The translations under genes were made by a program, and so were the position numbers. The notes under the pieces were generated by a model. It made no database searches. It saw only the letters and a program-made list of their open reading frames with translations, and had not been told where the DNA came from. From the NCBI GenBank assembly GCA_964035575.1, contig OZ037836.1, positions 310,001 to 374,000 on the forward strand: a stretch of DNA of 64,000 bases. Direction: 5' to 3'. This document shows positions 1 through 64,000 of the stretch, piece by piece (the first letter of the stretch is position 1; the number at the start of each line of letters is the position of its first letter). The stretch comes from Rhynchopus sp. YZ270_cl-10 (lineage: Eukaryota; Euglenozoa; Diplonemea; Diplonemida; Diplonemidae).

Positions 1-3000
1 CACCGTCTCACCCGGTACGTCCAACCCCGAGAAGATCTCAAAGTCCAGCATGAGCTCGAGCTGCGTGATGGGGGGCGTTGTGCCATCAGGCCAACGCAAT
101 GCAGCGAGCCATGCCTTCAGCGCCCAGAAGTGGTCTTCCGTCCAGCGTGGACTCTTCTTCATGTACTTGCTCCCCCACAGTACGTTCTCCAGCGGGTTGT
201 AGCTCTCAAGCACTGCACCCTCCTGAGGATTCCAGCCCCAAGGAAAAAGGGATTGGCCCACCACCGCCTGCTTCTTCTTCTTCTGCGAAAACCCATGTTC
301 CACGTCGTACTTCTGCCTTGCCAGCGCGATGCTGACCAGCATCAGTTGCACACGACGCACCGTCTGCTCTCTCTCCGCAACACTCAGCTCCTGCAAGAAT
401 ATCGTCGGCACCAGGCCAAAGTCCAAGAAGCACGGGGGTGCGTCTTTGAGCAAAACCCGGAGTTTTCCGATGTCCTCTCCACGAATTTCGTCCCACTGCG
501 GGCACCACCACCAAGCGTGTCTCCGGTCCTCTATCGCCTCACCACAGTATCGGCACAACGAAGTCTCCACCTCCTTGTTCCTCAGCAGCTGCACCCCCAC
601 CAACTGAGAGCCCGACAAGGCTCCGCGTATCGCGCCCGCCAGGTATCTGTCGGTCGTGCGGTCCTTCCACACTGCGTTCGTCGCCTGGCGATCCACACCT
701 CCCTCAATGCCCTGCATCGACGGCCTCGTCGTCACTGTCAGGCGGTACGCGTGTGCACGGATGCCCTCTCTCAGCTCATGCAGCCATTTGCCCTTGTCCC
801 ACAGACGAACGTGCACCCTCAACCCGATGTGTGTGGTCCAGAAGTCGAAGCTGCTCCACCGCCATCCGTATCGCTCCAGGTCGTCCCACAACAACTCTAT
901 CACACCCTTCTTGTGCACTTCAGTTACCCTTGGGTTGGCAACCCCAGGGTTCTCGCGCCGGAGACGTGCCAGATCTGAAGCCCTGTCACGCCGCCTCACC
1001 TCCCGCTCCGCTCTTCGGTCATGTGCCAGCCTCCACACTTCTTCTGCTTCTCTCCGCATGCCGTCATCTTCTGTCAGTCGGAGAAAGGCCGCCATCCTCC
1101 TCTGCACAATCTCCGCTGGCGCATCAATCCCAACCGGAGATAACACATGCCACACAATGTTCAGCGTGCGCTGCTTCCTGCCCTGCCCCCAGACTGCCAG
1201 TGCTGCCCCTTGCCTCAGCGTCTCTATCGTCTGCTTCGAGAAGTCTGTCACTTCGCACCCATGCAACGCTGCCATCATTGGTCCCCTTGCGCCAATAAGT
1301 GCCTTCTCAGTGAAGGATAATGGCACACTCGAAACCCTCGTAAACACACGGTGCGCAGTAACCGCACGCTCACGCGCGATGGGCCCGAAGTTCCCCTTTC
1401 CAGCCAAAATGTCTGCTCCAACCGCCCCGAACTGCTTCTTGTCGGGGAAGAGCCCGTCGCCAAGTCCAAACTTCGTCTTTGTTCCCTCCTTCGAGGTAAA
1501 CCCTACGCACTTCTCTGCCTTGACCTCCATGTCCGCAGCAGTGATAAACTCCTTCGTCACCCTCGCAGCACCATGCACCTCCGCTTCCGTGTTCGCCACA
1601 GCATACACGTCGTCAGCGTACCCCATGGCGATTGCTCCGGTCCTTCTCGTCACTGCAGATCCCCACACCGCCATCAGCGCGTTCAACAGCACGACAGAAA
1701 GTGGGCATCCTTGCAGGATACCATTTGTCGTACGAAAGGTGCCTCCCACACCTACGTCTCCCAACTTGAAGCGGCGTTCCATGGCAGTGTACGCAGCCCT
1801 CAGTGGTCCAAGAATACGCCAGTGCGCGCCCCACTCCTCCGCCAGCGATAGCACAATCTCATGAGGTACACGATCGAAACATTTGGCGTAGTCGATCGTG
1901 AAGCCCCATACCTGGTCTGTGTCGTCACCCGACAGTACCGCCTTCTCCAGCTTGAGCGACAGATGCCAGTACAGGTGTGCAGTGCTGTGTCCTGCTCTGA
2001 AGCCGTGCTGTTGCTCACCAATCCAGCTTTCCTGCCACTTTATCAGCCTTCGCAACCTCGCTGCCGCCCACAGTCTGTAGATACACGAAGTGATCGTGAT
2101 AGGTCGCTGCTTCAGCGGGGTGTCGTCTTCCCCTTTGGGGATGAGCGCAATGAGTGCTCTCATCAAAGAAGGCGGCCACTCCCCCGTACACTCAATCGCA
2201 TCAAACACATCTGCCAGCCTGTCGAGCAGCACCAGAGGAAGCGCCTTCAGCTCTGCCATGCGCCAACCCTCCACCCCAGCAGAAGTTTGTGTCTTCATCC
2301 TCCCCAGAGTTTGCTGCAACTCCTTCCCCGTCAGCCTGTCCATCTGCATCGCTTGCCCCTTGCCTGCGATGTCTTCTGTAAACTTCTCCCTAAACGCACC
2401 CCAGTCGGGCTCTGGCTTTTCCGCATATCGGCGAAGAATCGGCATCCACGCCTCATGCAGGAGGGTGTCCATCTCCTCAGCGTTGGCGGTGAACTTCCCA
2501 TCCTCGTTCTTCAGGGCAGTCATCTTCCTGTACTGTTCGTCCTTGCAGTATTTGAAGATCGCCTTGGGAGCGTTGTGCCATGCATCCCGTAGGCGCTGCC
2601 GCCAGTCCTCCAGTCGCTTCCGCTTCACTCGGTCCGCAAGCGTTGACACCTTCACTCGCACGGCTCTGCACAGATCCACCAAAGCCTCCTCGCTAGGCAT
2701 ATCCTGTTGCAGTGAGTCGTCGTCCAGCAGAACACGCAGTTCCTTCCGCGCCTTGCTCCAACAATTGCACACGTCATGTGGCGGCACACCACCGTTGCTC
2801 CTCACGTACCACAGCCGACATTCTTCCAGCCTGCCCACGTTCTTCGTCAGCCTTCTCTGGCTCACTGTCAGAGCGTCCCCTTCCTTGCTCTGCTTCGCAG
2901 TCCGGTGCTTCGGCTTCGGGTCAAACGTTTTGCCTCTTCCGCAATACGCCTTCGTCGGGCCCTCAATCTCGCCTTCGCACGCCTGCAGCAAGAAGTCCTC

Positions 3001-3915
3001 TGCCCACTTGTTCCACTGTATCCACCTATCCTGAGGGTGTTGAAGCGCCCCCCACTGCAGCTCCTTGCTCGCAAACGCCTTTTGTGCATTCTTCACGCCT
3101 TGTCCACACTTGTCCAAAGGGAACTGCTTCGGCAGAGTGTACGCGAGCACGATCTGCCTGTACGCACCTACATCCAGCGCTATCTCTACCGGTCTGTGCT
3201 GCGGGAGCCCAGAGTCGTGGACAACCTTCACAGACGACAGCCCTGTGCACGCAGCTCGGTTCAGCAGAACGTAATCGAGCCTCTTGCGGATCTCCTTGCC
3301 GTCTTTCACCGAGAAGTAGGTGTTGTCCGGGGTCGTCCCAAGCACCCTTGCGTGCTCTTCGGCAGTGTCCTTCCACCATCCTGTGTCCAGTGTAGCAGCC
3401 AGCACACCTGATTTCCCTGGACCTGCGTTGAAATCCCCACCAATCACCCCAGGAATATCACCAAGCTCTGCAGCAGCCTCCATCACCTCGCCAAGTATTT
3501 TCTCCCTAGCCTCCGGGTCCGCCGACGGCGCGTAGACGGAGGTCACGTCGATCCACTCGTTGCCTTTGCCGTACGCCACCTTCGCCTTCACCCATCGCGT
3601 TGAGTCCCAGAGGTTCTTTTCCAAGGTTGAGGAGGGCGGGCTCGTGAGCACAGGTATTCCCTCTTGCACCAGAATCGCAACACCACCAGATTTCGCTTCT
3701 TCGGCCGACCTCCATTCCGGCAACTCCTTACCCCACACCACCTGCCAACCCTGCTCGCGGTACTCGATGGAGAGGCGCTTCTGCGTCGTCACGGTGCACT
3801 TTGTCTCTTGTACCAGAACAACTTGAGCATCCTCCGCAACCTTCAGCAGAGAACTCCCGCCTGTCTGCAGCGCCGTCACATTGCTGCACACTATCTTTAG
3901 TGGGGCAAGGCCCAC
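1..3915 (-). CDS. Family A ORF2: APE endonuclease-reverse transcriptase (partial, copy A1)
   Basis: Retrotransposition enzyme that would nick target DNA and reverse-transcribe element RNA (target-primed reverse transcription). The first 1305 of about 1588 residues are in the window and the frame stays open to the edge. It covers the N-terminal APE-type endonuclease (about residues 5-250), the RT palm with motif A TIDYAKCFD and a YADD box near residue 766, and the CCHC knuckle; the C-terminal Cys/His array is outside. No ATG begins the conserved domain: the first candidate is GTG at 3913-3915, and the frame is also open upstream, overlapping the end of ORF1 in the -1 frame. Translation is therefore probably by frameshift or reinitiation. 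In sequence it differs from A2/A3 in many small substitutions and groups with copy A4. Confidence 0.9.
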   Translation of the reverse strand, partial: MGLAPLKIVCSNVTALQTGGSSLLKVAEDAQVVLVQETKCTVTTQKRLSIEYREQGWQVVWGKELPEWRSAEEAKSGGVAILVQEGIPVLTSPPSSTLEKNLWDSTRWVKAKVAYGKGNEWIDVTSVYAPSADPEAREKILGEVMEAAAELGDIPGVIGGDFNAGPGKSGVLAATLDTGWWKDTAEEHARVLGTTPDNTYFSVKDGKEIRKRLDYVLLNRAACTGLSSVKVVHDSGLPQHRPVEIALDVGAYRQIVLAYTLPKQFPLDKCGQGVKNAQKAFASKELQWGALQHPQDRWIQWNKWAEDFLLQACEGEIEGPTKAYCGRGKTFDPKPKHRTAKQSKEGDALTVSQRRLTKNVGRLEECRLWYVRSNGGVPPHDVCNCWSKARKELRVLLDDDSLQQDMPSEEALVDLCRAVRVKVSTLADRVKRKRLEDWRQRLRDAWHNAPKAIFKYCKDEQYRKMTALKNEDGKFTANAEEMDTLLHEAWMPILRRYAEKPEPDWGAFREKFTEDIAGKGQAMQMDRLTGKELQQTLGRMKTQTSAGVEGWRMAELKALPLVLLDRLADVFDAIECTGEWPPSLMRALIALIPKGEDDTPLKQRPITITSCIYRLWAAARLRRLIKWQESWIGEQQHGFRAGHSTAHLYWHLSLKLEKAVLSGDDTDQVWGFTIDYAKCFDRVPHEIVLSLAEEWGAHWRILGPLRAAYTAMERRFKLGDVGVGGTFRTTNGILQGCPLSVVLLNALMAVWGSAVTRRTGAIAMGYADDVYAVANTEAEVHGAARVTKEFITAADMEVKAEKCVGFTSKEGTKTKFGLGDGLFPDKKQFGAVGADILAGKGNFGPIARERAVTAHRVFTRVSSVPLSFTEKALIGARGPMMAALHGCEVTDFSKQTIETLRQGAALAVWGQGRKQRTLNIVWHVLSPVGIDAPAEIVQRRMAAFLRLTEDDGMRREAEEVWRLAHDRRAEREVRRRDRASDLARLRRENPGVANPRVTEVHKKGVIELLWDDLERYGWRWSSFDFWTTHIGLRVHVRLWDKGKWLHELREGIRAHAYRLTVTTRPSMQGIEGGVDRQATNAVWKDRTTDRYLAGAIRGALSGSQLVGVQLLRNKEVETSLCRYCGEAIEDRRHAWWWCPQWDEIRGEDIGKLRVLLKDAPPCFLDFGLVPTIFLQELSVAEREQTVRRVQLMLVSIALARQKYDVEHGFSQKKKKQAVVGQSLFPWGWNPQEGAVLESYNPLENVLWGSKYMKKSPRWTEDHFWALKAWLAALRWPDGTTPPITQLELMLDFEIFSGLDVPGETV

Positions 3916-3923
3916 GGTCGTGA

Positions 3924-6791
3924 TTAATACGACCTTTCTCGGTTATTGTCCGTGTCGCGGGGGCGGCTGTTCTCGTCCGTCGTCGTATCTTTCTTCTTCT
4001 CCTCACCGCCACGATCTTGAGCATCCCTGGCCTTGTCCTTGGCCTCGCGAGCTGCCTTCTTCAGCGCCTCGTTCTCCTCCGTGAGCCGCTTGCTCTCCGC
4101 TGCCAGCTGCACGTTCTGGTCCTTGCACTGCTGCACCGTCTCCTTCATCTCAGCACATTCTGCTCTGAGCTGTTCCATGTCGAGAGGCTGCGGCGGTTGC
4201 GCGACTGGTGCCGACTGCTGCGGCTGTCCCATCATCCGCTTCTGTGCCTCCAACATCTCCTTCTGCTGCTCCATGACGCCCTTCATCATCTCCCGCAATT
4301 CCTTCATCTCCTTCTTCATCATCTCTATCTCGTCCTGCGCTGCTGATGAAGCTGCGGGAGGTGCCGGAGCCGCCGGTGCCCCTGTTGCAGGGTGGGGTCG
4401 AGCTGCAGGTGGTGCGTATCCCCTCGCCTTAGCCGCCCACGTGCCAGCGCCGCTCTCTGCTGCTCCTTGCCTCGGTACTGGGAACTGCGCCAGAGGGAAA
4501 CCCCACGGATTCGCACCCACCTTCTGCACACGACGCCCTTCCTTCACCGCACACACCGTCAACACCAATCCACCCACCTCCAGCACCCCTTCTGTGCTCG
4601 GGCACGGCACATCCGACGTAACCGTCCACTTGTGCCCTCGCGACAGCACCTTCACCGTCCAGCTCGCCTCCCTCGCCAGCCCCTCACACAACAGCTGGAC
4701 CGACGTGTTCGCCGGAATTCCCCCAATCTCGTACCTGTGTCCCTGCACGACGACGTCCTCCTGCACAAGAAGCCTCTTCGCAGCCTCCAAGTCCCCCTTC
4801 ATCACCCGCACCGCGTAGCCCCCTTCCCCTACGGCGAGTCCGCGCACGCTATCCTCCATGTTCTCCTCAACAAGGTCCAGCCGTGCCAGAGCAGACTCCA
4901 GCGGTTCCGCCTTCCACAACAACCCACAGTCCCCGTACTCCTTTGCCTGGAAGAGGTGCCGCACAAACACCCCTTCCCGTCCGCTTCTCCTCAGCATGGC
5001 GCACACCACCATGTCCTCCGTCACGTCCACAGACATCTCCATCCATCCTCCTCTCTCCAAGCCGCGTCCACACCGCACCCCCTGCAACCCGTACCACCGA
5101 CGCATGCGTTGCTCTCCCTTTGTGCGTCCCTCCCCCTGGAGCAACATCGTTCTGCCCATCAGCGTAATCAGCTTGCTCGAGAACGTGCTCTCCACCGGCT
5201 TCACCACGTCGTCCAAGTTAGTTGTCATGGACGACAGCCACACTTCTTCCACCTTTGCTCCCCGCTCCGTCTTCACCGCCACCTTCGCCTTCTTCGTGCG
5301 CGCTGCACCCGTACACTTCGAACGGGACACAATCACCATCTGCGGAAGTTGGTGCAGCAACTGTAACCCCTGCAGAAGTTCGCTCGCCTTCCACGCAACT
5401 GCCGCCACCTGCGTCACCCCTTCCACATTGCTGGGCACTGCATCCCACACCGGTATTTTCCATCCCTGGGGCGCCAGGTTCAGTGCATCCTCCGCTGCGC
5501 TCTGGGTCACCGCCGTCGCCTTCTTCTTCCCCTTCACAGCTGTAGCCGGTACGTGCAGTTGCGGTTGTCCCACTGCGCACAGAAGTTCCTCCCCCACCTT
5601 CAACCCTGCCGATTCCACAGCACCGTAGTGTACCCCCTCGAACCCCAGGACTACGTCAGACTCCGTGAAGGTGAGGTTAGCCTTCTCCGGAGTTCCTTCT
5701 GCCAGCTGCCCGTCGGACTGCCCGTCGATCAGCGTAGCCCGTAGCGCGTTCTCCGGTCCAACGTCAAGCACAACAATGCGGACCTTCATCACCTTGGCGA
5801 TCGCATGGAGACACAAATGGTCCCCCCATGTCCCCAGCTGCGCCATGCCTGCCAGGTATGCATCAATGCACCCCTCGTCCACAAATGGGCTGTAGTGTGC
5901 CTTCTGCTCCTTCATCACCTCAACTGCGAGCCTGCGGAAGCCTGCGTGACCATTCGGGGACCGCTCCACAGACCACGCCACCGACCGGAACAGACAGTCC
6001 CCCTTGCCCCCACATTCCTCCCATCGCAACCCCCATCTTTCCAGGTGTCCCTTGACACCTGGCTGCACGGCAGCTGCCAGCGTCTCCGTCCTGCATCCCC
6101 TTGCGGCGTACCCCCCTCCTGCAACCAGCTGGGCGTTGCTCTCTGCCTCCTTCATCCCCTTCCCCGCCTTCGCGCAGTGCTGCAGCGATACCCTTATCCC
6201 CCTCTTCTTCAACTCGCCCAGCAGCGCCTTCACCTTCTCCAGCCTCGGCTTCAGCAACGACGAGTCGCAGGCGTGCCCCTCAGCCACCTGCCTCCAGACC
6301 ACCAAGTGCGTGACCCACACGCGCGCGTGGGTGCCCTTCGGGTACGACCCGTCGGCCACCCCTTGAAGCCCGAGCAGGATGCCCTCGTACGCGGCTTCTG
6401 CCTTGGTGATGTTTGCCAGGCGGCGGGTTACTTCCCAGTGCGTTCCTGGTTCCTCCTCCGTCGCATCACGCGCCAGCGCACACAGCCCCGTCGTGTCCCG
6501 CACCTTCTCGCCCGTCACTACTCCGATGAAGACATCGGGATCCTTCCTCTCCTCCCCTGCACTGCGCTTCATGCCGCCTGCCCCCGGGTAGGCGGGCTGC
6601 CGTAGCCCCTCAGTCCAGTGCGCCTGCTCCGCCGCCGCCGTCACCTCGTCACTGCAATAGCAGTTCCACGACCTGCAGCACACAGGCGCCGGCGGGTGTG
6701 GCGTCCACTTGGCCGATCCGTGTGACGGATCGTTGCCCGGGATACTCCGCGTGGAGGCTGGACGTGACTTCGACACCATGTACGAAAACAT
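3924..6791 (-). CDS. Family A ORF1 with OTU cysteine protease domain (copy A1)
   Basis: 955-residue ORF1 starting at the ATG 40 nt from the element 5' end. Residues about 80-225 have the pattern of an RNase H-like fold (AEAAYEGILLGL helix, then VWVTHL strand) but lack the expected catalytic Asp residues. Residues about 250-395 are an OTU domain: GDCLF supplies the catalytic Cys and GVHYGAV the His. The middle (about 440-760) is repeatedly RRM-like (for example around GIPANTSVQLL) and may bind RNA. The C-terminus is Pro/Ala-rich followed by a Met/Lys/Glu coiled coil (MMKKEMKELREMM) and a polar tail. By analogy with other LINE ORF1 proteins it probably packages element RNA; what the OTU domain cleaves is unknown. 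Almost identical to A3 ORF1 and clearly diverged from A2 in the N-terminal 60%. Confidence 0.9.
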   Translation of the reverse strand: MFSYMVSKSRPASTRSIPGNDPSHGSAKWTPHPPAPVCCRSWNCYCSDEVTAAAEQAHWTEGLRQPAYPGAGGMKRSAGEERKDPDVFIGVVTGEKVRDTTGLCALARDATEEEPGTHWEVTRRLANITKAEAAYEGILLGLQGVADGSYPKGTHARVWVTHLVVWRQVAEGHACDSSLLKPRLEKVKALLGELKKRGIRVSLQHCAKAGKGMKEAESNAQLVAGGGYAARGCRTETLAAAVQPGVKGHLERWGLRWEECGGKGDCLFRSVAWSVERSPNGHAGFRRLAVEVMKEQKAHYSPFVDEGCIDAYLAGMAQLGTWGDHLCLHAIAKVMKVRIVVLDVGPENALRATLIDGQSDGQLAEGTPEKANLTFTESDVVLGFEGVHYGAVESAGLKVGEELLCAVGQPQLHVPATAVKGKKKATAVTQSAAEDALNLAPQGWKIPVWDAVPSNVEGVTQVAAVAWKASELLQGLQLLHQLPQMVIVSRSKCTGAARTKKAKVAVKTERGAKVEEVWLSSMTTNLDDVVKPVESTFSSKLITLMGRTMLLQGEGRTKGEQRMRRWYGLQGVRCGRGLERGGWMEMSVDVTEDMVVCAMLRRSGREGVFVRHLFQAKEYGDCGLLWKAEPLESALARLDLVEENMEDSVRGLAVGEGGYAVRVMKGDLEAAKRLLVQEDVVVQGHRYEIGGIPANTSVQLLCEGLAREASWTVKVLSRGHKWTVTSDVPCPSTEGVLEVGGLVLTVCAVKEGRRVQKVGANPWGFPLAQFPVPRQGAAESGAGTWAAKARGYAPPAARPHPATGAPAAPAPPAASSAAQDEIEMMKKEMKELREMMKGVMEQQKEMLEAQKRMMGQPQQSAPVAQPPQPLDMEQLRAECAEMKETVQQCKDQNVQLAAESKRLTEENEALKKAAREAKDKARDAQDRGGEEKKKDTTTDENSRPRDTDNNRERSY

Positions 6792-6831
6792 TGTTTATAT
6801 TCTTTCTTTTTGTGTACGTTGTGTGTATCCC
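6702..6831 (-). ncRNA. HDV-like self-cleaving ribozyme at 5' end of A1
   Basis: On the minus strand the first 7 nt of the element (GGGATAC) pair with GTATCCC about 85 nt downstream (P1). P2 is CGTCCA/TGGACG. L3 is TCCACGC closed by a short P3 (CC/GG). The junction after P1 is GGGCAAC, P4 is the perfect hairpin CGATCCGT-CAC-ACGGATCG (6714-6732), and J4/2 is GGCCAAG, which carries the expected catalytic C. The L3 and J1.1/4 strings are nearly those of the genomic HDV ribozyme. Overlaps the ORF1 start. Cleavage would fall exactly at the element boundary, as in R2 and L1Tc. Confidence 0.78.
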
Positions 6832-7435
6832 CCAGGTTGGCTAAAGAGTTGCAGCCGTAAAGAAAGCACCTCTCAATCATCGTAACATTCTCGAATGGTG
6901 TCAGATCCAGGGTGGTTAAAGAGTTGCAGTCGCAAAGAAAGTGACTGCCAATCTCCGTCACATTGCTCAACCCAGAGAGGTCAATACTTGTCAACGAGGT
7001 GCACTCCTCGAGGAAGTTGTCTCCAATGTGAGTCACAATGGACTCAGCACTGAGATCAAGTCTCGTCAACGAAGTGCCTGTCAAGAACCCATCAGGAATG
7101 ACAGTCGCAACCTCCGCCTGCAGAAGCAAACACGCCACCTCAGGATCCTCCACCTCCTCCAACCGCTCTGGAGTCAGGTCTCTCTCACCCAACGCATGAA
7201 GTGCTGCTATGGCTTCGTACCTCTGTGTTTTTGTGAGGATGATTGTGTCACCAGCACTCAGCTGCGTCATGTCCGCTCCTTCTCCCATCGCTTCGTCTCC
7301 GAAACTCATGCAAAAGCTGTTTTCAGGCAACCCCATTGCAGTCGCCACCTTCCGCCGCAAGCCCTCCACTGTGTCATCTGCACCCACCTCGACTGTGTGC
7401 TGGTTCGCTCTGAAATCCTCGAAGTGCACGTCCAT
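6832..7435 (-). pseudogene. UBL-LRR gene, NLS-type subfamily, interrupted by A1 (N-terminal part)
   Basis: Starts at the ATG at 7433-7435 (MDVHFEDF...), the same start as the intact gene at 59171-60301. It encodes the UBL domain (about 75 residues, ubiquitin-like pattern ending LTKTQ), the linker with a DPEVACLLLQAEVATVIP segment, and about four LRR units (LDLSAES, IDLSGLSN, LDLTPFEN). The frame is cut at SLANL by element A1. Beyond the junction the frame runs into the element in a different phase from copies A2/A3 (GDTHNV...), so the tail is element-derived. The remaining LRRs and C-terminus are presumably left of the window. Confidence 0.85.
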
Positions 7436-8035
7436 TTGTTTGTTGTGGTTTTGTGTTCTGATCTCTGTGTGTGGTGGTGGGGTGTGGAGGACAAGACAAG
7501 AAATACCCCATTTTGCAGGGTTTCAACCCTGAACAAATGCTCGACAAGGTCGTTATTGGCGTGTTCTGCAGTTCCTCCGTTCGCACCGCGGGTCTGGCTG
7601 GGGTCCTCTTCCCCGTGGGTGAGGCTATGTGGAGCTAATCCCTGCGCCGCTGATCTGCGAGAACGAAATGAACATTGCTGCAAGGACTGTGCTGTGTATG
7701 CACCCCTATTCGAGGTTTGCATTTGATATGCCCTACACCCTCTGCACCACCAAGGCAGGAAGCAAGGAAGAGGAGAAATGGATATGATCGTCAACTAGAG
7801 ACACATCGGCCTCGTAAGGAAATTACGTGACGACGACGAGGTCAAAAACGGGGCAATAGTACGCGCGTCATTACGCCCCGTACTTACGACCTCGTACTGC
7901 CTGTAATTTCCATACGAAGACAGCGTGGGGAACGTGTCCTGTCAACACGCTTTATTTAAAGGGAAACGTACGTGTGAGGCAGGTGCATGCGTAGCACAAC
8001 GTACTCAAGACAGTGTGCAAGAGATAACAAACAGC

Positions 8036-8150
8036 TACAAGGGGAGAGGTCTTTTGTTTTTCCTTTGTTTTTGTATTTGAAAGCTCGAACTGTAGTTCGT
8101 TGTATTAGTGTGGACACCCGAGGATGTGCTCCACTATGTGTTCCTTTTGA
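8036..8150. repeat. Dispersed intergenic repeat R2, copy 1
   Basis: Block running from GGGGAGAGGTCTTTTG through GAAAGCT, GTGTGGACACCCGAGGATGT to TGTTCCTTTTGAAC. Found five times in the window between LRR genes; a shorter variant lies in the HSP70 3' region (27110-27155 and 30180-30225). Function unknown; could be an RNA-processing or transcription signal. Confidence 0.75.
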
Positions 8151-8208
8151 ACCTGGCCACCATCCTTTGGTTCACTTGCCCTGCTGAGGCAGAGTGGCTG
8201 TTCCTCAG

Positions 8209-8468
8209 TTTTGTATTTTCATGACTTTTCAGTTTCTCTATCCTCTGCGATATGACGCGCAAACACGCCGTTTTCAATTTGATTCGCAGACCGATACTGA
8301 CTCACGAAGTTGCTGTGTCAAGAAACACCTTCCTCTGCGAGGCGGGATACCACAGCGACAACGTCTATAATGGCGTCATGGCTTTTATCATTACTACAGG
8401 GGTCCAACCCTGCACATTGTTCTCACAACACAAAATACAAATATGAACACAAATGGAGAGATGAAAGA
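8209..8468. repeat. Dispersed intergenic repeat R1, copy 1
   Basis: Begins near TTTTGTATTTTCATGA and includes CTCTGCGATATGACGCGC and GGCGGGATACCACAGC. Also at 33049-33346 and 56389-56676. It contains a conserved plus-strand open frame of 64-80 codons that is probably a by-product of DNA-level similarity, since its end differs in each copy. Confidence 0.75.
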
Positions 8469-9082
8469 TATGTCCTTTCATTCGACGTGAACAGACAAAC
8501 AATAACACTTTTAACTCGCAAACTGATTTGCTTGAAGTACAGAAATGAGGTGAGTGCACAATAAAGGTGGAGGGTGGTAAATTTGTTTCAATAACTTTCA
8601 AATCAAAGAAGAGAAAGCTCAAGGACGTCAATAGATGCATTCAAACGTTAGTGTTTTTGTTGCAAAAATGTCGAAAGAAAAGAGAATAATCTCAACACAC
8701 TCTGTTGATTCTAAAAACGGGGGTAGAAAAACCACGCATGGAAAACATGAGAAGAGGGTTGGAAGTTGAAACACTTCCTCACTTCCAGATCACACTACAA
8801 TAGAAAGGTTTCAGTTTGAGTAGTAGGGTGGGTTCCTCTTCTGACGGTTTAACAGCTGATTTTTCCTGTTCTTCTTTTTATTTGAAAAAGATAACAATTC
8901 CTCTCGAAATAGTTCCAGATTGAACTGAGAGAATGAAGAAACCCCAAACCCTCCCAGACCAAACGGTCTAACATGTTGCATTGATATAGTGTGGGGGTGA
9001 AGTGAGGGGCACGAGAATTGTCTTCACGAGTACAGAAAGATTTCCTCAGATATGTCACAACTGTCATGTCCCCCACATGGCC

Positions 9083-9330
9083 TCACATGCACACACATGT
9101 GCACTTCGTATCGTCTTCGACCAGGGAAGGTGTTGCTGGTGCGGGCGTCGGTGGCGACTGTGTTGGTGGCGCTGGTGTTAGAGGAGACGACGTTTGCGGT
9201 GCTGGCGTCGTAGGTGCTGACGTGGGAGGTGATGGTGTCATCGGCACTGTCGTTGGCGGCGCTGGAGTGGCTGGTGACTGTGTCGGTGGCGAAGGTGTTA
9301 CTGGGGATGGTGTAAGTGGAGCTGGTAGTC
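9083..9330 (-). pseudogene. Fragment encoding Pro/Thr-rich repeats and a CaaX C-terminus
   Basis: Minus-strand frame with tandem TPAPPTQSP-like repeats of about 10 residues ending VEDDTKCTCVCM and stop, which is the same CaaX tail as the LRR genes. No matching N-terminal domain lies upstream: at about 9330 the sequence passes into 3' flank of the neighbouring LRR gene. This suggests a truncated relative in which a mucin-like stalk precedes the prenylation tail. Whether it is expressed is unclear. Confidence 0.5.
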
Positions 9331-9758
9331 GTATACTAAAAGATTTTCTAACAAATGTACACAACTGCCCTGTCCCGGGGGCCTCACATGCACACACATT
9401 TGCACTTGGTATCTTCTTTGACCACTTCAGCGGCGTGGCTAATGTCGTTGGTATCGTCCATGAGGCTACCACTACGGCTCTGCACATATTCTGACACAAC
9501 ACTGCTCGATCCGGTGACGTTGATGCTGCTTGTGAATATGGTACATCCTTCCAGGAAGCCTTTCTCAATGTCCGTCGCATTCGTCAACCCAGATAAGTTA
9601 AGTGTTCGCAATGCGCTGCAGTTGTAGAGAAAGGACCTCGTCACATTGTTCCACCCAGAAATATCCAATGTGGTCAATGAGGTGCAGTCTGAGAGAAAGT
9701 TGTCGCCAACCTGCGTCACATTGCTCCACCCAGACAAGTCAAGTGTTCGCAATGCGAT

Positions 9759-10374
9759 ATTAAACTTGAAAAACGTGATCCACCCCCGCAAAAAGAAAAA
9801 CCAGCAAAAGGGAAGGATGGCACCACGGTGTGCCAGAGAGTGGCTTGATCCCATTTGCTGACTTATACCCAACAAAGAAGCGACACCTAAGTGAACAGGG
9901 GCCGTATACCACCGCTGGTGGCCTAGGTTAGTATATAAGCCAGGTCAAGGTCCGCACTCTGGCAGCGTCAAAAGAAATAAACAACAATAAAACCACCAGT
10001 CATTCCAATGGGAGGAACGAATGACTGGCATCTCCTAATTCTCTAAACTGCGGTGAGTGGAACACCCAACTCCAAGATGCAAACCACTGCCGCAGGTTAG
10101 CACCTACAAAAAGCAAAGAAAAGCAAAGAAAAGAAAAGCAAAAGCTGTGCATGGTCGTAAAGTAGGTGCAGGGTCGCTTAAATCCCTGAGGGCACAAAAA
10201 GCCCAGCATACACCTCCTCCAGTTGCTTTGGACCCTCCAGTATCATGTGCCCGGGTTTGCAAAAGTGCAATGCAACCATCCCACGCGTGGCCTTCGTTCA
10301 CTCAAAAAAGAGATTATATCCGGGGACGCCAGGGCAAAAAGGCCGGGGGGCTGCCACCTCACGTTTTTGTCCCC
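9759..10374 (-). mobile_element. Short non-autonomous retroelement (616 bp) mobilised like family A
   Basis: Flanked by a perfect 20-bp target-site duplication, tcaagtgttcgcaatgcgat, at 9739-9758 and 10375-10394. On the minus strand the 5' end is GGGGAC and the 3' end is CAAGTTTAAT, sharing the CAAGTTTA tail with family A. It sits in sense orientation at the same LRR codon position as the family A copies. It has no coding capacity and the body does not resemble family A; an A-rich stretch (AAAAGCAAAG repeats, near 10110 on the plus strand) and a TATATAA-like run (about 9936) are visible. Probably a SINE-like passenger of family A. Confidence 0.85.
10287..10374 (-). ncRNA. Possible HDV-like ribozyme at 5' end of the short retroelement
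   Basis: Minus-strand GGGGAC (first 6 nt) pairs with GTCCCC at 10322-10327 (P1). P3 is GCC/GGC directly before it with loop TTTTTGCCCT, so CC in the loop can pair with GG after P1 (P1.1). P2 is GTGGC/GCCAC (10353-10357 with 10287-10291), P4 a weak CTC/GAG hairpin, and J4/2 contains AACGAAG. The extra nucleotides between P2 and P3 and the weak P4 make this less certain than the A and B examples. Confidence 0.42.
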
Positions 10375-10479
10375 TCAAGTGTTCGCAATGCGATGCAGGA
10401 GGAGAGAAAGTAGTCTCCCAGTTGCGTCACATTGTTCCACCTAGAAATATCCAGTGTGGTCAATGAGGTGCACCTGGAG

Positions 10480-11073
10480 AGTACACAGTACACAGTACAC
10501 AGTACACAGTACACAGTACACAGTACACAGTACACAGTACACAGTACACAGTACACAGTACACAGTACACAGTACACAGTACACAGTACACAGTACACAG
10601 TACACAGTACACAGTACACAGTACACAGTACACAGTACACAGTACACAGTACACAGTACACAGTACACAGTACACAGTACACAGTACACAGTACACAGTA
10701 CACAGTACACAGTACACAGTACACAGTACACAGTACACAGTACACAGTACACAGTACACAGTACACAGTACACAGTACACAGTACACAGTACACAGTACA
10801 CAGTACACAGTACACAGTACACAGTACACAGTACACAGTACACAGTACACAGTACACAGTACACAGTACACAGTACACAGTACACAGTACACAGTACACA
10901 GTACACAGTACACAGTACACAGTACACAGTACACAGTACACAGTACACAGTACACAGTACACAGTACACAGTACACAGTACACAGTACACAGTACACAGT
11001 ACACAGTACACAGTACACAGTACACAGTACACAGTACACAGCACACAGTACACAGTACACAGTACACAGTACA
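10480..11073. repeat. 7-bp satellite (ACACAGT)n, about 85 copies
   Basis: Nearly perfect head-to-tail array of the heptamer over 594 bp, with one visible variant (AGCACAC at about 11040). Seven is not a multiple of three, so all three frames on each strand read the same 7-residue peptide repeat (VHSTQYT on plus, YCVLCTV on minus) without stops. It lies where the N-terminal half of the 9384-10479 LRR gene should be. Confidence 0.97.
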
Positions 11074-11122
11074 AATGGAATAAAGTAATGAGCAGCTGGC
11101 CTCTCAAAAGATGCACAGTGCC

Positions 11123-12124
11123 TCACATGCACACACATTTGCGTTTGGTATCGTCCACGAGGCTACAGTTCCGCACATATTCTGACACAACACTACTCGA
11201 GCCTGAAACGTTGATGTTGATTGTATGTATTTTGCATCCATACAGGAAGTGTAGCCCAATGCGCTGAACAGTGGTCCACCCAGACAAGTCAAGTGTTTTC
11301 AACGCGCTGCAGTTGGAGAGAAAGAACGCTCCCAGATGCGTCACATTGTTCCACCCAGATAAGTCAACGGTTTGCAATGCAACGCAGTTGCAGAGGAAGA
11401 AGTCCCCCGTATGAGTCGCCTTGCTCCACCCAGACAAGTCAAGGGTTCGCAATGTGGTGCAGTAGGAGAGAAAACGAGGCAGTATTTGCGTCACATTGGT
11501 CCACCCTGAAATATCCAGTGTGGTCAATGAGGTGCAGGTGTAGAGGAATAAGTCCACTGTTTGCGTCACATTGCTCCACCCAGCCATGTCAAGGGTATGC
11601 AATGCGACGGAGTCGTAGAGGAAGTAGCGCTCAACCTGCGTCACATTGCTCCACCCAGATAAGTCAACGGTTCGCAATGCGCTGCACTCTTGAAGGAAGC
11701 TGGAGCCTATGTTGGTCACACCTGGCACACCACTGAGATCAAGTGCTTCGAACGTGGCACCCGACAAGAAGTGATTGGGGATATCAGTAACAACCTCCGC
11801 CTGCAGAAACAAATGAACCAGCTTGGGATCTGTCAGACCTTCGAACCTCTCTGCAGTGATGTCGGTCTCACCCAAGTCACGAAGAGCTGCAATGGCGTCG
11901 TACTTCTGCGACTTCGTCTTCGTCAGCACAACTGTGTCCCCAGCACTCAGCTGCGTGATGTCGTCTCCTTCGGCCAGCAGCTTCCCTCCGAAGCTCATGT
12001 CAAAGCCGTCTTCGCACAACTCTGCTGCAGTCGCCACCTTCCGCCGTATGTCCGCAGTTGTATCATCCACACCCACCTCGACTGTGTACTTCTCTCCGTC
12101 AAAGCTCTCCACACATATTTCCAT
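11123..12124 (-). CDS. UBL-LRR protein with CaaX C-terminus (333 aa)
   Basis: Start chosen at MEICVESF (ATG 12122-12124), matching the other members; an upstream in-frame ATG would add an unconserved extension. Residues 1-70 form a ubiquitin-like domain (MEICVESFDGEKYTVEV, FGGKLLAEGD, LSAGDTVVLTK). Residues 71-120 are a helical linker (AIAALRDLGE, LVHLFLQAEVV). Then come about eight 25-residue BspA-like LRRs with consensus LxxLDLSGWxNVTxIGxxFLxxC. The C-terminus KCVCM is a CaaX box with X=Met, which in known systems favours farnesylation and so membrane association. Intact, with no insertion. Function unknown; LRRs suggest protein binding. Confidence 0.85.
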   Translation of the reverse strand: MEICVESFDGEKYTVEVGVDDTTADIRRKVATAAELCEDGFDMSFGGKLLAEGDDITQLSAGDTVVLTKTKSQKYDAIAALRDLGETDITAERFEGLTDPKLVHLFLQAEVVTDIPNHFLSGATFEALDLSGVPGVTNIGSSFLQECSALRTVDLSGWSNVTQVERYFLYDSVALHTLDMAGWSNVTQTVDLFLYTCTSLTTLDISGWTNVTQILPRFLSYCTTLRTLDLSGWSKATHTGDFFLCNCVALQTVDLSGWNNVTHLGAFFLSNCSALKTLDLSGWTTVQRIGLHFLYGCKIHTININVSGSSSVVSEYVRNCSLVDDTKRKCVCM

Positions 12125-13451
12125 GGTTTTGTGTCTCTCTGTTTTGTGCAAGTGTATCCAATTGGGGGTAAGAGTACGCAAGAGACAACAAACAGTTAGG
12201 GAGAGGTCTTTTGCTAATAAAAATGATCATCCAGATGTGGTGAAACGCAATAAACTCCACAACCCCTACAAAGATACTCTGCAAGATATTGGCGACCAAA
12301 AAGGTCTCCTATTTCAAGAAAACCCTCAAAATCCGCCAATATCTTTTGGTGGCCAAGTTATTTAGTGGGAAAGCGGTTCTTGTTGGTACAAAAAGCACAA
12401 GTACAAAAAGGTGCCCCTTGAGTGCACCAGGTGCAGTGTATCTCTCAAGAAAGTCGAACATTCCGCGCCACGCACTAACGGACGCCACCCTAAAATACAC
12501 ATGTTGAGTCGAAGGGAGGCAAAACTATATCAAAGCTTTTTGATAAAAAATGAACGAAGCACAAAAACCAGCGCGTGTGGAAGAAAAAAGAAGAGGCAAA
12601 ATATTATTTCGATTCAAAGTGGTGTTTATGTTTTGGGTACGGTGCGGAGAATAAAATCTGTTCGATAAAAGAAACGCAAGCTTTTTGTTTTATCTTGTTC
12701 AGACAAAAAGCTACTTCCCAACCAATGTGACAAAGAACCACTGCCCTATCAATTACAAGAAAACCCTCAAAATCCGCCAATATTTTTTGGTCGCCAAGTT
12801 TCTTGTCCTCCTGTAAGCTGCTTTAGTTCATATCTTTTTTGTTGCCACTGTGGAACAGTTGTGCAATCTCCACTTTTCACATTTTTTACTCATTTGATTT
12901 TTGTTCTTGGTAAAGTGGCCTCCAAATAAGTAGACTCGAAAACAAAGCCCTCTCGTGACAGTGTACCTTGGTACAATTGACCGGCTGTAGTGGGGTCGAC
13001 ACCGAACCATGCAGTCCTACATGCATTTCGTGGTTTACATCTGATATAAAACAGTGAGGGGAGAGGTCTTTTTTTTTTTTTTTTTTGAAAGCTTCGTTGT
13101 ATTAGTGTGGACACCCGAGGATGTGCTCCACTATGTGTTCCTTTTGATTTTATTATTCCTTCTTTTAAACTTCACACACAACGCTGTTTTGGTTTTTGGG
13201 CGGCACACAAGATGCCAGGTTTTTGACCAAAATATATCCGCTCCGCTTGATCAGATCTCGACCGTTTGTTGCATTGCACGCTTGGAACGTCTTGCTCAGC
13301 ACAGCTCTCCTCTCGCACCAAGTAGTAGTCTGTGCCACGGCGAGCAAGACTGCGCCCCTCTTCTTCTCCGAACTAGCAGACGCAAACAGACATACTGCCA
13401 GAGACCCTCCACCTCGGGGAGGTGCTGCCCTGCCACCAACACACCACGTCG
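12125..13451. other. Intergenic region
   Basis: No supported gene. 12213-12285 is a repeat shared with 42927-42990 and 58520-58585 (around ATGATCATCCAGATGTGG). A segment around CCCTCAAAATCCGCCAATAT occurs twice (12325-12360 and 12760-12805); the first has a partial inverted repeat ATTGGCGACCAAAA...TTTTGGTGGCCAA. 12640-12700 matches 28330, 33510 and 56960. R2 copy at 13056-13150. 13430-13451 begins the 3' flank of the next LRR gene. Confidence 0.65.
13056..13150. repeat. Dispersed intergenic repeat R2, copy 2
   Basis: Same block as 8036-8150, with a 20-nt T run between GAGAGGTC and GAAAGCTTCG. Confidence 0.72.
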
Positions 13452-13708
13452 TCATTGTGCGTGTCTCCGTCGCTTCTGGATTTGCTCGGGGGATTCGTCT
13501 CTGCTTCGTTTCAGACGTGATTCAACTACAAGCTTGCTCAGCTTCTTGCTATTCCTCACTTCATTGGACACAGCACTGCTGCATCCGGAAAGGTAAATGC
13601 TCGTCAACGAAGTGCATTTCGCAGCAAAAAACGTAGTTTTCATGAAAGAATGCGCCTTGATAGACGTCACATTGCTGAGTGGTGATAAATCGAGGGTGGT
13701 TAAGCTCT
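13452..13708 (-). pseudogene. UBL-LRR gene, NLS type: C-terminal part, separated by A2
   Basis: Encodes the last LRR units (SLTTLDLSPLSN, SIYLSGCSS) and the basic tail KRSRDESPEQIQKRRRHAQ with stop. The N-terminal part is at 21487-22316. Element A2 lies between, flanked by a 19-bp duplication tcgagggtggttaagctct at 13690-13708 and 21487-21505. This class has no CaaX; the tail resembles a bipartite nuclear-localisation signal. Confidence 0.88.
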
Positions 13709-13785
13709 TAAACTTGTTGACGTGACCCATCCCCACCTTCTCAGATGAACTGAGAGGTGAGAAAGGCGCCACGTGACCACCTTCG

Positions 13786-16700
13786 TTATCGCGGGGCAAA
13801 CCCGAGACGTCCCTGGGACATGTCGTGGTGCCCTTTCCCGCAACAGACCTGAGGAGACGCCAGCATCGGCAATCCGTCCTTCTTCCTCTTCCGTCCCGCT
13901 TGCACACATGCACCGCAAGCACCCCTCCCGTGGGCCACACAGTTGTGGTGCTTCTGACAGCACTGCTTCATCGACACGTTCCCCGCACCCGCACACTGTC
14001 CGCACATCGAGAAGTTATGCACCTCACATGCCTCACGCGCCTCCACACAGTCACCCAAAATAAGCTCATCACAATGGTGCGTCGCACAACACGCCGTGAT
14101 GGAGATGTTGTTGTGCTCGCAGTCCCCGCATCGCATCTTGGTGTGTATGTCACACACCCGCATGGTCCCCACCTTCCTCCTTACGTCCACACGCACAGCC
14201 GGTGTCTGCCGCCTGCGTGCCTCCTGCCGTCGAGTCTGCTCTGCCGCAACTGCAGCTATCGCAGCTCTCTTACGCACCTCCTCTGCCTGCTTCTGCTCTT
14301 CCTTCGCTTCCTTCCAGCGTTCGCTCTTTGCTGAGCGTTCTTCCGGAGTGGAAGTGTGAGCTACAACCGCGTCGTCACCCCACCTCGCCTTCGTCTTTTC
14401 TTTTTGTCGGGAGAGTGCTCTCCGCGACGTCGCCTTCTCCTGCAACTCCTTCAGGTACCCTTCAACCCCCGCCGCATGCGTCAGCACAGGTCGCACAGAA
14501 TACCCCGTCATGATCCCCGCACCCAGTTCCTGTAAGTGGTGCACCTCCCTCTTCTCCACTCCTTTCCATACGTCCCTTCCATGCGCCATCGTTTTCGCCG
14601 TCCGCATCATGGCACCAAAAGATTCTGCCCTCTTCAACACCGTCTCACCCGGTACGTCCAACCCCGAGAAGATCTCAAAGTCCAGCATGAGCTCGAGCTG
14701 CGTGATGGGGGGCGTTGTGCCATCAGGCCAACGCAATGCAGCGAGCCATGCCTTCAGCGCCCAGAAGTGGTCTTCCGTCCAGCGTGGACTCTTCTTCATG
14801 TGCTTGCTCCCCCACAGTACGTTCTCCAGCGGGTTGTAGCTCTCAAGCACTGCACCCTCCGGAGGATTCCAGCCCCAAGGAAAAAGGGATTGGCCCACCA
14901 CCGCCTGCTTCTTCTTCTTCTGCGAAAACCCATGTTCGACGTCGTACTTCTGCCTTGCCAGCGCGATGTTGACCAGCATCAGTTGCACACGTCGCACAGT
15001 CTGCTCTCTCTCCGCAACACTCAGCTCCTGCAAGAATATCGTCGGCACCAGGCCAAAGTCCAAGAAGCACGGGGGTGCGTCTTTGAGCAAAACCCGGAGT
15101 TTTCCGATGTCCTCTCCACGAATTTCGTCCCACTGCGGGCACCACCACCAAGCGTGTCTCCGGTCCTCTATCGCCTCACCACAGTATCGGCACAACGAAG
15201 TCTCCACCTCCTTGTTCCTCAGCAGCTGCACCCCCACCAACTGAGAGCCCGACAAGGCTCCGCGTATCGCGCCCGCCAGGTATCTGTCGGTCGTGCGGTC
15301 CTTCCACACTGCGTTCGTCGCCTGGCGATCCACACCTCCCTCAATGCCCTGCATTGACGGCCTCGTCGTCACTGTCAGGCGGTACGCGTGTGCACGGATG
15401 CCCTCTCTCAGCTCATGCAGCCATTTGCCCTTGTCCCACAGACGAACGTGCACCCTCAACCCGATGTGTGTGGTCCAGAAGTCGAAGCTGCTCCACCGCC
15501 ATCCGTATCGCTCCAGGTCGTCCCACAACAACTCTATCACACCCTTCTTGTGCACTTCAGTTACCCTTGGGTTGGCAACCCCAGGGTTCTCACGCCGGAG
15601 ACGTGCCAGCTCTGAAGCCCTGTCACGCCGCCTCACCTCCCGCTCCGCTCTTCGGTCATGTGCCAGCCTCCACACTTCTTCTGCTTCTCTCCGCATGCCG
15701 TCATCTTCTGTCAGTCGGAGAAAGGCCGCCATCCTCCTCTGCACAATCTCCGCTGGCGCATCAATCCCAACCGGAGATAACACATGCCACACAATGTTCA
15801 GCGTGCGCTGCTTCCTGCCCTGCCCCCAGACTGCCAGTGCTGCCCCTTGCCTCAGCGTCTCTATCGTCTGCTTCGAGAAGTCTGTCACTTCGCACCCATG
15901 CAACGCTGCCATCATTGGTCCCCTTGCGCCAATAAGTGCCTTCTCAGTGAAGGATAATGGCACACTCGAAACCCTCGTAAATACACGGTGCGCAGTAACC
16001 GCACGCTCACGCGCGATGGGCCCGAAGTTCCCCTTTCCAGCCAAAATGTCTGCTCCAACCGCCCCGAACTGCTTCTTGTCGGGGAAGAACCCGTCGCCAA
16101 GTCCAAACTTCGTCTTTGTTCCCTCCTTCGAGGTAAACCCTACGCACTTCTCTGCCTTGACCTCCATGTCCGCAGCAGTGATAAACTCCTTCGTCACCCT
16201 CGCAGCACCATGCACCTCCGCTTCCGTGTTCGCCACAGCATACACGTCGTCAGCGTACCCCATGGCGATTGCTCCGGTCCTTCTCGTCACTGCAGATCCC
16301 CACACCGCCATCAGCGCGTTCAACAGCACGACAGAAAGCGGGCATCCTTGCAGGATACCATTTGTCGTACGGAAAGCGCCTCCCACACCTACGTCTCCCA
16401 ACTTGAAGCGGCGTTCCATGGCAGTGTACGCCGCCCTCAGTGGTCCAAGAATGCGCCAGTGCGCGCCCCACTCCTCCGCCAGCGATAGCACAATCTCATG
16501 AGGTACACGATCGAAACATTTGGCGTAGTCAATCGTGAAGCCCCATACCTGGTCTGTGTCGTCACCCGACAGCACCGCCTTCTCCAGTTTGAGCGACAAA
16601 TGCCAGTACAGGTGTGCAGTGCTGTGTCCTGCTCTGAAGCCGTGCTGTTGCTCACCAATCCAGCTTTCCTGCCACTTTATCAGCCTTCGCAACCTCGCTG

Positions 16701-18552
16701 CCGCCCACAGTCTGTACACACACGAAGTAATCGTGATTGGTCGCTGCTTCAGCGGAGTGTCGTCTTCCCCTTTGGGGATGAGCGCAATGAGTGCTCTCAT
16801 CAAAGAAGGCGGCCACTCTCCCGTACACTCAATCGCATCAAACACATCTGCCAGCCTGTCGAGCAGCACCAGAGGAAGCGCCTTCAGCTCTGCCATGCGC
16901 CAACCCTCCACCCCAGCAGAAGTTTGTGTCTTCATCCTCCCCAGAGTTTGCTGCAACTCCTTCCCCGTCAGCCTGTCCATCTGCATCGCTTGTCCCTTGC
17001 CTGCGATGTCTTCTGCAAACTTCTCCCTGAACGCACCCCAGTCGGGCTCTGGCTTTTCCGCATATCGGCGAAGAATCGGCATCCACGCCTCATGCAGGAG
17101 GGTGTCCATCTCCTCAGCGTTGGCGGTGAACTTCCCATCCTCGTTCTTCAGGGCAGTCATCTTCCTGTACTGCTCGTCCTTGCAGTATTTGAAGATCGCC
17201 TTGGGAGCATTGTGCCATGCATCCCGTAGGCGCTGCCGCCAGTCCTCCAGTCGCTTCCGCTTCACTCGGTCCGCAAGCGTTGACACCTTCACTCGCACGG
17301 CTCTGCACAGATCCACCAAAGCCTCCTCGCTAGGCATATCCTGTTGCAGTGAGTCGTCGTCCAGCAGAACACGCAGTTCCTTCCGCGCCTTGCTCCAACA
17401 ATTGCACACGTCATGTGGCGGCACACCACCGTTGCTCCTCACGTACCACAGTCGACATTCTTCCAGCCTGCCCACGTTCTTCGTCAGCCTTCTCTGGCTC
17501 ACCGTCAGAGCGTCCCCTTCCTTGCTCTGCTTCGCAGTCCGGTGCTTCGGTGTGGGGTCGAACGTTCTGCCTCTACCGCAATACGCCTTCGTCGGGCCCT
17601 CAATCTCGCCTTCGCACGCCTGCAGCAAGAAGTCCTCTGCCCACTTGTTCCACTGGATCCACCTATCCTGAGGGTGTTGAAGCGCCCCCCACTGCAGCTC
17701 CTTGTTCGCAAACGCCTTTTGTGCCGTCTTCACACCCTGTCCACACTTCTCCAAAGGGAACTGCTTCGGCAGAGTGTACGCGAGCACGATCTGCCTGTAC
17801 GCACCTACATCCAGCGCTATCTCTACCGGTCTGTGCTGCGGGAGCCCAGAGTCGTGGACAACCTTCACAGACGACAGCCCTGTGCACGCAGCTCGGTTCA
17901 GCAGAACGTAATCGAGCCTCTTGCGGATCTCCTTGCCCTCCTTCACTGAGAAGTAGGTGTTCTCCGGGGTCGTCCCAAGCACCCTTGCGTGCTCTTCGGC
18001 AGTGTCCTTCCACCATCCTGTGTCTAGCGTAGCAGCCAGCACACCTGATTTCCCGGGACCTGCGTTGAAGTCCCCACCAATCACCCCAGGAATGTCACCA
18101 AGCTCTGCAGCAGCCTCCATCACCTCGCCAAGTATTTTCTCCCTAGCCTCCGGGTCCGCCGACGGCGCGTAGACGGAGGTCACGTCGATCCACTCGTTGC
18201 CTTTGCCGTACGCCACCTTCGCCTTCACCCATCGCGTTGAGTCCCAGAGGTTCTTTTCCAAGGTTGAGGAGGGCGGGCTCGTGAGCACAGGTATTCCCTC
18301 TTGCACCAGAATCGCAACACCACCAGATTTCGCTTCTTCGGCCGACCTCCATTCCGGCAACTCCTTACCCCACACCACCTGCCAACCCTGCTTGCGGTAC
18401 TCGATGGAGAGGCGCTTCTGCGTCGTCACGGTGCACTTTGTCTCTTGTACCAGAACAACTTGAGCATCCTCCGCAACCTTCAGCAGAGAACTCCCGCCTG
18501 TCTGCAGCGCCGTCACATTGCTGCACACTATCTTTAGTGGGGCAAGGCCCAC
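13786..18552 (-). CDS. Family A ORF2: APE endonuclease-reverse transcriptase, copy A2 (about 1588 aa)
   Basis: Complete replicase. APE-type endonuclease at about 5-250 with N12, E37, Y128, D161-F-N163, D214 and H240 in the expected order. RT at about 590-860 with motif A TIDYAKCFD (D675) and GYADDVY (766-769). A LINE-type zinc knuckle follows (CRYC...H...C, in a WWWC context). The last 125 residues (about 1464-1588) hold three copies of C-x2-H-x4-C-x2-C alternating with CC-x2-HH pairs (CCATHH, CCQKHH, CCGKGHH), a Cys/His array I do not recognise from known families. The conserved domain begins without ATG; the first candidate is GTG at 18550-18552. The frame is open to about 18639, overlapping ORF1 in -1, so frameshifting or non-AUG reinitiation is likely. 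Confidence 0.93.
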   Translation of the reverse strand: MGLAPLKIVCSNVTALQTGGSSLLKVAEDAQVVLVQETKCTVTTQKRLSIEYRKQGWQVVWGKELPEWRSAEEAKSGGVAILVQEGIPVLTSPPSSTLEKNLWDSTRWVKAKVAYGKGNEWIDVTSVYAPSADPEAREKILGEVMEAAAELGDIPGVIGGDFNAGPGKSGVLAATLDTGWWKDTAEEHARVLGTTPENTYFSVKEGKEIRKRLDYVLLNRAACTGLSSVKVVHDSGLPQHRPVEIALDVGAYRQIVLAYTLPKQFPLEKCGQGVKTAQKAFANKELQWGALQHPQDRWIQWNKWAEDFLLQACEGEIEGPTKAYCGRGRTFDPTPKHRTAKQSKEGDALTVSQRRLTKNVGRLEECRLWYVRSNGGVPPHDVCNCWSKARKELRVLLDDDSLQQDMPSEEALVDLCRAVRVKVSTLADRVKRKRLEDWRQRLRDAWHNAPKAIFKYCKDEQYRKMTALKNEDGKFTANAEEMDTLLHEAWMPILRRYAEKPEPDWGAFREKFAEDIAGKGQAMQMDRLTGKELQQTLGRMKTQTSAGVEGWRMAELKALPLVLLDRLADVFDAIECTGEWPPSLMRALIALIPKGEDDTPLKQRPITITSCVYRLWAAARLRRLIKWQESWIGEQQHGFRAGHSTAHLYWHLSLKLEKAVLSGDDTDQVWGFTIDYAKCFDRVPHEIVLSLAEEWGAHWRILGPLRAAYTAMERRFKLGDVGVGGAFRTTNGILQGCPLSVVLLNALMAVWGSAVTRRTGAIAMGYADDVYAVANTEAEVHGAARVTKEFITAADMEVKAEKCVGFTSKEGTKTKFGLGDGFFPDKKQFGAVGADILAGKGNFGPIARERAVTAHRVFTRVSSVPLSFTEKALIGARGPMMAALHGCEVTDFSKQTIETLRQGAALAVWGQGRKQRTLNIVWHVLSPVGIDAPAEIVQRRMAAFLRLTEDDGMRREAEEVWRLAHDRRAEREVRRRDRASELARLRRENPGVANPRVTEVHKKGVIELLWDDLERYGWRWSSFDFWTTHIGLRVHVRLWDKGKWLHELREGIRAHAYRLTVTTRPSMQGIEGGVDRQATNAVWKDRTTDRYLAGAIRGALSGSQLVGVQLLRNKEVETSLCRYCGEAIEDRRHAWWWCPQWDEIRGEDIGKLRVLLKDAPPCFLDFGLVPTIFLQELSVAEREQTVRRVQLMLVNIALARQKYDVEHGFSQKKKKQAVVGQSLFPWGWNPPEGAVLESYNPLENVLWGSKHMKKSPRWTEDHFWALKAWLAALRWPDGTTPPITQLELMLDFEIFSGLDVPGETVLKRAESFGAMMRTAKTMAHGRDVWKGVEKREVHHLQELGAGIMTGYSVRPVLTHAAGVEGYLKELQEKATSRRALSRQKEKTKARWGDDAVVAHTSTPEERSAKSERWKEAKEEQKQAEEVRKRAAIAAVAAEQTRRQEARRRQTPAVRVDVRRKVGTMRVCDIHTKMRCGDCEHNNISITACCATHHCDELILGDCVEAREACEVHNFSMCGQCAGAGNVSMKQCCQKHHNCVAHGRGACGACVQAGRKRKKDGLPMLASPQVCCGKGHHDMSQGRLGFAPR

Positions 18553-18560
18553 GGTCGTGA

Positions 18561-21446
18561 TTAATACGACCCTCCTTCTCGCCTCTGGTCCGTGTCGCGG
18601 GGGCGGCTGTTCTCGTCCGTCGTCGTATCCTTCTTCTCCTCACCGCCATCTGCACGACGATCTTGAGCGTTCCTGGCCTTGTCCTTGGCCTCGCGAGCTG
18701 CCTTCTTCAGCGCCTCGTTCTCCTCCGTGAGCCGCTTGCTCTCCGCTGCCAGCTGCACATTCTGCTCCTTGCACTGCTGCATCGTCTCCTTCATCTCAGC
18801 ACAGTCTGCTCTGAGCTGTTCCATGCCAAGAGGCTGCGGCGGCTGCTCGACTGGTGCCGACTGCTGCGGTTGTCCCATCATCCGCTTCTGTGCCTCCAAC
18901 ATTTCCTTCTGCTGTTCCATGACGCCCTTCATCATCTCCCGCAATTCCTTCATTTCCTTCTTCATCAGCTCGATCTCTTCCTGCGCTGCTGATGAAGCTG
19001 CGGGAGGTGCCGGAGCCGCCGGTGCCCCTGTTGCAGGGTGGGGCCGAGCTGCAGGTGGTGCGTATCCCCTCGCCTTAGCCGCCCACGTGCCAGCGCCGCT
19101 CTCTGCTGCTCCTTGCCTCGGTACTGGGAACTGCGCCAGAGGGAAACCCCACGGATTCGCACCCACCTTCTGCACACGACGCCCTTCCTTCACCGCACAC
19201 ACCGTCAACACCAATCCACCCACCTCCAGCACCCCTTCTGTGCTCGGGCACGGCACATCCGACGTAACCGTCCACTTGTGCCCTCGCGACAGCACCTTCA
19301 CCGTCCAGCTCGCCTCTCTCGCCAGCCCCTCACACAACAGCTGGACCGACGTGTTCGCCGGAATTCCCCCAATCTCGTATCTGTGTCCCTGCACGACGAC
19401 GTCCTCCTGCACAAGAAGCCTCTTCGCAGCCTCCAAGTCCCCCTTCATGACACGCACCGCGTAGCCCCCTTCCCCTACGGCGAGTCCGCGCACGCTATCC
19501 TCCAGGTTCTCCTCCGCAAGGTCCAGCCGTGCCAGAGCAGACTCCAGCGGTTCCGCCTTCCACAACAACCCACAGTCCCCGTACTCCTTTGCCTGGAAGA
19601 GGTGCCGCACAAACACCCCTTCCCGTCCGCTTCTCTTCAGCATGGCGCACACCATGTCCTCCGTCACGTCCACAGACATCTCCATCCATCCTCCTTTCTC
19701 CAAGCCGCGTCCACACCGCACCCCCTGCAACCCGTACCACCGACGCATGCGTTGCTCTCCCTTTGTGCGTCCTTCTCCCGCCCTGATGAGGGTCCGGCCC
19801 ATCAGCGTAACCAGCTTGCTCGTGAACGCAGTACTCTCCTCCACCGGCTTCACCACCTTGTCCAGGTCCGACGTCATGGTGCCCAGCCAGACTTCCTCCA
19901 TACGTGCGCCTCGGTCGGTCCGCACTGCCACCTTCACCTTCCTTGTACGTGTCGCACCTGTGCACTTCGCGCGTGAGACAAGCACCACCTGGGGGAGTGT
20001 GTGCAGCAATTCCAACCCCTGCACGAGTTCACCCGACCACGCAACTGCCGCCACCTGCGTCACCCCTTCCACAATATCAGGTACTGCCTCCCACACCGGA
20101 ATTTTCCACCCTGGAGAGTCCAAGACTAAGTTCAGCGGGGCCTCCGCATCCGTGCGCACCGATGGCGCCTTCTTCCTGCCCGTCACAGCCGTGCCCGGCA
20201 CGTGCAACTGCGGTTGCCCCACTGCGCACATGATCTCCTCGCCCGCCTGCAGCCCTGCCGACGTCACTGCACCGTAGTGCACTCCTCCCTCGTACGCCAG
20301 AACGATGTCTGACTCCCGGAACGCCAGGTTCGCCTTCTCCGCTGACCCCTCCTTCAATGCCCCGTCCGTTTGCCCGTCAATCACTGTAGCCCTCAGCACA
20401 TTCCCCGGCCCGACGTCCATCACCACAACACGGGTCCGCATCGCCCTCGCAATCGCGTGGAGACACAGATGGTCCCCCCACGTCCCCAGCTGCGCCATCG
20501 CGGCCAGATACCCCTCTGCCCCCGCTTCCCCTTCGATGAATGGGCTGTAAAACGCCGCATCCTTCCTCATCACCCCCACCGCCAGCTTGCGGAACCCTGC
20601 ATGCCCGTTCGGGGACGACTCCGCAGACCACGCCACTGATCGGAAGAGACAGTCCCCTTTGCCCCCGCACTCCTCCCATCTCATACCCCAAGGCTCCAAT
20701 AACCCCTTGATCCCTGGCTGCGTCGTCGGCGCCTGCTTCTCCGCCGTGCATCCCCTTGCGGCGTAGCTACCACCTGCCACCAGCGTCGCGCTCGACTCCG
20801 CTGCCGTCATCCCCTGTCCCGCCCTCGCACTGTGCAACACGGAGACCTGTATCCCCCTCGTCTTGAGGTTGGATACCATCGATCTCACCTTCTCCAGTCG
20901 TGGCCTGAGCAGCTGCGAGTCGCACGGTTGCCCCGCGGATACCTGCTTCCACACCTGCAGATGCGACACCCACACCCGTGCATGCACCCCTTTCTTGTAG
21001 GATCCGTCCGTGACACCTCGCAGCCCCAAGAGGATTCCTTCGTATGCCGCCTCCGCCTTCGTCACTCCTGCCAGTCGCTTCGTCAACTCCCAGTGCGTCA
21101 CCGGCTCGTCCTCCGTTGCTTCACGTGCCAGCGCACACAGCCCCGTCGCGTCCCGCACCTTCTCGCCAGGCGCGACCCCAACGAAGATGTCGGGGTCTCT
21201 CTTCTCGTCGTCGTCAGCTGCACGCTTCATGCCTCCAGCACCCGGGTACAGCAGTTGGTGCCCAATAGCCCTGTGCGCCAGCTCAGCTGCCGACGTCGTC
21301 TCCTCGCTGCACCTGCAGTTCCAGGAATCGCAACACACAGGCGCCGGCGGGTGTGGGGTCCATTTGGCCGATCCGTGTGACGGATCGTTGCCCGGGATAC
21401 TCCGCGTGGAGGCTGGACGTGACTTCGACACCATGTACGAAAACAT
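18561..21446 (-). CDS. Family A ORF1 with OTU protease domain, copy A2 (961 aa)
   Basis: Same architecture as the A1/A3 ORF1: RNase H-like region (about 80-225, AEAAYEGILLGL then VWVSHL, catalytic Asp positions not kept), OTU domain (GDCLF and GVHYGAV), RRM-like middle, and a coiled-coil, Lys/Glu-rich C-terminus ending before TAA at 18561-18563. The first two thirds differ throughout from A1/A3, whereas the region after GRTKGEQRMRRWYG is almost identical, indicating recombination between element lineages. OTU proteases usually remove ubiquitin; conservation of Cys and His in both variants suggests selection for activity. Confidence 0.92.
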   Translation of the reverse strand: MFSYMVSKSRPASTRSIPGNDPSHGSAKWTPHPPAPVCCDSWNCRCSEETTSAAELAHRAIGHQLLYPGAGGMKRAADDDEKRDPDIFVGVAPGEKVRDATGLCALAREATEDEPVTHWELTKRLAGVTKAEAAYEGILLGLRGVTDGSYKKGVHARVWVSHLQVWKQVSAGQPCDSQLLRPRLEKVRSMVSNLKTRGIQVSVLHSARAGQGMTAAESSATLVAGGSYAARGCTAEKQAPTTQPGIKGLLEPWGMRWEECGGKGDCLFRSVAWSAESSPNGHAGFRKLAVGVMRKDAAFYSPFIEGEAGAEGYLAAMAQLGTWGDHLCLHAIARAMRTRVVVMDVGPGNVLRATVIDGQTDGALKEGSAEKANLAFRESDIVLAYEGGVHYGAVTSAGLQAGEEIMCAVGQPQLHVPGTAVTGRKKAPSVRTDAEAPLNLVLDSPGWKIPVWEAVPDIVEGVTQVAAVAWSGELVQGLELLHTLPQVVLVSRAKCTGATRTRKVKVAVRTDRGARMEEVWLGTMTSDLDKVVKPVEESTAFTSKLVTLMGRTLIRAGEGRTKGEQRMRRWYGLQGVRCGRGLEKGGWMEMSVDVTEDMVCAMLKRSGREGVFVRHLFQAKEYGDCGLLWKAEPLESALARLDLAEENLEDSVRGLAVGEGGYAVRVMKGDLEAAKRLLVQEDVVVQGHRYEIGGIPANTSVQLLCEGLAREASWTVKVLSRGHKWTVTSDVPCPSTEGVLEVGGLVLTVCAVKEGRRVQKVGANPWGFPLAQFPVPRQGAAESGAGTWAAKARGYAPPAARPHPATGAPAAPAPPAASSAAQEEIELMKKEMKELREMMKGVMEQQKEMLEAQKRMMGQPQQSAPVEQPPQPLGMEQLRADCAEMKETMQQCKEQNVQLAAESKRLTEENEALKKAAREAKDKARNAQDRRADGGEEKKDTTTDENSRPRDTDQRREGGSY

Positions 21447-21486
21447 TGTTTATATTCTTTCTTTTTGTGTACGTTGTGTGTATCCC
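21358..21486 (-). ncRNA. HDV-like self-cleaving ribozyme at 5' end of A2
   Basis: P1 GGGATAC (21480-21486) with GTATCCC (21394-21400); P2 GTCCA (21414-21418) with TGGAC (21358-21362); L3 TCCACGC; J1.1/4 GGGCAAC; P4 perfect hairpin 21369-21387; J4/2 GGCCAAA. P2 is one pair shorter than in A1/A3 because the last base differs. The G1 position is fixed independently by the target-site duplication beginning at 21487. Confidence 0.8.
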
Positions 21487-22316
21487 TCGAGGGTGGTTAA
21501 GCTCTGGCATCCGGTAAGAAAGTCGCAATCAATCTGCGTCACATTGTTGAGGGGTGATAAATCCAGGCTCGATAAGTTCTTGCAGTCCGCAAGGAAGCAC
21601 GCACCGACCTGCGTCACGTCGCTGAGTGGAGATAAATCGATGCTGGTTAAGCTCGTGCAGTTGGCAAGAAAGCTGTGATCAATCTGCGTCACGTTGCTGA
21701 ATGCTGACAAATCGATGTTGGTTAAGCTGATGCAGAGGAATAGGAACCAATGACCAACATGCGTCACATTGCTGAGCAGAGATAAATCGATAGTGGCTAA
21801 GCTAGTGCAGCAGTAAAGAAATCCTTTACCAATGTGCGTAACATTGCCCAACCCAGAGAGGTCAATACTTGTCAACGAGGTGCACTCCTGCAGGAAGTTG
21901 TCTCCAATGTGAGTCACAATGGACTCAGCACTGAGATCAAGTCTCGTCAACGAAGTGCCTGTCAAGAACCCAGCAGGAATGACAGTCGCAACCTCCGCCT
22001 GCAGAAGCAAACACGCAACCTCAGGATCATCCACATCCTCCAACGCCTCTGCCGTGATGTCTGTCACACCCAACGCATGAAGCTCTGCAATGGCTTCGTA
22101 CTTCTGTGTTTTTGTGAGGATGATTGTGTCACCAGCACTCAGCTGCGTCATGTCCGCTCCTTCTCCCATCGCTTCGTCTCCGAAACTCATGCAAAAGCCG
22201 TCTTCAGGCAACCCCATTGCAGACGCCACCTTCCGCCGCAAGCCCTCCACTGTGTCATCTGCACCCACCTCGACTGTGTGCTGATTCGTGTCGAAACCCT
22301 TGATGTTCAGGTCCAT
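21487..22316 (-). pseudogene. UBL-LRR gene, NLS type: N-terminal part, interrupted by A2
   Basis: Start at MDLNIKGF (ATG 22314-22316). UBL domain, linker (ALGVTDITAEALEDVDDPE) and about six LRR units of the LDLSPLSN/IDLSALSN type. The frame reaches the insertion at SLTTLE and then reads 11 element-encoded residues (GYTQRTQKERI) before TAA at 21450-21452, 3 nt upstream of the element's ORF1 ATG. A truncated UBL plus partial-LRR protein could still be made. Confidence 0.88.
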
Positions 22317-24211
22317 ATCTTTGTCGTGGTTTTGTGTTCTGATCTCTGTGTGTGGTGGGGTGTGGAGGACAAACCGAACCTTGCCCCTCGCCCCTCTCCC
22401 CGACCCACAACCCACAACCCCCGACTTCAGATCTCTCTCCTCTCCATCCCCTCTCCCTGAACCAGCGCCCTTCACAGACGTTCCCTCCTCACGAAAGCAA
22501 ACCCACCTTCCCCTGCCCCTCTCACGCTCCGTTACCTGCACTGTTCTGCACAGCCTCCACGCTCTCTCACCCCATGCAAGGATGCACGCCTAACTAAGTA
22601 CAACGGACGGTGGTGACCATACTGACACCTGCAGCACATCCGCAACCAAACGCCCTACCATGTACTGTGAAATCTTAACGTACACTCTCTGTTGATTCTA
22701 AAACGGGGGAGGGTAAAAAAGGCGTGAAAGGTAAATTGGGGAAGAGGTTGAAAAGTTGGAACGCTTCCTCACCCCAGATCACACACGTGATATGTCACAA
22801 GTGTCATGTCACCGAAAATAAAAACCCTTTCAACAAAACCGGTTTGTTTCCTTCACAACCCTCCTGCATCTCTTCCTCCCCTCCTCCTCCTCCTCCTCCT
22901 CCCCTGTACTGCAAACCAGCCACCTGCAGCTCATCCGCACCAGGTATTCATCATATCGTTTCCGTCACCGCATACACAAACGTCTAACTAACGCTGAGTG
23001 GTACACTCCACAGAGGCTCGTTAGTCCTGAGCAAAGTCTATCACTGCCGCCTTCGAGTCGTTGACGATATTTCCAATACATGGTCGAGCAGTAGAGGTAG
23101 CAGGAAGTGTGTGTGTGTGTGGTGCGCAAGAGACAACAAACAGTGAAGGGGGAGAGAGGTCTTTTGTTTTGTTTTTTGAAAGCTTCGTTGTATTAGTGTG
23201 GACACACCCGAGGGAGTGTGCTCCACTATGTGTTCCTTTTGAACTTGGTTACCCTTTGGGTTGCTGAGGCAGGGGGGGTGTTCATGCATTGTTTGCACAG
23301 CGTTAACACGCCGTTGGCAATTTGATTTGCAAGACAGATGCTAACTGACAAAGTTACACAACGTCAGAAATGTTAAAATGGGTGGCTGTCGACATCATAT
23401 GGGTGATCAACAAACATCAAACAACGAAATCTTAATGTACACACTTTGTTGATTCTAAAAACGGGGTGGGGAAAAAATCGCGAATAGAAAAAATGGGTGA
23501 GATATTGAAAAGTTGGAACGCTTCCTCACCCAGATCACACACTCACGATATGTCACAAGTGTCATGTCCCCGAAAAAATAATAAAACCTACATTCCCGAA
23601 CTTTTCTACTGACGTGATTTTCATTGGACGCATCCAACGAATATATAAAGAAAGGGGGTATTTCATTTTACTTTATTTTTCCTTCCTTCAAAACTTCACA
23701 CACAACGCTTTTGGTTTTTGGGAGACACACAAGGTGCCAGGTAAATTTATTTTTGTAAAATAAAGTTCCCAATGTAGTGTCGTACTCGCGTGTTAGCAGT
23801 GCTGTATTTTTATTGTCCCTTTGTCCAAAAATCTCTCGTTTTCTATTTGAATGCTTTGTCTGACTTTCTTATTTTTCTTCGTTTTGACAAATTTGAACTT
23901 TCTTTGTTTTGGTTGTTATGAGATACGCTCAATCGACACCGAGTTTCTTGTGAATACAATGTACATCCTTTTCATGTGTATCCAGGGAAAACTGTACGTG
24001 ATGCCGGGGGAAATTTTTGAAAAAAAAGGTGACATTGAGAGAAAACAAAACAACGCGCTGTGTGAAAAAACCAAGTGTCTCTCTCTGTGAGATATTTTTA
24101 CCTTTTTTTTGATAAATTGTTGGAGTAGTGTAGTTGCCTCGGTTGTGTTGCCACAGTTGTGCAATCTCCACTGTCGTTTTTTTTTTTGTTGTGTGTGGGG
24201 GGAGAATAAAT
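22317..24211. other. Intergenic region with dispersed repeats
   Basis: No supported gene. A (CTC)n run at about 22875-22900. Two copies of a 100-bp repeat around TTGATTCTAAAA...GGGG and CACAAGTGTCATGTC (22690-22830 and 23440-23580). R2 at 23135-23245. The remainder is T-rich with homopolymer runs near 23660-23900 and 24170-24190. Confidence 0.65.
23135..23245. repeat. Dispersed intergenic repeat R2, copy 3
   Basis: Same block as 8036-8150, with small insertions (CACACCCGAGGGAGTGTGC). Confidence 0.72.
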
Positions 24212-25477
24212 TTAGACTCTTCCGTTGTTTGCGGCACCTTCATGCTCGGGGGATTCGTCTCTGCTGCGTTTAGGACGTTCTTCAGCCACAAGCTTCCTCA
24301 GCTGCCAGTTGCCTTCGCGCACTCGACTGGACACAACGCTACTGCAGCCGGCGAGGTGGATGCTCCTCAACGAAGTGTAGTGCTCAGCTCGCAGTGGAGC
24401 AAATTCCGTAACATTGCTGAGTGGCGACAAGTCTAACACACTGAGGCCGTTGCAATTGGCAAGAAAGCTTGGACCAATTTTTGTAACATTGCTGAGTGGT
24501 GACAAATCCAGCACTGTGAGGCTGCTGCAGTCGTACAGAAAGTCTTCATTAATTTGTGTAACATTGCTGAGGGGAGATACGTCCAGCACTTTGAGGCTGG
24601 TGCAGGCGTACAGAAATCGTTCAGAAATTTGAGTAACGTTGAGTGGAGATACGTGCACCGCTCGGAGGCTCCTGCACCTGGCAAGAAAGCTTGGACCAAT
24701 TTCTGTAACATTGCTGAGTGGTGATAAGTCCAGAACTTTGAGGCTCATGCAGTAGGAAAGAAAGTTACTACCCAGCCGTGCAACACTGATGAGTGGAGAA
24801 AGGTCCAGAACGTTAAGGCTGCAGCAGTTGCCAAGAAAGCTTTTCGCAATTTCTCTCACATTGCGGAGTGCAGATAAGTCTACTGCTGTGAGGCTCGTGC
24901 AGTTGAGAAGAAAGAAGCCTTCAAGTTGTGTGACGTTGCTGCATGGCGGTAAGTGCAACACTGTGAGGTTTTTGCAGTTGGCAATAAACTTGCTCCCAAT
25001 TCGGTCCAGACGTGTCAACCCAGACAGGTCGATGTTCGTCAACGTTGTACAACCGTACACAAACTCATCGCCAACCTCACTCACGCACGACAAAGCACTC
25101 AGATCAAGTGTTGTTAATGATGAACCCGACAAGAATCCTTTCGGAATGACAGTCGCAACCTCCGCCTGCAGAAGCAAACACGCCACCTCAGGATCCTCCA
25201 CCTCCTCCAACCTCTCTGGTGTGATGTTTCTCTCACCCAACGCATGAAGTGCTGCTATGGCTTCGTACTTCTGCGTTTTTGTGAGGTTGATTGTGTCACC
25301 AGCACTCAGCTGCGTAATGTCCTCTCCTTCGTCCTTCCCTCCGAAGCCCATGTGGAAGCTGTCCTCAGCCAACCCCACTGCAGACGCCACCTTCTGCCGC
25401 ATCGTCTCCGTTGTGTCGTCCACACCAACCTCGATCACATACGAGTTCTCATCGCACGCCTTGACCGTCACTTCCAT
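24212..25477 (-). CDS. UBL-LRR protein, NLS-like tail (421 aa)
   Basis: Start at MEVTVKAC (ATG 25475-25477), shared with the gene at 28726-29715; an upstream ATG at 25642 would add an unconserved 55-residue extension. The UBL domain is the third N-terminal variant (MEVTVKACDENSYVIEV, MRQKVASAVGLAEDSFHMGF). Linker ALGERNITPERLEEVEDPE is of the NLS class. About eleven LRRs of the LDLSPLSNVTxIGPSFL type follow, one short of two residues (HVSPLNVTQI). The C-terminus KRSRDESPEHEGAANNGRV keeps the first half of the basic tail but replaces the second. Intact. It combines the variant-3 N-terminus with an NLS-class body, consistent with domain shuffling by recombination. Confidence 0.85.
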   Translation of the reverse strand: MEVTVKACDENSYVIEVGVDDTTETMRQKVASAVGLAEDSFHMGFGGKDEGEDITQLSAGDTINLTKTQKYEAIAALHALGERNITPERLEEVEDPEVACLLLQAEVATVIPKGFLSGSSLTTLDLSALSCVSEVGDEFVYGCTTLTNIDLSGLTRLDRIGSKFIANCKNLTVLHLPPCSNVTQLEGFFLLNCTSLTAVDLSALRNVREIAKSFLGNCCSLNVLDLSPLISVARLGSNFLSYCMSLKVLDLSPLSNVTEIGPSFLARCRSLRAVHVSPLNVTQISERFLYACTSLKVLDVSPLSNVTQINEDFLYDCSSLTVLDLSPLSNVTKIGPSFLANCNGLSVLDLSPLSNVTEFAPLRAEHYTSLRSIHLAGCSSVVSSRVREGNWQLRKLVAEERPKRSRDESPEHEGAANNGRV

Positions 25478-25773
25478 TTGTCTTATGTTTTTTGTGTCGC
25501 TCTGTTGTGTGGTGTGGTTGTAGGCTGGCACTGAGTCACATAGAACAACGCCCAACCCCAGGAGGCCATGGTAGAAGTGACAGTTGTGTGGTGTCGTTGT
25601 GAGTTGGGGAAAACAGCGGTGAGAACCGCTCTCCAGGCTCATACTGAGTCACGTCGAAGAACCTTCTACGAGGCAACGGAAGAAGTAATAAGAAGTGCTA
25701 GGGTTTGTCAACAGCATTACACAAAAAAGGAGGGTCACGAGAGGTGTGGTTGTGGGCTGACATGAGTCACATA

Positions 25774-26712
25774 CAGTCCCGCCTCTAATTAGTGAATTTC
25801 TAATTTATAAATTCGACCAAATCTGAAAATATTTAATTAGCGACTTTATAAATTAGAACGTCGCTAATTAAGATTTTATAAATTACAGCTTGCCCACCCA
25901 AATCCCAGTCTAAATCTCTACCAGACTCTCTGCATCTTTCTCTCATTTTCGATCATCATGTCTGTCTCCACCACGGAATGAACAAAAAAATGACAGCAGG
26001 CTGTCCTCACTGCCCCGGAGATTGTCACCATCACAGACAACGACATGGCGGATGACAGAGAAGTTGAAAGTGCCAGCGCCTCACCGTTCATCGGCGGACG
26101 CAGGCACTGATGACAGACCGCACGCTGATGTGATGGCGTGGTGGAATGACGCTCACCCAGGACGCCATATTCCTGCTCCCACCATCTCCAAGTACAACAC
26201 CCACAAAAAGAGAGCGGTTCGTACTTCACCCAAGGCTCTTGTGAACCCCGAGGAGCTGAAGAGGTTTCTCAACCTTACGGGAATACCCGCAAGTTCGGCT
26301 GGGCCATAACAGCCAATCGATTTGCGTCGCTTGCGAGGGGGATGGTGGTGAAGACGAGGCGGGACACGCCTCGGTGTAACCGACTCCTGGTGTCCAGGTC
26401 TTTTCATCTCGTGGGTGAAATAGACCATAAATAGACCATATGGAGGCGAACGGCATGCGCGTACGCACCGTTTTTTACTTCCGTGTATCACTGATTACAC
26501 ACCTCCTTTTCCACATATTCCTCCAACAGAACCCACACAAACCCCGTCGTCACTTGTGCAGGCAAAAAAAAATTTCGGCTCCGCCGGGGAAAATAAATTC
26601 AATAACTTATTAGTATTCCCCCGAAAAATAAATTAATTCACGACTTTATAAATTAGAACGTCACTAATTAGGATTTTATAAAATAAAACGTTATTAATAA
26701 TAGGCGGGACTG
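25774..26712 (+). mobile_element. pogo-like Tc1/mariner MITE (939 bp)
   Basis: Terminal inverted repeats begin CAGTCCCGCCT at both ends, with AT-rich sub-terminal similarity (TAATTA, ACTTTATAAATTAGAACGTC near both ends). It is flanked by TA dinucleotides at 25772-25773 and 26713-26714. The corresponding site at 29773 (...CACATACAAGAACCC) lacks the element and has a single TA, so an empty allele is present in the window. The interior holds a transposase fragment on the plus strand. Confidence 0.85.
26022..26309 (+). pseudogene. Remnant of a pogo/CENP-B-type transposase DNA-binding region
   Basis: 95-codon plus-strand frame. The segment DVMAWWNDAHPGRHIPAPTI resembles the helix-turn-helix of pogo/Tc5/CENP-B proteins (pattern xAxWWxxxFPGRxIxxSTIS). 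No DDE catalytic domain remains in the element. Assignment rests on this one motif plus the TA-flanked inverted repeats around it. Confidence 0.5.
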
Positions 26713-27680
26713 TAGAAGAACCCTCAACCCCTCTAGGAGGCCATGGTAGAAGTGACCAGAAGTGCCAGGATATGCAGTTTGGAGCTTGTCAATAGCATTA
26801 CAGAAAAAAGGAGGGTCGCGAGAGGTGGGAGGAGGAGGAGGGGGTGTCTGACTTCTGTCTTTTTGGGCCAAGTGCAACATTGTTTCTGGCATGTCGCCGG
26901 AAGCAACAGTGTTGCATCAAAACAAAAAAGAACAAAACAAAACACGAAGATGGCAAGCCTCCCAAACCGCTTGAAACCAAAACTGAAAAAGGGAAAAAAG
27001 GAAAAAGGTAAGGGGCGGGTAAAAACAGACACGCACAGCACCTGAACATATGATAAAAACAAGTAAGTGATAACAGTGATTATCTTTCTTATGTATTCTT
27101 TTTATGAAAACTTAGTTGTCTCAGTCTAGACACCCGAGGATGTGTTCCACTGGACAAAACGCTTTTCCGTAACTGTTGATTATCTTCTTTTTCTTATTTC
27201 TGTAACTGGAATCTGTTTCTCTCCGATCGTTTTCGTAATATCTACACGTTGATTTTTGAATTGCAATAAAATCAAAAGTAAAAACCAAACCACCAACAAC
27301 CACAATAACCAGATTAAGAAGAAAAAGAAAATAGAAAACAAAACAAAACAAAACAAAACACACTACGGTTCTATGCAGCCTGGTCGTACATCTTCCTCAT
27401 GACCGGGTGGCAGGTCCTCTCCAGCTTCCTCTGGGAGGACTGGAACTCCTCCTTGGTGGCCTCAGTGCCGCAGAGCTCGAGGGCACCGTTGCAGGCGTCC
27501 ATGACCTTCTTCTTGTCGTCGTCGCCGACAAGCCCGCCGGTTCTGTCGTCCATGAGGGTGGTGACCATCTGGTAGGCGTAGGTCTCGAGCTCGTGTCTGG
27601 CGTCGACACGCTCGCGTGCCTGCTTGTCGGCCTCGGCGAACTTCTCTGCGTCGTTGCACATGTCGTCAATCTCCTTGAGA
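26713..27680 (-). repeat. Duplicated segment: HSP70 3' end, 3' flank and spacer
   Basis: About 970 bp nearly identical to 29773-30738. It carries the last ~100 HSP70 codons (from [12 protein letters not shown] to DQAA, TAG), the AC-rich 3' UTR and the spacer to the next LRR gene. It ends at about 27681, where LRR coding sequence is joined. Confidence 0.9.
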
Positions 27681-28185
27681 GAAAGCCGTCGCAAAGTTGC
27701 GTCACATTGCTCCACCCAGATAAGTCAACAGTGCGCAATGAGCGGCAGTCGGAGAGAAAAAAATTCCTGATTACAGCCACACCTGGAACACCACTGAGAT
27801 CAAGTTCTTCGAACGTGCCACGTCTCAGGCAGTCGGAGGGAATCTCAGTAACAACTTCTGCACGCAGAAACAAATGAACCAGCTTGGGATCTGTCAGACG
27901 TTCGAACCTCTCTGCAGTGATGTCGGTCTCACCCAAGTCACGAAGAGCTGCAATGGCGTCGTCCTTCTGCGACTTCGTCTTCGTCAGCACAACTGTGTCC
28001 CCAGCACTCAGCTGCGTGATGTAGTCTCCTTCGGCCAGCAGCTTCCCTCCGAAGCTCATGTCAAAGCCGTCTTCGCACAACTCTGCTGCAGACGCCACCT
28101 TCCGCCGTATGTCCGCAGTTGTATCATCCACATCCACCTCGACTGTGTACTTCTCTCCGTCAAAGCTCTCCACACATATTTCCAT
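27397..28185 (-). pseudogene. Chimeric gene: UBL-LRR N-terminus joined out of frame to HSP70 C-terminus
   Basis: Residues 1-170 are a normal UBL-LRR start (MEICVESF..., ending NVTQLCDGFLS). At about 27676-27681 the sequence switches to HSP70 DNA, but in the wrong frame, giving about 92 Arg/Ser/Thr/Pro-rich residues before a stop at 27397. The true HSP70 frame (to 27371) remains open across the junction. LRR sequence at the switch matches gaGAGAAAGCC of other copies. Formed by non-allelic recombination after duplication of the HSP70 3' end. A 262-residue hybrid could be expressed but is unlikely to be functional. Confidence 0.85.
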
Positions 28186-28725
28186 GGTTTTGTGTCTCTC
28201 TGTTTGGTGTTTTGGGTGGGCATTTTGTGATGGGACGGGAGGGATAGGAAAGTGCCAAAAGTACTAAAACCTGCAAAACAGATTATTTTATGAAAACCTT
28301 GTCTCAGGACACGACACACACCCACAAAATAAAATCTGTTCGATAAAATAAACGCGAGCTCCTTGTTTTATCTTGTTCATAAAAACCATCCTGAAAAACA
28401 AGAGTGTCTTGCACAGGACTTGCTCTGAACGAGGTAATTCCACCATGGCGTATGCAAGACTACTTCACACAGATCCATTCTTCAGTTTTCCTATCACTAG
28501 GCACTCATCACTGACTGACGATGCTACACAACGTCTATAAAAAAGCATTTGCACCATTTTCGAAATTTTTGTGCGAGTTAGAAAAAAAATACGAAAGTAC
28601 AACAGATGCTCAAAAGCCAAGAATTTTTGCGTCAACAAAGAGGTAACAACAACGCAACAGGAGCTGCGTTGCTAACACTGAACATAAACAGACCACAAAA
28701 AGACACTCCTTGGCAGATGCATCAA
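28186..28725. other. Intergenic region
   Basis: No supported gene. 28320-28385 carries the repeat GAGAATAAAATCTGTTCG-type sequence (written here as AAATCTGTTCGATAAAA), also found near 12650, 33520 and 56970. The rest shows no recognisable structure. Confidence 0.6.
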
Positions 28726-29715
28726 TCACATGCACACGCATCTGGGCTTCTCACGAGCCTTGTCCACACGTCCGGACACAATACTGCTCGATCTGGAAAC
28801 GTTGATACTGCATCTACTAAAGTTGCATCCGACAAGAAAGTCGACCCCAACATGCGTCACATTCGACCACCCAGATAAGTCCAGCGAGGCCAACGAAGTG
28901 TTGCGGTAGAGAAACTGGTTCCCTACCTGCGTCACATTATCCCACCCAGACAAATTAAGCTCTGTCAATGAGCAGCAGCCATAGAGGAAGCTCCTGCCTA
29001 CCGCTGTCACGTTGTTCCACCCAGAAAGGTCTAGCGTCCTCAACGAGACGCACTCGGTCATGAAGAAGGCCTCAATGAGCGAGACGCTTTTCCACCCTGA
29101 CAGGTCAACTGTACGCAAGGCGGTGCACTTCCCGAGGAAGTGGTTCCCTACGTGGGTGATACTGCTCCACCCAGACAAGTCCAGAGTAGTCAACAACGTG
29201 CAGCCGTGGACAAAGGCGAATCCCACGCGCCGCACATTGTCCCACCCTGACAGATCGACTGCCGTCAACACCCTGCAGCTCTGGCGGAGGAAGAAGCTGC
29301 CGACGTCAGTCACACACGACACATCACTGAGATCCAGTTCTTGGAACGCGCAATCTTCTAAGAAGCGTTCGCGGAGCACGGTCGCAGCGCCCGCCTGCAG
29401 AAGCAAATGAACCAGTCTCGCATCTGATTGACACTGCTCTAGCCTCTGTGTTGTAAGCTCGGTCTCACCTAAGTCACGAAGAGCTGCAATGGCATCATCC
29501 TTCTTCGTCCGCGCACTCGTAAGTACTACTATATCCCCAGCACTCAGCTGCGTGATGTCCTCTCCTTCGTCCTTCCCTCCGAAGCCCATGTGGAAGCTGT
29601 CCTCAGCCAACCCCACTGCAGACGCCACCTTCTGCCGCATCGTCTCCATTGTTTCATCCACACCAACCTCGATCACATACGAGTTCTCATCGCACCCCTT
29701 GACCGTCACTTCCAT
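28726..29715 (-). CDS. UBL-LRR protein with CaaX C-terminus (329 aa)
   Basis: Start at MEVTVKGC (ATG 29713-29715). UBL variant 3 at the N-terminus, linker LRDLGETELTTQRLEQCQSD, then about eight LRRs of the LDLSGWxxVTxVG type. The C-terminus KPRCVCM is a CaaX box. The UBL is almost the same as in 24212-25477, but the body and tail belong to the CaaX class. Intact. Immediately downstream of HSP70 on the coding strand. Confidence 0.85.
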   Translation of the reverse strand: MEVTVKGCDENSYVIEVGVDETMETMRQKVASAVGLAEDSFHMGFGGKDEGEDITQLSAGDIVVLTSARTKKDDAIAALRDLGETELTTQRLEQCQSDARLVHLLLQAGAATVLRERFLEDCAFQELDLSDVSCVTDVGSFFLRQSCRVLTAVDLSGWDNVRRVGFAFVHGCTLLTTLDLSGWSSITHVGNHFLGKCTALRTVDLSGWKSVSLIEAFFMTECVSLRTLDLSGWNNVTAVGRSFLYGCCSLTELNLSGWDNVTQVGNQFLYRNTSLASLDLSGWSNVTHVGVDFLVGCNFSRCSINVSRSSSIVSGRVDKAREKPRCVCM

Positions 29716-29772
29716 TTGTCTTATTGTTTGTGTCGCTCTGTTGTGTGGTGTGGTTGTGGGCTCGCACTGAGT

Positions 29773-30738
29773 CACATACAAGAACCCTCAACCCTTCAAG
29801 GAGGAAACAGTAGAAGTAACCAGAAGTGCCAGGACATGCAGTTTGGATGGTTTGGAGCTTGTCAATAGTATTACGGAAAAGGAGGGTCGCGAGAGGTGGG
29901 AGGAGGAGGAGGGGGTGTCTGACTTCTGTCTTTTTGGGCCAAGTGCAACATTTTTTCTGGCATGTCGCCGGAAGCAACAGTGTTGCATCAAAACAAAAAA
30001 GAACAAAACAAAACACAAAGATGGCAAGCCTCCCAAACCGCTTGAAACCAAAACTGAAAAAGGGAAAAAAGGAAAAAGGTAAGGGGCGGGTAAAAACAGA
30101 CACGCACAGCACCTGAACATATGATAAAAACAAGTAAGTGATAACAGTGATTATCTTTATTTTGTTTTCTTTTTATGAAAACTTAGTTGTCTCAGTCTAG
30201 ACACCCGAGGATGTGTTCCACTGGACAAAACGCTTTTCCGTAACTGTTGATTATCTTCTTTTTCTTGTTTCTGTTTCTTTCCGCTCGTTTTCGTAATATC
30301 TACACGTTGATTTTTGAATTGCAATAAAATCAAAAGTAAAAACCAAACCACCAACAACCACAATAACCAGATTAAGAAGAAAAAGAAAATAGAAAACAAA
30401 ACAAAACAAAACAAAACACACTACGGTTCTATGCAGCCTGGTCGTACATCTTCCTCATGACCGGGTGGCAGGTCCTCTCCAGCTTCCTCTGGGAGGACTG
30501 GAACTCCTCCTTGGTGGCCTCAGTGCCGCAGAGCTCGAGGGCACCGTTGCAGGCGTCCATGACCTTCTTCTTGTCGTCGTCGCCGACAAGCCCGCCGGTT
30601 CTGTCGTCCATGAGGGTGGTGACCATCTGGTAGGCGTAGGTCTCGAGCTCGTGTCTGGCGTCGACACGCTCGCGTGCCTGCTTGTCGGCCTCAGCGAACT
30701 TCTCTGCGTCGTTGCACATGTCGTCAATCTCCTTCTGG
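29773..30738 (-). repeat. Source copy of the duplicated HSP70 3' segment
   Basis: Partner of 26713-27680. Includes the HSP70 stop (TAG at 30429-30431), the 3' UTR with ACAAAACAAAACAAAAC runs and an R2-like short block near 30180-30225. The TA at 29773-29774 is the unoccupied equivalent of the MITE target. Confidence 0.9.
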
Positions 30739-31734
30739 GACAGACGGCCCTTGTCGTTGGTGATGGTGACCTGCGACTTCTTCCCGGTCGACTTGTCCTC
30801 GGCAGACACGTCCATGATGCCGTTCGCGTCGACGTCAAAGGTCACCTCAATCTGGGGCACGCCACGCGGGGCCGGCGGGATCCCGGTCAGGTCGAAGGTG
30901 CCGAGCTGGTGGCAGTCCTTCGTCATCGCCCGCTCCCCCTCGAACACACAGATGTTCACCACAGGCTGGTTGTCCGCACACGTCGAGAACTCCTGGCTCT
31001 TCTTCGTCGGGATCGTCGTGTTCCTCTTGATCAGCGGTGTCATCACACCCCCGTCCGTCTCAATCCCCACAGTCAGCGGCGTCACGTCCAGCAGCAGGAT
31101 CTGCTCCGTCTGCGTGCTCTTTCCCCCCGTCAGCACAAAGGCCTGCACCGCAGCACCAAAGGCAACAGCCTCGTCGGGGTTGATCGACTTGTTCAGGTCC
31201 TTTCCGCCGAAGAAGTCCGACACCATCGCCTGGATCTTCGGGATACGGGTCGATCCTCCGACCAGCACAACCTCCGTGATGGCCCGCTTCTCAATCTTCG
31301 AGTCGTTCAGCACAGACTCCACAGGGCGCAGGCACGACTTGAACAGGTCCGCGCACAGCTCCTCGAACTTCGCACGTGTGATCGACGAGTAGAAGTCCGT
31401 CCCCTCAAACAGCGAGTCGATCTCAATGCTGGTCTGTGCCGCCGACGACAGCGCACGCTTGGCACGCTCACAGGCAGTGCGCAGACGGCGCAGCGCACGC
31501 TGGTTCGTCGTCAGGTCCTTCTTGTGCTTCTTCTTGAACTCCTCCACGAAGTGGTTCACCATCCGGTTGTCGAAGTCCTCGCCTCCCAAGTGGGTGTCTC
31601 CCGCAGTCGCCTTCACCTCGAAGATCCCCCCGTCAATCGCCAGAAGCGTCACATCGAAGGTACCGCCACCCAGGTCGAAGATCAGGATGTTCTTCTGCCC
31701 CGCGCTCGCGTTGTCGAGTCCGTAGGCAATCGCC

Positions 31735-31766
<32 letters not shown>

Positions 31767-32273
31767 GTCCATCCCCGAGATCGCCCCTGCGTCCTTCGTC
31801 GCCTGACGCTGCGAGTCGTTGAAGTACGCAGGCACAGTCACAACGCTCTTCTTCACCTCCTTCCCAAGGAACTGCTCCGCCGTCTCCTTCATCTTCACAA
31901 GGATCATCGCAGAGATCTCCTCAGGCCTGAACGTCTTCGTCGTCCCCATGAACGACACCTCAATCAGCGGCTTCCCGTCCTCCTTCGCCACAACCTTGAA
32001 CGGCCAGTGCTTCATGTCGCTCTGCACAGACGAGTCCTCCAGCTTGCGCCCGATCAGACGCTTCGCGTCGAACACCGTGTTCGTCGGGTTCATCGCCACC
32101 TGGTTCTTCGCCGCATCTCCGATCAGACGCTCGCTGTCTGCGAACGCCACGTACGACGGCGTCGTCCGGTTCCCCTGGTTGTTCGCAATGATCTCCACAC
32201 GCTCGTTCTGCCACACTCCCACACACGAGTAGGTCGTTCCCAAGTCAATACCGATGGCTCCGTCGTAGGACAT
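30429..32273 (-). CDS. HSP70: HSP70-family chaperone (614 aa), lacking EEVD
   Basis: ATP-dependent protein-folding chaperone. Start at [16 protein letters not shown]. Nucleotide-binding domain (about 1-385) with phosphate loop [20 protein letters not shown] (200-209) and [11 protein letters not shown] (336-346). Substrate-binding domain from about 395 ([35 protein letters not shown]), then the helical lid. Sequence strongly resembles trypanosomatid cytosolic HSP70. It lacks the GGMP-rich tail and terminal EEVD of the canonical cytosolic form and ends RKMYDQAA, so it should not bind TPR co-chaperones through EEVD; kinetoplastids are known to have such variants. No signal or mitochondrial presequence. 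Single copy here, inserted between LRR genes, with its 3' end duplicated downstream. Confidence 0.97.
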
Positions 32274-32917
32274 TGAGTGTTGTTTTGTGGTCTTTGGTTT
32301 TTGATAGAAAAAATAAGGTAAAAAGTGATGAGCTGTTTGTTGTGTGTGTTGTGTGTTGTGTGTGGGTGTTGGAGTGGGTAAGTGGTTGTGGGTATTGGGT
32401 GGTCAGAGGGTGGACACTTGGTTGGTGGACGGGAGGGTGTCAGTGTGGATGGTGTTGTGGGACGTGTCTTTGGTGTTGTGCGTTGTGGGGGGAGATCTGC
32501 ACAGATCGAGAATACGTGAAGAACACACTGGCAGAAGGAGACAAGAAGAAGGCAGACATGTTGCCACTGAGACGATGGAGGTGTAAGACAAAGGGGACAC
32601 CTCTGTGTGCAGAACTGTATGCTGCAAGGCTGTGTTGGCACGGGAGGGATGTCTCTCTCTGTGGGGGTGGACAAGTGGCTCAAAAGTGCTAAAACATGGA
32701 ACATAGCGTTTGTTATTCAGACCTCCCCTCGCGACATACCAAGTGGGGTTACTGCGAGGCCGCCAAAAGAGATGGCTCCCTACTGAACGGATGTCCCCTA
32801 ACGGTACCCCTTTTGCACTCAAGAGAAGGCACGGTACTGCGTGAATTGCACCCACGTAGGGGCGAACAACCTTCGTGACCACACAAGACCCACAGTGAGA
32901 GGTTGAAACAAGTTACA

Positions 32918-33012
32918 AAGGGGAGAGAGGTCTTTTGTTTTGAATTTTTGAAAGCTTAGTTGTATTAGTGTGGACACCCGAGGATGTGCTCCACTATGTG
33001 TTCCTTTTGAAC
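32918..33012. repeat. Dispersed intergenic repeat R2, copy 4
   Basis: Same block as 8036-8150. Confidence 0.75.
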
Positions 33013-33048
33013 TGGGCCACTATCGTTTTCGTTGGCCTTTATGTAAGT

Positions 33049-33346
33049 TTTGTATTTTCATGATTTTTCAGTTTCTCTATCCTCTGCGATATGACGCGCA
33101 AACACGCCGTTTTCAATTTGATTCGCAGACAGATACTGACTCACGAAGTTGCTGTGTCAAAAAACACTTTCCTCTGCGAGGCGGGATACCACAGCGACAA
33201 CGTCTATCACTCATGCGCCTATGAGTCGCTCAATGGCGTCATGGCTTTTATCATGACCACAGGGGTCCAACCCTGCACATTGCTCTCACAACACAAAATA
33301 CAAATATGCACACAAATGAAGAGATGAAAGATATCTCACAATAAGA
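33049..33346. repeat. Dispersed intergenic repeat R1, copy 2
   Basis: Same block as 8209-8468, with an extra CACTCATGCGCCTATGAG stretch shared with the third copy. Confidence 0.75.
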
Positions 33347-33356
33347 CAACAAACAC

Positions 33357-33422
33357 CGGTGGGGTAAAAACTAAGGTGTGTTTTGGGACTTCAAAATTCT
33401 AAGGAGGGTTTTTACCCCACCG
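33357..33422. repeat. Conserved 15-bp inverted repeat (hairpin)
   Basis: Perfect arms CGGTGGGGTAAAAAC (33357-33371) and GTTTTTACCCCACCG (33408-33422) around a 36-nt loop. An almost identical hairpin is at 56687-56752; the loops differ at a few bases while the arms stay perfect. Could be an RNA-processing or termination structure, or a tiny fold-back element. Confidence 0.85.
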
Positions 33423-33660
33423 ATATTTCTACACCTGGACATGAGAAATTTGGTAACAACATGGGGATTTATTTCTGATTCAAAGGGGTGTTTTACGTAT
33501 AGGGTACGGGGCGGAGAATAAAATATGTTCGATAAAAGAAACGCGATCTTTTTTGTTTTATCCTAATGATATAAATAATGGGACGAGAACCAGCACGCAC
33601 AGAACGTTGCTCTCTCTACGTAAAAGCTAAGATATATCACAACTGCGCTGTCCCGGGTAC

Positions 33661-33976
33661 TCACATGAACACACATTTGCACTTGTCATCATGCACACAT
33701 TCTGACACAACATTGCTCGATCCTGTAACGTTGATGCTGCTTGTACGTATTTTGCATCCTTTTAGGAAGCCTTTCTCAATGTGCTGAACAGTCGTCAACC
33801 CAGACAGGTCAAGTGTTCGCAATGCTGTGCAGTTGTAGAGAAAGTTCCTCCCAATTTGCGTCACATTGTTCCACCCAGAAATATCCAGTGTGGTCAATGA
33901 GGTGCAGCCGAAGAGAAAGTACTCATCAACCCGCGTCACATTGTTCCACCCAGATAAGTCAAGGACTTGCAATGCT
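33661..33976 (-). pseudogene. UBL-LRR gene, CaaX type: C-terminal part, separated by A3
   Basis: Four LRR units (LQVLDLSGWNN, LTTLDISGWNN, LRTLDLSGLTT and a degenerate last unit), then KCKCVFM and stop, a CaaX box. Matches the end of the intact gene 57346-58428 except for a short deletion in the C-terminal linker. The 5' part is at 41734-42491. Confidence 0.88.
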
Positions 33977-34053
33977 TAAACTTGTTGACGTGACCCATCC
34001 CCACCTTCTCAGATGAACTGAGAGGTGAGAAAGGCGCCACGTGACCACCTTCG

Positions 34054-37000
34054 TTATCGCGGGGCAAACCCGAGACGTCCCTGGGACGTGTCGTGGTGCC
34101 CTTTCCCGCAACAGACCTGAGGAGACGCCAGCATCGGCAATCCGTCCTTCTTCCTCTTCCGTCCCGCCTGCACACATGCACCGCAAGCACCCCTCCCGTG
34201 AGCCACACAGTTGTGGTGCTTCTGACAGCACTGCTTCATCGACACGTTCCCCGCACCCGCACACTGTCCGCACATCGAGAAGTTATGCACCTCACACGCC
34301 TCACGCGCCTCCACACAGTCACCCAAAATAAGCTCATCACAATGGTGCGTCGCACAGCACGCCGTGATGGGGATGTTGTTGTGCTCGCAGTCCCCGCATC
34401 GCATCTTGGTGTGTATGTCACACACCCGCATGGTACCCACCTTCCTCCTTACGTCCACACGCACAGCCGGTGTCTGCCGCCTGCGTGCCTCCTGCCGTCG
34501 AGTCTGCTCTGCCGCAACTGCAGCTATCGCAGCTCTCTTACGCACCTCCTCTGCCTGCTTCTGCTCTTCCTTCGCTTCCTTCCAGCGTTCGCTCTTTGCT
34601 GAGCGTTCTTCCGGAGTGGAAGTGTGAGCTACAACCGCGTCGTCACCCCACCTCGCCTTCGTCTTTTCTTTTTGTCGGGAGAGTGCTCTCCGCGACGTCG
34701 CCTTCTCCTGCAACTCCTTCAGGTACCCTTCAACCCCCGCCGCATGCGTCAGCACAGGTCGCACAGAATACCCCGTCATGATCCCCGCACCCAGTTCCTG
34801 TAAGTGGTGCACCTCCCTCTTCTCCACTCCTTTCCACACGTCCCTTCCACGCGCCATCGTTTTCGCCGTCCGCATCATGGCACCAAAAGATTCTGCCCTC
34901 TTCAACACCGTCTCACCCGGTACGTCCAACCCCGAGAAGATCTCAAAGTCCAGCATGAGCTCGAGCTGCGTGATGGGGGGCGTTGTGCCATCAGGCCAAC
35001 GCAATGCAGCGAGCCATGCCTTCAGCGCCCAGAAGTGGTCTTCCGTCCAGCGAGGACTCTTCTTCATGTGCTTGCTCCCCCACAGTACGTTCTCCAGCGG
35101 GTTGTAGCTCTCAAGCACTGCACCCTCCGGAGGATTCCAGCCCCAAGGAAAAAGGGATTGGCCCACCACCGCCTGCTTCTTCTTCTTCTGCGAAAACCCA
35201 TGTTCGACGTCGTACTTCTGCCTTGCCAGCGCGATGTTGACCAGCATCAGTTGCACACGTCGCACAGTCTGCTCTCTCTCCGCAACACTCAGCTCCTGCA
35301 AGAATATCGTCGGCACCAGGCCAAAGTCCAAGAAGCACGGGGGTGCGTCTTTGAGCAAAACCCGGAGTTTTCCGATGTCCTCTCCACGAATTTCGTCCCA
35401 CTGCGGGCACCACCACCAAGCGTGTCTCCGGTCCTCTATCGCCTCACCACAGTATCGGCACAACGAAGTCTCCACCTCCTTGTTCCTCAGCAGCTGCACC
35501 CCCACCAACTGAGAGCCCGACAAGGCTCCGCGTATCGCGCCCGCCAGGTATCTGTCGGTCGTGCGGTCCTTCCACACTGCGTTCGTCGCCTGGCGATCCA
35601 CACCTCCCTCAATGCCCTGCATCGACGGCCTTGTCGTCACTGTCAGGCGGTACGCGTGTGCACGGATGCCCTCTCTCAGCTCATGCAGCCATTTGCCCTT
35701 GTCCCACAGACGAACGTGCACCCTCAACCCGATGTGTGTGGTCCAGAAGTCGAAGCTGCTCCACCGCCATCCGTATCGCTCCAGGTCGTCCCACAACAAC
35801 TCTATCACACCCTTCTTGTGCACTTCAGTTACCCTTGGGTTGGCAACCCCAGGGTTCTCACGCCGGAGACGTGCCAGCTCTGAAGCCCTGTCACGCCGCC
35901 TCACCTCCCGCTCCGCTCTTCGGTCATGTGCCAGCCTCCACACTTCTTCTGCTTCTCTCCGCATGCCGTCATCTTCTGTCAGTCGGAGAAAGGCCGCCAT
36001 CCTCCTCTGCACAATCTCCGCTGGCGCATCAATCCCAACCGGAGATAACACATGCCACACAATGTTCAGCGTGCGCTGCTTCCTGCCCTGCCCCCAGACT
36101 GCCAGTGCTGCCCCTTGCCTCAGCGTCTCTATCGTCTGCTTCGAGAAGTCTGTCACTTCGCACCCATGCAACGCTGCCATCATTGGTCCCCTTGCGCCAA
36201 TAAGTGCCTTCTCAGTGAAGGATAATGGCACACTCGAAACCCTCGTAAATACACGGTGCGCAGTAACCGCACGCTCACGCGCGATGGGCCCGAAGTTCCC
36301 CTTTCCTGCCAAAATGTCTGCTCCAACCGCCCCGAACTGCTTCTTGTCGGGGAAGAACCCGTCGCCAAGTCCAAACTTCGTCTTTGTTCCCTCCTTCGAG
36401 GTAAATCCTACGCACTTCTCTGCCTTGACCTCCATGTCCGCAGCAGTGATAAACTCCTTCGTCACCCTCGCAGCACCATGCACCTCCGCTTCCGTGTTCG
36501 CCACAGCATACACGTCGTCAGCGTACCCCATGGCGATTGCTCCCGTCCTTCTCGTCACTGCAGATCCCCACACCGCCATCAGCGCGTTCAACAGCACGAC
36601 AGAAAGCGGGCATCCTTGCAGGATACCATTTGTCGTACGGAAAGCGCCTCCCACACCTACGTCTCCCAACTTGAAGCGGCGTTCCATGGCAGTGTACGCC
36701 GCCCTCAGTGGTCCAAGAATGCGCCAGTGCGCGCCCCACTCCTCCGCCAGCGATAGCACAATCTCATGAGGTACACGATCGAAACATTTGGCGTAGTCAA
36801 TCGTGAAGCCCCATACCTGGTCTGTGTCGTCACCCGACAGCACCGCCTTCTCCAGTTTGAGTGACAAATGCCAGTACAGGTGGGCAGTGCTGTGTCCTGC
36901 TCTGAAGCCGTGCTGTTGCTCACCAATCCAGCTTTCCTGCCACTTTATCAGCCTTCGCAACCTCGCTGCCGCCCACAGTCTGTACACACACGAAGTAATC

Positions 37001-38820
37001 GTGATTGGTCGCTGCTTCAGCGGAGTGTCGTCTTCCCCTTTGGGGATGAGCGCAATGAGTGCTCTCATCAAAGAAGGCGGCCACTCTCCCGTACACTCAA
37101 TCGCATCAAACACATCTGCCAGCCTGTCGAGCAGCACCAGAGGAAGCGCCTTCAGCTCTGCCATGCGCCAACCCTCCACCCCAGCAGAAGTTTGTGTCTT
37201 CATCCTCCCCAGAGTTTGCTGCAACTCCTTCCCCGTCAGCCTGTCCATCTGCATCGCTTGTCCCTTGCCTGCGATGTCTTCTGCAAACTTCTCCCTGAAC
37301 GCACCCCAGTCGGGCTCTGGCTTTTCCGCATATCGGCGAAGAATCGGCATCCACGCCTCATGCAGGAGGGTGTCCATCTCCTCAGCGTTGGCGGTGAACT
37401 TCCCATCCTCGTTCTTCAGGGCAGTCATCTTCCTGTACTGCTCGTCCTTGCAGTATTTGAAGATCGCCTTGGGAGCATTGTGCCATGCATCCCGTAGGCG
37501 CTGCCGCCAGTCCTCCAGTCGCTTCCGCTTCACTCGGTCCGCAAGCGTTGACACCTTCACTCGCACGGCTCTGCACAGATCCACCAAAGCCTCCTCGCTA
37601 GGCATATCCTGTTGCAGTGAGTCGTCGTCCAGCAGAACACGCAGTTCCTTCCGCGCCTTGCTCCAACAATTGCACACGTCATGTGGCGGCACACCACCGT
37701 TGCTCCTCACGTACCACAGTCGACATTCTTCCAGCCTGCCCACGTTCTTCGTCAGCCTTCTCTGGCTCACCGTCAGAGCGTCCCCTTCCTTGCTCTGCTT
37801 CGCAGTCCGGTGCTTCGGTGTGGGGTCGAACGTTCTGCCTCTACCGCAATACGCCTTCGTCGGGCCCTCAATCTCGCCTTCGCACGCCTGCAGCAAGAAG
37901 TCCTCTGCCCACTTGTTCCACTGGATCCACCTATCCTGAGGGTGTTGAAGCGCCCCCCACTGCAGCTCCTTGTTCGCAAACGCCTTTTGTGCCGTCTTCA
38001 CACCCTGTCCACACTTCTCCAAAGGGAACTGCTTCGGCAGAGTGTACGCGAGCACGATCTGCCTGTACGCACCTACATCCAGCGCTATCTCTACCGGTCT
38101 GTGCTGCGGGAGCCCAGAGTCGTGGACAACCTTCACAGACGACAGCCCTGTGCACGCAGCTCGGTTCAGCAGAACGTAATCGAGCCTCTTGCGGATCTCC
38201 TTGCCCTCCTTCACTGAGAAGTAGGTGTTCTCCGGGGTCGTCCCAAGCACCCTTGCGTGCTCTTCGGCAGTGTCCTTCCACCATCCTGTGTCTAGCGTAG
38301 CAGCCAGCACACCTGATTTCCCGGGACCTGCGTTGAAATCCCCACCAATCACCCCAGGAATGTCACCAAGCTCTGCAGCAGCCTCCATCACCTCGCCAAG
38401 TATTTTCTCCCTAGCCTCCGGGTCCGCCGACGGCGCGTAGACGGAGGTCACGTCGATCCACTCGTTGCCTTTGCCGTACGCCACCTTCGCCTTCACCCAT
38501 CGCGTTGAGTCCCAGAGGTTCTTTTCCAAGGTTGAGGAGGGCGGGCTCGTGAGCACAGGTATTCCCTCTTGCACCAGAATCGCAACACCACCAGATTTCG
38601 CTTCTTCGGCCGACCTCCATTCCGGCAACTCCTTACCCCACACCACCTGCCAACCCTGCTCGCGGTACTCGATGGAGAGGCGCTTCTGCGTCGTCACGGT
38701 GCACTTTGTCTCTTGTACCAGAACAACTTGAGCATCCTCCGCAACCTTCAGCAGAGAACTCCCGCCTGTCTGCAGCGCCGTCACATTGCTGCACACTATC
38801 TTTAGTGGGGCAAGGCCCAC
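34054..38820 (-). CDS. Family A ORF2: APE endonuclease-reverse transcriptase, copy A3
   Basis: Same length and domain order as the A2 copy (APE endonuclease, RT with YADD, CCHC knuckle, three-unit Cys/His array). Only scattered substitutions separate it from A2, for example Arg for His in AKTMARGRD, so both inserted recently. The frame again lacks an ATG before the endonuclease domain (GTG at 38818-38820) and overlaps ORF1 in the -1 frame. Confidence 0.93.
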   Translation of the reverse strand: MGLAPLKIVCSNVTALQTGGSSLLKVAEDAQVVLVQETKCTVTTQKRLSIEYREQGWQVVWGKELPEWRSAEEAKSGGVAILVQEGIPVLTSPPSSTLEKNLWDSTRWVKAKVAYGKGNEWIDVTSVYAPSADPEAREKILGEVMEAAAELGDIPGVIGGDFNAGPGKSGVLAATLDTGWWKDTAEEHARVLGTTPENTYFSVKEGKEIRKRLDYVLLNRAACTGLSSVKVVHDSGLPQHRPVEIALDVGAYRQIVLAYTLPKQFPLEKCGQGVKTAQKAFANKELQWGALQHPQDRWIQWNKWAEDFLLQACEGEIEGPTKAYCGRGRTFDPTPKHRTAKQSKEGDALTVSQRRLTKNVGRLEECRLWYVRSNGGVPPHDVCNCWSKARKELRVLLDDDSLQQDMPSEEALVDLCRAVRVKVSTLADRVKRKRLEDWRQRLRDAWHNAPKAIFKYCKDEQYRKMTALKNEDGKFTANAEEMDTLLHEAWMPILRRYAEKPEPDWGAFREKFAEDIAGKGQAMQMDRLTGKELQQTLGRMKTQTSAGVEGWRMAELKALPLVLLDRLADVFDAIECTGEWPPSLMRALIALIPKGEDDTPLKQRPITITSCVYRLWAAARLRRLIKWQESWIGEQQHGFRAGHSTAHLYWHLSLKLEKAVLSGDDTDQVWGFTIDYAKCFDRVPHEIVLSLAEEWGAHWRILGPLRAAYTAMERRFKLGDVGVGGAFRTTNGILQGCPLSVVLLNALMAVWGSAVTRRTGAIAMGYADDVYAVANTEAEVHGAARVTKEFITAADMEVKAEKCVGFTSKEGTKTKFGLGDGFFPDKKQFGAVGADILAGKGNFGPIARERAVTAHRVFTRVSSVPLSFTEKALIGARGPMMAALHGCEVTDFSKQTIETLRQGAALAVWGQGRKQRTLNIVWHVLSPVGIDAPAEIVQRRMAAFLRLTEDDGMRREAEEVWRLAHDRRAEREVRRRDRASELARLRRENPGVANPRVTEVHKKGVIELLWDDLERYGWRWSSFDFWTTHIGLRVHVRLWDKGKWLHELREGIRAHAYRLTVTTRPSMQGIEGGVDRQATNAVWKDRTTDRYLAGAIRGALSGSQLVGVQLLRNKEVETSLCRYCGEAIEDRRHAWWWCPQWDEIRGEDIGKLRVLLKDAPPCFLDFGLVPTIFLQELSVAEREQTVRRVQLMLVNIALARQKYDVEHGFSQKKKKQAVVGQSLFPWGWNPPEGAVLESYNPLENVLWGSKHMKKSPRWTEDHFWALKAWLAALRWPDGTTPPITQLELMLDFEIFSGLDVPGETVLKRAESFGAMMRTAKTMARGRDVWKGVEKREVHHLQELGAGIMTGYSVRPVLTHAAGVEGYLKELQEKATSRRALSRQKEKTKARWGDDAVVAHTSTPEERSAKSERWKEAKEEQKQAEEVRKRAAIAAVAAEQTRRQEARRRQTPAVRVDVRRKVGTMRVCDIHTKMRCGDCEHNNIPITACCATHHCDELILGDCVEAREACEVHNFSMCGQCAGAGNVSMKQCCQKHHNCVAHGRGACGACVQAGRKRKKDGLPMLASPQVCCGKGHHDTSQGRLGFAPR

Positions 38821-38828
38821 GGTCGTGA

Positions 38829-41693
38829 TTAATACGACCTTTCTCGGTTATTGTCCGTGTCGCGGGGGCGGCTGTTCTCGTCCGTCGTCGTATCTTTCTT
38901 CTTCTCCTCACCGCCACGATCTTGAGCATCCCTGGCCTTGTCCTTGGCCTCGCGAGCTGCCTTCTTCAGCGCCTCGTTCTCCTCCGTGAGCCGCTTGCTC
39001 TCCGCTGCCAGCTGCACGTTCTGGTCCTTGCACTGCTGCACCGTCTCCTTCATCTCAGCACATTCTGCTCTGAGCTGTTCCATGTCGAGAGGCTGCGGCG
39101 GTTGCGCGACTGGTGCCGACTGCTGCGGCTGTCCCATCATCCGCTTCTGTGCCTCCAACATCTCCTTCTGCTGCTCCATGACGCCCTTCATCATCTCCCG
39201 CAATTCCTTCATCTCCTTCTTCATCATCTCTATCTCGTCCTGCGCTGCTGATGAAGCTGCGGGAGGTGCCGGAGCCGCCGGTGCCCCTGTTGCAGGGTGG
39301 GGTCGAGCTGCAGGTGGTGCGTATCCCCTCGCCTTAGCCGCCCACGTGCCAGCGCCGCTCTCTGCTGCTCCTTGCCTCGGTACTGGGAACTGCGCCAGAG
39401 GGAAACCCCACGGATTCGCACCCACCTTCTGCACACGACGCCCTTCCTTCACCGCACACACCGTCAACACCAATCCACCCACCTCCAGCACCCCTTCTGT
39501 GCTCGGGCACGGCACATCCGACGTAACCGTCCACTTGTGCCCTCGCGACAGCACCTTCACCGTCCAGCTCGCCTCCCTCGCCAGCCCCTCACACAACAGC
39601 TGGACCGACGTGTTCGCCGGAATTCCCCCAATCTCGTACCTGTGTCCCTGCACGACGACGTCCTCCTGCACAAGAAGCCTCTTCGCAGCCTCCAAGTCCC
39701 CCTTCATCACCCGCACCGCGTAGCCCCCTTCCCCTACGGCGAGTCCGCGCACGCTATCCTCCATGTTCTCCTCAACAAGGTCCAGCCGTGCCAGAGCAGA
39801 CTCCAGCGGTTCCGCCTTCCACAACAACCCACAGTCCCCGTACTCCTTTGCCTGGAAGAGGTGCCGCACAAACACCCCTTCCCGTCCGCTTCTCCTCAGC
39901 ATGGCGCACACCATGTCCTCCGTCACGTCCACAGACATCTCCATCCATCCTCCTCTCTCCAAGCCGCGTCCACACCGCACCCCCTGCAACCCGTACCACC
40001 GACGCATGCGTTGCTCTCCCTTTGTGCGCCCCTCCCCCTGGAGCAACATCGTTCTGCCCATCAGCGTAATCAGCTTGCTCGAGAACGTGCTCTCCACCGG
40101 CTTCACCACGTCGTCCAAGTTAGTTGTCATGGACGACAGCCACACTTCTTCCACCTTTGCTCCCCGCTCCGTCTTCACCGCCACCTTCGCCTTCTTCGTG
40201 CGCGCTGCACCCGTACACTTCGAACGGGACACAATCACCATCTGCGGAAGTTGGTGCAGCAACTGTAACCCCTGCAGAAGTTCGCTCGCCTTCCACGCAA
40301 CTGCCGCCACCTGCGTCACCCCTTCCACATTGCTGGGCACTGCATCCCACACCGGTATTTTCCATCCCTGGGGCGCCAGGTTCAGTGCATCCTCCGCTGC
40401 GCTCTGGGTCACCGCCGTCGCCTTCTTCTTCCCCTTCACAGCTGTAGCCGGTACGTGCAGTTGCGGTTGTCCCACTGCGCACAGAAGTTCCTCCCCCACC
40501 TTCAACCCTGCCGATTCCACAGCACCGTAGTGTACCCCCTCGAACCCCAGGACTACGTCAGACTCCGTGAAGGTGAGGTTAGCCTTCTCCGGAGTTCCTT
40601 CTGCCAGCTGCCCGTCGGACTGCCCGTCGATCAGCGTAGCCCGTAGCGCGTTCTCCGGTCCAACGTCAAGCACAACAATGCGGACCTTCATCACCTTGGC
40701 GATCGCATGGAGACACAAATGGTCCCCCCATGTCCCCAGCTGCGCCATGCCTGCCAGGTATGCATCAATGCACCCCTCGTCCACAAATGGGCTGTAGTGT
40801 GCCTTCTGCTCCTTCATCACCTCAACTGCGAGCCTGCGGAAGCCTGCGTGACCATTCGGGGACCGCTCCACAGACCACGCCACCGACCGGAACAGACAGT
40901 CCCCCTTGCCCCCACATTCCTCCCATCGCAACCCCCATCTTTCCAGGTGTCCCTTGACACCTGGCTGCACGGCAGCTGCCAGCGTCTCCGTCCTGCATCC
41001 CCTTGCGGCGTACCCCCCTCCTGCAACCAGCTGGGCGTTGCTCTCTGCCTCCTTCATCCCCTTCCCCGCCTTCGCGCAGTGCTGCAGCGATACCCTTATC
41101 CCCCTCTTCTTCAACTCGCCCAGCAGCGCCTTCACCTTCTCCAGCCTCGGCTTCAGCAACGACGAGTCGCAGGCGTGCCCCTCAGCCACCTGCCTCCAGA
41201 CCACCAAGTGCGTGACCCACACGCGCGCGTGGGTGCCCTTCGGGTACGACCCGTCGGCCACCCCTTGAAGCCCGAGCAGGATGCCCTCGTACGCGGCTTC
41301 TGCCTTGGTGATGTTTGCCAGGCGGCGGGTTACTTCCCAGTGCGTTCCTGGTTCCTCCTCCGTCGCATCACGCGCCAGCGCACACAGCCCCGTCGTGTCC
41401 CGCACCTTCTCGCCCGTCACTACTCCGATGAAGACATCGGGATCCTTCCTCTCCTCCCCTGCACTGCGCTTCATGCCGCCTGCCCCCGGGTAGGCGGGCT
41501 GCCGTAGCCCCTCAGTCCAGTGCGCCTGCTCCGCCGCCGCCGTCACCTCGTCACTGCAATAGCAGTTCCACGACCTGCAGCACACAGGCGCCGGCGGGTG
41601 TGGCGTCCACTTGGCCGATCCGTGTGACGGATCGTTGCCCGGGATACTCCGCGTGGAGGCTGGACGTGACTTCGACACCATGTACGAAAACAT
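38829..41693 (-). CDS. Family A ORF1 with OTU protease domain, copy A3 (954 aa)
   Basis: Nearly identical to A1 ORF1, lacking one Val of A1. RNase H-like region, OTU domain with GDCLF and GVHYGAV, RRM-like middle and coiled-coil C-terminus all present. ATG at 41691-41693, 3 nt after the stop that ends the upstream host LRR frame. Stop TAA at 38829-38831. Confidence 0.92.
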   Translation of the reverse strand: MFSYMVSKSRPASTRSIPGNDPSHGSAKWTPHPPAPVCCRSWNCYCSDEVTAAAEQAHWTEGLRQPAYPGAGGMKRSAGEERKDPDVFIGVVTGEKVRDTTGLCALARDATEEEPGTHWEVTRRLANITKAEAAYEGILLGLQGVADGSYPKGTHARVWVTHLVVWRQVAEGHACDSSLLKPRLEKVKALLGELKKRGIRVSLQHCAKAGKGMKEAESNAQLVAGGGYAARGCRTETLAAAVQPGVKGHLERWGLRWEECGGKGDCLFRSVAWSVERSPNGHAGFRRLAVEVMKEQKAHYSPFVDEGCIDAYLAGMAQLGTWGDHLCLHAIAKVMKVRIVVLDVGPENALRATLIDGQSDGQLAEGTPEKANLTFTESDVVLGFEGVHYGAVESAGLKVGEELLCAVGQPQLHVPATAVKGKKKATAVTQSAAEDALNLAPQGWKIPVWDAVPSNVEGVTQVAAVAWKASELLQGLQLLHQLPQMVIVSRSKCTGAARTKKAKVAVKTERGAKVEEVWLSSMTTNLDDVVKPVESTFSSKLITLMGRTMLLQGEGRTKGEQRMRRWYGLQGVRCGRGLERGGWMEMSVDVTEDMVCAMLRRSGREGVFVRHLFQAKEYGDCGLLWKAEPLESALARLDLVEENMEDSVRGLAVGEGGYAVRVMKGDLEAAKRLLVQEDVVVQGHRYEIGGIPANTSVQLLCEGLAREASWTVKVLSRGHKWTVTSDVPCPSTEGVLEVGGLVLTVCAVKEGRRVQKVGANPWGFPLAQFPVPRQGAAESGAGTWAAKARGYAPPAARPHPATGAPAAPAPPAASSAAQDEIEMMKKEMKELREMMKGVMEQQKEMLEAQKRMMGQPQQSAPVAQPPQPLDMEQLRAECAEMKETVQQCKDQNVQLAAESKRLTEENEALKKAAREAKDKARDAQDRGGEEKKKDTTTDENSRPRDTDNNRERSY

Positions 41694-41733
41694 TGTTTAT
41701 ATTCTTTCTTTTTGTGTACGTTGTGTGTATCCC
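41604..41733 (-). ncRNA. HDV-like self-cleaving ribozyme at 5' end of A3
   Basis: Same fold as in A1: P1 GGGATAC/GTATCCC, P2 CGTCCA/TGGACG (TGGACG at 41604-41609), L3 TCCACGC, J1.1/4 GGGCAAC, P4 hairpin 41616-41634, J4/2 GGCCAAG. First base 41733 is the element boundary set by the target-site duplication. Confidence 0.8.
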
Positions 41734-42491
41734 TCAAGGACTTGCAATGCTGTGCAGTAGCAGAGAAAGAAGTACCCTATCTGCCTCACGTTGCTCCCAG
41801 ACATGTTAAGGGTGGTCAATGCGTAGCAGTGAGCGAGGAACAACTCCTCTATCTGAGCCACGTTGTTCCACCCAGACAAGTCCAGTGTGGCCAATGAGTT
41901 GCAGTTGTAGAGGAACTTGTGTCCAACTGTTCTCAGGTTGCTCCATCCAGACAAGTCAACAGTTGTCAACGTGTGGCAGTTTGAGAGAAAGCCTTCGCAA
42001 AGTTGCGTCACATTGCTCCACCCAGATAAATCAACAGTACGCAATGAGCTGCAGTCGGCGAGGAAACAATTCCTGATTACAGCCACACCCGACACACCAC
42101 TGAGGTCAAGTGCTTCGAACGTGCCACGTCTCAGGCAGTCGGAGGGAATCTCAGTAACAACCTCCGCCTGCAGAAACAAATGAACCAGCTTGGGATCTGT
42201 CAGACCTTCGAACCTCTCTTCCGTCAGCTCTCTCTCACCCAAGTCACGAAGAGCTGCAATGGCGTCGTACTTCTGCGACTTCGTCTTCGTCAGCACAACT
42301 GTGTCCCCAGAACTCAGCTGCGTGATGTAGTCTCCTTCGGCCAGCAGCTTCCCTCCGAAGCTCATGTCAAAGCCGTCTTCGCACAACTCTGCTGCAGACG
42401 CCACCTTCCGCCGTATGTCCGCAGTTGTATCATCCACACCCACCTCGACTGTGTACTTCTCTCCGTCAAAGTTCTTCACACATATTTCCAT
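41734..42491 (-). pseudogene. UBL-LRR gene, CaaX type: N-terminal part, interrupted by A3
   Basis: Start MEICVKNF (ATG 42489-42491). UBL domain, linker LRDLGERELTEERFEGLTD, and LRR units up to LQVLE, where the element begins. The frame reads GYTQRTQKERI from the element leader and stops at 41697-41699. Very close to 57346-58428, which is the uninterrupted version. Confidence 0.9.
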
Positions 42492-43624
42492 GGTTTTGGC
42501 TCTCTCTGTTTCGTGAAGGTGTTTTCAATTGGGGGTAAGAGTACGCAAGAGACAACAAACAGTTAGGGAGAGGTCTTTTGCTATTTTATTGTTCACTTTG
42601 TCAAAATCTCTTTGTTTTTCTCTTTGTCTATTTTTCCTGCATTTTTTATTCTCTTCTTTGTACTTTCTTTTGTTTTGGTTGTTGTTAGATAAGCTCAATC
42701 GCCTATCGAGTTCTGTGAATAGCACGGAACTCCTTTTCATGTGTATCCATGGAAATCAGTATCATATGTGATACCGGGACGCGCTGTGTGAAAAACGAGT
42801 GTTTCTCTGCGCGTGATATTTTGTGGGGAAGAATAAAACATTATGAAAAAAGCTCGTTGCGTTCCCACTATCGCTTCCGCTGCGCTCTCACTAACGTTCC
42901 CACTCCATTCGGTTTTCTCTTACTTAATAAAAATGATCATCCAGATGTGGCGAAACGCCATAAACTCCACAACCCCTACAAAGATACTCCGCAAGCCATG
43001 CATAGTGGGGCAAGACAAAGCAACCAAAAGAGGAAGAGGACAACTTGCAAGTGTGCAGAAGAGTGTTTGGAAGATAAGGGTACAAAGGCACTGCGTGAAT
43101 TGCACCCACGTAGGGGCGAACAACCTTCGTGACCACACAACCCACAGGAGCGCCCTTCAGAGAGCTAACATTTAGTGTTGTGTATTTGTTGTTCAAAATA
43201 TCAGTAAATTGCAGTAGTGGCACCTCTGAGGATGAACACTACTCTGCCAAGCTGATTTATTTCATTAATTATTTCATTATCATTTCAAACACGTTTAAGC
43301 TGCTTTATTTCACATCGTTTTTGTTGCCACAGTTGTGCAATATCCACGTTTCACATTTTTTACTCATTTGCTTTTTGATCTTGGTAAAGTGACCCCCAAA
43401 TAAGTTGCCTCGAAATACAACCTCTCGTGACAGTGCACCTGAACAAAATAAGTTTCCCAAATAATAGCGGTTTTCCAAATAACCTTTTCTGGGTCCAGCA
43501 CATAAACCCCCCTAAAAGGTACCCTTTTGTCATTATGGCAGTACCTACCGGCCCCCTTCCCACCTCCCTTCTTACCCTTCTTCCCGTCCTTCCCTTTATC
43601 CCCTCTCACCAGCACATCACGTCG
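42492..43624. other. Intergenic region, duplicate of 58429-59170
   Basis: 42927-43400 is nearly identical to 58520-58990. 42585-42920 is an extra T-rich stretch absent from the other copy. No gene supported. The 3' flank of the next LRR gene begins near 43600. Confidence 0.7.
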
Positions 43625-43877
43625 TCATTGTGCGTGTCTCTGTCGTTTGCGGGCTTGCTCGGGGGATTCGTCTCTGCTGCGTTTCAAACGTGCTTCAACC
43701 ACAAGATGCTTCAGATACCTGTTATTCCTTACTGCGTCGGACACAGCACTGCTGCAGCCGGTAAGGTAAATACTCGTCAACGAAGTGCAGCTGTTAGCAA
43801 AACCCGAACCTAACATCATACAGGTTTCTACGTACTGAACCTTGTTGAGTGGCGAGAGATCCAGGGTGGTTAAAGAT
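43625..43877 (-). pseudogene. UBL-LRR gene, NLS type: C-terminal part, separated by A4
   Basis: Encodes the end of the LRR region (SLTSIYLTGCSS) and the tail KRSRDESPEQARKRQRHAQ. The rest of the gene is at 45800-46498 and 55360-55575. The order and sequence match the intact gene 59171-60301. Confidence 0.88.
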
Positions 43878-45799
43878 GTTTAAACTTGTTGACGTGACCC
43901 ATCCCCACCTTCTCAGATGAACTGAGAGGTGAGAAAGGCGCCACGTGACCACCTTCGTTATCGCGGGGCAAACCCGAGACGCCCCTGGGACGTGTCGTGG
44001 TGCCCTTTCCCGCAACAGGCCTGAGGAGACGCCAGCATCGGCAATCCGTCCTTCTTCCTCTTCCGTCCCGCCTGCACACATGCACCGCAAGCACCCCTCC
44101 CGTGGGCCACACAGTTGTGGTGCTTCTGACAGCACTGCTTCATCGACACGTTCCCCGCACCCGCACACTGTCCGCACATCGAGAAGTTATGCACCTCACA
44201 CGCCTCACGCGCCTCCACACAGTCACCCAAAATAAGCTCATCACAATGGTGCGTCGCACAACACGCCGTGATGGAGATGTTGTTGTGCTCGCAGTCCCCG
44301 CATCGCATCTTGGTGTGTATGTCACACACCCGCATGGCCCCCACCTTCCTCCTTACGTCCACACGCACAGCCGGTGTCTGCCGCCTGCGTGCCTCCTGTC
44401 GTCGAATCTGCTCTGCCGCAACTGCAGCTATCGCAGCTCTACTACGCACCTCCTCTGCCTGCTTCTGCTCTTCCTTCGCTTCCTTCCAGCGTTCGTTCTT
44501 TGCTGAGCGTTCTTCCGGAGTGGAAGTATGAGCCACATCCGCGTCGTCACCCCACCTCGCCTTCGTCTTTTCCTTTTGTCGGGAGAGTGCTCTCCGCGAC
44601 GTCGCCTTCTCCTGCAACTCCTTCAGGTATCCTTCAACCCCCGCCGCATGCGTCAGCACAGGTCGCACAGAATACCCCGTCATGATCCCCGCACCCAGTT
44701 CCTGTAAGTGGTGCACCTCCCTCTTCTCCACTCCTTTCCATACGTCCCTTCCATGCGCCATAGTTTTCGCCGTCCGCATCATGGCACCAAAAGATTCGGC
44801 CCTCTTCAACACCGTCTCACCCGGTACGTCCAACCCCGAGAAGATCTCAAAGTCCAGCATGAGCTCGAGCTGCGTGATGGGGGGCGTTGTGCCATCAGGC
44901 CAACGCAATGCAGCGAGCCATGCCTTCAGCGCCCAGAAGTGGTCTTCCGTCCAGCGTGGACTCTTCTTCATGTACTTGCTCCCCCACAGTACGTTCTCCA
45001 GCGGGTTGTAGCTCTCAAGCACTGCACCCTCCTGAGGATTCCAGCCCCAAGGAAAAAGGGATTGGCCCACCACCGCTTGCTTCTTCTTCTTCTGCGAAAA
45101 CCCATGTTCCACGTCGTACTTCTGCCTTGCCAGCGCGATGCTGACCAGCATCAGTTGCACACGACGCACCGTCTGCTCTCTCTCCGCAACACTCAGCTCC
45201 TGCAAGAATATCGTCGGCACCAGGCCAAAGTCCAAGAAGCACGGGGGTGCGTCTTTGAGCAAAACCCGGAGTTTTCCGATGTCCTCTCCACGAATTTCGT
45301 CCCACTGCGGGCACCACCACCAAGCGTGTCTCCGGTCCTCTATCGCCTCACCACAGTATCGGCACAACGAAGTCTCCACCTCCTTGTTCCTCAGCAGCTG
45401 CACCCCCACCAACTGAGAGCCCGACAAGGCTCCGCGTATCGCGCCCGCCAGGTATCTGTCGGTCGTGCGGTCCTTCCACACTGCGTTCGTCGCCTGGCGA
45501 TCCACACCTCCCTCAATGCCCTGCATCGACGGCCTCGTCGTCACTGTCAGGCGGTACGCGTGTGCACGGATGCCCTCTCTCAGCTCATGCAGCCATTTGC
45601 CCTTGTCCCACAGACGAACGTGCACCCTCAACCCGATGTGTGTGGTCCAGAAGTCGAAGCTGCTCCACCGCCATCCGTATCGCTCCAGGTCGTCCCACAA
45701 CAACTCTATCACACCCTTCTTGTGCACTTCAGTAACCCTTGGGTTGGCAACCCCAGGGTTCTCGCGCCGGAGACGTGCCAGATCTGAAGCCCTGTCACG
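43878..45799 (-). mobile_element. Family A retrotransposon, 5'-truncated copy A4 (1922 bp)
   Basis: Carries only the 3' UTR and last ~614 codons of ORF2. Flanked by a 17-bp duplication, ccagggtggttaaagat, at 43861-43877 and 45800-45816. At the truncated 5' end two bases (CC on plus) are shared between element and target, so the junction is ambiguous by 2 bp. The 3' end has about two extra nucleotides (GT on the plus strand) before TTAAACTTG compared with A2/A3. Typical incomplete target-primed reverse transcription. Confidence 0.95.
43958..45799 (-). pseudogene. Family A ORF2 C-terminal fragment (copy A4)
   Basis: Open frame covering the region after the RT domain: CCHC knuckle, linker and the three-unit Cys/His array. 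No endonuclease or RT, so inactive. Substitutions such as QEGAVLESYN and SKYMKKSP group it with A1 rather than A2/A3. Confidence 0.92.
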
Positions 45800-46498
45800 C
45801 CAGGGTGGTTAAAGATTTGCAGTCGTCAAGAAAGTATCTGCCAATCTGCGTAACGTTCTTGAGTGGTGTCAGATCCAGGGTGGTTAAAGAATTGCAGGCG
45901 TGAAGAAAGTAATCGCCAATCATCGTAACGTTGTTGAGTGGCGAGAGATCCAGGGTGGTTAAAGAGCTGCATTCGTTAAGAAAGCGACTGCCAATCACCG
46001 TCACGTGGTTGAGTGGGGTCAGATCCAGGGTTGTTAAAGAGTTGCAGCCGGAAAGAAAGAAACTCTCAATCCTCGTAACGTTGAGTGGTAGAGCCAGGGT
46101 GGTTAAAGAGTTGCAGTGGGAGAGAAAGCCAGAGCCAATCGCCGTCACGTGGTTGAGTGGTGTCAGATCCAGGGTGGTTAAAGAGCTGCAGGCGAAAAGA
46201 AAGTGACTGCCAATCACCGTCACATTGCTCAACCCAGAGAGGTCAATAGTTGTTAACGAGGTGCCCTTGAGGAAGTTGTCTCCAATCTGTGTCACAATGG
46301 ACACAGCACTGAGATCAAGGCGCGTTACCCATGCCTTCCTCAAGAACTCATCAGGAATGACAGTCGCAACCTCCGCCTGCAGAAGCAAACACGCCACCTC
46401 AGGATCCTCCACATCCTCCAACCTCTCTGGTGTGATGTTTCTCTCACCCAACGCATGAAGTGCTACTATGGCTTCGTATTTCTGCGTTTTTGTGAGGT
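45800..46498 (-). pseudogene. UBL-LRR gene, NLS type: middle part, between insertions A4 and B
   Basis: Contains the linker (KYEAIVALHALGERNITPERLEDVEDPE) and about eight LRR units (LDLTPLNHVT type). The UBL start is at 55360-55575 and the C-terminus at 43625-43877. The open frame that appears to start at 46547 begins inside element B and is not the real N-terminus. Confidence 0.9.
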
Positions 46499-46565
46499 GG
46501 GGGCCCGTTTTCGATGCATGCACCCCTATCCGAGATAGGTGATACAATACATCGTGGGGGTGATA

Positions 46566-49500
46566 TTACATAAGTCCATCACCGCCCCTGCTGTGCCCAT
46601 CCTTCTGCTTCGTCTGCTTCTTCTTGAAGAAGCCTCCCAGCGTCGTCTGTCGCCCCTTCGAGGTGTCGTGGTGGCGGCGGCAGCAGTGATCCAGCGTACT
46701 CTTCTCTTGCACACAGTTCCCGCACCTCGAGAGTCTATGCTTAGTGCATGCTTCGTGTCGGATCGGTAACCCGTCGTCGTTGGAGTGGTGCGCAAAGCAG
46801 CAATGCATCAGGTCTGCCTGGGCGTTCTTCGAGCAGGCATCACACTTCGTCTTCCGGTGCAGCACACATATCGCAAACTGGAAGATCGGAACCGCTCCTT
46901 CAGGTGCCTTCACGGGTGCGTCCCCTGGACGCACGTGCTCATGGTGCCGGTAGCGAGCATGCGCAGATGTCTCCTGTTCAGCCCGCTGGATGAATGGTAG
47001 TGCCCTCCTGCCCCTAACTTCTGTGGAGGGGTACGCCGTCTCAGCAGAATACTCCCCCATCCATGTACCTCTCGCTCTATCGCCACCACGGAGCTCCGCC
47101 TCAGACATGCCTTCGGAGCTGCGTTGCAGACGGTACGCCACACCAGCATCGTATAGCGCACGCAATGCCTTCAACGTTTCTTCTCCGCCGGCAAAGATAG
47201 GACGGCGGTCGATGCCTGTGATGGCGTTCGCCCCAAACGAAGCGAGAACATGCGTTACCTTCACCTTCCCCGGATGGAGAGAGCTCTCCGAAAAGGTTCT
47301 GAGTGAAGCCAACATATGCCCAAAGGTGGTCGTCTTCGCCATTTCTCTGTGGGCCAGCGCTACTGGCACCACGTCGTCATCATCGTCGTCTTCCCCACTC
47401 CCGTCGTCTTCCCCCCCATTGTTGACTTCTTCCCCAGTCCCATCCCTCGGCTGCTTCAGCTTCGGCGCTATTCTGCCGGTCTTGTCCCCAGGTCGGATGT
47501 CCATCCCTGTGGCAACCTCGAAGTCGATGAGCAGCTCCATGTGGGAGACTTCACGTCCAGCTTCGTCGCTCCATTGTAAACCACCCAGCCAGGAGGCAAA
47601 CGCCAGCAGCAGCGCACGTCCATACGGCCACCTCCTTTTCAGGGGGGTGTAGTCCACCAAACTGTTCGCGTGTTGCGTCGTCGTGTCCAACTCCGGCGCC
47701 CACGTCCACGGGTATCGGTCTTCTTGCAGTCGCGGGTTCGTCGCTTCCGGTCTGCTCCACTTGGAGCGTGCGATGAGGATGCGCACCATCATCTTCTGCA
47801 GGTCTGCAACACGGGCGCATTCCAAAGGTGTGTCCGGTGTGCACATGCCGCAGATAGCGAGACAGTTTGGCCAGGTCGTTCTGTCAATGTCCAACAGCAA
47901 GGGGTACTCCGCACGAATGCTACTCCATGCTTCACATTCCCACCACAAGTGTTTGTGATTTTCGTCCACCCCCGCTTCGCAGTGAACGCAGATGGCCGAG
48001 TCCCGTATGCGCGCTCTCGCAAGTCGCACCCCCGTTATCGCACCGTCAGCTACAATGTGTCGCAGCGTCCCCGCCTCGTAATCCGTCAAACTTTTGCTTC
48101 GGGTGAGAGCAAGGGTTTTCTCCTTATCCACCCCCGCTTCAATACCCTTCAGGTTAGCTCTGCCTTTGCCATTGACCTTCGCAGTCGTCTTCGTACGGGA
48201 GAGTCGAATGAAGAACATCCGTTCTCGCACAACGTGGCCCAGTCTACCCAAGCTTACTGTCTTCACATCAACGATGCTCCCATCGTGCGTTTTCACTTTT
48301 GTCGTGTCTATCCATGACCACGCAAGGCGGCTGAGGGCTCGCGCAATCAACCCGATGGGTCCTCCAGTCTTCGCCTGCTTCGCTTTCGCACGTGACCTGC
48401 ACTTTTCGACCAGCAAACAGATCTCATCCGATTTGCGTATCATCGCCGCCCACGTCATGATCCTTCTGTAGTCGAATGCCACCGAGGGGTCGAGCAGATG
48501 GCCTTTCTCGAAGACATTCAGCATGACCGGTACGCTTCTTCGGTTCATCTTGTTCACGCCGTGGACCCCTTTCTCCACTGCAGTTGCAAGACTGTTCACG
48601 TATTTCCCAGGTGGGTCCTGCACCGTGATACCGTACACAGATTTCGACATCACTGCAGCCTGCATGATGCCTGCTTTCTCACCTTGAGTCAGCGGGAGGC
48701 ATCCCACCTTACCTGCTAGCGGTCCGCATGCGTCGATGGTGTCTTCCAGCTTCGTCGGGAGCGTAGCCTGTCGGGCCTGCACCGTCGCCCCCAGGCACTC
48801 CGACTTCTCGACGCGAGTAAGATCCGCGCCGTTCATCTGCACAGTTTCCTCTTCATCAGGACGGTTGCTCTGCCACGTGCTTTTCCCCGCGTGGACGCGT
48901 TGTCCCGTCAAGTCTGCAAAGTGTCCGGTGAAGGCGACACCCGCTCGCAGCTGGTCGAGGGTCTTCGTCAGGAGGTTGGTGTCGTCAGCATACGCCAGCC
49001 CCTGCGTGCCCGTTTCCTTCTCCACCCCGTTCATCCACACCGCCACCAGCGCATTCAGGAAGATTACGCTCAGTGGGCATCCTTGGAGGATACCATTCGT
49101 CGCAAACCATTCTTTGCCAAGACCTGCCGGAAGTTTGAAACGCCTCCCCAGCTTCTTGTATATACCCCGGATGGGGCGCATCATGTTGTCGGGAAGACCC
49201 AACCGTTCGACGAGCTGGAACATGATCTCTTGGGGAACACGGTCAAAGCACTTCTGATAGTCGAAGGAGGCTAGATAGATAGGTGTGTCGTCTATCAGAG
49301 CCTCCTCCATCTTCGCACAGAGAAACCACAGCAGGTCTTCGGTTCCGTGTTTGTTCCGGAAGCCGTGTTGCCGCTCGTGAATCCAGGATTCCTGCCACGT
49401 CGCCACTTTGCGGAGTCGAGTCGCCGCCCATAACCTGTACATCACACTGGTGATGGTTATGGGTCGCTGCTTCAGGGGCTCCTCGCCTTCTCCTTTGGGG

Positions 49501-51551
49501 ATGAGCACCACCAACGCCCTCGCAATCACCCTGGGCCAGTTCCCAGTATCCTCGATCAGGTTCAGGCAGCGCGCGAGTTCCTCCAGCAGTGCCAAAGGCA
49601 GTTCCTTCAGCTCCTCCACCCTCCACCCATCGAGGCCTGCCGCCTTTTTCCGCTTCATCTTGCCGATGGTCGTACGGAGGTCGTCGGCGGTCAGGGGTTC
49701 GCATACACAAGGGGTCCCTTCAGGAATGTGTTCCTTGAACCTATCAAAGAACGTCGTCCACGCAGGTTCTTCGGAATCGTCGTACATCCGGAACACCCCA
49801 CCCCAAGCACGGTCATCCATGAGCAGTTCATCCATCTCCTGGAGGTTAGCTGTAACCGTGCCGTCCTCCCGTTTCAGGAACGTGGTGTGTGACGACGTAG
49901 CCTTCCGCAGGAACGAGAACACCTTCGCTGGGTTCACCTTCATGTGTTCCTTCATTGTGCGGCGCCATTCCTTGATGCGGGCCCGACGCCGTTGCTCCAG
50001 CAGGACAAAACCCCTCTTCTTCAAGCAGCCAAGGAGCCCACACAACGCCTCTATCCCAGGAAGGTCGAGGTCCCAGGTGTCACTCTTCAGTAGATGCTTC
50101 TTCTTGCGGATTTTCGCCCACAGCTGCCGTTCGTTCAACGATTCTGCAGATGGCTGACCGAAGCGCTTCCTCCGATCACCAATGAGCTGCTCCATCTGAC
50201 GACATGTCTTCTGCAGTTGAGCCGTCTCCAGGTTCACAGCATCCGGCGTGTCGCAGTCCATGCGGGCCGTCCGATGTCGGAGAACGTCGGGTTGCACCTC
50301 CCCTCTCCCCCTGTGGCGTTGTTGCTTCGGGTCTGAGTCTGCAGCACCTCTCTTCAGCAGGTAGTCCTCCGCAATCTTGCAGAAGCGTGCCCAGCGATCT
50401 TCAACCGACATCTTCGTCAGGTCGGCTTCAGGGGCAGCGTTCTCCTGCATCACCTTCGCTGCAAGCTCCTTCTCCTTCTTCGCCGGCCATTTCGTCCAGT
50501 CGTCGCCGATCAAAGAAAGGGGAGGGCGTGCCTGCGGTGCCTTCTGCTCGTATCGCGTCAGGTCTAACGTCAACACCACCGGTCTGTGTACCGGGAGGCA
50601 GCTCTCTTTCCAGACCACCACTTTGGAGATCGCAGGGGCAGCCACGTGGTTCGCCAGCACCAAGTCGATACGTCTGCCAGACGATGTGGAGGTATAGCAT
50701 GTGTTCTCTGCTGCCTTACCCAACTGCTGTGCGTAGGTATCTGCCGCATCAACCCATTTGCCGGAGGAGATGGCCGCTCGAATGGCTAGACTTTCGTTAG
50801 CCTCTACGTTGAAGTCTCCGGCAATGAACACCGGTATGTCCCCAAGGCTGGCTGCTTCTTCAAAGATGCCTGTCAGGAGTTGCTCCGTGCGGTCGCTGTC
50901 AGCACACACACCATAAAACGAGAACACAGAGATGTTACGTCCCCCGCTCCCATATGCCACCTGCGCATGCGTAAAGCGGCATTCGTTCCACGCTTGTTGG
51001 GCACATTGTGGCGGTACTGCTCTGGTCGGTATGTCAGCGCACGTCATGATCGCAACTCCACCATTCTGCGTGCGCGTGCGCAGAGGGTCTGATCCCTGGC
51101 TTCGTCTGCAAGGGGCACCAAAGAGAAGCTGCTTGGCACCATACCCCTTCACGTCGTTTGCTGCCCCCTTCATCTCTTCTTCTGTGAGGCGCACCTCCTG
51201 CAGAGCACAAACGTCCACATCCCACTCCCCCACCGCAGGGTGTGCCCTCAGAGACGTCACGTTTGCCGTGCCAAGCGACATGGTCGACGGACCCGGATGC
51301 TCCTCCACGTCTCCACATGTCAGCAGTGACCCCCTGCCCAAAAACGCCCCTCGTCGCCTCCCTCGACGCACCCTGTGTCCGACCCCTCGCCCCACCCCCC
51401 TTCGCGTTCTACCCTTACCCCTTGTCCCCGACAGCATACAGCCCGCAGAGCGCAAACGATGCTGACCCCTTGTTGGGGAGACAGTTTTCACAAAAACGTC
51501 TCGTTCTCCAACTACGCACGAAGAAGCCAATCCTGTGCCGTACCCTTCCAC
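46566..51551 (-). CDS. Family B ORF2: 2A-like leader, APE endonuclease, RT, zinc knuckles, PIP box (1661 aa from GTG)
   Basis: In the same frame as ORF1, after a single UGA. Residues 1-79 are a basic leader; 80-88 are the 2A-like GDVEEHPGP. APE endonuclease at about 92-330 with N98, E119, GDFN (245-248), D296 and H322. RT at about 680-900 with FDYQKCFD (763-770) and AYADD (853-857). Zinc knuckle C1188/C1191/H1199 or H1201/C1206. An acidic run lies near 1381-1393. Two Cys/His units (C-x2-H-x4-C-x2-C then CC-x2-HH) at 1562-1589 and 1602-1628. The C-terminus carries QTTLGGFF (1635-1642) followed by KKK, a textbook PCNA-binding PIP box. All catalytic motifs are intact. No ATG precedes the leader: the reading is from GTG at 51549-51551 or by readthrough; the first in-frame ATG is Met39, and Met91 lies just after the 2A. 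Confidence 0.94.
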   Translation of the reverse strand: MEGYGTGLASSCVVGERDVFVKTVSPTRGQHRLRSAGCMLSGTRGKGRTRRGVGRGVGHRVRRGRRRGAFLGRGSLLTCGDVEEHPGPSTMSLGTANVTSLRAHPAVGEWDVDVCALQEVRLTEEEMKGAANDVKGYGAKQLLFGAPCRRSQGSDPLRTRTQNGGVAIMTCADIPTRAVPPQCAQQAWNECRFTHAQVAYGSGGRNISVFSFYGVCADSDRTEQLLTGIFEEAASLGDIPVFIAGDFNVEANESLAIRAAISSGKWVDAADTYAQQLGKAAENTCYTSTSSGRRIDLVLANHVAAPAISKVVVWKESCLPVHRPVVLTLDLTRYEQKAPQARPPLSLIGDDWTKWPAKKEKELAAKVMQENAAPEADLTKMSVEDRWARFCKIAEDYLLKRGAADSDPKQQRHRGRGEVQPDVLRHRTARMDCDTPDAVNLETAQLQKTCRQMEQLIGDRRKRFGQPSAESLNERQLWAKIRKKKHLLKSDTWDLDLPGIEALCGLLGCLKKRGFVLLEQRRRARIKEWRRTMKEHMKVNPAKVFSFLRKATSSHTTFLKREDGTVTANLQEMDELLMDDRAWGGVFRMYDDSEEPAWTTFFDRFKEHIPEGTPCVCEPLTADDLRTTIGKMKRKKAAGLDGWRVEELKELPLALLEELARCLNLIEDTGNWPRVIARALVVLIPKGEGEEPLKQRPITITSVMYRLWAATRLRKVATWQESWIHERQHGFRNKHGTEDLLWFLCAKMEEALIDDTPIYLASFDYQKCFDRVPQEIMFQLVERLGLPDNMMRPIRGIYKKLGRRFKLPAGLGKEWFATNGILQGCPLSVIFLNALVAVWMNGVEKETGTQGLAYADDTNLLTKTLDQLRAGVAFTGHFADLTGQRVHAGKSTWQSNRPDEEETVQMNGADLTRVEKSECLGATVQARQATLPTKLEDTIDACGPLAGKVGCLPLTQGEKAGIMQAAVMSKSVYGITVQDPPGKYVNSLATAVEKGVHGVNKMNRRSVPVMLNVFEKGHLLDPSVAFDYRRIMTWAAMIRKSDEICLLVEKCRSRAKAKQAKTGGPIGLIARALSRLAWSWIDTTKVKTHDGSIVDVKTVSLGRLGHVVRERMFFIRLSRTKTTAKVNGKGRANLKGIEAGVDKEKTLALTRSKSLTDYEAGTLRHIVADGAITGVRLARARIRDSAICVHCEAGVDENHKHLWWECEAWSSIRAEYPLLLDIDRTTWPNCLAICGMCTPDTPLECARVADLQKMMVRILIARSKWSRPEATNPRLQEDRYPWTWAPELDTTTQHANSLVDYTPLKRRWPYGRALLLAFASWLGGLQWSDEAGREVSHMELLIDFEVATGMDIRPGDKTGRIAPKLKQPRDGTGEEVNNGGEDDGSGEDDDDDDVVPVALAHREMAKTTTFGHMLASLRTFSESSLHPGKVKVTHVLASFGANAITGIDRRPIFAGGEETLKALRALYDAGVAYRLQRSSEGMSEAELRGGDRARGTWMGEYSAETAYPSTEVRGRRALPFIQRAEQETSAHARYRHHEHVRPGDAPVKAPEGAVPIFQFAICVLHRKTKCDACSKNAQADLMHCCFAHHSNDDGLPIRHEACTKHRLSRCGNCVQEKSTLDHCCRRHHDTSKGRQTTLGGFFKKKQTKQKDGHSRGGDGLM
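51288..51314 (-). other. 2A-like ribosome-skipping motif
   Basis: Encodes GDVEEHPGP. With the preceding residues, GRGSLLTCGDVEEHPGP matches the Thosea asigna virus 2A except His in place of the Asn of NPGP. It lies directly before the endonuclease domain, the same place as the 2A of trypanosome L1Tc/ingi-type elements. Skipping would occur between Gly87 and Pro88. The Asn is normally conserved, so efficiency is uncertain. Confidence 0.8.
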
Positions 51552-51563
51552 CGCACCACACCG

Positions 51564-51566
51564 TCA
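51564..51566 (-). promoter_or_regulatory. Candidate UGA readthrough site joining ORF1 and ORF2
   Basis: ORF1 ends ...GTG GGG CGG TGA CGG TGT; the same frame continues without another stop through the whole of ORF2. UGA-CGG is a known leaky context (type II readthrough in plant viruses). UGA serves as a normal stop elsewhere in the window, for example at 57346-57348, so it is not simply reassigned. Confidence 0.65.
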
Positions 51567-54500
51567 CCGCCCCACATCGCGCAGGGTGTTGCGGCCTACC
51601 AACCTGTTGTCTAGTCCCTGGACGGGACGAAACGCGATCTCGATGACGTCCCCCGCTACCTTCACGACAGTCACCGGGATGGCTGCGCCGTTGCCTCCCT
51701 CCTCGCGGTACTCCATGGAGTCGCCAGCCTCCAGCACTGCGTTCCCGTACGACTCCTCGTTCTTCTCGTTCCCCTCCGCCTGCTCTTTTGCGGGGACTTC
51801 CGTCCGCATCCTGCGCGGCGGACTCAGCAGCGCCACCGTCTCACCGGACTCACTGCGGTCTTCCCGCTTGCCCGCCAGGGTCACGGCAGGTGGCGCCACC
51901 GGCACTCTGGGAGCTGGCGAGGTCTCCGCGTCCTCCTCGACAGCCGCACAGTCTGGCGATGTCTGCACCGGCAGTGCCATGTCGGCGTCGTCCATCCGTG
52001 CCTCGGCGTCTGGTGTCGTGGGTGCGGGGGTCCCTGCGCCGGCGTTCTCCCCTTGCTCCTGCTCACGTTGTGCCTGCACTGCTGCAGCACGTCTCTCCTT
52101 CTTTGCCGCCGCTTCTTCCTGTGCTGCCCGTAGTGCCTCCCGTCGTTTCTCAGCGGCCACAATGTTCCTGCGTTTCTTCTTCTTCTTCGGGGACGCCACC
52201 ACTACCTCCACATCACCGGCGCCAGCAACGTCCGCAGTCGGCGATGTGTCCCTGGGCGGTGCTGACCGCGACCGGTTCCGTGCTTCGGCGACTTCTACGA
52301 CTACCCCCGGCTTTCCACGGATGGTGTCAGCCCTCCTCCTCCTGCGGCGCGGGCTCAGCTCCTCAACCTCACTGGACCCATTTCCCGCACGTATCCGCTT
52401 ACCTGCCATCGTTGCGGGCTCCGGTGACATCACGTCCTCGGCATTCCCGTCTGGGAGTGTGTCCAACAATTCATCCGCCATCTGCATCTCGGGTGTTGTG
52501 GGCGCTGCAGTGGGCACTGCGACAGTCGGGGCCGTAGTAGCAGCAGCCTCCCCCTCGCGCTGCCTGGCGTTCTCAGCAGCAACTGCAGCAGCGGCGGCGG
52601 CGGCTTCCTCCTCCTGCTGCCAGAGGATTGCAGCAGCAGCGTCGGCTTCCTCACGCTGCTTGAGGACTGCAGCAGCGGCGGCCTTCTCCTCCTCCTCACG
52701 CTGCCTCAGGGCTGCAGCAGCAGCGGCCTTCACCTCCTCCTCGCGCTGCTTGAGGGCTGCAGCAGCGGCGACCTCCTCCTCCTGCCTCAGGGCTGCAGCA
52801 GCAGCGGCCTTCACCTCCTCCTCGCGCTGCTTGAGGGCTGCAGCAGCGGCGGCCTTCACCTCCTCCTCACGCTGCCTCAGGGCTGCAGCAGCAGCGGCCT
52901 TCACCTCCTCCTCGCGCTGCTTGAGGGCTGCAGCAGCGGCGGCCTTCGCCTCCTCCTCACGCTGCCTCAGGGCTGCAGCAGCGGCGGCCTTCACCTCTTC
53001 CTCACGCTGCCTCAGGGCTGCAGCAGCAGCGGCCTTCACCTCCTCCTCACGCTGCCTCAGGGCTGCAGCGGCGGCGGCCTTCGCCTCCTCCTCCTCCTGC
53101 CTCAGGGCTGCAGCAGCAGCAGCGGCGTCCTCTCTCGCAGCAGCCGTGGCCTCCTTCGGCATGGAACAGAGCTTGCCCACTTGCTCCAGCATGGCCGCCA
53201 TCCACACCTGCTGCTCCTTCCGTTGCTCCACCCGTTCTTCCCGCAACTGGGCCGTCAGCGACGCCACCGTCTCCTGCAGCAGGGTCTGGAGGCGCTCGCC
53301 CACCAGGCGGTCCAACCTCTCCTCCATCCGGCGCTCCAACTCCGCCCACTTCTCGCCTGCGTCCTCAGGTGATGGGGCGGGCGACGTCATTGGGGGTTGA
53401 CCCTTCGGCGTCCGTTGCTTCGTTGTTGTTGTTGTTGTTGGTGGAGGTGTCCTTGATGTGGTAGTGGGTGGCTTCGCTGCAGCTGGCGCTGTTGCTGCTT
53501 GGCGTGCGTGCGCAGCCCAGGACACCCAACCGTAGTCGGGCCCAGTGCCACGGTTGTGCTGCGCTGTCGCCGCCGGCGCCGTCCGGGCACCAAATGTCGG
53601 ACCAGACGCATGTGCGGTATGTACCTTGGCCTTCTGTTTCGCCCCCGGACCCGGAGCCGTTGCCCTACCCCCGCCCTCCTTATGCCCATCCTTGCGGATC
53701 AGCAGCCCCTTCCCGTTCCCCTCCATGTCCATGGCCCACGTCGGCGGATCCAGCTTCGCTCCCACCACCCAACGCCATCCCTCCAGCCTCCGCAGCGGCG
53801 TCACCGTCCACCCTGCGCCTGCCAGCGACTCCATCACCGCTTCACCGGACGTACCCGACGGGAAACCGGACACCACGTATCGACCTTCGGGCGCCTTTCC
53901 CTCCTGCATGAGTGCCGCATTTGCACGCTCCTGATCCTCCTTCTTCACCCGTATCCCCAGGGACTCGTACCTCGCCGCCACTCCCCATCCCCCCATCCGG
54001 GTCGCCAGCCCCTGGGCCTCTTCTAGCCCCACCCCGTCCACCAACCACACGACAGGCAGATGCTCCGACTGCTCGCGTCTCATCCGGAAGAAGACACCCC
54101 CCTTCCCACTCTGCTTCAGGCAGCGCTCTGATACGTCCTCCCTTACGTCGGCCACCGAGGAGATCAGCTTACCCTCCTGCCACAATGGTGGGCGGTTGAG
54201 GTTGCACCCCACCTCCGCACGCATCTTCTTCCCCGCTGACACCAGGTCCTGCGCTTGTCCTGCTGTCGGCCTCATCGTCACAAACACCGTCACCAGTTGG
54301 ACGGCCGCCGACGCCTTCTTCCCCCCGTTTCCTCTCCCCGGCCTCAGCCTCCCCACCACGTACACGGCCGTGCTCGCCGCCCCGTTCACCTTCCCCCCAT
54401 TCCCCTGCTTACCCATGGGGCACTGCATCTTCTCCCCACCAGACTTCGGGAAGGACCCGAAACCCACCCACGTCACGCCCGGCGTGCGCGCGATCTTCCC

Positions 54501-55238
54501 CTCTGCCTCTACCTCTCTACCCTGCGGCACAAGACAGACCCCCTCCGACTTATCCACCACCTCCCCCCACGGCACAAGCGTCGATCCCACCCACTCCGAT
54601 TGCAGCAATGTCAGCGCTGCCGTCGTCTTCTTTTTCCCTCCCCCCTGGGTGAAGCCCCCCTCCGTCCCCGCCTTCGCATCGTTTCGCGGTTGCGGCACGG
54701 TGTACGGCTTCTCCGTCACCTCCAACGCACCCCCCACCATCGCCTTGCGGGCCCGGTCTTCGGCGGCTTCTTCCCCCGTGCTCGTGGGGAGGACGCACAG
54801 GTAGTGGCATGCGTCCACGTACGCCACCGTCACCGCTGCACCGCTGCCCTTCTCCTTCGGGTGCACCTTCAGCACACGCACCTCCCCATCCTTCACCGAG
54901 AAGGCATACACCTCCCGCATCAGCACCTCCGCCAACGCCTTCAGGGTCAGGTGGTCCCCCCAGGACCCCTGCTTCGCCATCGCCGAGCAGTACCTCCGGT
55001 AGGCGGACGGTCCTCCGTCAACGTGCTCACCCCAATTCTCCGCTTCCCGTTCCAACACCCCCACCGCCATCTCCCTCAGCCCCCCGTGCGCCGTGGCGTC
55101 TCCGTGCACAGCCATCGAGACCGCCTTAAATTGGCAGTCTCCGTTCCCCCCTGCGTCCTTTACCCGCATGTCGAAGCCCCTTAGGTATTTCTGCAGCACC
55201 CCCTTTTCCCCCCCTTGGCCACCTGCCCCTCCGCACAT
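51564..55238 (-). CDS. Family B ORF1 with OTU domain and Ala/Glu coiled-coil repeats (1224 aa)
   Basis: Start set at the first ATG inside the element (55236-55238, MCGGAGGQ); the longer open frame to 55397 begins in host DNA. Residues about 20-160 form an OTU domain with catalytic Cys in GNGDCQF and His in DACHYLCV. The middle has RRM-like segments (VVSGFPSGTSGEAVMESL) alignable by eye with family A ORF1. A Pro/Thr-rich stretch precedes the Ala/Glu/Lys repeats (AAAAALRQREEEVK), then a long charged tail with basic patches (RRRRRRAD, KKKKKRRN). It lacks the RNase H-like region of family A. Likely an RNA-binding, self-associating ORF1 protein with a ubiquitin-protease domain. Confidence 0.9.
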   Translation of the reverse strand: MCGGAGGQGGEKGVLQKYLRGFDMRVKDAGGNGDCQFKAVSMAVHGDATAHGGLREMAVGVLEREAENWGEHVDGGPSAYRRYCSAMAKQGSWGDHLTLKALAEVLMREVYAFSVKDGEVRVLKVHPKEKGSGAAVTVAYVDACHYLCVLPTSTGEEAAEDRARKAMVGGALEVTEKPYTVPQPRNDAKAGTEGGFTQGGGKKKTTAALTLLQSEWVGSTLVPWGEVVDKSEGVCLVPQGREVEAEGKIARTPGVTWVGFGSFPKSGGEKMQCPMGKQGNGGKVNGAASTAVYVVGRLRPGRGNGGKKASAAVQLVTVFVTMRPTAGQAQDLVSAGKKMRAEVGCNLNRPPLWQEGKLISSVADVREDVSERCLKQSGKGGVFFRMRREQSEHLPVVWLVDGVGLEEAQGLATRMGGWGVAARYESLGIRVKKEDQERANAALMQEGKAPEGRYVVSGFPSGTSGEAVMESLAGAGWTVTPLRRLEGWRWVVGAKLDPPTWAMDMEGNGKGLLIRKDGHKEGGGRATAPGPGAKQKAKVHTAHASGPTFGARTAPAATAQHNRGTGPDYGWVSWAAHARQAATAPAAAKPPTTTSRTPPPTTTTTTKQRTPKGQPPMTSPAPSPEDAGEKWAELERRMEERLDRLVGERLQTLLQETVASLTAQLREERVEQRKEQQVWMAAMLEQVGKLCSMPKEATAAAREDAAAAAAALRQEEEEAKAAAAAALRQREEEVKAAAAAALRQREEEVKAAAAAALRQREEEAKAAAAAALKQREEEVKAAAAAALRQREEEVKAAAAAALKQREEEVKAAAAAALRQEEEVAAAAALKQREEEVKAAAAAALRQREEEEKAAAAAVLKQREEADAAAAILWQQEEEAAAAAAAVAAENARQREGEAAATTAPTVAVPTAAPTTPEMQMADELLDTLPDGNAEDVMSPEPATMAGKRIRAGNGSSEVEELSPRRRRRRADTIRGKPGVVVEVAEARNRSRSAPPRDTSPTADVAGAGDVEVVVASPKKKKKRRNIVAAEKRREALRAAQEEAAAKKERRAAAVQAQREQEQGENAGAGTPAPTTPDAEARMDDADMALPVQTSPDCAAVEEDAETSPAPRVPVAPPAVTLAGKREDRSESGETVALLSPPRRMRTEVPAKEQAEGNEKNEESYGNAVLEAGDSMEYREEGGNGAAIPVTVVKVAGDVIEIAFRPVQGLDNRLVGRNTLRDVGR
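52600..53125. repeat. Coding minisatellite in family B ORF1
   Basis: About twelve tandem units of 36-45 bp encoding AAAAALRQREEEVKA-like heptad-compatible repeats on the minus strand. Units vary by LRQ/LKQ and VKA/AKA and in length, suggesting expansion by slippage or unequal exchange. Predicted to be a long coiled coil. Confidence 0.88.
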
Positions 55239-55275
55239 CGCGTCGAGGCTGCCCCCCGCCGCCGTCCTTCTTCCC

Positions 55276-55359
55276 CGCGCTTTAGCAGACGCCTCCCCCC
55301 ATAGAGGAGGGGGGCGTCTCCCGAGGGTACCCCGTGGAGGCGCGTCGTCTCTCACCCTC
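55276..55359 (-). ncRNA. HDV-like self-cleaving ribozyme at 5' end of family B element
   Basis: Minus strand: P1 GAGGGT (from 55359) with ACCCTC (55323-55328), extendable by a G-U pair. L3 TCCACGG, closed by GCC/GGU (P3). GG after P1 can pair with CC of L3 (P1.1). P4 is the GC-rich hairpin 55288-55319 (GACGCC...GGCGTC). J4/2 is GCTAAAG, with the expected C. P2 is short (CGCG/CGCG or CGC/GCG). The first base is the boundary given by the target-site duplication. Confidence 0.66.
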
Positions 55360-55575
55360 TTTCTGCGTTTTTGTGAGGTTGATTGTGTCACCAGCACTCA
55401 GCTGCGTCATGTCCGCTCCTTCTCCCATCGCTTCGTCTCCGAAACTCATGCAAAAGCTGTCTTCAGGCAACCCCATTGCAGACGCCACCTTCCGCCGCAG
55501 GTCCTCCACTGTGTCATCTGCACCCACCTCGACTGTGTGCTGATTCGCTTTGAAATCCTCGAAGTGCACGTCCAT
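55360..55575 (-). pseudogene. UBL-LRR gene, NLS type: N-terminal UBL part, interrupted by element B
   Basis: Start MDVHFEDFKANQ (ATG 55573-55575). UBL domain up to INLTKTQK, then element B. The frame runs 25 more residues into the element (EGERRRAST...GGGVC). Continues at 45800-46498. The same segment is intact in 59171-60301. Confidence 0.9.
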
Positions 55576-56257
55576 TTGTTTGTTGTGGCTTTGTGTTCAC
55601 TGATCTGTGTGTGGTGGTGGGGTGTGGAGGACAAGACAAGAAATACCCCGTGCAACCCCGTTTTGAAGGGTTTCAACCCTGAACAAATGCCCGAAACGTC
55701 GTTATTGGCGCTTTCTGCAGTTCCTCCGTTCGTACGGGGATTCCTCTTCCCCGTGGGTGAGGCTAAGTGGAGCTAATCCCTGCGCCGCTGATCTGCGAGA
55801 ACGAAATGAACATTGCTGCAAGGACTGTGCTGTGTATGCACCCCAATGCGAGGTTTGCATCTGATATGCCCTCCACCCTCTGCACCCTCTGCACCACCAA
55901 GGCAGGAAGCAAGGAAGAGGAGAAATGGATATGATCGTCAACTAGAGAGACACATCGGCCTCGTAAGGACATTACGTGACGACGACGAGGTCAAAAACAG
56001 GTCGACATACGCGCGTCAACGCCGTCATCATCCCCGTACTTACGACATCATACTGACTGTAATTTCCATCCGAAGACAGCGTGTCGGGAACGTGTACTAT
56101 CAACACTGGACCCGATAAGCTATCAAACACACGCGAGCGTGCCACGTACCATCGCCGCAAGTACGTGTGAGGCAGGTGCATGTGTAGCGCAACGTACCCA
56201 AGACAGTGTAAAGGGGATGGGGACAGTGTGTGTGTGGTGTGCAAGGGATAAGAAACA

Positions 56258-56353
56258 GTTACAAGGGGAGAGGTCTTTTGTTTTGTTTTTTTGAAAGCTT
56301 CGTTGTATTAGTGTGGACACCCAAGGATGTGCTCCACTATGTGTCCTTTTGAA
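56258..56353. repeat. Dispersed intergenic repeat R2, copy 5
   Basis: Same block as 8036-8150, with CACCCAAGGATGTG in place of CACCCGAGGATGTG. Confidence 0.75.
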
Positions 56354-56388
56354 CTTGACCACTATCGTTTTTGTTTGCTTTATGTAAG

Positions 56389-56676
56389 TTTTGTATTTTC
56401 ATGACATTTCAGTTTCTCTATCCTCTGCGATATGACGCGCAAACACGCCGTTTTCAATTTGATTCGCAGACCGATACTGACTCACGAAGTTGCTGTGTCA
56501 AAAAACACCTTCCTCTGCGAGGCGGGATACCACAGCGACAACGTCTATCACTCATGCGCCTATGAGTCGCTCAATGGCGTCATCGCTTTAATCATGACTA
56601 CCCTGCACATTGCTCTCACAACACAAAATACAAATATGCACACAAATGAAGAGATGAAAGATATCTCACAATAAGA
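56389..56676. repeat. Dispersed intergenic repeat R1, copy 3
   Basis: Same block as 33049-33346, with a short deletion of the ACAGGGGTCCAA stretch. Confidence 0.75.
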
Positions 56677-56686
56677 CAACAAACAC

Positions 56687-56752
56687 CGGTGGGGTAAAAA
56701 CTAAGGTGCGTTTTGGTACTTCAAAATTCTTAGGAGGGTTTTTACCCCACCG
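56687..56752. repeat. Conserved 15-bp inverted repeat, second copy
   Basis: Arms 56687-56701 and 56738-56752 are the same as at 33357-33422, downstream of the paralogous CaaX-type LRR gene. Confidence 0.85.
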
Positions 56753-57345
56753 ATATTTCTACACCTGGCCATGATAAATTTGGTAACAACATGGGGGAAG
56801 GAAATCACACACCCCACACAGCTCCATTGATGTTTATCAAAGCTTTTTGATAAAAAGTAATGAACACAAAAAAACCAGCGCGTGTGGAAGAAAAAAAGAA
56901 AGCAAAATATTTATTTCTGATTCAAAGTGGTGTTTTTACGTTTTGGGTACGGGGCGGAGAATAAAATATGTTCGATAAAAGAAACGCGAGCTTTTTTGTT
57001 TTATCCTAATGATATAAATATTGGGATGAGAACCAGCACGCACAGAACGTTGCTCTCTCTACGTAAAAGTTTCGCACCCTCTTTCCTAATATCTCACTGC
57101 TGATGCTGTATTTTTACGAGAACAAGGGGCAGCCTTAGCTTTGCTTGAAGTACAGAAATGAGGTCAGCGAACAATAAAGGAGGAGGGTGGTAAATTTGTT
57201 ATTGAATAACTTTCAAATCAAAGAAGAGAAAGCTCAAGGACGTCAATAGATGCATTCAAACCTCTCTTTCTTTATATGATTACATGCAAGACGGAAAGCA
57301 TGTGGGGCTTCCTAAGATATATCACAACTACCCTGTCCCGGGTAC

Positions 57346-58428
57346 TCACATGAACACACATTTGCACTTGGAATCGTCCACGAGGCTACCGCTACGGCTC
57401 TGCACACATTCTGACACAACACTGCTCGATCCTGTAATGTTGATGCTGCTTGTACGTATTTTGCATCTTTTTAGGAAGCTTGGACCAATGTGCTGAACAG
57501 TCGTCAACCCAGATAGGTCAAGTGCTTTCAATGCGGTGCAGTTGTAGAGAAAGTTCCTCCCAATTTGCGTCACATTGTTCCACCCAGAAATATCCAGTGT
57601 GGTCAATGAGGTGCAGTTGTAGAGAAAGTGCTCATCAACCCGCGTCACATTGTTCCACCCAGACAAGTCAAGGACTTGCAATGCTGTGCAGTAGCAGAGA
57701 AAGAAGTACCCTAACTGCCTCATGTTGCTCCCAGACATGTCAAGGGTGGTCAATGCGTTGCAGTGAGCGAGGAACAATTCCTCTATCTGCGTCACGTTGT
57801 TCCACCCAGACAAGTCCAGTGTGGTCAATGAGCAGCAGGAATAGAGGAACTTGTGTCCAACTGTTCTTAGGTTGATCCATCCAGACAAGTCAACAGTTGT
57901 CAACGTGCGGCAGTTTGAGAGAAAGCCTTCGCAAAGTTGCGTCACATTGCTCCATCCAGATAAATCAACAGTACGCAATGAGCTGCAGTCGGCGAGGAAA
58001 CAATTCCTGATTACAGCCACACCCGACACACCACTGAGATCAAGTGCTTCGAACGTGCCACGTCTCAGGCAGTCGGAGGGAATCTCAGTAACAACCTCCG
58101 CCTGCAGAAACAAATGACTCAGCTTGGGATCTGTCAGACCTTCGAACCTCTCTGACGTCAGCTCTCTCTCACCCAAGACACGAAGAGCTGCAATGGCGTC
58201 GTCCTTCTGCGACTTTGCCTTCTTCGTCAGCACAACTGTGTCCCCAGAACTCAGCTGCGTGATGTAGTCTCCTTCGGCCAGCAGCTTCCCTCCGAAGCTC
58301 ATGTCAAAGCCGTCTTCGCACAACTCTGCTGCAGACGCCACCTTCCGCCGTATGTCCGCAGTTGTATCATCCACACCCACCTCCACTGTGTACTTCTCTC
58401 CGTCAAAGTTCTTCACACATATTTCCAT
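57346..58428 (-). CDS. UBL-LRR protein with CaaX C-terminus (360 aa), intact
   Basis: Start MEICVKNF. UBL domain 1-70, linker 71-120 (LRVLGERELTSERFEGLTD, LSHLFLQAEVVTEIPS), then about nine 25-residue LRRs (LDLSGWNNVTQIGRNFL type) with conserved NC before each leucine. C-terminal linker SRSGSLVDDSKCKCVFM with a CaaX box. It is the uninterrupted paralogue of the gene broken by A3 (33661-33976 plus 41734-42491). Predicted cytosolic face of a membrane after prenylation; partner unknown. Confidence 0.88.
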   Translation of the reverse strand: MEICVKNFDGEKYTVEVGVDDTTADIRRKVASAAELCEDGFDMSFGGKLLAEGDYITQLSSGDTVVLTKKAKSQKDDAIAALRVLGERELTSERFEGLTDPKLSHLFLQAEVVTEIPSDCLRRGTFEALDLSGVSGVAVIRNCFLADCSSLRTVDLSGWSNVTQLCEGFLSNCRTLTTVDLSGWINLRTVGHKFLYSCCSLTTLDLSGWNNVTQIEELFLAHCNALTTLDMSGSNMRQLGYFFLCYCTALQVLDLSGWNNVTRVDEHFLYNCTSLTTLDISGWNNVTQIGRNFLYNCTALKALDLSGLTTVQHIGPSFLKRCKIRTSSINITGSSSVVSECVQSRSGSLVDDSKCKCVFM

Positions 58429-59170
58429 GGTTTTGTGTCTCTCTGTTTCGTGAAGGTGTTTTCAATTGGGGGTAAGAGTACGCAAGAGACAACAAACAGT
58501 TAGGGAGAGGTCTTTTGCTAATAAAAATGATCATCCAGATGTGGTGAAACGCCATAAACCCCACAACCCCTACAAAGATACTCCGCAAGCCATGCATAGT
58601 GGGGCAAGACAAAGCAACCAAAAGAGGAAGAGGACAACTTGCAAGTGTGCAGAAGAGTGTTTGGAAGATAAGGGTACAAAGGCACTGCGTGAATTGCACC
58701 CACGTAGGGGCGAACAACCTTCGTGACCACACAACCCACAGGAGCGCCCTTCAGAGAGAGCTAATATTTAGTGTTGTGTATTTGTTGTTCAAAATATCAG
58801 TAAATTGCAGTAGTGGCACCTCTGAGGATGAACACTACTCTGCCAAGCTGATTTATTTCATTCATTATTTCATTATCATTTCAAACACGTTTAAGCTGCT
58901 TTATTTCACATCGTTTTTGTTGCCACAGTTGTGCAATATCCACGTTTCACATTTTTTACTCATTTGCTTTTTGATCTTGGTAAAGTGACCCCCAAATAAG
59001 TTCTCGTGACAGTGCACCTGAACAAAATAAGTTCCCCAAACGTAGTATTAAACCTCCCTAAAAGGTACCCTTTTGTCATTATGGCAGTACCTACCGGCCC
59101 CCTTCCCAACCTCCCTTTGTACCCTTCTTCCCGTCCTTCCTTTATCCCCTCCCACCAGCACATCACGTCG
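58429..59170. other. Intergenic spacer between LRR paralogues
   Basis: Near-identical to 42492-43624 apart from internal deletions (the T-rich 42585-42920 and a short stretch near 43450-43500 are missing). No gene or RNA recognised. Confidence 0.7.
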
Positions 59171-60301
59171 TCATTGTGCGTGTCTCTGTCGTTTGTGGGC
59201 TTGCTCGGGGGATTCGTCTCTGCTGCGTTTCGGACGTGCTTCAACCACAAGATGCTTAAGTTCCTCGCTATTCCTTACTGTGCTGGACACAGCACTGCTG
59301 CAGCCGGAGAGGTAAATACTCTTCAACGAAGTGCAGCTGGTAGCAAAACCCGAACCTGATATCATACAGGTTTGTACGTACTGAACCTTGTTGAGTGGCG
59401 AGAGATCCAGGGTGGCTAAAGATTTGCAGTCGTCAAGAAAGTATCTGCCAATCTGCGTAACGTTCTTGAGTGGCGAGAGATCCAGGGTGGTTAAAGAGTT
59501 GCAGGCGTGAAGAAAGTAATCGCCAATCATCGTAACGTTGTTGAGTGGCGAGAGATCCAGGGTGGTTAAAGAGCTGCATTCGTTAAGAAAGCGACTGCCA
59601 ATCACCGTCACGTGGTTGAGTGGTGTCAGATCCACGGTTGTTAAAGAGTTGCAGCCGGAAAGAAAGAAACTCTCAATCCTCGTAACGTTGAGTGGTAGAG
59701 CCAGGGTGGTTAAAGAGTTGCAGTGGGAGAGAAAGCCAGAGCCAATCGCCGTCACGTGGTTGAGTGGTGTCAGATCCAGGGTGGTTAAAGAGCTGCAGGC
59801 GAAAAGAAAGTGACTGCCAATCACCGTCACATTGCTCAACCCAGAGAGGTCAATAGTTGTTAACGAGGTGCCCTCGAGGAAGTTGTCTCCAATCTGTGTC
59901 ACAATGGACACAGCACTGAGATCAAGGCGCGTTACCCATGCCTTCCTCAAGAACTCATCAGGAATGACAGTCGCAACCTCCGCCTGCAGAAGCAAACACG
60001 CCACCTCAGGATCCTCCACATCCTCCAACCTCTCTGGTGTGATGTTTCTCTCACCCAACGCATGAAGTGCTGCTATGGCTTCGTACTTCTGCGTGTTTGT
60101 GAGGTTGATTGTGTCACCAGCACTCAGCTGCGTCATGTCCGCTCCTTCTCCCATCGCTTCGTCTCCGAAACTCATGCAAAAGCTGTCTTCAGGCAACCCC
60201 ATTGCAGACGCCACCTTCCGCCGCAAGTCCTCCGCTGTGTCATCTGCACCCACCTCGACTGTGTGCTGATTCGCTTTGAAATCCTCGAAGTGCACGTCCA
60301 T
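59171..60301 (-). CDS. UBL-LRR protein with NLS-like tail (376 aa), intact
   Basis: Start MDVHFEDFKANQ. UBL domain to INLTNTQK, linker ALGERNITPERLEDVEDPEV, then about nine LRRs of the LDLTPLNHVTxIGS type, one shortened (LALPLNVTRI). The tail KRSRDESPEQAHKRQRHAQ is basic and bipartite NLS-like, with no CaaX. It is the intact duplicate of the gene now scattered over 43625-55575, and so shows the pre-insertion sequence for elements A4 and B. Confidence 0.88.
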   Translation of the reverse strand: MDVHFEDFKANQHTVEVGADDTAEDLRRKVASAMGLPEDSFCMSFGDEAMGEGADMTQLSAGDTINLTNTQKYEAIAALHALGERNITPERLEDVEDPEVACLLLQAEVATVIPDEFLRKAWVTRLDLSAVSIVTQIGDNFLEGTSLTTIDLSGLSNVTVIGSHFLFACSSLTTLDLTPLNHVTAIGSGFLSHCNSLTTLALPLNVTRIESFFLSGCNSLTTVDLTPLNHVTVIGSRFLNECSSLTTLDLSPLNNVTMIGDYFLHACNSLTTLDLSPLKNVTQIGRYFLDDCKSLATLDLSPLNKVQYVQTCMISGSGFATSCTSLKSIYLSGCSSAVSSTVRNSEELKHLVVEARPKRSRDESPEQAHKRQRHAQ

Positions 60302-60489
60302 TTGTTTGTTGTGGCTTTGTGTTCACTGATCTGTGTGTGGTGGTGGGGTGTGGAGGACAAGACAAGAAATACCCCGTGCAACCCCGTTTTGAAGGGTTTC
60401 AACCCTGAACAAATGCCCGAAACGTCGTTATTGGCGCTTTCTGCAGTTCCTCCGTTCGTACGGGGATTCCTCTTCCCCGTGGGTGAGGC

Positions 60490-61690
60490 ACAAACTCGCA
60501 TTATCCCGTACTCCTTCTTCAGTTGCGTCTTCATCTCCTCTCTGCTTGTCCCCGGCTTCACCGGATCCACCAGGAGCTTCTCCCCACTCCTTGTCATCTC
60601 CGAGGTCGGGTTGCAACGGAAGGAAATAGTCGGCAGATGGCTCGGGCGAGGAGGCTGGGAGGAAGATGAAAGAGGTGGGCGGCCCTTCGGGCCCCAGCCC
60701 ACCTCTTCAATTTTTTTATTTGTACCTTTTTTGTTTTTTTTGAAGAATTCTTCATCGGATTCTTCAGCGCGGAAAAACTGATTATGGCTTAGTACCGCAC
60801 TCCCGTGTATTTGGTGCACCCAGATGGTCAAACACCCGATTTTTGCGTTTTTTTGCGTTTTTTTGCATTTTTTCGCCCAGTATTGAGGACATGTGGGGGT
60901 GAGGACCACCGAGGGCAATTTTGTGAATTTTTTTGGGGTCAAAAATTGACTTGTCTTTCGCAAATCCCACGAAAAATCGTGGTGCGCAAAATCGCGTTTT
61001 AGACCCCCTTAGATGCTCAAAAGTGTCAAATTTTGCTTTTAATGGCCTCAAATCGTCGAAATTCGCCCTAAAAGGGGGCAAAAAAAAAAATTCGAGAGTC
61101 CCTTTCCCTGTGAGGCAATAGCCACCGGCAAAAACACCTGTCATATGACAGGTGGTACCTGTCATTTTGACAGGTACCACCTGTCATTTGACAGGTGCAC
61201 CTGTCAAAATGACAGGTGCACCTGTCATTTTACAGGTACCACCTGTCATATTACTAGTAATATTCAATTATCACCTGTCATATTTATAACTAGTAACACC
61301 ACCTGTCATATCACCTGTCATGGCCATAACTAGTCCGTCGTGTGGTCTGACCAAGCCCCCCCTTGGTCATGACCAGGCCCCCCCTCGGTCATGACCAAGG
61401 GGGGGCCTGGTCATTTTGACCAGGCTAAAAGCCTGGTCAGTCACCTGACCAAGCCACCGTGATAGGGAGTCGGACCCCCTACCCCCCCCCAGTAACACTG
61501 GTTGTGCTTAGAAAACCCGAATTTTTTACCCTTGAAAAGTGCATTTGAGGAAGTCACAATGCGTCAAAACGAAAAGGTCGTTTTTGGCACTTTTAAAACC
61601 GGGCTCCGCTGAGTTCACCATATTTTTGCTCGATTTATTTAGTGGAGTAACTATTACTTTATCGTATGTGTGGACAATAATTTGGGACGG
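60490..61690. other. Unique inserted block with palindrome arrays and T-rich tracts
   Basis: Homology with the other LRR 5' flank stops at about 60490 and with LRR 3' flank resumes at about 61697. In between, nothing matches the rest of the window. 60500-60780 has an open minus-strand frame (SREEMKTQLKKEYGIM, KGRPPLSSSSQPPRP) that I cannot assign. 60840-61090 has runs such as TTTTTTTGCG repeats. 61134-61460 is densely palindromic. A poly-C run is at 61482-61491. Probably a foreign or mobile fragment of unknown type. Confidence 0.5.
61134..61322. repeat. Cluster of ACCTGTCA / TGACAGGT octamers in palindromes
   Basis: Nine ACCTGTCA (61136, 61157, 61179, 61199, 61220, 61241, 61273, 61301, 61313) and four TGACAGGT (61146, 61168, 61189, 61210). 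The left part forms nested hairpins, including the perfect 20-bp palindrome 61135-61154. A second array of TGGTCA/TGACCA follows at about 61350-61450. Confidence 0.92.
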
Positions 61691-61741
61691 AGCGTAAAAG
61701 ATTTTCTAACAAATGTACACAACTGTCGTGTCCCGGGGGCC

Positions 61742-62974
61742 TCACATGCACACACATTTGCACTTCGTATCTTCTTTGACCACTTCAGCGGCGTGGCTAA
61801 TGTCGTTGGTATCGCCCATGAGGTTACTGCCATGTACATTGCTACCACTACGGCTCTTCACATATTCTGGCACAACACTGCTGGATCCGGTGACGTTGAT
61901 GCTGCATTTAGGTATTTTGCATCCTTCCAGGAAGCCTTGCCCAATGTGCTGCACATTCCTCCACCCAGACAAGTCAAGGGTTTGCAATGCGCTGCAGTTG
62001 GAGAGAAAGTTCTTCCCAATTTGCGTCACATTGTTCCACCTAGAAATACCCAGTGGGGTTAATGAGCTGCAGTTGGAGAGAAAGTCGTCCCCAACCCGCG
62101 TCACATTCCTCCACCCAGACAAGTTAAGTGTTCGCAATGCGATGCAGTTGGAGAGAAAGTTCCTCCCAATTTGCGTCACATTGTTCCACCAAGAAATATC
62201 CAGTGTGGTCAATGCGCTGCAGTTGGAGAGAAAGTAGTCATCAACCCGCGTCACATTGTGCCACCCAGAAACATGAAGTGCGGTCAATGAGATGCAGTAG
62301 TAGAGAAAGTAGTCACCAACCCGCATCACATTGTTCCACCAAGAAATATCCAGTGTGGTCAGTGAGCTGCAGTTGGAGAGAAAGGACTCATCAACCCGAG
62401 TCACATTGTTCCACCCAGATAAGTCAAGTGTTCGCAATCCGGTGCAGTTGGAGAGAAAGAAGGACTCAATGTGCGTGACGTTGCTCCACCCAGATAAATC
62501 AGCAGTGTGCAATGGCCAGTACCCTTGCAGGAAACTCTCGCGTATTTTAGTTACACCTGACACACCACTGAGATCAAGTTCTTTGAACGTGCCACGTACT
62601 TTCGAACGTGCCAAGAATTGATTTGGGATCTCAGTAACAACCTCCGCCTGCAGAAACAAATGAATCAGCTTGGGATCTTCCAGACCTTTGAATCTCTCTG
62701 GCGTCAGCTCTCTCTCACCCAAGTCACGAAGAGCTGCAATGGCGTCGTCATTCCGAGACTTCGTCTTTTTCGTCAGCACAACTGTGTCCCCAGCACTCAG
62801 CTGCGTGACGTAGTCTCCTTCGGCCAGCAGCTTCCCTCCGAAGCTCATGTCAAAGCCGTCTTCGCACAACTCTGCTGCAGACGCCACCTTCCGCCGTATG
62901 TCCGCAGTTGTATCATCCACACCCACCTCGATTGTGTACTTCTCTCCGTCAAATCTCTCCACACATATTTCCAT
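61742..62974 (-). CDS. UBL-LRR protein with CaaX C-terminus (410 aa)
   Basis: Start at MEICVERF (ATG 62972-62974); the longer frame from 63070 has an unconserved leader. UBL domain, linker LRDLGERELTPERFKGLED, then about eleven LRRs (LDISWWNNVMRVGDYFL, LNLSGWRNVTRVG and similar), the largest number in this class here. C-terminal linker GDTNDISHAAEVVKEDTKCKCVCM, with a CaaX box (CVCM). Intact. Closely related to the degraded 9384-10479 gene in its C-terminal linker. Confidence 0.86.
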   Translation of the reverse strand: MEICVERFDGEKYTIEVGVDDTTADIRRKVASAAELCEDGFDMSFGGKLLAEGDYVTQLSAGDTVVLTKKTKSRNDDAIAALRDLGERELTPERFKGLEDPKLIHLFLQAEVVTEIPNQFLARSKVRGTFKELDLSGVSGVTKIRESFLQGYWPLHTADLSGWSNVTHIESFFLSNCTGLRTLDLSGWNNVTRVDESFLSNCSSLTTLDISWWNNVMRVGDYFLYYCISLTALHVSGWHNVTRVDDYFLSNCSALTTLDISWWNNVTQIGRNFLSNCIALRTLNLSGWRNVTRVGDDFLSNCSSLTPLGISRWNNVTQIGKNFLSNCSALQTLDLSGWRNVQHIGQGFLEGCKIPKCSINVTGSSSVVPEYVKSRSGSNVHGSNLMGDTNDISHAAEVVKEDTKCKCVCM

Positions 62975-63549
62975 GGTTTCGTGTCTCTCTGTTTTGTGCA
63001 GGTATTTTGGGTGGGGCAAGAAGAAACAACAACAATCAGGTAGAGGATACGTAGGACAATGCCTTGGCATTTATGTAGGATAATATTGTAACGACTTTGT
63101 GGATGTGGCCGTATTTTTGCATGACAGACTTCCAGATTGAACTGGGAAGCAGAAACCCCAAACCCTCCCAGACCCAACGGTCTAACTAACGTTGCATTAC
63201 AGTGTGTGGGGGAGAAGTGAGGAACACGAGAACGTCTCGTGGTGCGCCAACACCGGGTGAAGTGGTACGGGAGTGCTATTTACGATGCCTCCGTTTTGGT
63301 TCGCTCGTATTAGTGTACGCGATTTTCTTTCCTTACTTCAAAAACTCTCTCTTTTTTTCCTGGAAGAAAACAGTTTTCGATAAAAAGCTCCTGCGTCGGT
63401 TTTCTCTTTCACAGGATGCAAAAATATAACAAAACAAAGTGTGCGTAAAAAAACATCACCTGTTTCCTTTATTGAGGAGGTGACGTGATGTACAATTCAT
63501 TCTCTGAACAGCGTAACGAGCAGCTGGCCTCTCGAAAGATGCACATGCC
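62975..63549. other. Intergenic spacer
   Basis: 63130-63230 resembles 8910-9020 (around CCCCAAACCCTCCCAGACC). Nothing else recognised. The 3' flank of the last gene begins near 63510 and resembles 11085-11122. Confidence 0.6.
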
Positions 63550-64000
63550 TCACATGCACACACATTTGCACTTGGTATCGTCCATCATGAGGCGACCGCT
63601 AGTTACATATTCTGACACAACTCTGCTCGATCCTGTGACGTTGATGCTGCTTGTAGGTATGTTGCATCCTTTTAGGGTGCCTGTCCCAACGTGCGACACA
63701 CTCGTCCACCCAGACAAGTCAAGTGTGGTCAATGCGCTGCAGTTGGACAGGCACGAACGTCCAATCTGCGAAACATTGCTCCACCCAGACAAGTCCAGTG
63801 TCGTTAACGAGGTGCAGCCGCCGAGGAAGTAGTCCTCAACCTGCGTCACATTGCTCCACCCAGATAAGTCCAGTGTTTGCAATGCGCTGCACTCGGAGAG
63901 GAAACAGATCCCAATCCGCGTCACATTGTTCCACCTAGAAATACCCAGTGTGGTCAATGAGCTGCAGTTGGAGAGAAAGTAGTCATCAACCCGCGTCGCA
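63550..64000 (-). CDS. UBL-LRR protein, CaaX type, C-terminal part (cut by window edge)
   Basis: Open frame entering from the right edge. Encodes five or six LRR units (LGISRWNNVTRIG, LDLSGWSNVTQVE, LDLSGWTSVSHVG) and the C-terminus DDTKCKCVCM with a CaaX box. The N-terminal UBL should lie beyond 64000. Confidence 0.85.
   Translation of the reverse strand, partial: ATRVDDYFLSNCSSLTTLGISRWNNVTRIGICFLSECSALQTLDLSGWSNVTQVEDYFLGGCTSLTTLDLSGWSNVSQIGRSCLSNCSALTTLDLSGWTSVSHVGTGTLKGCNIPTSSINVTGSSRVVSEYVTSGRLMMDDTKCKCVCM

Follow-up and report, generated by a model that had tools for sequence, protein, structure and literature searches.

Known site-specific LINEs reside mainly in RNA genes, telomeres and simple repeats. 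A 64,000-nucleotide stretch of the genome of the diplonemid Rhynchopus sp. YZ270_cl-10 (contig OZ037836.1, positions 310,001 to 374,000; referred to here as the window) raises the question of whether LINEs can also be addressed to the coding repeats of a protein family. Five insertions in the window lie in leucine-rich repeat (LRR) units, and the original prediction placed all five at one LRR phase, with 5′ junctions within 1 nt of one another in the Asp codon of L-x-x-L-D; the window junctions are located where it had put them. Our analysis suggests that the LINE family concerned (A), a divergent relative (A′), a SINE-like partner and another LINE (B) are very probably site-specific non-LTR retrotransposons, whose niche would be one large gene family encoding a ubiquitin-like (UBL) domain and 25-aa LRRs.

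Elements and target genes in the window

All elements and target genes described here are on the minus strand. A2 (13708..21486) is full length, lies inside an LRR unit and is flanked by an 18-nt target duplication, GAGCTTAACCACCCTCGA (copies at 13690-13707 and 21487-21504). A is a two-ORF LINE; in A2, ORF1 (961 aa; 18561..21446) contains an OTU cysteine-protease-like domain (residues 262-346), and ORF2 (1588 aa; 13786..18552) an APE-type endonuclease (28-227) and a reverse transcriptase (RT; 592-809), all assigned by Pfam. The C-terminal segment of ORF2 reads as Cys/His-rich from its sequence alone. A3 (33976..41733), also full length, has a 17-nt duplication (GCATTGCAAGTCCTTGA), and A4 (43880..45799), which is 5′-truncated, is bordered by CTTTAACCACCCTGG. 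The short element, about 616 bp in length (9757..10374), occupies the same LRR phase as A between copies of CGCATTGCGAACACTTGA. A1 (1..6831) runs from a 5′ end at 6831 past the left edge of the window to a 3′ end at genome C4:309071; LRR sequence in the same phase makes up its 5′ flank, TTAGCCAACCTGG, which is mismatched to its 3′ flank (L027/L058), so A1 is without a clean duplication. Target duplications had been described for all five insertions; those of A2, A3, A4 and the short element stand, and that of A1 does not.

LINE B (46498..55359), full length, interrupts a UBL-LRR gene where its ubiquitin-like domain ends and is flanked by a 19-nt duplication (CCTCACAAAAACGCAGAAA). Its ORF2 (1661 aa as listed; 46566..51551) contains an endonuclease (106-314) and RT (684-900), and its ORF1 open frame (51564..55397; listed as 1277 aa) an OTU domain (84-198; Pfam); the listed GTG start of ORF1 lies upstream of the 5′ end of the element (55359), so the true start must be downstream. 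Uninterrupted target genes are also present. One of UBL-LRR type (59171..60301) has the B site at LTNTQK|Y and the A site in FLxxCxxLxxLD units; Pfam scores only its LRRs, and its UBL part is assigned by sequence likeness. Another (61742..63070) has a ubiquitin-like region (35-102; score 23.1, slightly below the Pfam cut-off of 25.4) followed by BspA-type LRRs, and in a further UBL-LRR gene (11123..12181) the ubiquitin score of 26.1 exceeds that cut-off. An Rfam search of the window at gathering scores gave no match.

The ORF2 proteins of A and B are 30% identical, and both score above the cut-offs for PF03372 and PF00078, placing an APE-like endonuclease and an RT in one ORF. Residues N, QE, Y, GDFN, D and H are common to the two endonucleases and presumably form the APE active site. 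A2 ORF2 matches solved structures of L1 ORF2p and of R2 proteins. The Pfam RNase H model had no match in ORF2 of A or B at E values up to 10; PF00075 is present in some RT relatives. In the ingi clade, the RT protein includes an RNase H domain. A protein search with the first 500 residues of ORF2 returned two proteins, one of them the query itself, and a search with the RT region returned 106, the nearest named RT relatives being LINEs of Diplonema papillatum as annotated at NCBI, which match at about 40-47% across most of the RT region. In a tree of RT homologues from these searches (chiefly from Diplonema and from unnamed sources), B groups with D. papillatum elements, and Diplonema elements separate the A and B lineages. 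An AlphaFold model of the A endonuclease, built from a two-row alignment, was unusable (mean pLDDT 43.8). One may speculate that the OTU domain of ORF1 acts on the ubiquitin-like target proteins.

Insertion sites across the genome

Across the 152-Mb genome, 27 of the 37 A 3′ junctions examined lie in BspA-type LRR units, in sense orientation and at one phase; among copies matching the 0.8-kb 3′ query the proportion is 27/32. A thus shows the fixed-phase, sense-oriented, non-random homing to LRR repeats that the original prediction had proposed, and genome-wide mapping of junctions, for which copies mostly outside LRR genes or at scattered phases had been named as the refuting outcome, did not refute it. 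The top strand is cut in or beside the Asp codon of L-x-x-L-D; in the window the 5′ junctions, after GG or GA of the Leu-Asp codons, agree to 1 nt. All four junctions of A′ are at the A site, and on-target insertions of A, the SINE and B read in gene sense. Target duplications match in 23 of 28 two-ended A copies; they are 17-19 nt long and 22 are distinct, indicating separate insertions.

Were phase left to chance, all 18 matched-end on-target A sites would fall within 3 of 75 phases with a probability of about 1e-24; for the 20 such SINE sites the figure is about 1e-27. Finding 27 of 37 A junctions in LRR units has a probability of about 1e-14 even if LRRs made up 16% of the genome, a share that is the 95% upper bound from 0 of 17 stretches: 17 one-kb stretches at a fixed coordinate contained no LRR array and one isolated motif match (L133). 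Four LRR-unit patterns, allowing up to three mismatches, occur at 2196 places; counting 75 nt for each, they cover about 0.11% of the genome, a lower bound summed over pattern sets that may overlap; reversed control patterns had zero matches in the genome.

The short element, originally counted as a further insertion of the same family, keeps its site and phase but is better described as a SINE-like partner of A, judging from its similar 3′ end. Genome-wide, 29 of 35 SINE junctions are at the A site, and of 26 copies compared end to end, 24 have matching duplications, of which 20 are 18 nt long and 22 are distinct. A, A′ and the SINE have 3′ stem arms and a tail in common; the last 24 nt of A and the SINE are identical at 12/24 positions, ungapped. 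Folding of the SINE alone did not give the long hairpin of A, and an Rfam search with it found no match up to E 1.

The neighbouring LINE (46498-55359) adds to the earlier picture, being site-specific as well: 36 of 46 B junctions are at a different codon of the same gene family, also fixed (K|Y, at the end of the ubiquitin-like domain), and duplications match in all seven copies compared (all 19 nt, six distinct).

Junctions were called on or off target by eye from the flanks. A mechanical recount gave 27/37 for A, missing L002 (ITTLDL) and counting L014 through a chance frame; 26/33 for the SINE, missing L098; and 27/45 for B, where the strictness of the motif shut out eight rows (L109-L114, L138 and L146) that read ELHALG or ELRALG and are on target by eye. 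Rows excluded were, for A, L060 (a 5′-end fragment), L059 (a partial match) and L088 (decayed, 3′ end not found); for the SINE, partial matches at C4:1595880, C21:653375 and C102:72589; and for B, a 74% 5′ match at C3:1260369. L120, counted as off target for B, may be a decayed target gene.

Comparison with known site-specific elements

Homing of a LINE to the coding repeats of a protein multigene family had been called new as far as known, which overstates the case: trypanosome ingi/RIME elements have a hot spot inside the RHS protein multigene family (PMC7563717). In the parts of these accounts covered, the present elements resemble ingi/RIME of T. brucei and L1Tc/NARTc of T. cruzi in having a euglenozoan host, an autonomous LINE with a short partner, a hot spot in a protein multigene family, a duplication of fixed length and a conserved motif beside the insertion, recognized (here putatively) by the element endonuclease. 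They differ from ingi, whose duplication is 12 bp (PMC3820030) and whose clade is described as having relative site specificity (PMC7563717, PMC3820030), in the length of their duplications (A 17-19 nt, SINE mostly 18 nt, B 19 nt) and in having two ORFs, with OTU in ORF1; they may also differ in RNase H, for which Pfam gave no match in ORF2. A 5′ signature of 76-79 bp is a further trait of the ingi clade. In contrast to ingi and RHS, insertions here go into a coding repeat arrayed in tandem units of 75 nt, and another LINE lineage has its site at a different codon of these genes. The Pfam matches of the scanned target genes (BspA-type LRR and ubiquitin models) do not include an RHS model.

A fixed site in a multicopy gene is also used by R1, R2, the Tx1 clade, R8/R9, Keno and Utopia, and R2 and R8/R9, related lineages at different sites of one gene array, parallel A and B. 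The portions of PMC5035012 and PMC4640811 that cover these elements list rRNA, tRNA, snRNA, spliced-leader exons, microsatellites, telomeric repeats and transposons as targets of target-specific LINEs, and no protein gene family. In the main text of PMC10161547 on D. papillatum, as far as covered, “leucine-rich” and “LRR” have zero occurrences; among the literature matches listed, which include few subscription papers, no title or abstract opening mentions LINEs that target LRR genes. A LINE/SINE hot spot in a protein multigene family was already known, and what appears new is site-specific LINEs addressed to a protein-coding repeat. Their address is the coding DNA of a protein repeat, read within 1-2 nt by two LINE lineages and a SINE. 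As a landing ground for retrotransposons, the UBL-LRR family is probably a protein-coding equivalent of rDNA, with at least two LINE lineages at two fixed codons and a SINE on one of them. The elements provide a natural series of endonucleases that differ in coding-DNA specificity; they also make it possible to test whether serving as retrotransposon sinks is part of why expanded LRR and RHS-like families persist, and to ask how a LINE gains a new address.

Proposed target recognition and alternative explanations

The APE-type endonuclease of A ORF2 would recognize conserved LRR DNA, namely CTGCA at the Cys codon of FLxxCxxLxxLD together with the following LxxLD codons, and the position of the 3′ junctions suggests that it nicks the antisense strand directly downstream of CTGCA. 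The RT would hold the element RNA by its 3′ end (the hairpin and the CAAGTTTAA tail), and the RNA would be reverse transcribed from this nick. The sense strand would be cut 17-18 nt downstream, in or beside the Asp codon, yielding the duplications of 17-19 nt that the junctions show. The common 3′ end and common site suggest that the SINE borrows the A machinery; B may follow an equivalent process at its own K|Y site, giving its 19-nt duplications. Insertions may be tolerable through the many redundant gene copies. An address set by pairing between the RNA tail (TTTAA) and CTTTAACC in the target was considered and dropped, on a reading of the sequences only, because other target subfamilies read CATTGACC.

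A shared phase could also be inherited, if the LRR genes had spread one or a few ancestral insertions through tandem duplication and gene conversion. These genes are repeated in clusters, and the two flanks disagree in five of the 28 two-ended A copies; swapped flanks account for two of these, the 5′ flank of one element being the 3′ flank of its neighbor (C96), so exchange between copies does occur. Nearly all matched duplications are nevertheless distinct (22/23 for A, 22/24 for the SINE), which largely refutes a single inherited insertion; insertions are carried by several LRR subfamilies on many contigs, and A and the SINE, largely different in sequence, have one phase. We consider inheritance very improbable. 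Loose or random insertion, with selection retaining only copies in expendable LRR genes, is barely credible: the size and apparent redundancy of the gene family favor it, but selection would hardly produce placement within 1-2 nt of a 75-nt unit in a fixed orientation, and B sits elsewhere in these genes, again at a single position.

The specificity of homing is strong, not absolute, with junctions elsewhere for A (10/37), the SINE (6/35) and B (10/46). All five short 5′-truncated A copies are off target, as compared with 5 of 32 longer copies (Fisher P 6e-4, for a split chosen after the data were seen and including L086 and L087, which have decayed tails); around the five long off-target copies the LRR motif is absent from either strand in the stretches examined. 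Nine two-ended off-target A and SINE sites carry a look-alike of TGCAC at the nick (P about 3e-4, whether compared with random genome stretches or with the sites' own flanks, in a test devised with these sites already seen), and shorter motifs give 3e-4 to 8e-4 (GCAC) and 0.03 (TGCA); this look-alike points to sequence recognition. With a whole-site weight matrix built from on-target sites, 0.06%, 0.9%, 1.5%, 6% and 10% of background scored at least as high as the off-target A sites; the matrix failed to separate the off-target SINE sites, whose ends are ambiguous by 1-3 nt (35-90% of background as high).

The TGCAC-like motif kept at these sites favors a further possibility, to which we give some weight while thinking it the less likely one: that the target is a short DNA motif (CTGCAC plus a loosely conserved stretch) that is merely most abundant in LRRs, to which chromatin or transcription may add. 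On its own, a six-base motif would be common genome-wide and would not place 27 of 37 junctions in the 2196 counted units, so that longer recognition or another tether would be needed. Between this possibility and recognition of conserved LRR DNA by the A endonuclease, the difference lies chiefly in the extent of the site that is read. The coding constraint on LRRs also contributes to on-target conservation.

Insertion phase of family A and the short element

Family A is a two-ORF LINE in which ORF1 (961 aa) carries an OTU domain and ORF2 (1588 aa) an APE-type endonuclease and a reverse transcriptase (RT). Proteins encoded by the target genes have a ubiquitin-like domain at the N-terminus, whose Pfam scores in two genes fall barely above or barely below the cut-off; BspA-type leucine-rich repeats (LRRs) of 25 aa (75 nt), FLxxCxxLxxLD, come after it. 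Patterns allowing up to 3 mismatches matched the four LRR subfamilies at 557, 349, 256, and 1034 places in the genome (152.4 Mb, 126 contigs) and the ubiquitin-like site of a second LINE, family B, at 137; the corresponding control patterns gave zero matches each. The four LRR sets combined make up at least about 165 kb, or 0.11% of the genome. When every sixth contig was sampled at one fixed coordinate, none of the 17 one-kb stretches obtained showed an LRR array (3 of 20 contigs were too short). A near-perfect 7-base tandem repeat of about 590 bp (TGTACTG-like; window 10480–11073) separates an intact LRR gene from the LRR fragment that carries the short element.

The original prediction that family A inserts at one LRR phase holds genome-wide. 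Copies were drawn from 40 matches to a 3′ query and 35 exact 3′-tail matches; 27 of the 37 readable 3′ junctions lie at that phase, comprising 27 of the 32 copies matching the 0.8-kb query (25/30 plus loci L084 and L085) and none of five short truncated copies (L081, L082, L083, L086, and L087). The long off-target copies (L005, L011, L014, L022, and L028) have no LRR motif on either strand of the fetched stretches. The 5′ end was also available for 28 of the 32, and 23 of these have exact target duplications (17 nt in nine, 18 nt in 13, and 19 nt in one), 22 of them distinct. Flanks do not match in the other five (L004, L008, L010, L017, and L027); L027 is the window copy A1, for which a target duplication had been claimed. 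On contig C96, one unmatched element has a 5′ flank identical to the 3′ flank of a neighboring A element, and such shared flanks are a mark of exchange between elements. Adjacent A elements with swapped flanks, as expected from unequal exchange, occupy C96:892800–909000 (L010, L017, L040, and L041). The cut had been placed inside the Asp codon of L-x-x-L-D; the top-strand cut (slash), CTGG/AT or CTGGA/T, or TTGA/C or TCGA/C, is in that codon at some sites and 1 nt beside it at others. Four copies of a divergent relative, A′ (L089–L092; 67%–68% identical to the A 3′ query at the DNA level), are all at the on-target phase as judged by the 3′ flank. The A copies have two types of 5′ end (L031–L036 versus L037–L058), which share about 80% identity across the initial 0.5 kb; the 3′ ends of the copies are 96%–100% alike and both types use the LRR site.

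The short element of about 616 bp (window 9757–10374) had been counted among five insertions of a single family. It does lie at the LRR phase, but we consider it a SINE-like partner and not an internally deleted copy of A. Its whole 608-base query is covered by 27 rows at 97%–100% identity. A, A′, and the SINE have a 3′ end in common (GTGGTGCCATCC ... GGGGTGG(G/A)TCACGT ... CAAGTTTAA), whose arms lie at the base of a long hairpin in A and A′; the SINE 3′ piece folded alone adopts a different fold. Among 38 copies (42 matching rows), 35 were examined, some at a single end: 29 are at the LRR phase and six off target (L069, L075, L079, L080, L175, and L176). Duplications of 15–20 nt (18 nt in 20 copies; 22 distinct) were found in 24 of 26 copies tested; none was obtained for L063 and L096, both flanks of each being LRR at phase. 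Off-target copy L080 (C4:532075–532905) lies antisense within the ubiquitin-like part of a target-family gene.

Proposed site recognition and mechanism

The chance that all matched sites would fall within 3 of 75 LRR phases is about 1e-24 for A (18 sites) and 1e-27 for the SINE (20 sites), and the share of junctions in LRRs exceeds chance even if 16% of the genome is assumed to be LRR. These data establish the position, orientation, and duplication length of the insertions and the independence of the events. Conserved in the 38 matched on-target sites are CTGCA (24–20 nt before the top-strand cut), TT (14–13 nt before), and T.GA adjacent to the cut; part of this conservation must reflect LRR coding constraint. 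At nine two-ended off-target sites, scoring of the nick gave P of about 3e-4 for TGCAC, 3e-4 to 8e-4 for GCAC, and 0.03 for TGCA, so a TGCAC-like nick motif would favor sequence recognition. This evidence is supportive rather than final, because the sites had been inspected before the motif test was made and a wider site weight matrix gave mixed results. Poor sites might lead to aborted insertions, given that all five short truncated A copies are off target, a split chosen post hoc.

The antisense strand would be nicked beside the Cys codon, with target-primed reverse transcription and a sense-strand cut 17–18 nt further on; the SINE may be mobilized by A or A′.

A second lineage in the same gene family

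LINE B (window 46498–55359) has the layout of family A. Its ORF2 is 30% identical to that of A over almost the full length, and the two ORF1 proteins have in common the OTU domain and one further stretch. The end of the ubiquitin-like domain holds 36 of 46 exact B 3′ tails (the window copy, 19/20, and 16/25) and all eight 5′ junctions read (the window copy and seven others, out of nine 5′ rows). All seven two-ended pairs have 19-nt duplications, six of them distinct, and the cut in LTKT..K/Y separates the Lys codon from the Tyr codon. An OTU-type domain occurs in ORF1 of both LINEs (window 18561–21446 and 51564–55397), and a ubiquitin-like domain in the target genes; among distant RT relatives, some also have OTU (P0202, Prorocentrum P0219, and Symbiodinium P0226).

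Of 108 RT sequences, the 92 that span at least about 250 residues of the query were placed in a midpoint-rooted tree. In it, A pairs with P0123 at a support of 0.998, and B groups with P0142 and P0156 at 1.0; P0142 is almost identical to B across the RT and probably comes from the same genome. B falls within a six-row group that includes Diplonema papillatum P0173 and P0174 (0.934), and A and B join only within a 12-row clade (0.81) that also contains D. papillatum P0186. The A and B lineages would have split before the host and Diplonema did, unless elements moved between species, and targeting of the gene family would be either ancient or reached separately.

Precedents and host genome

The nearest precedent is RHS, a protein-coding multigene family that contains an ingi and RIME hot spot (PMC7563717); the ingi clade makes 12-bp duplications, with a conserved motif recognized by the endonuclease (PMC3820030). 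The original prediction, that a LINE homing to coding repeats of a protein family would be new, left this precedent unmentioned; the titles and abstract openings listed in our literature search contained no report of LRR genes as a LINE target. The targeting is real and strong and extends site-specific LINE insertion in a new form: a protein-coding repeat serves as the address, and two lineages use two codons of one gene family.

The window covers positions 310001–374000 of contig C4. Named RT relatives of A are mostly from D. papillatum. The 20-base spliced-leader core is typical of Euglenozoa; it has 736 genome matches at up to one mismatch, often a few hundred bases apart (among the matches listed, one is exact and the others have one mismatch), and the reversed core has zero. 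The window HSP70 is 76% identical to that of D. papillatum, 74% to Perkinsela, and 73% to Bodo saltans, among 120 relatives listed of 7990; other entries in that list are 80%–85% identical, and one at 99% probably belongs to this same genome. On these grounds the host is classed as a euglenozoan and probably a diplonemid. A repeat pair of about 960 bp, 96% identical, lies at window 26713–27676 and 29777–30734, the second copy extending into the HSP70 open frame (30429–32273).
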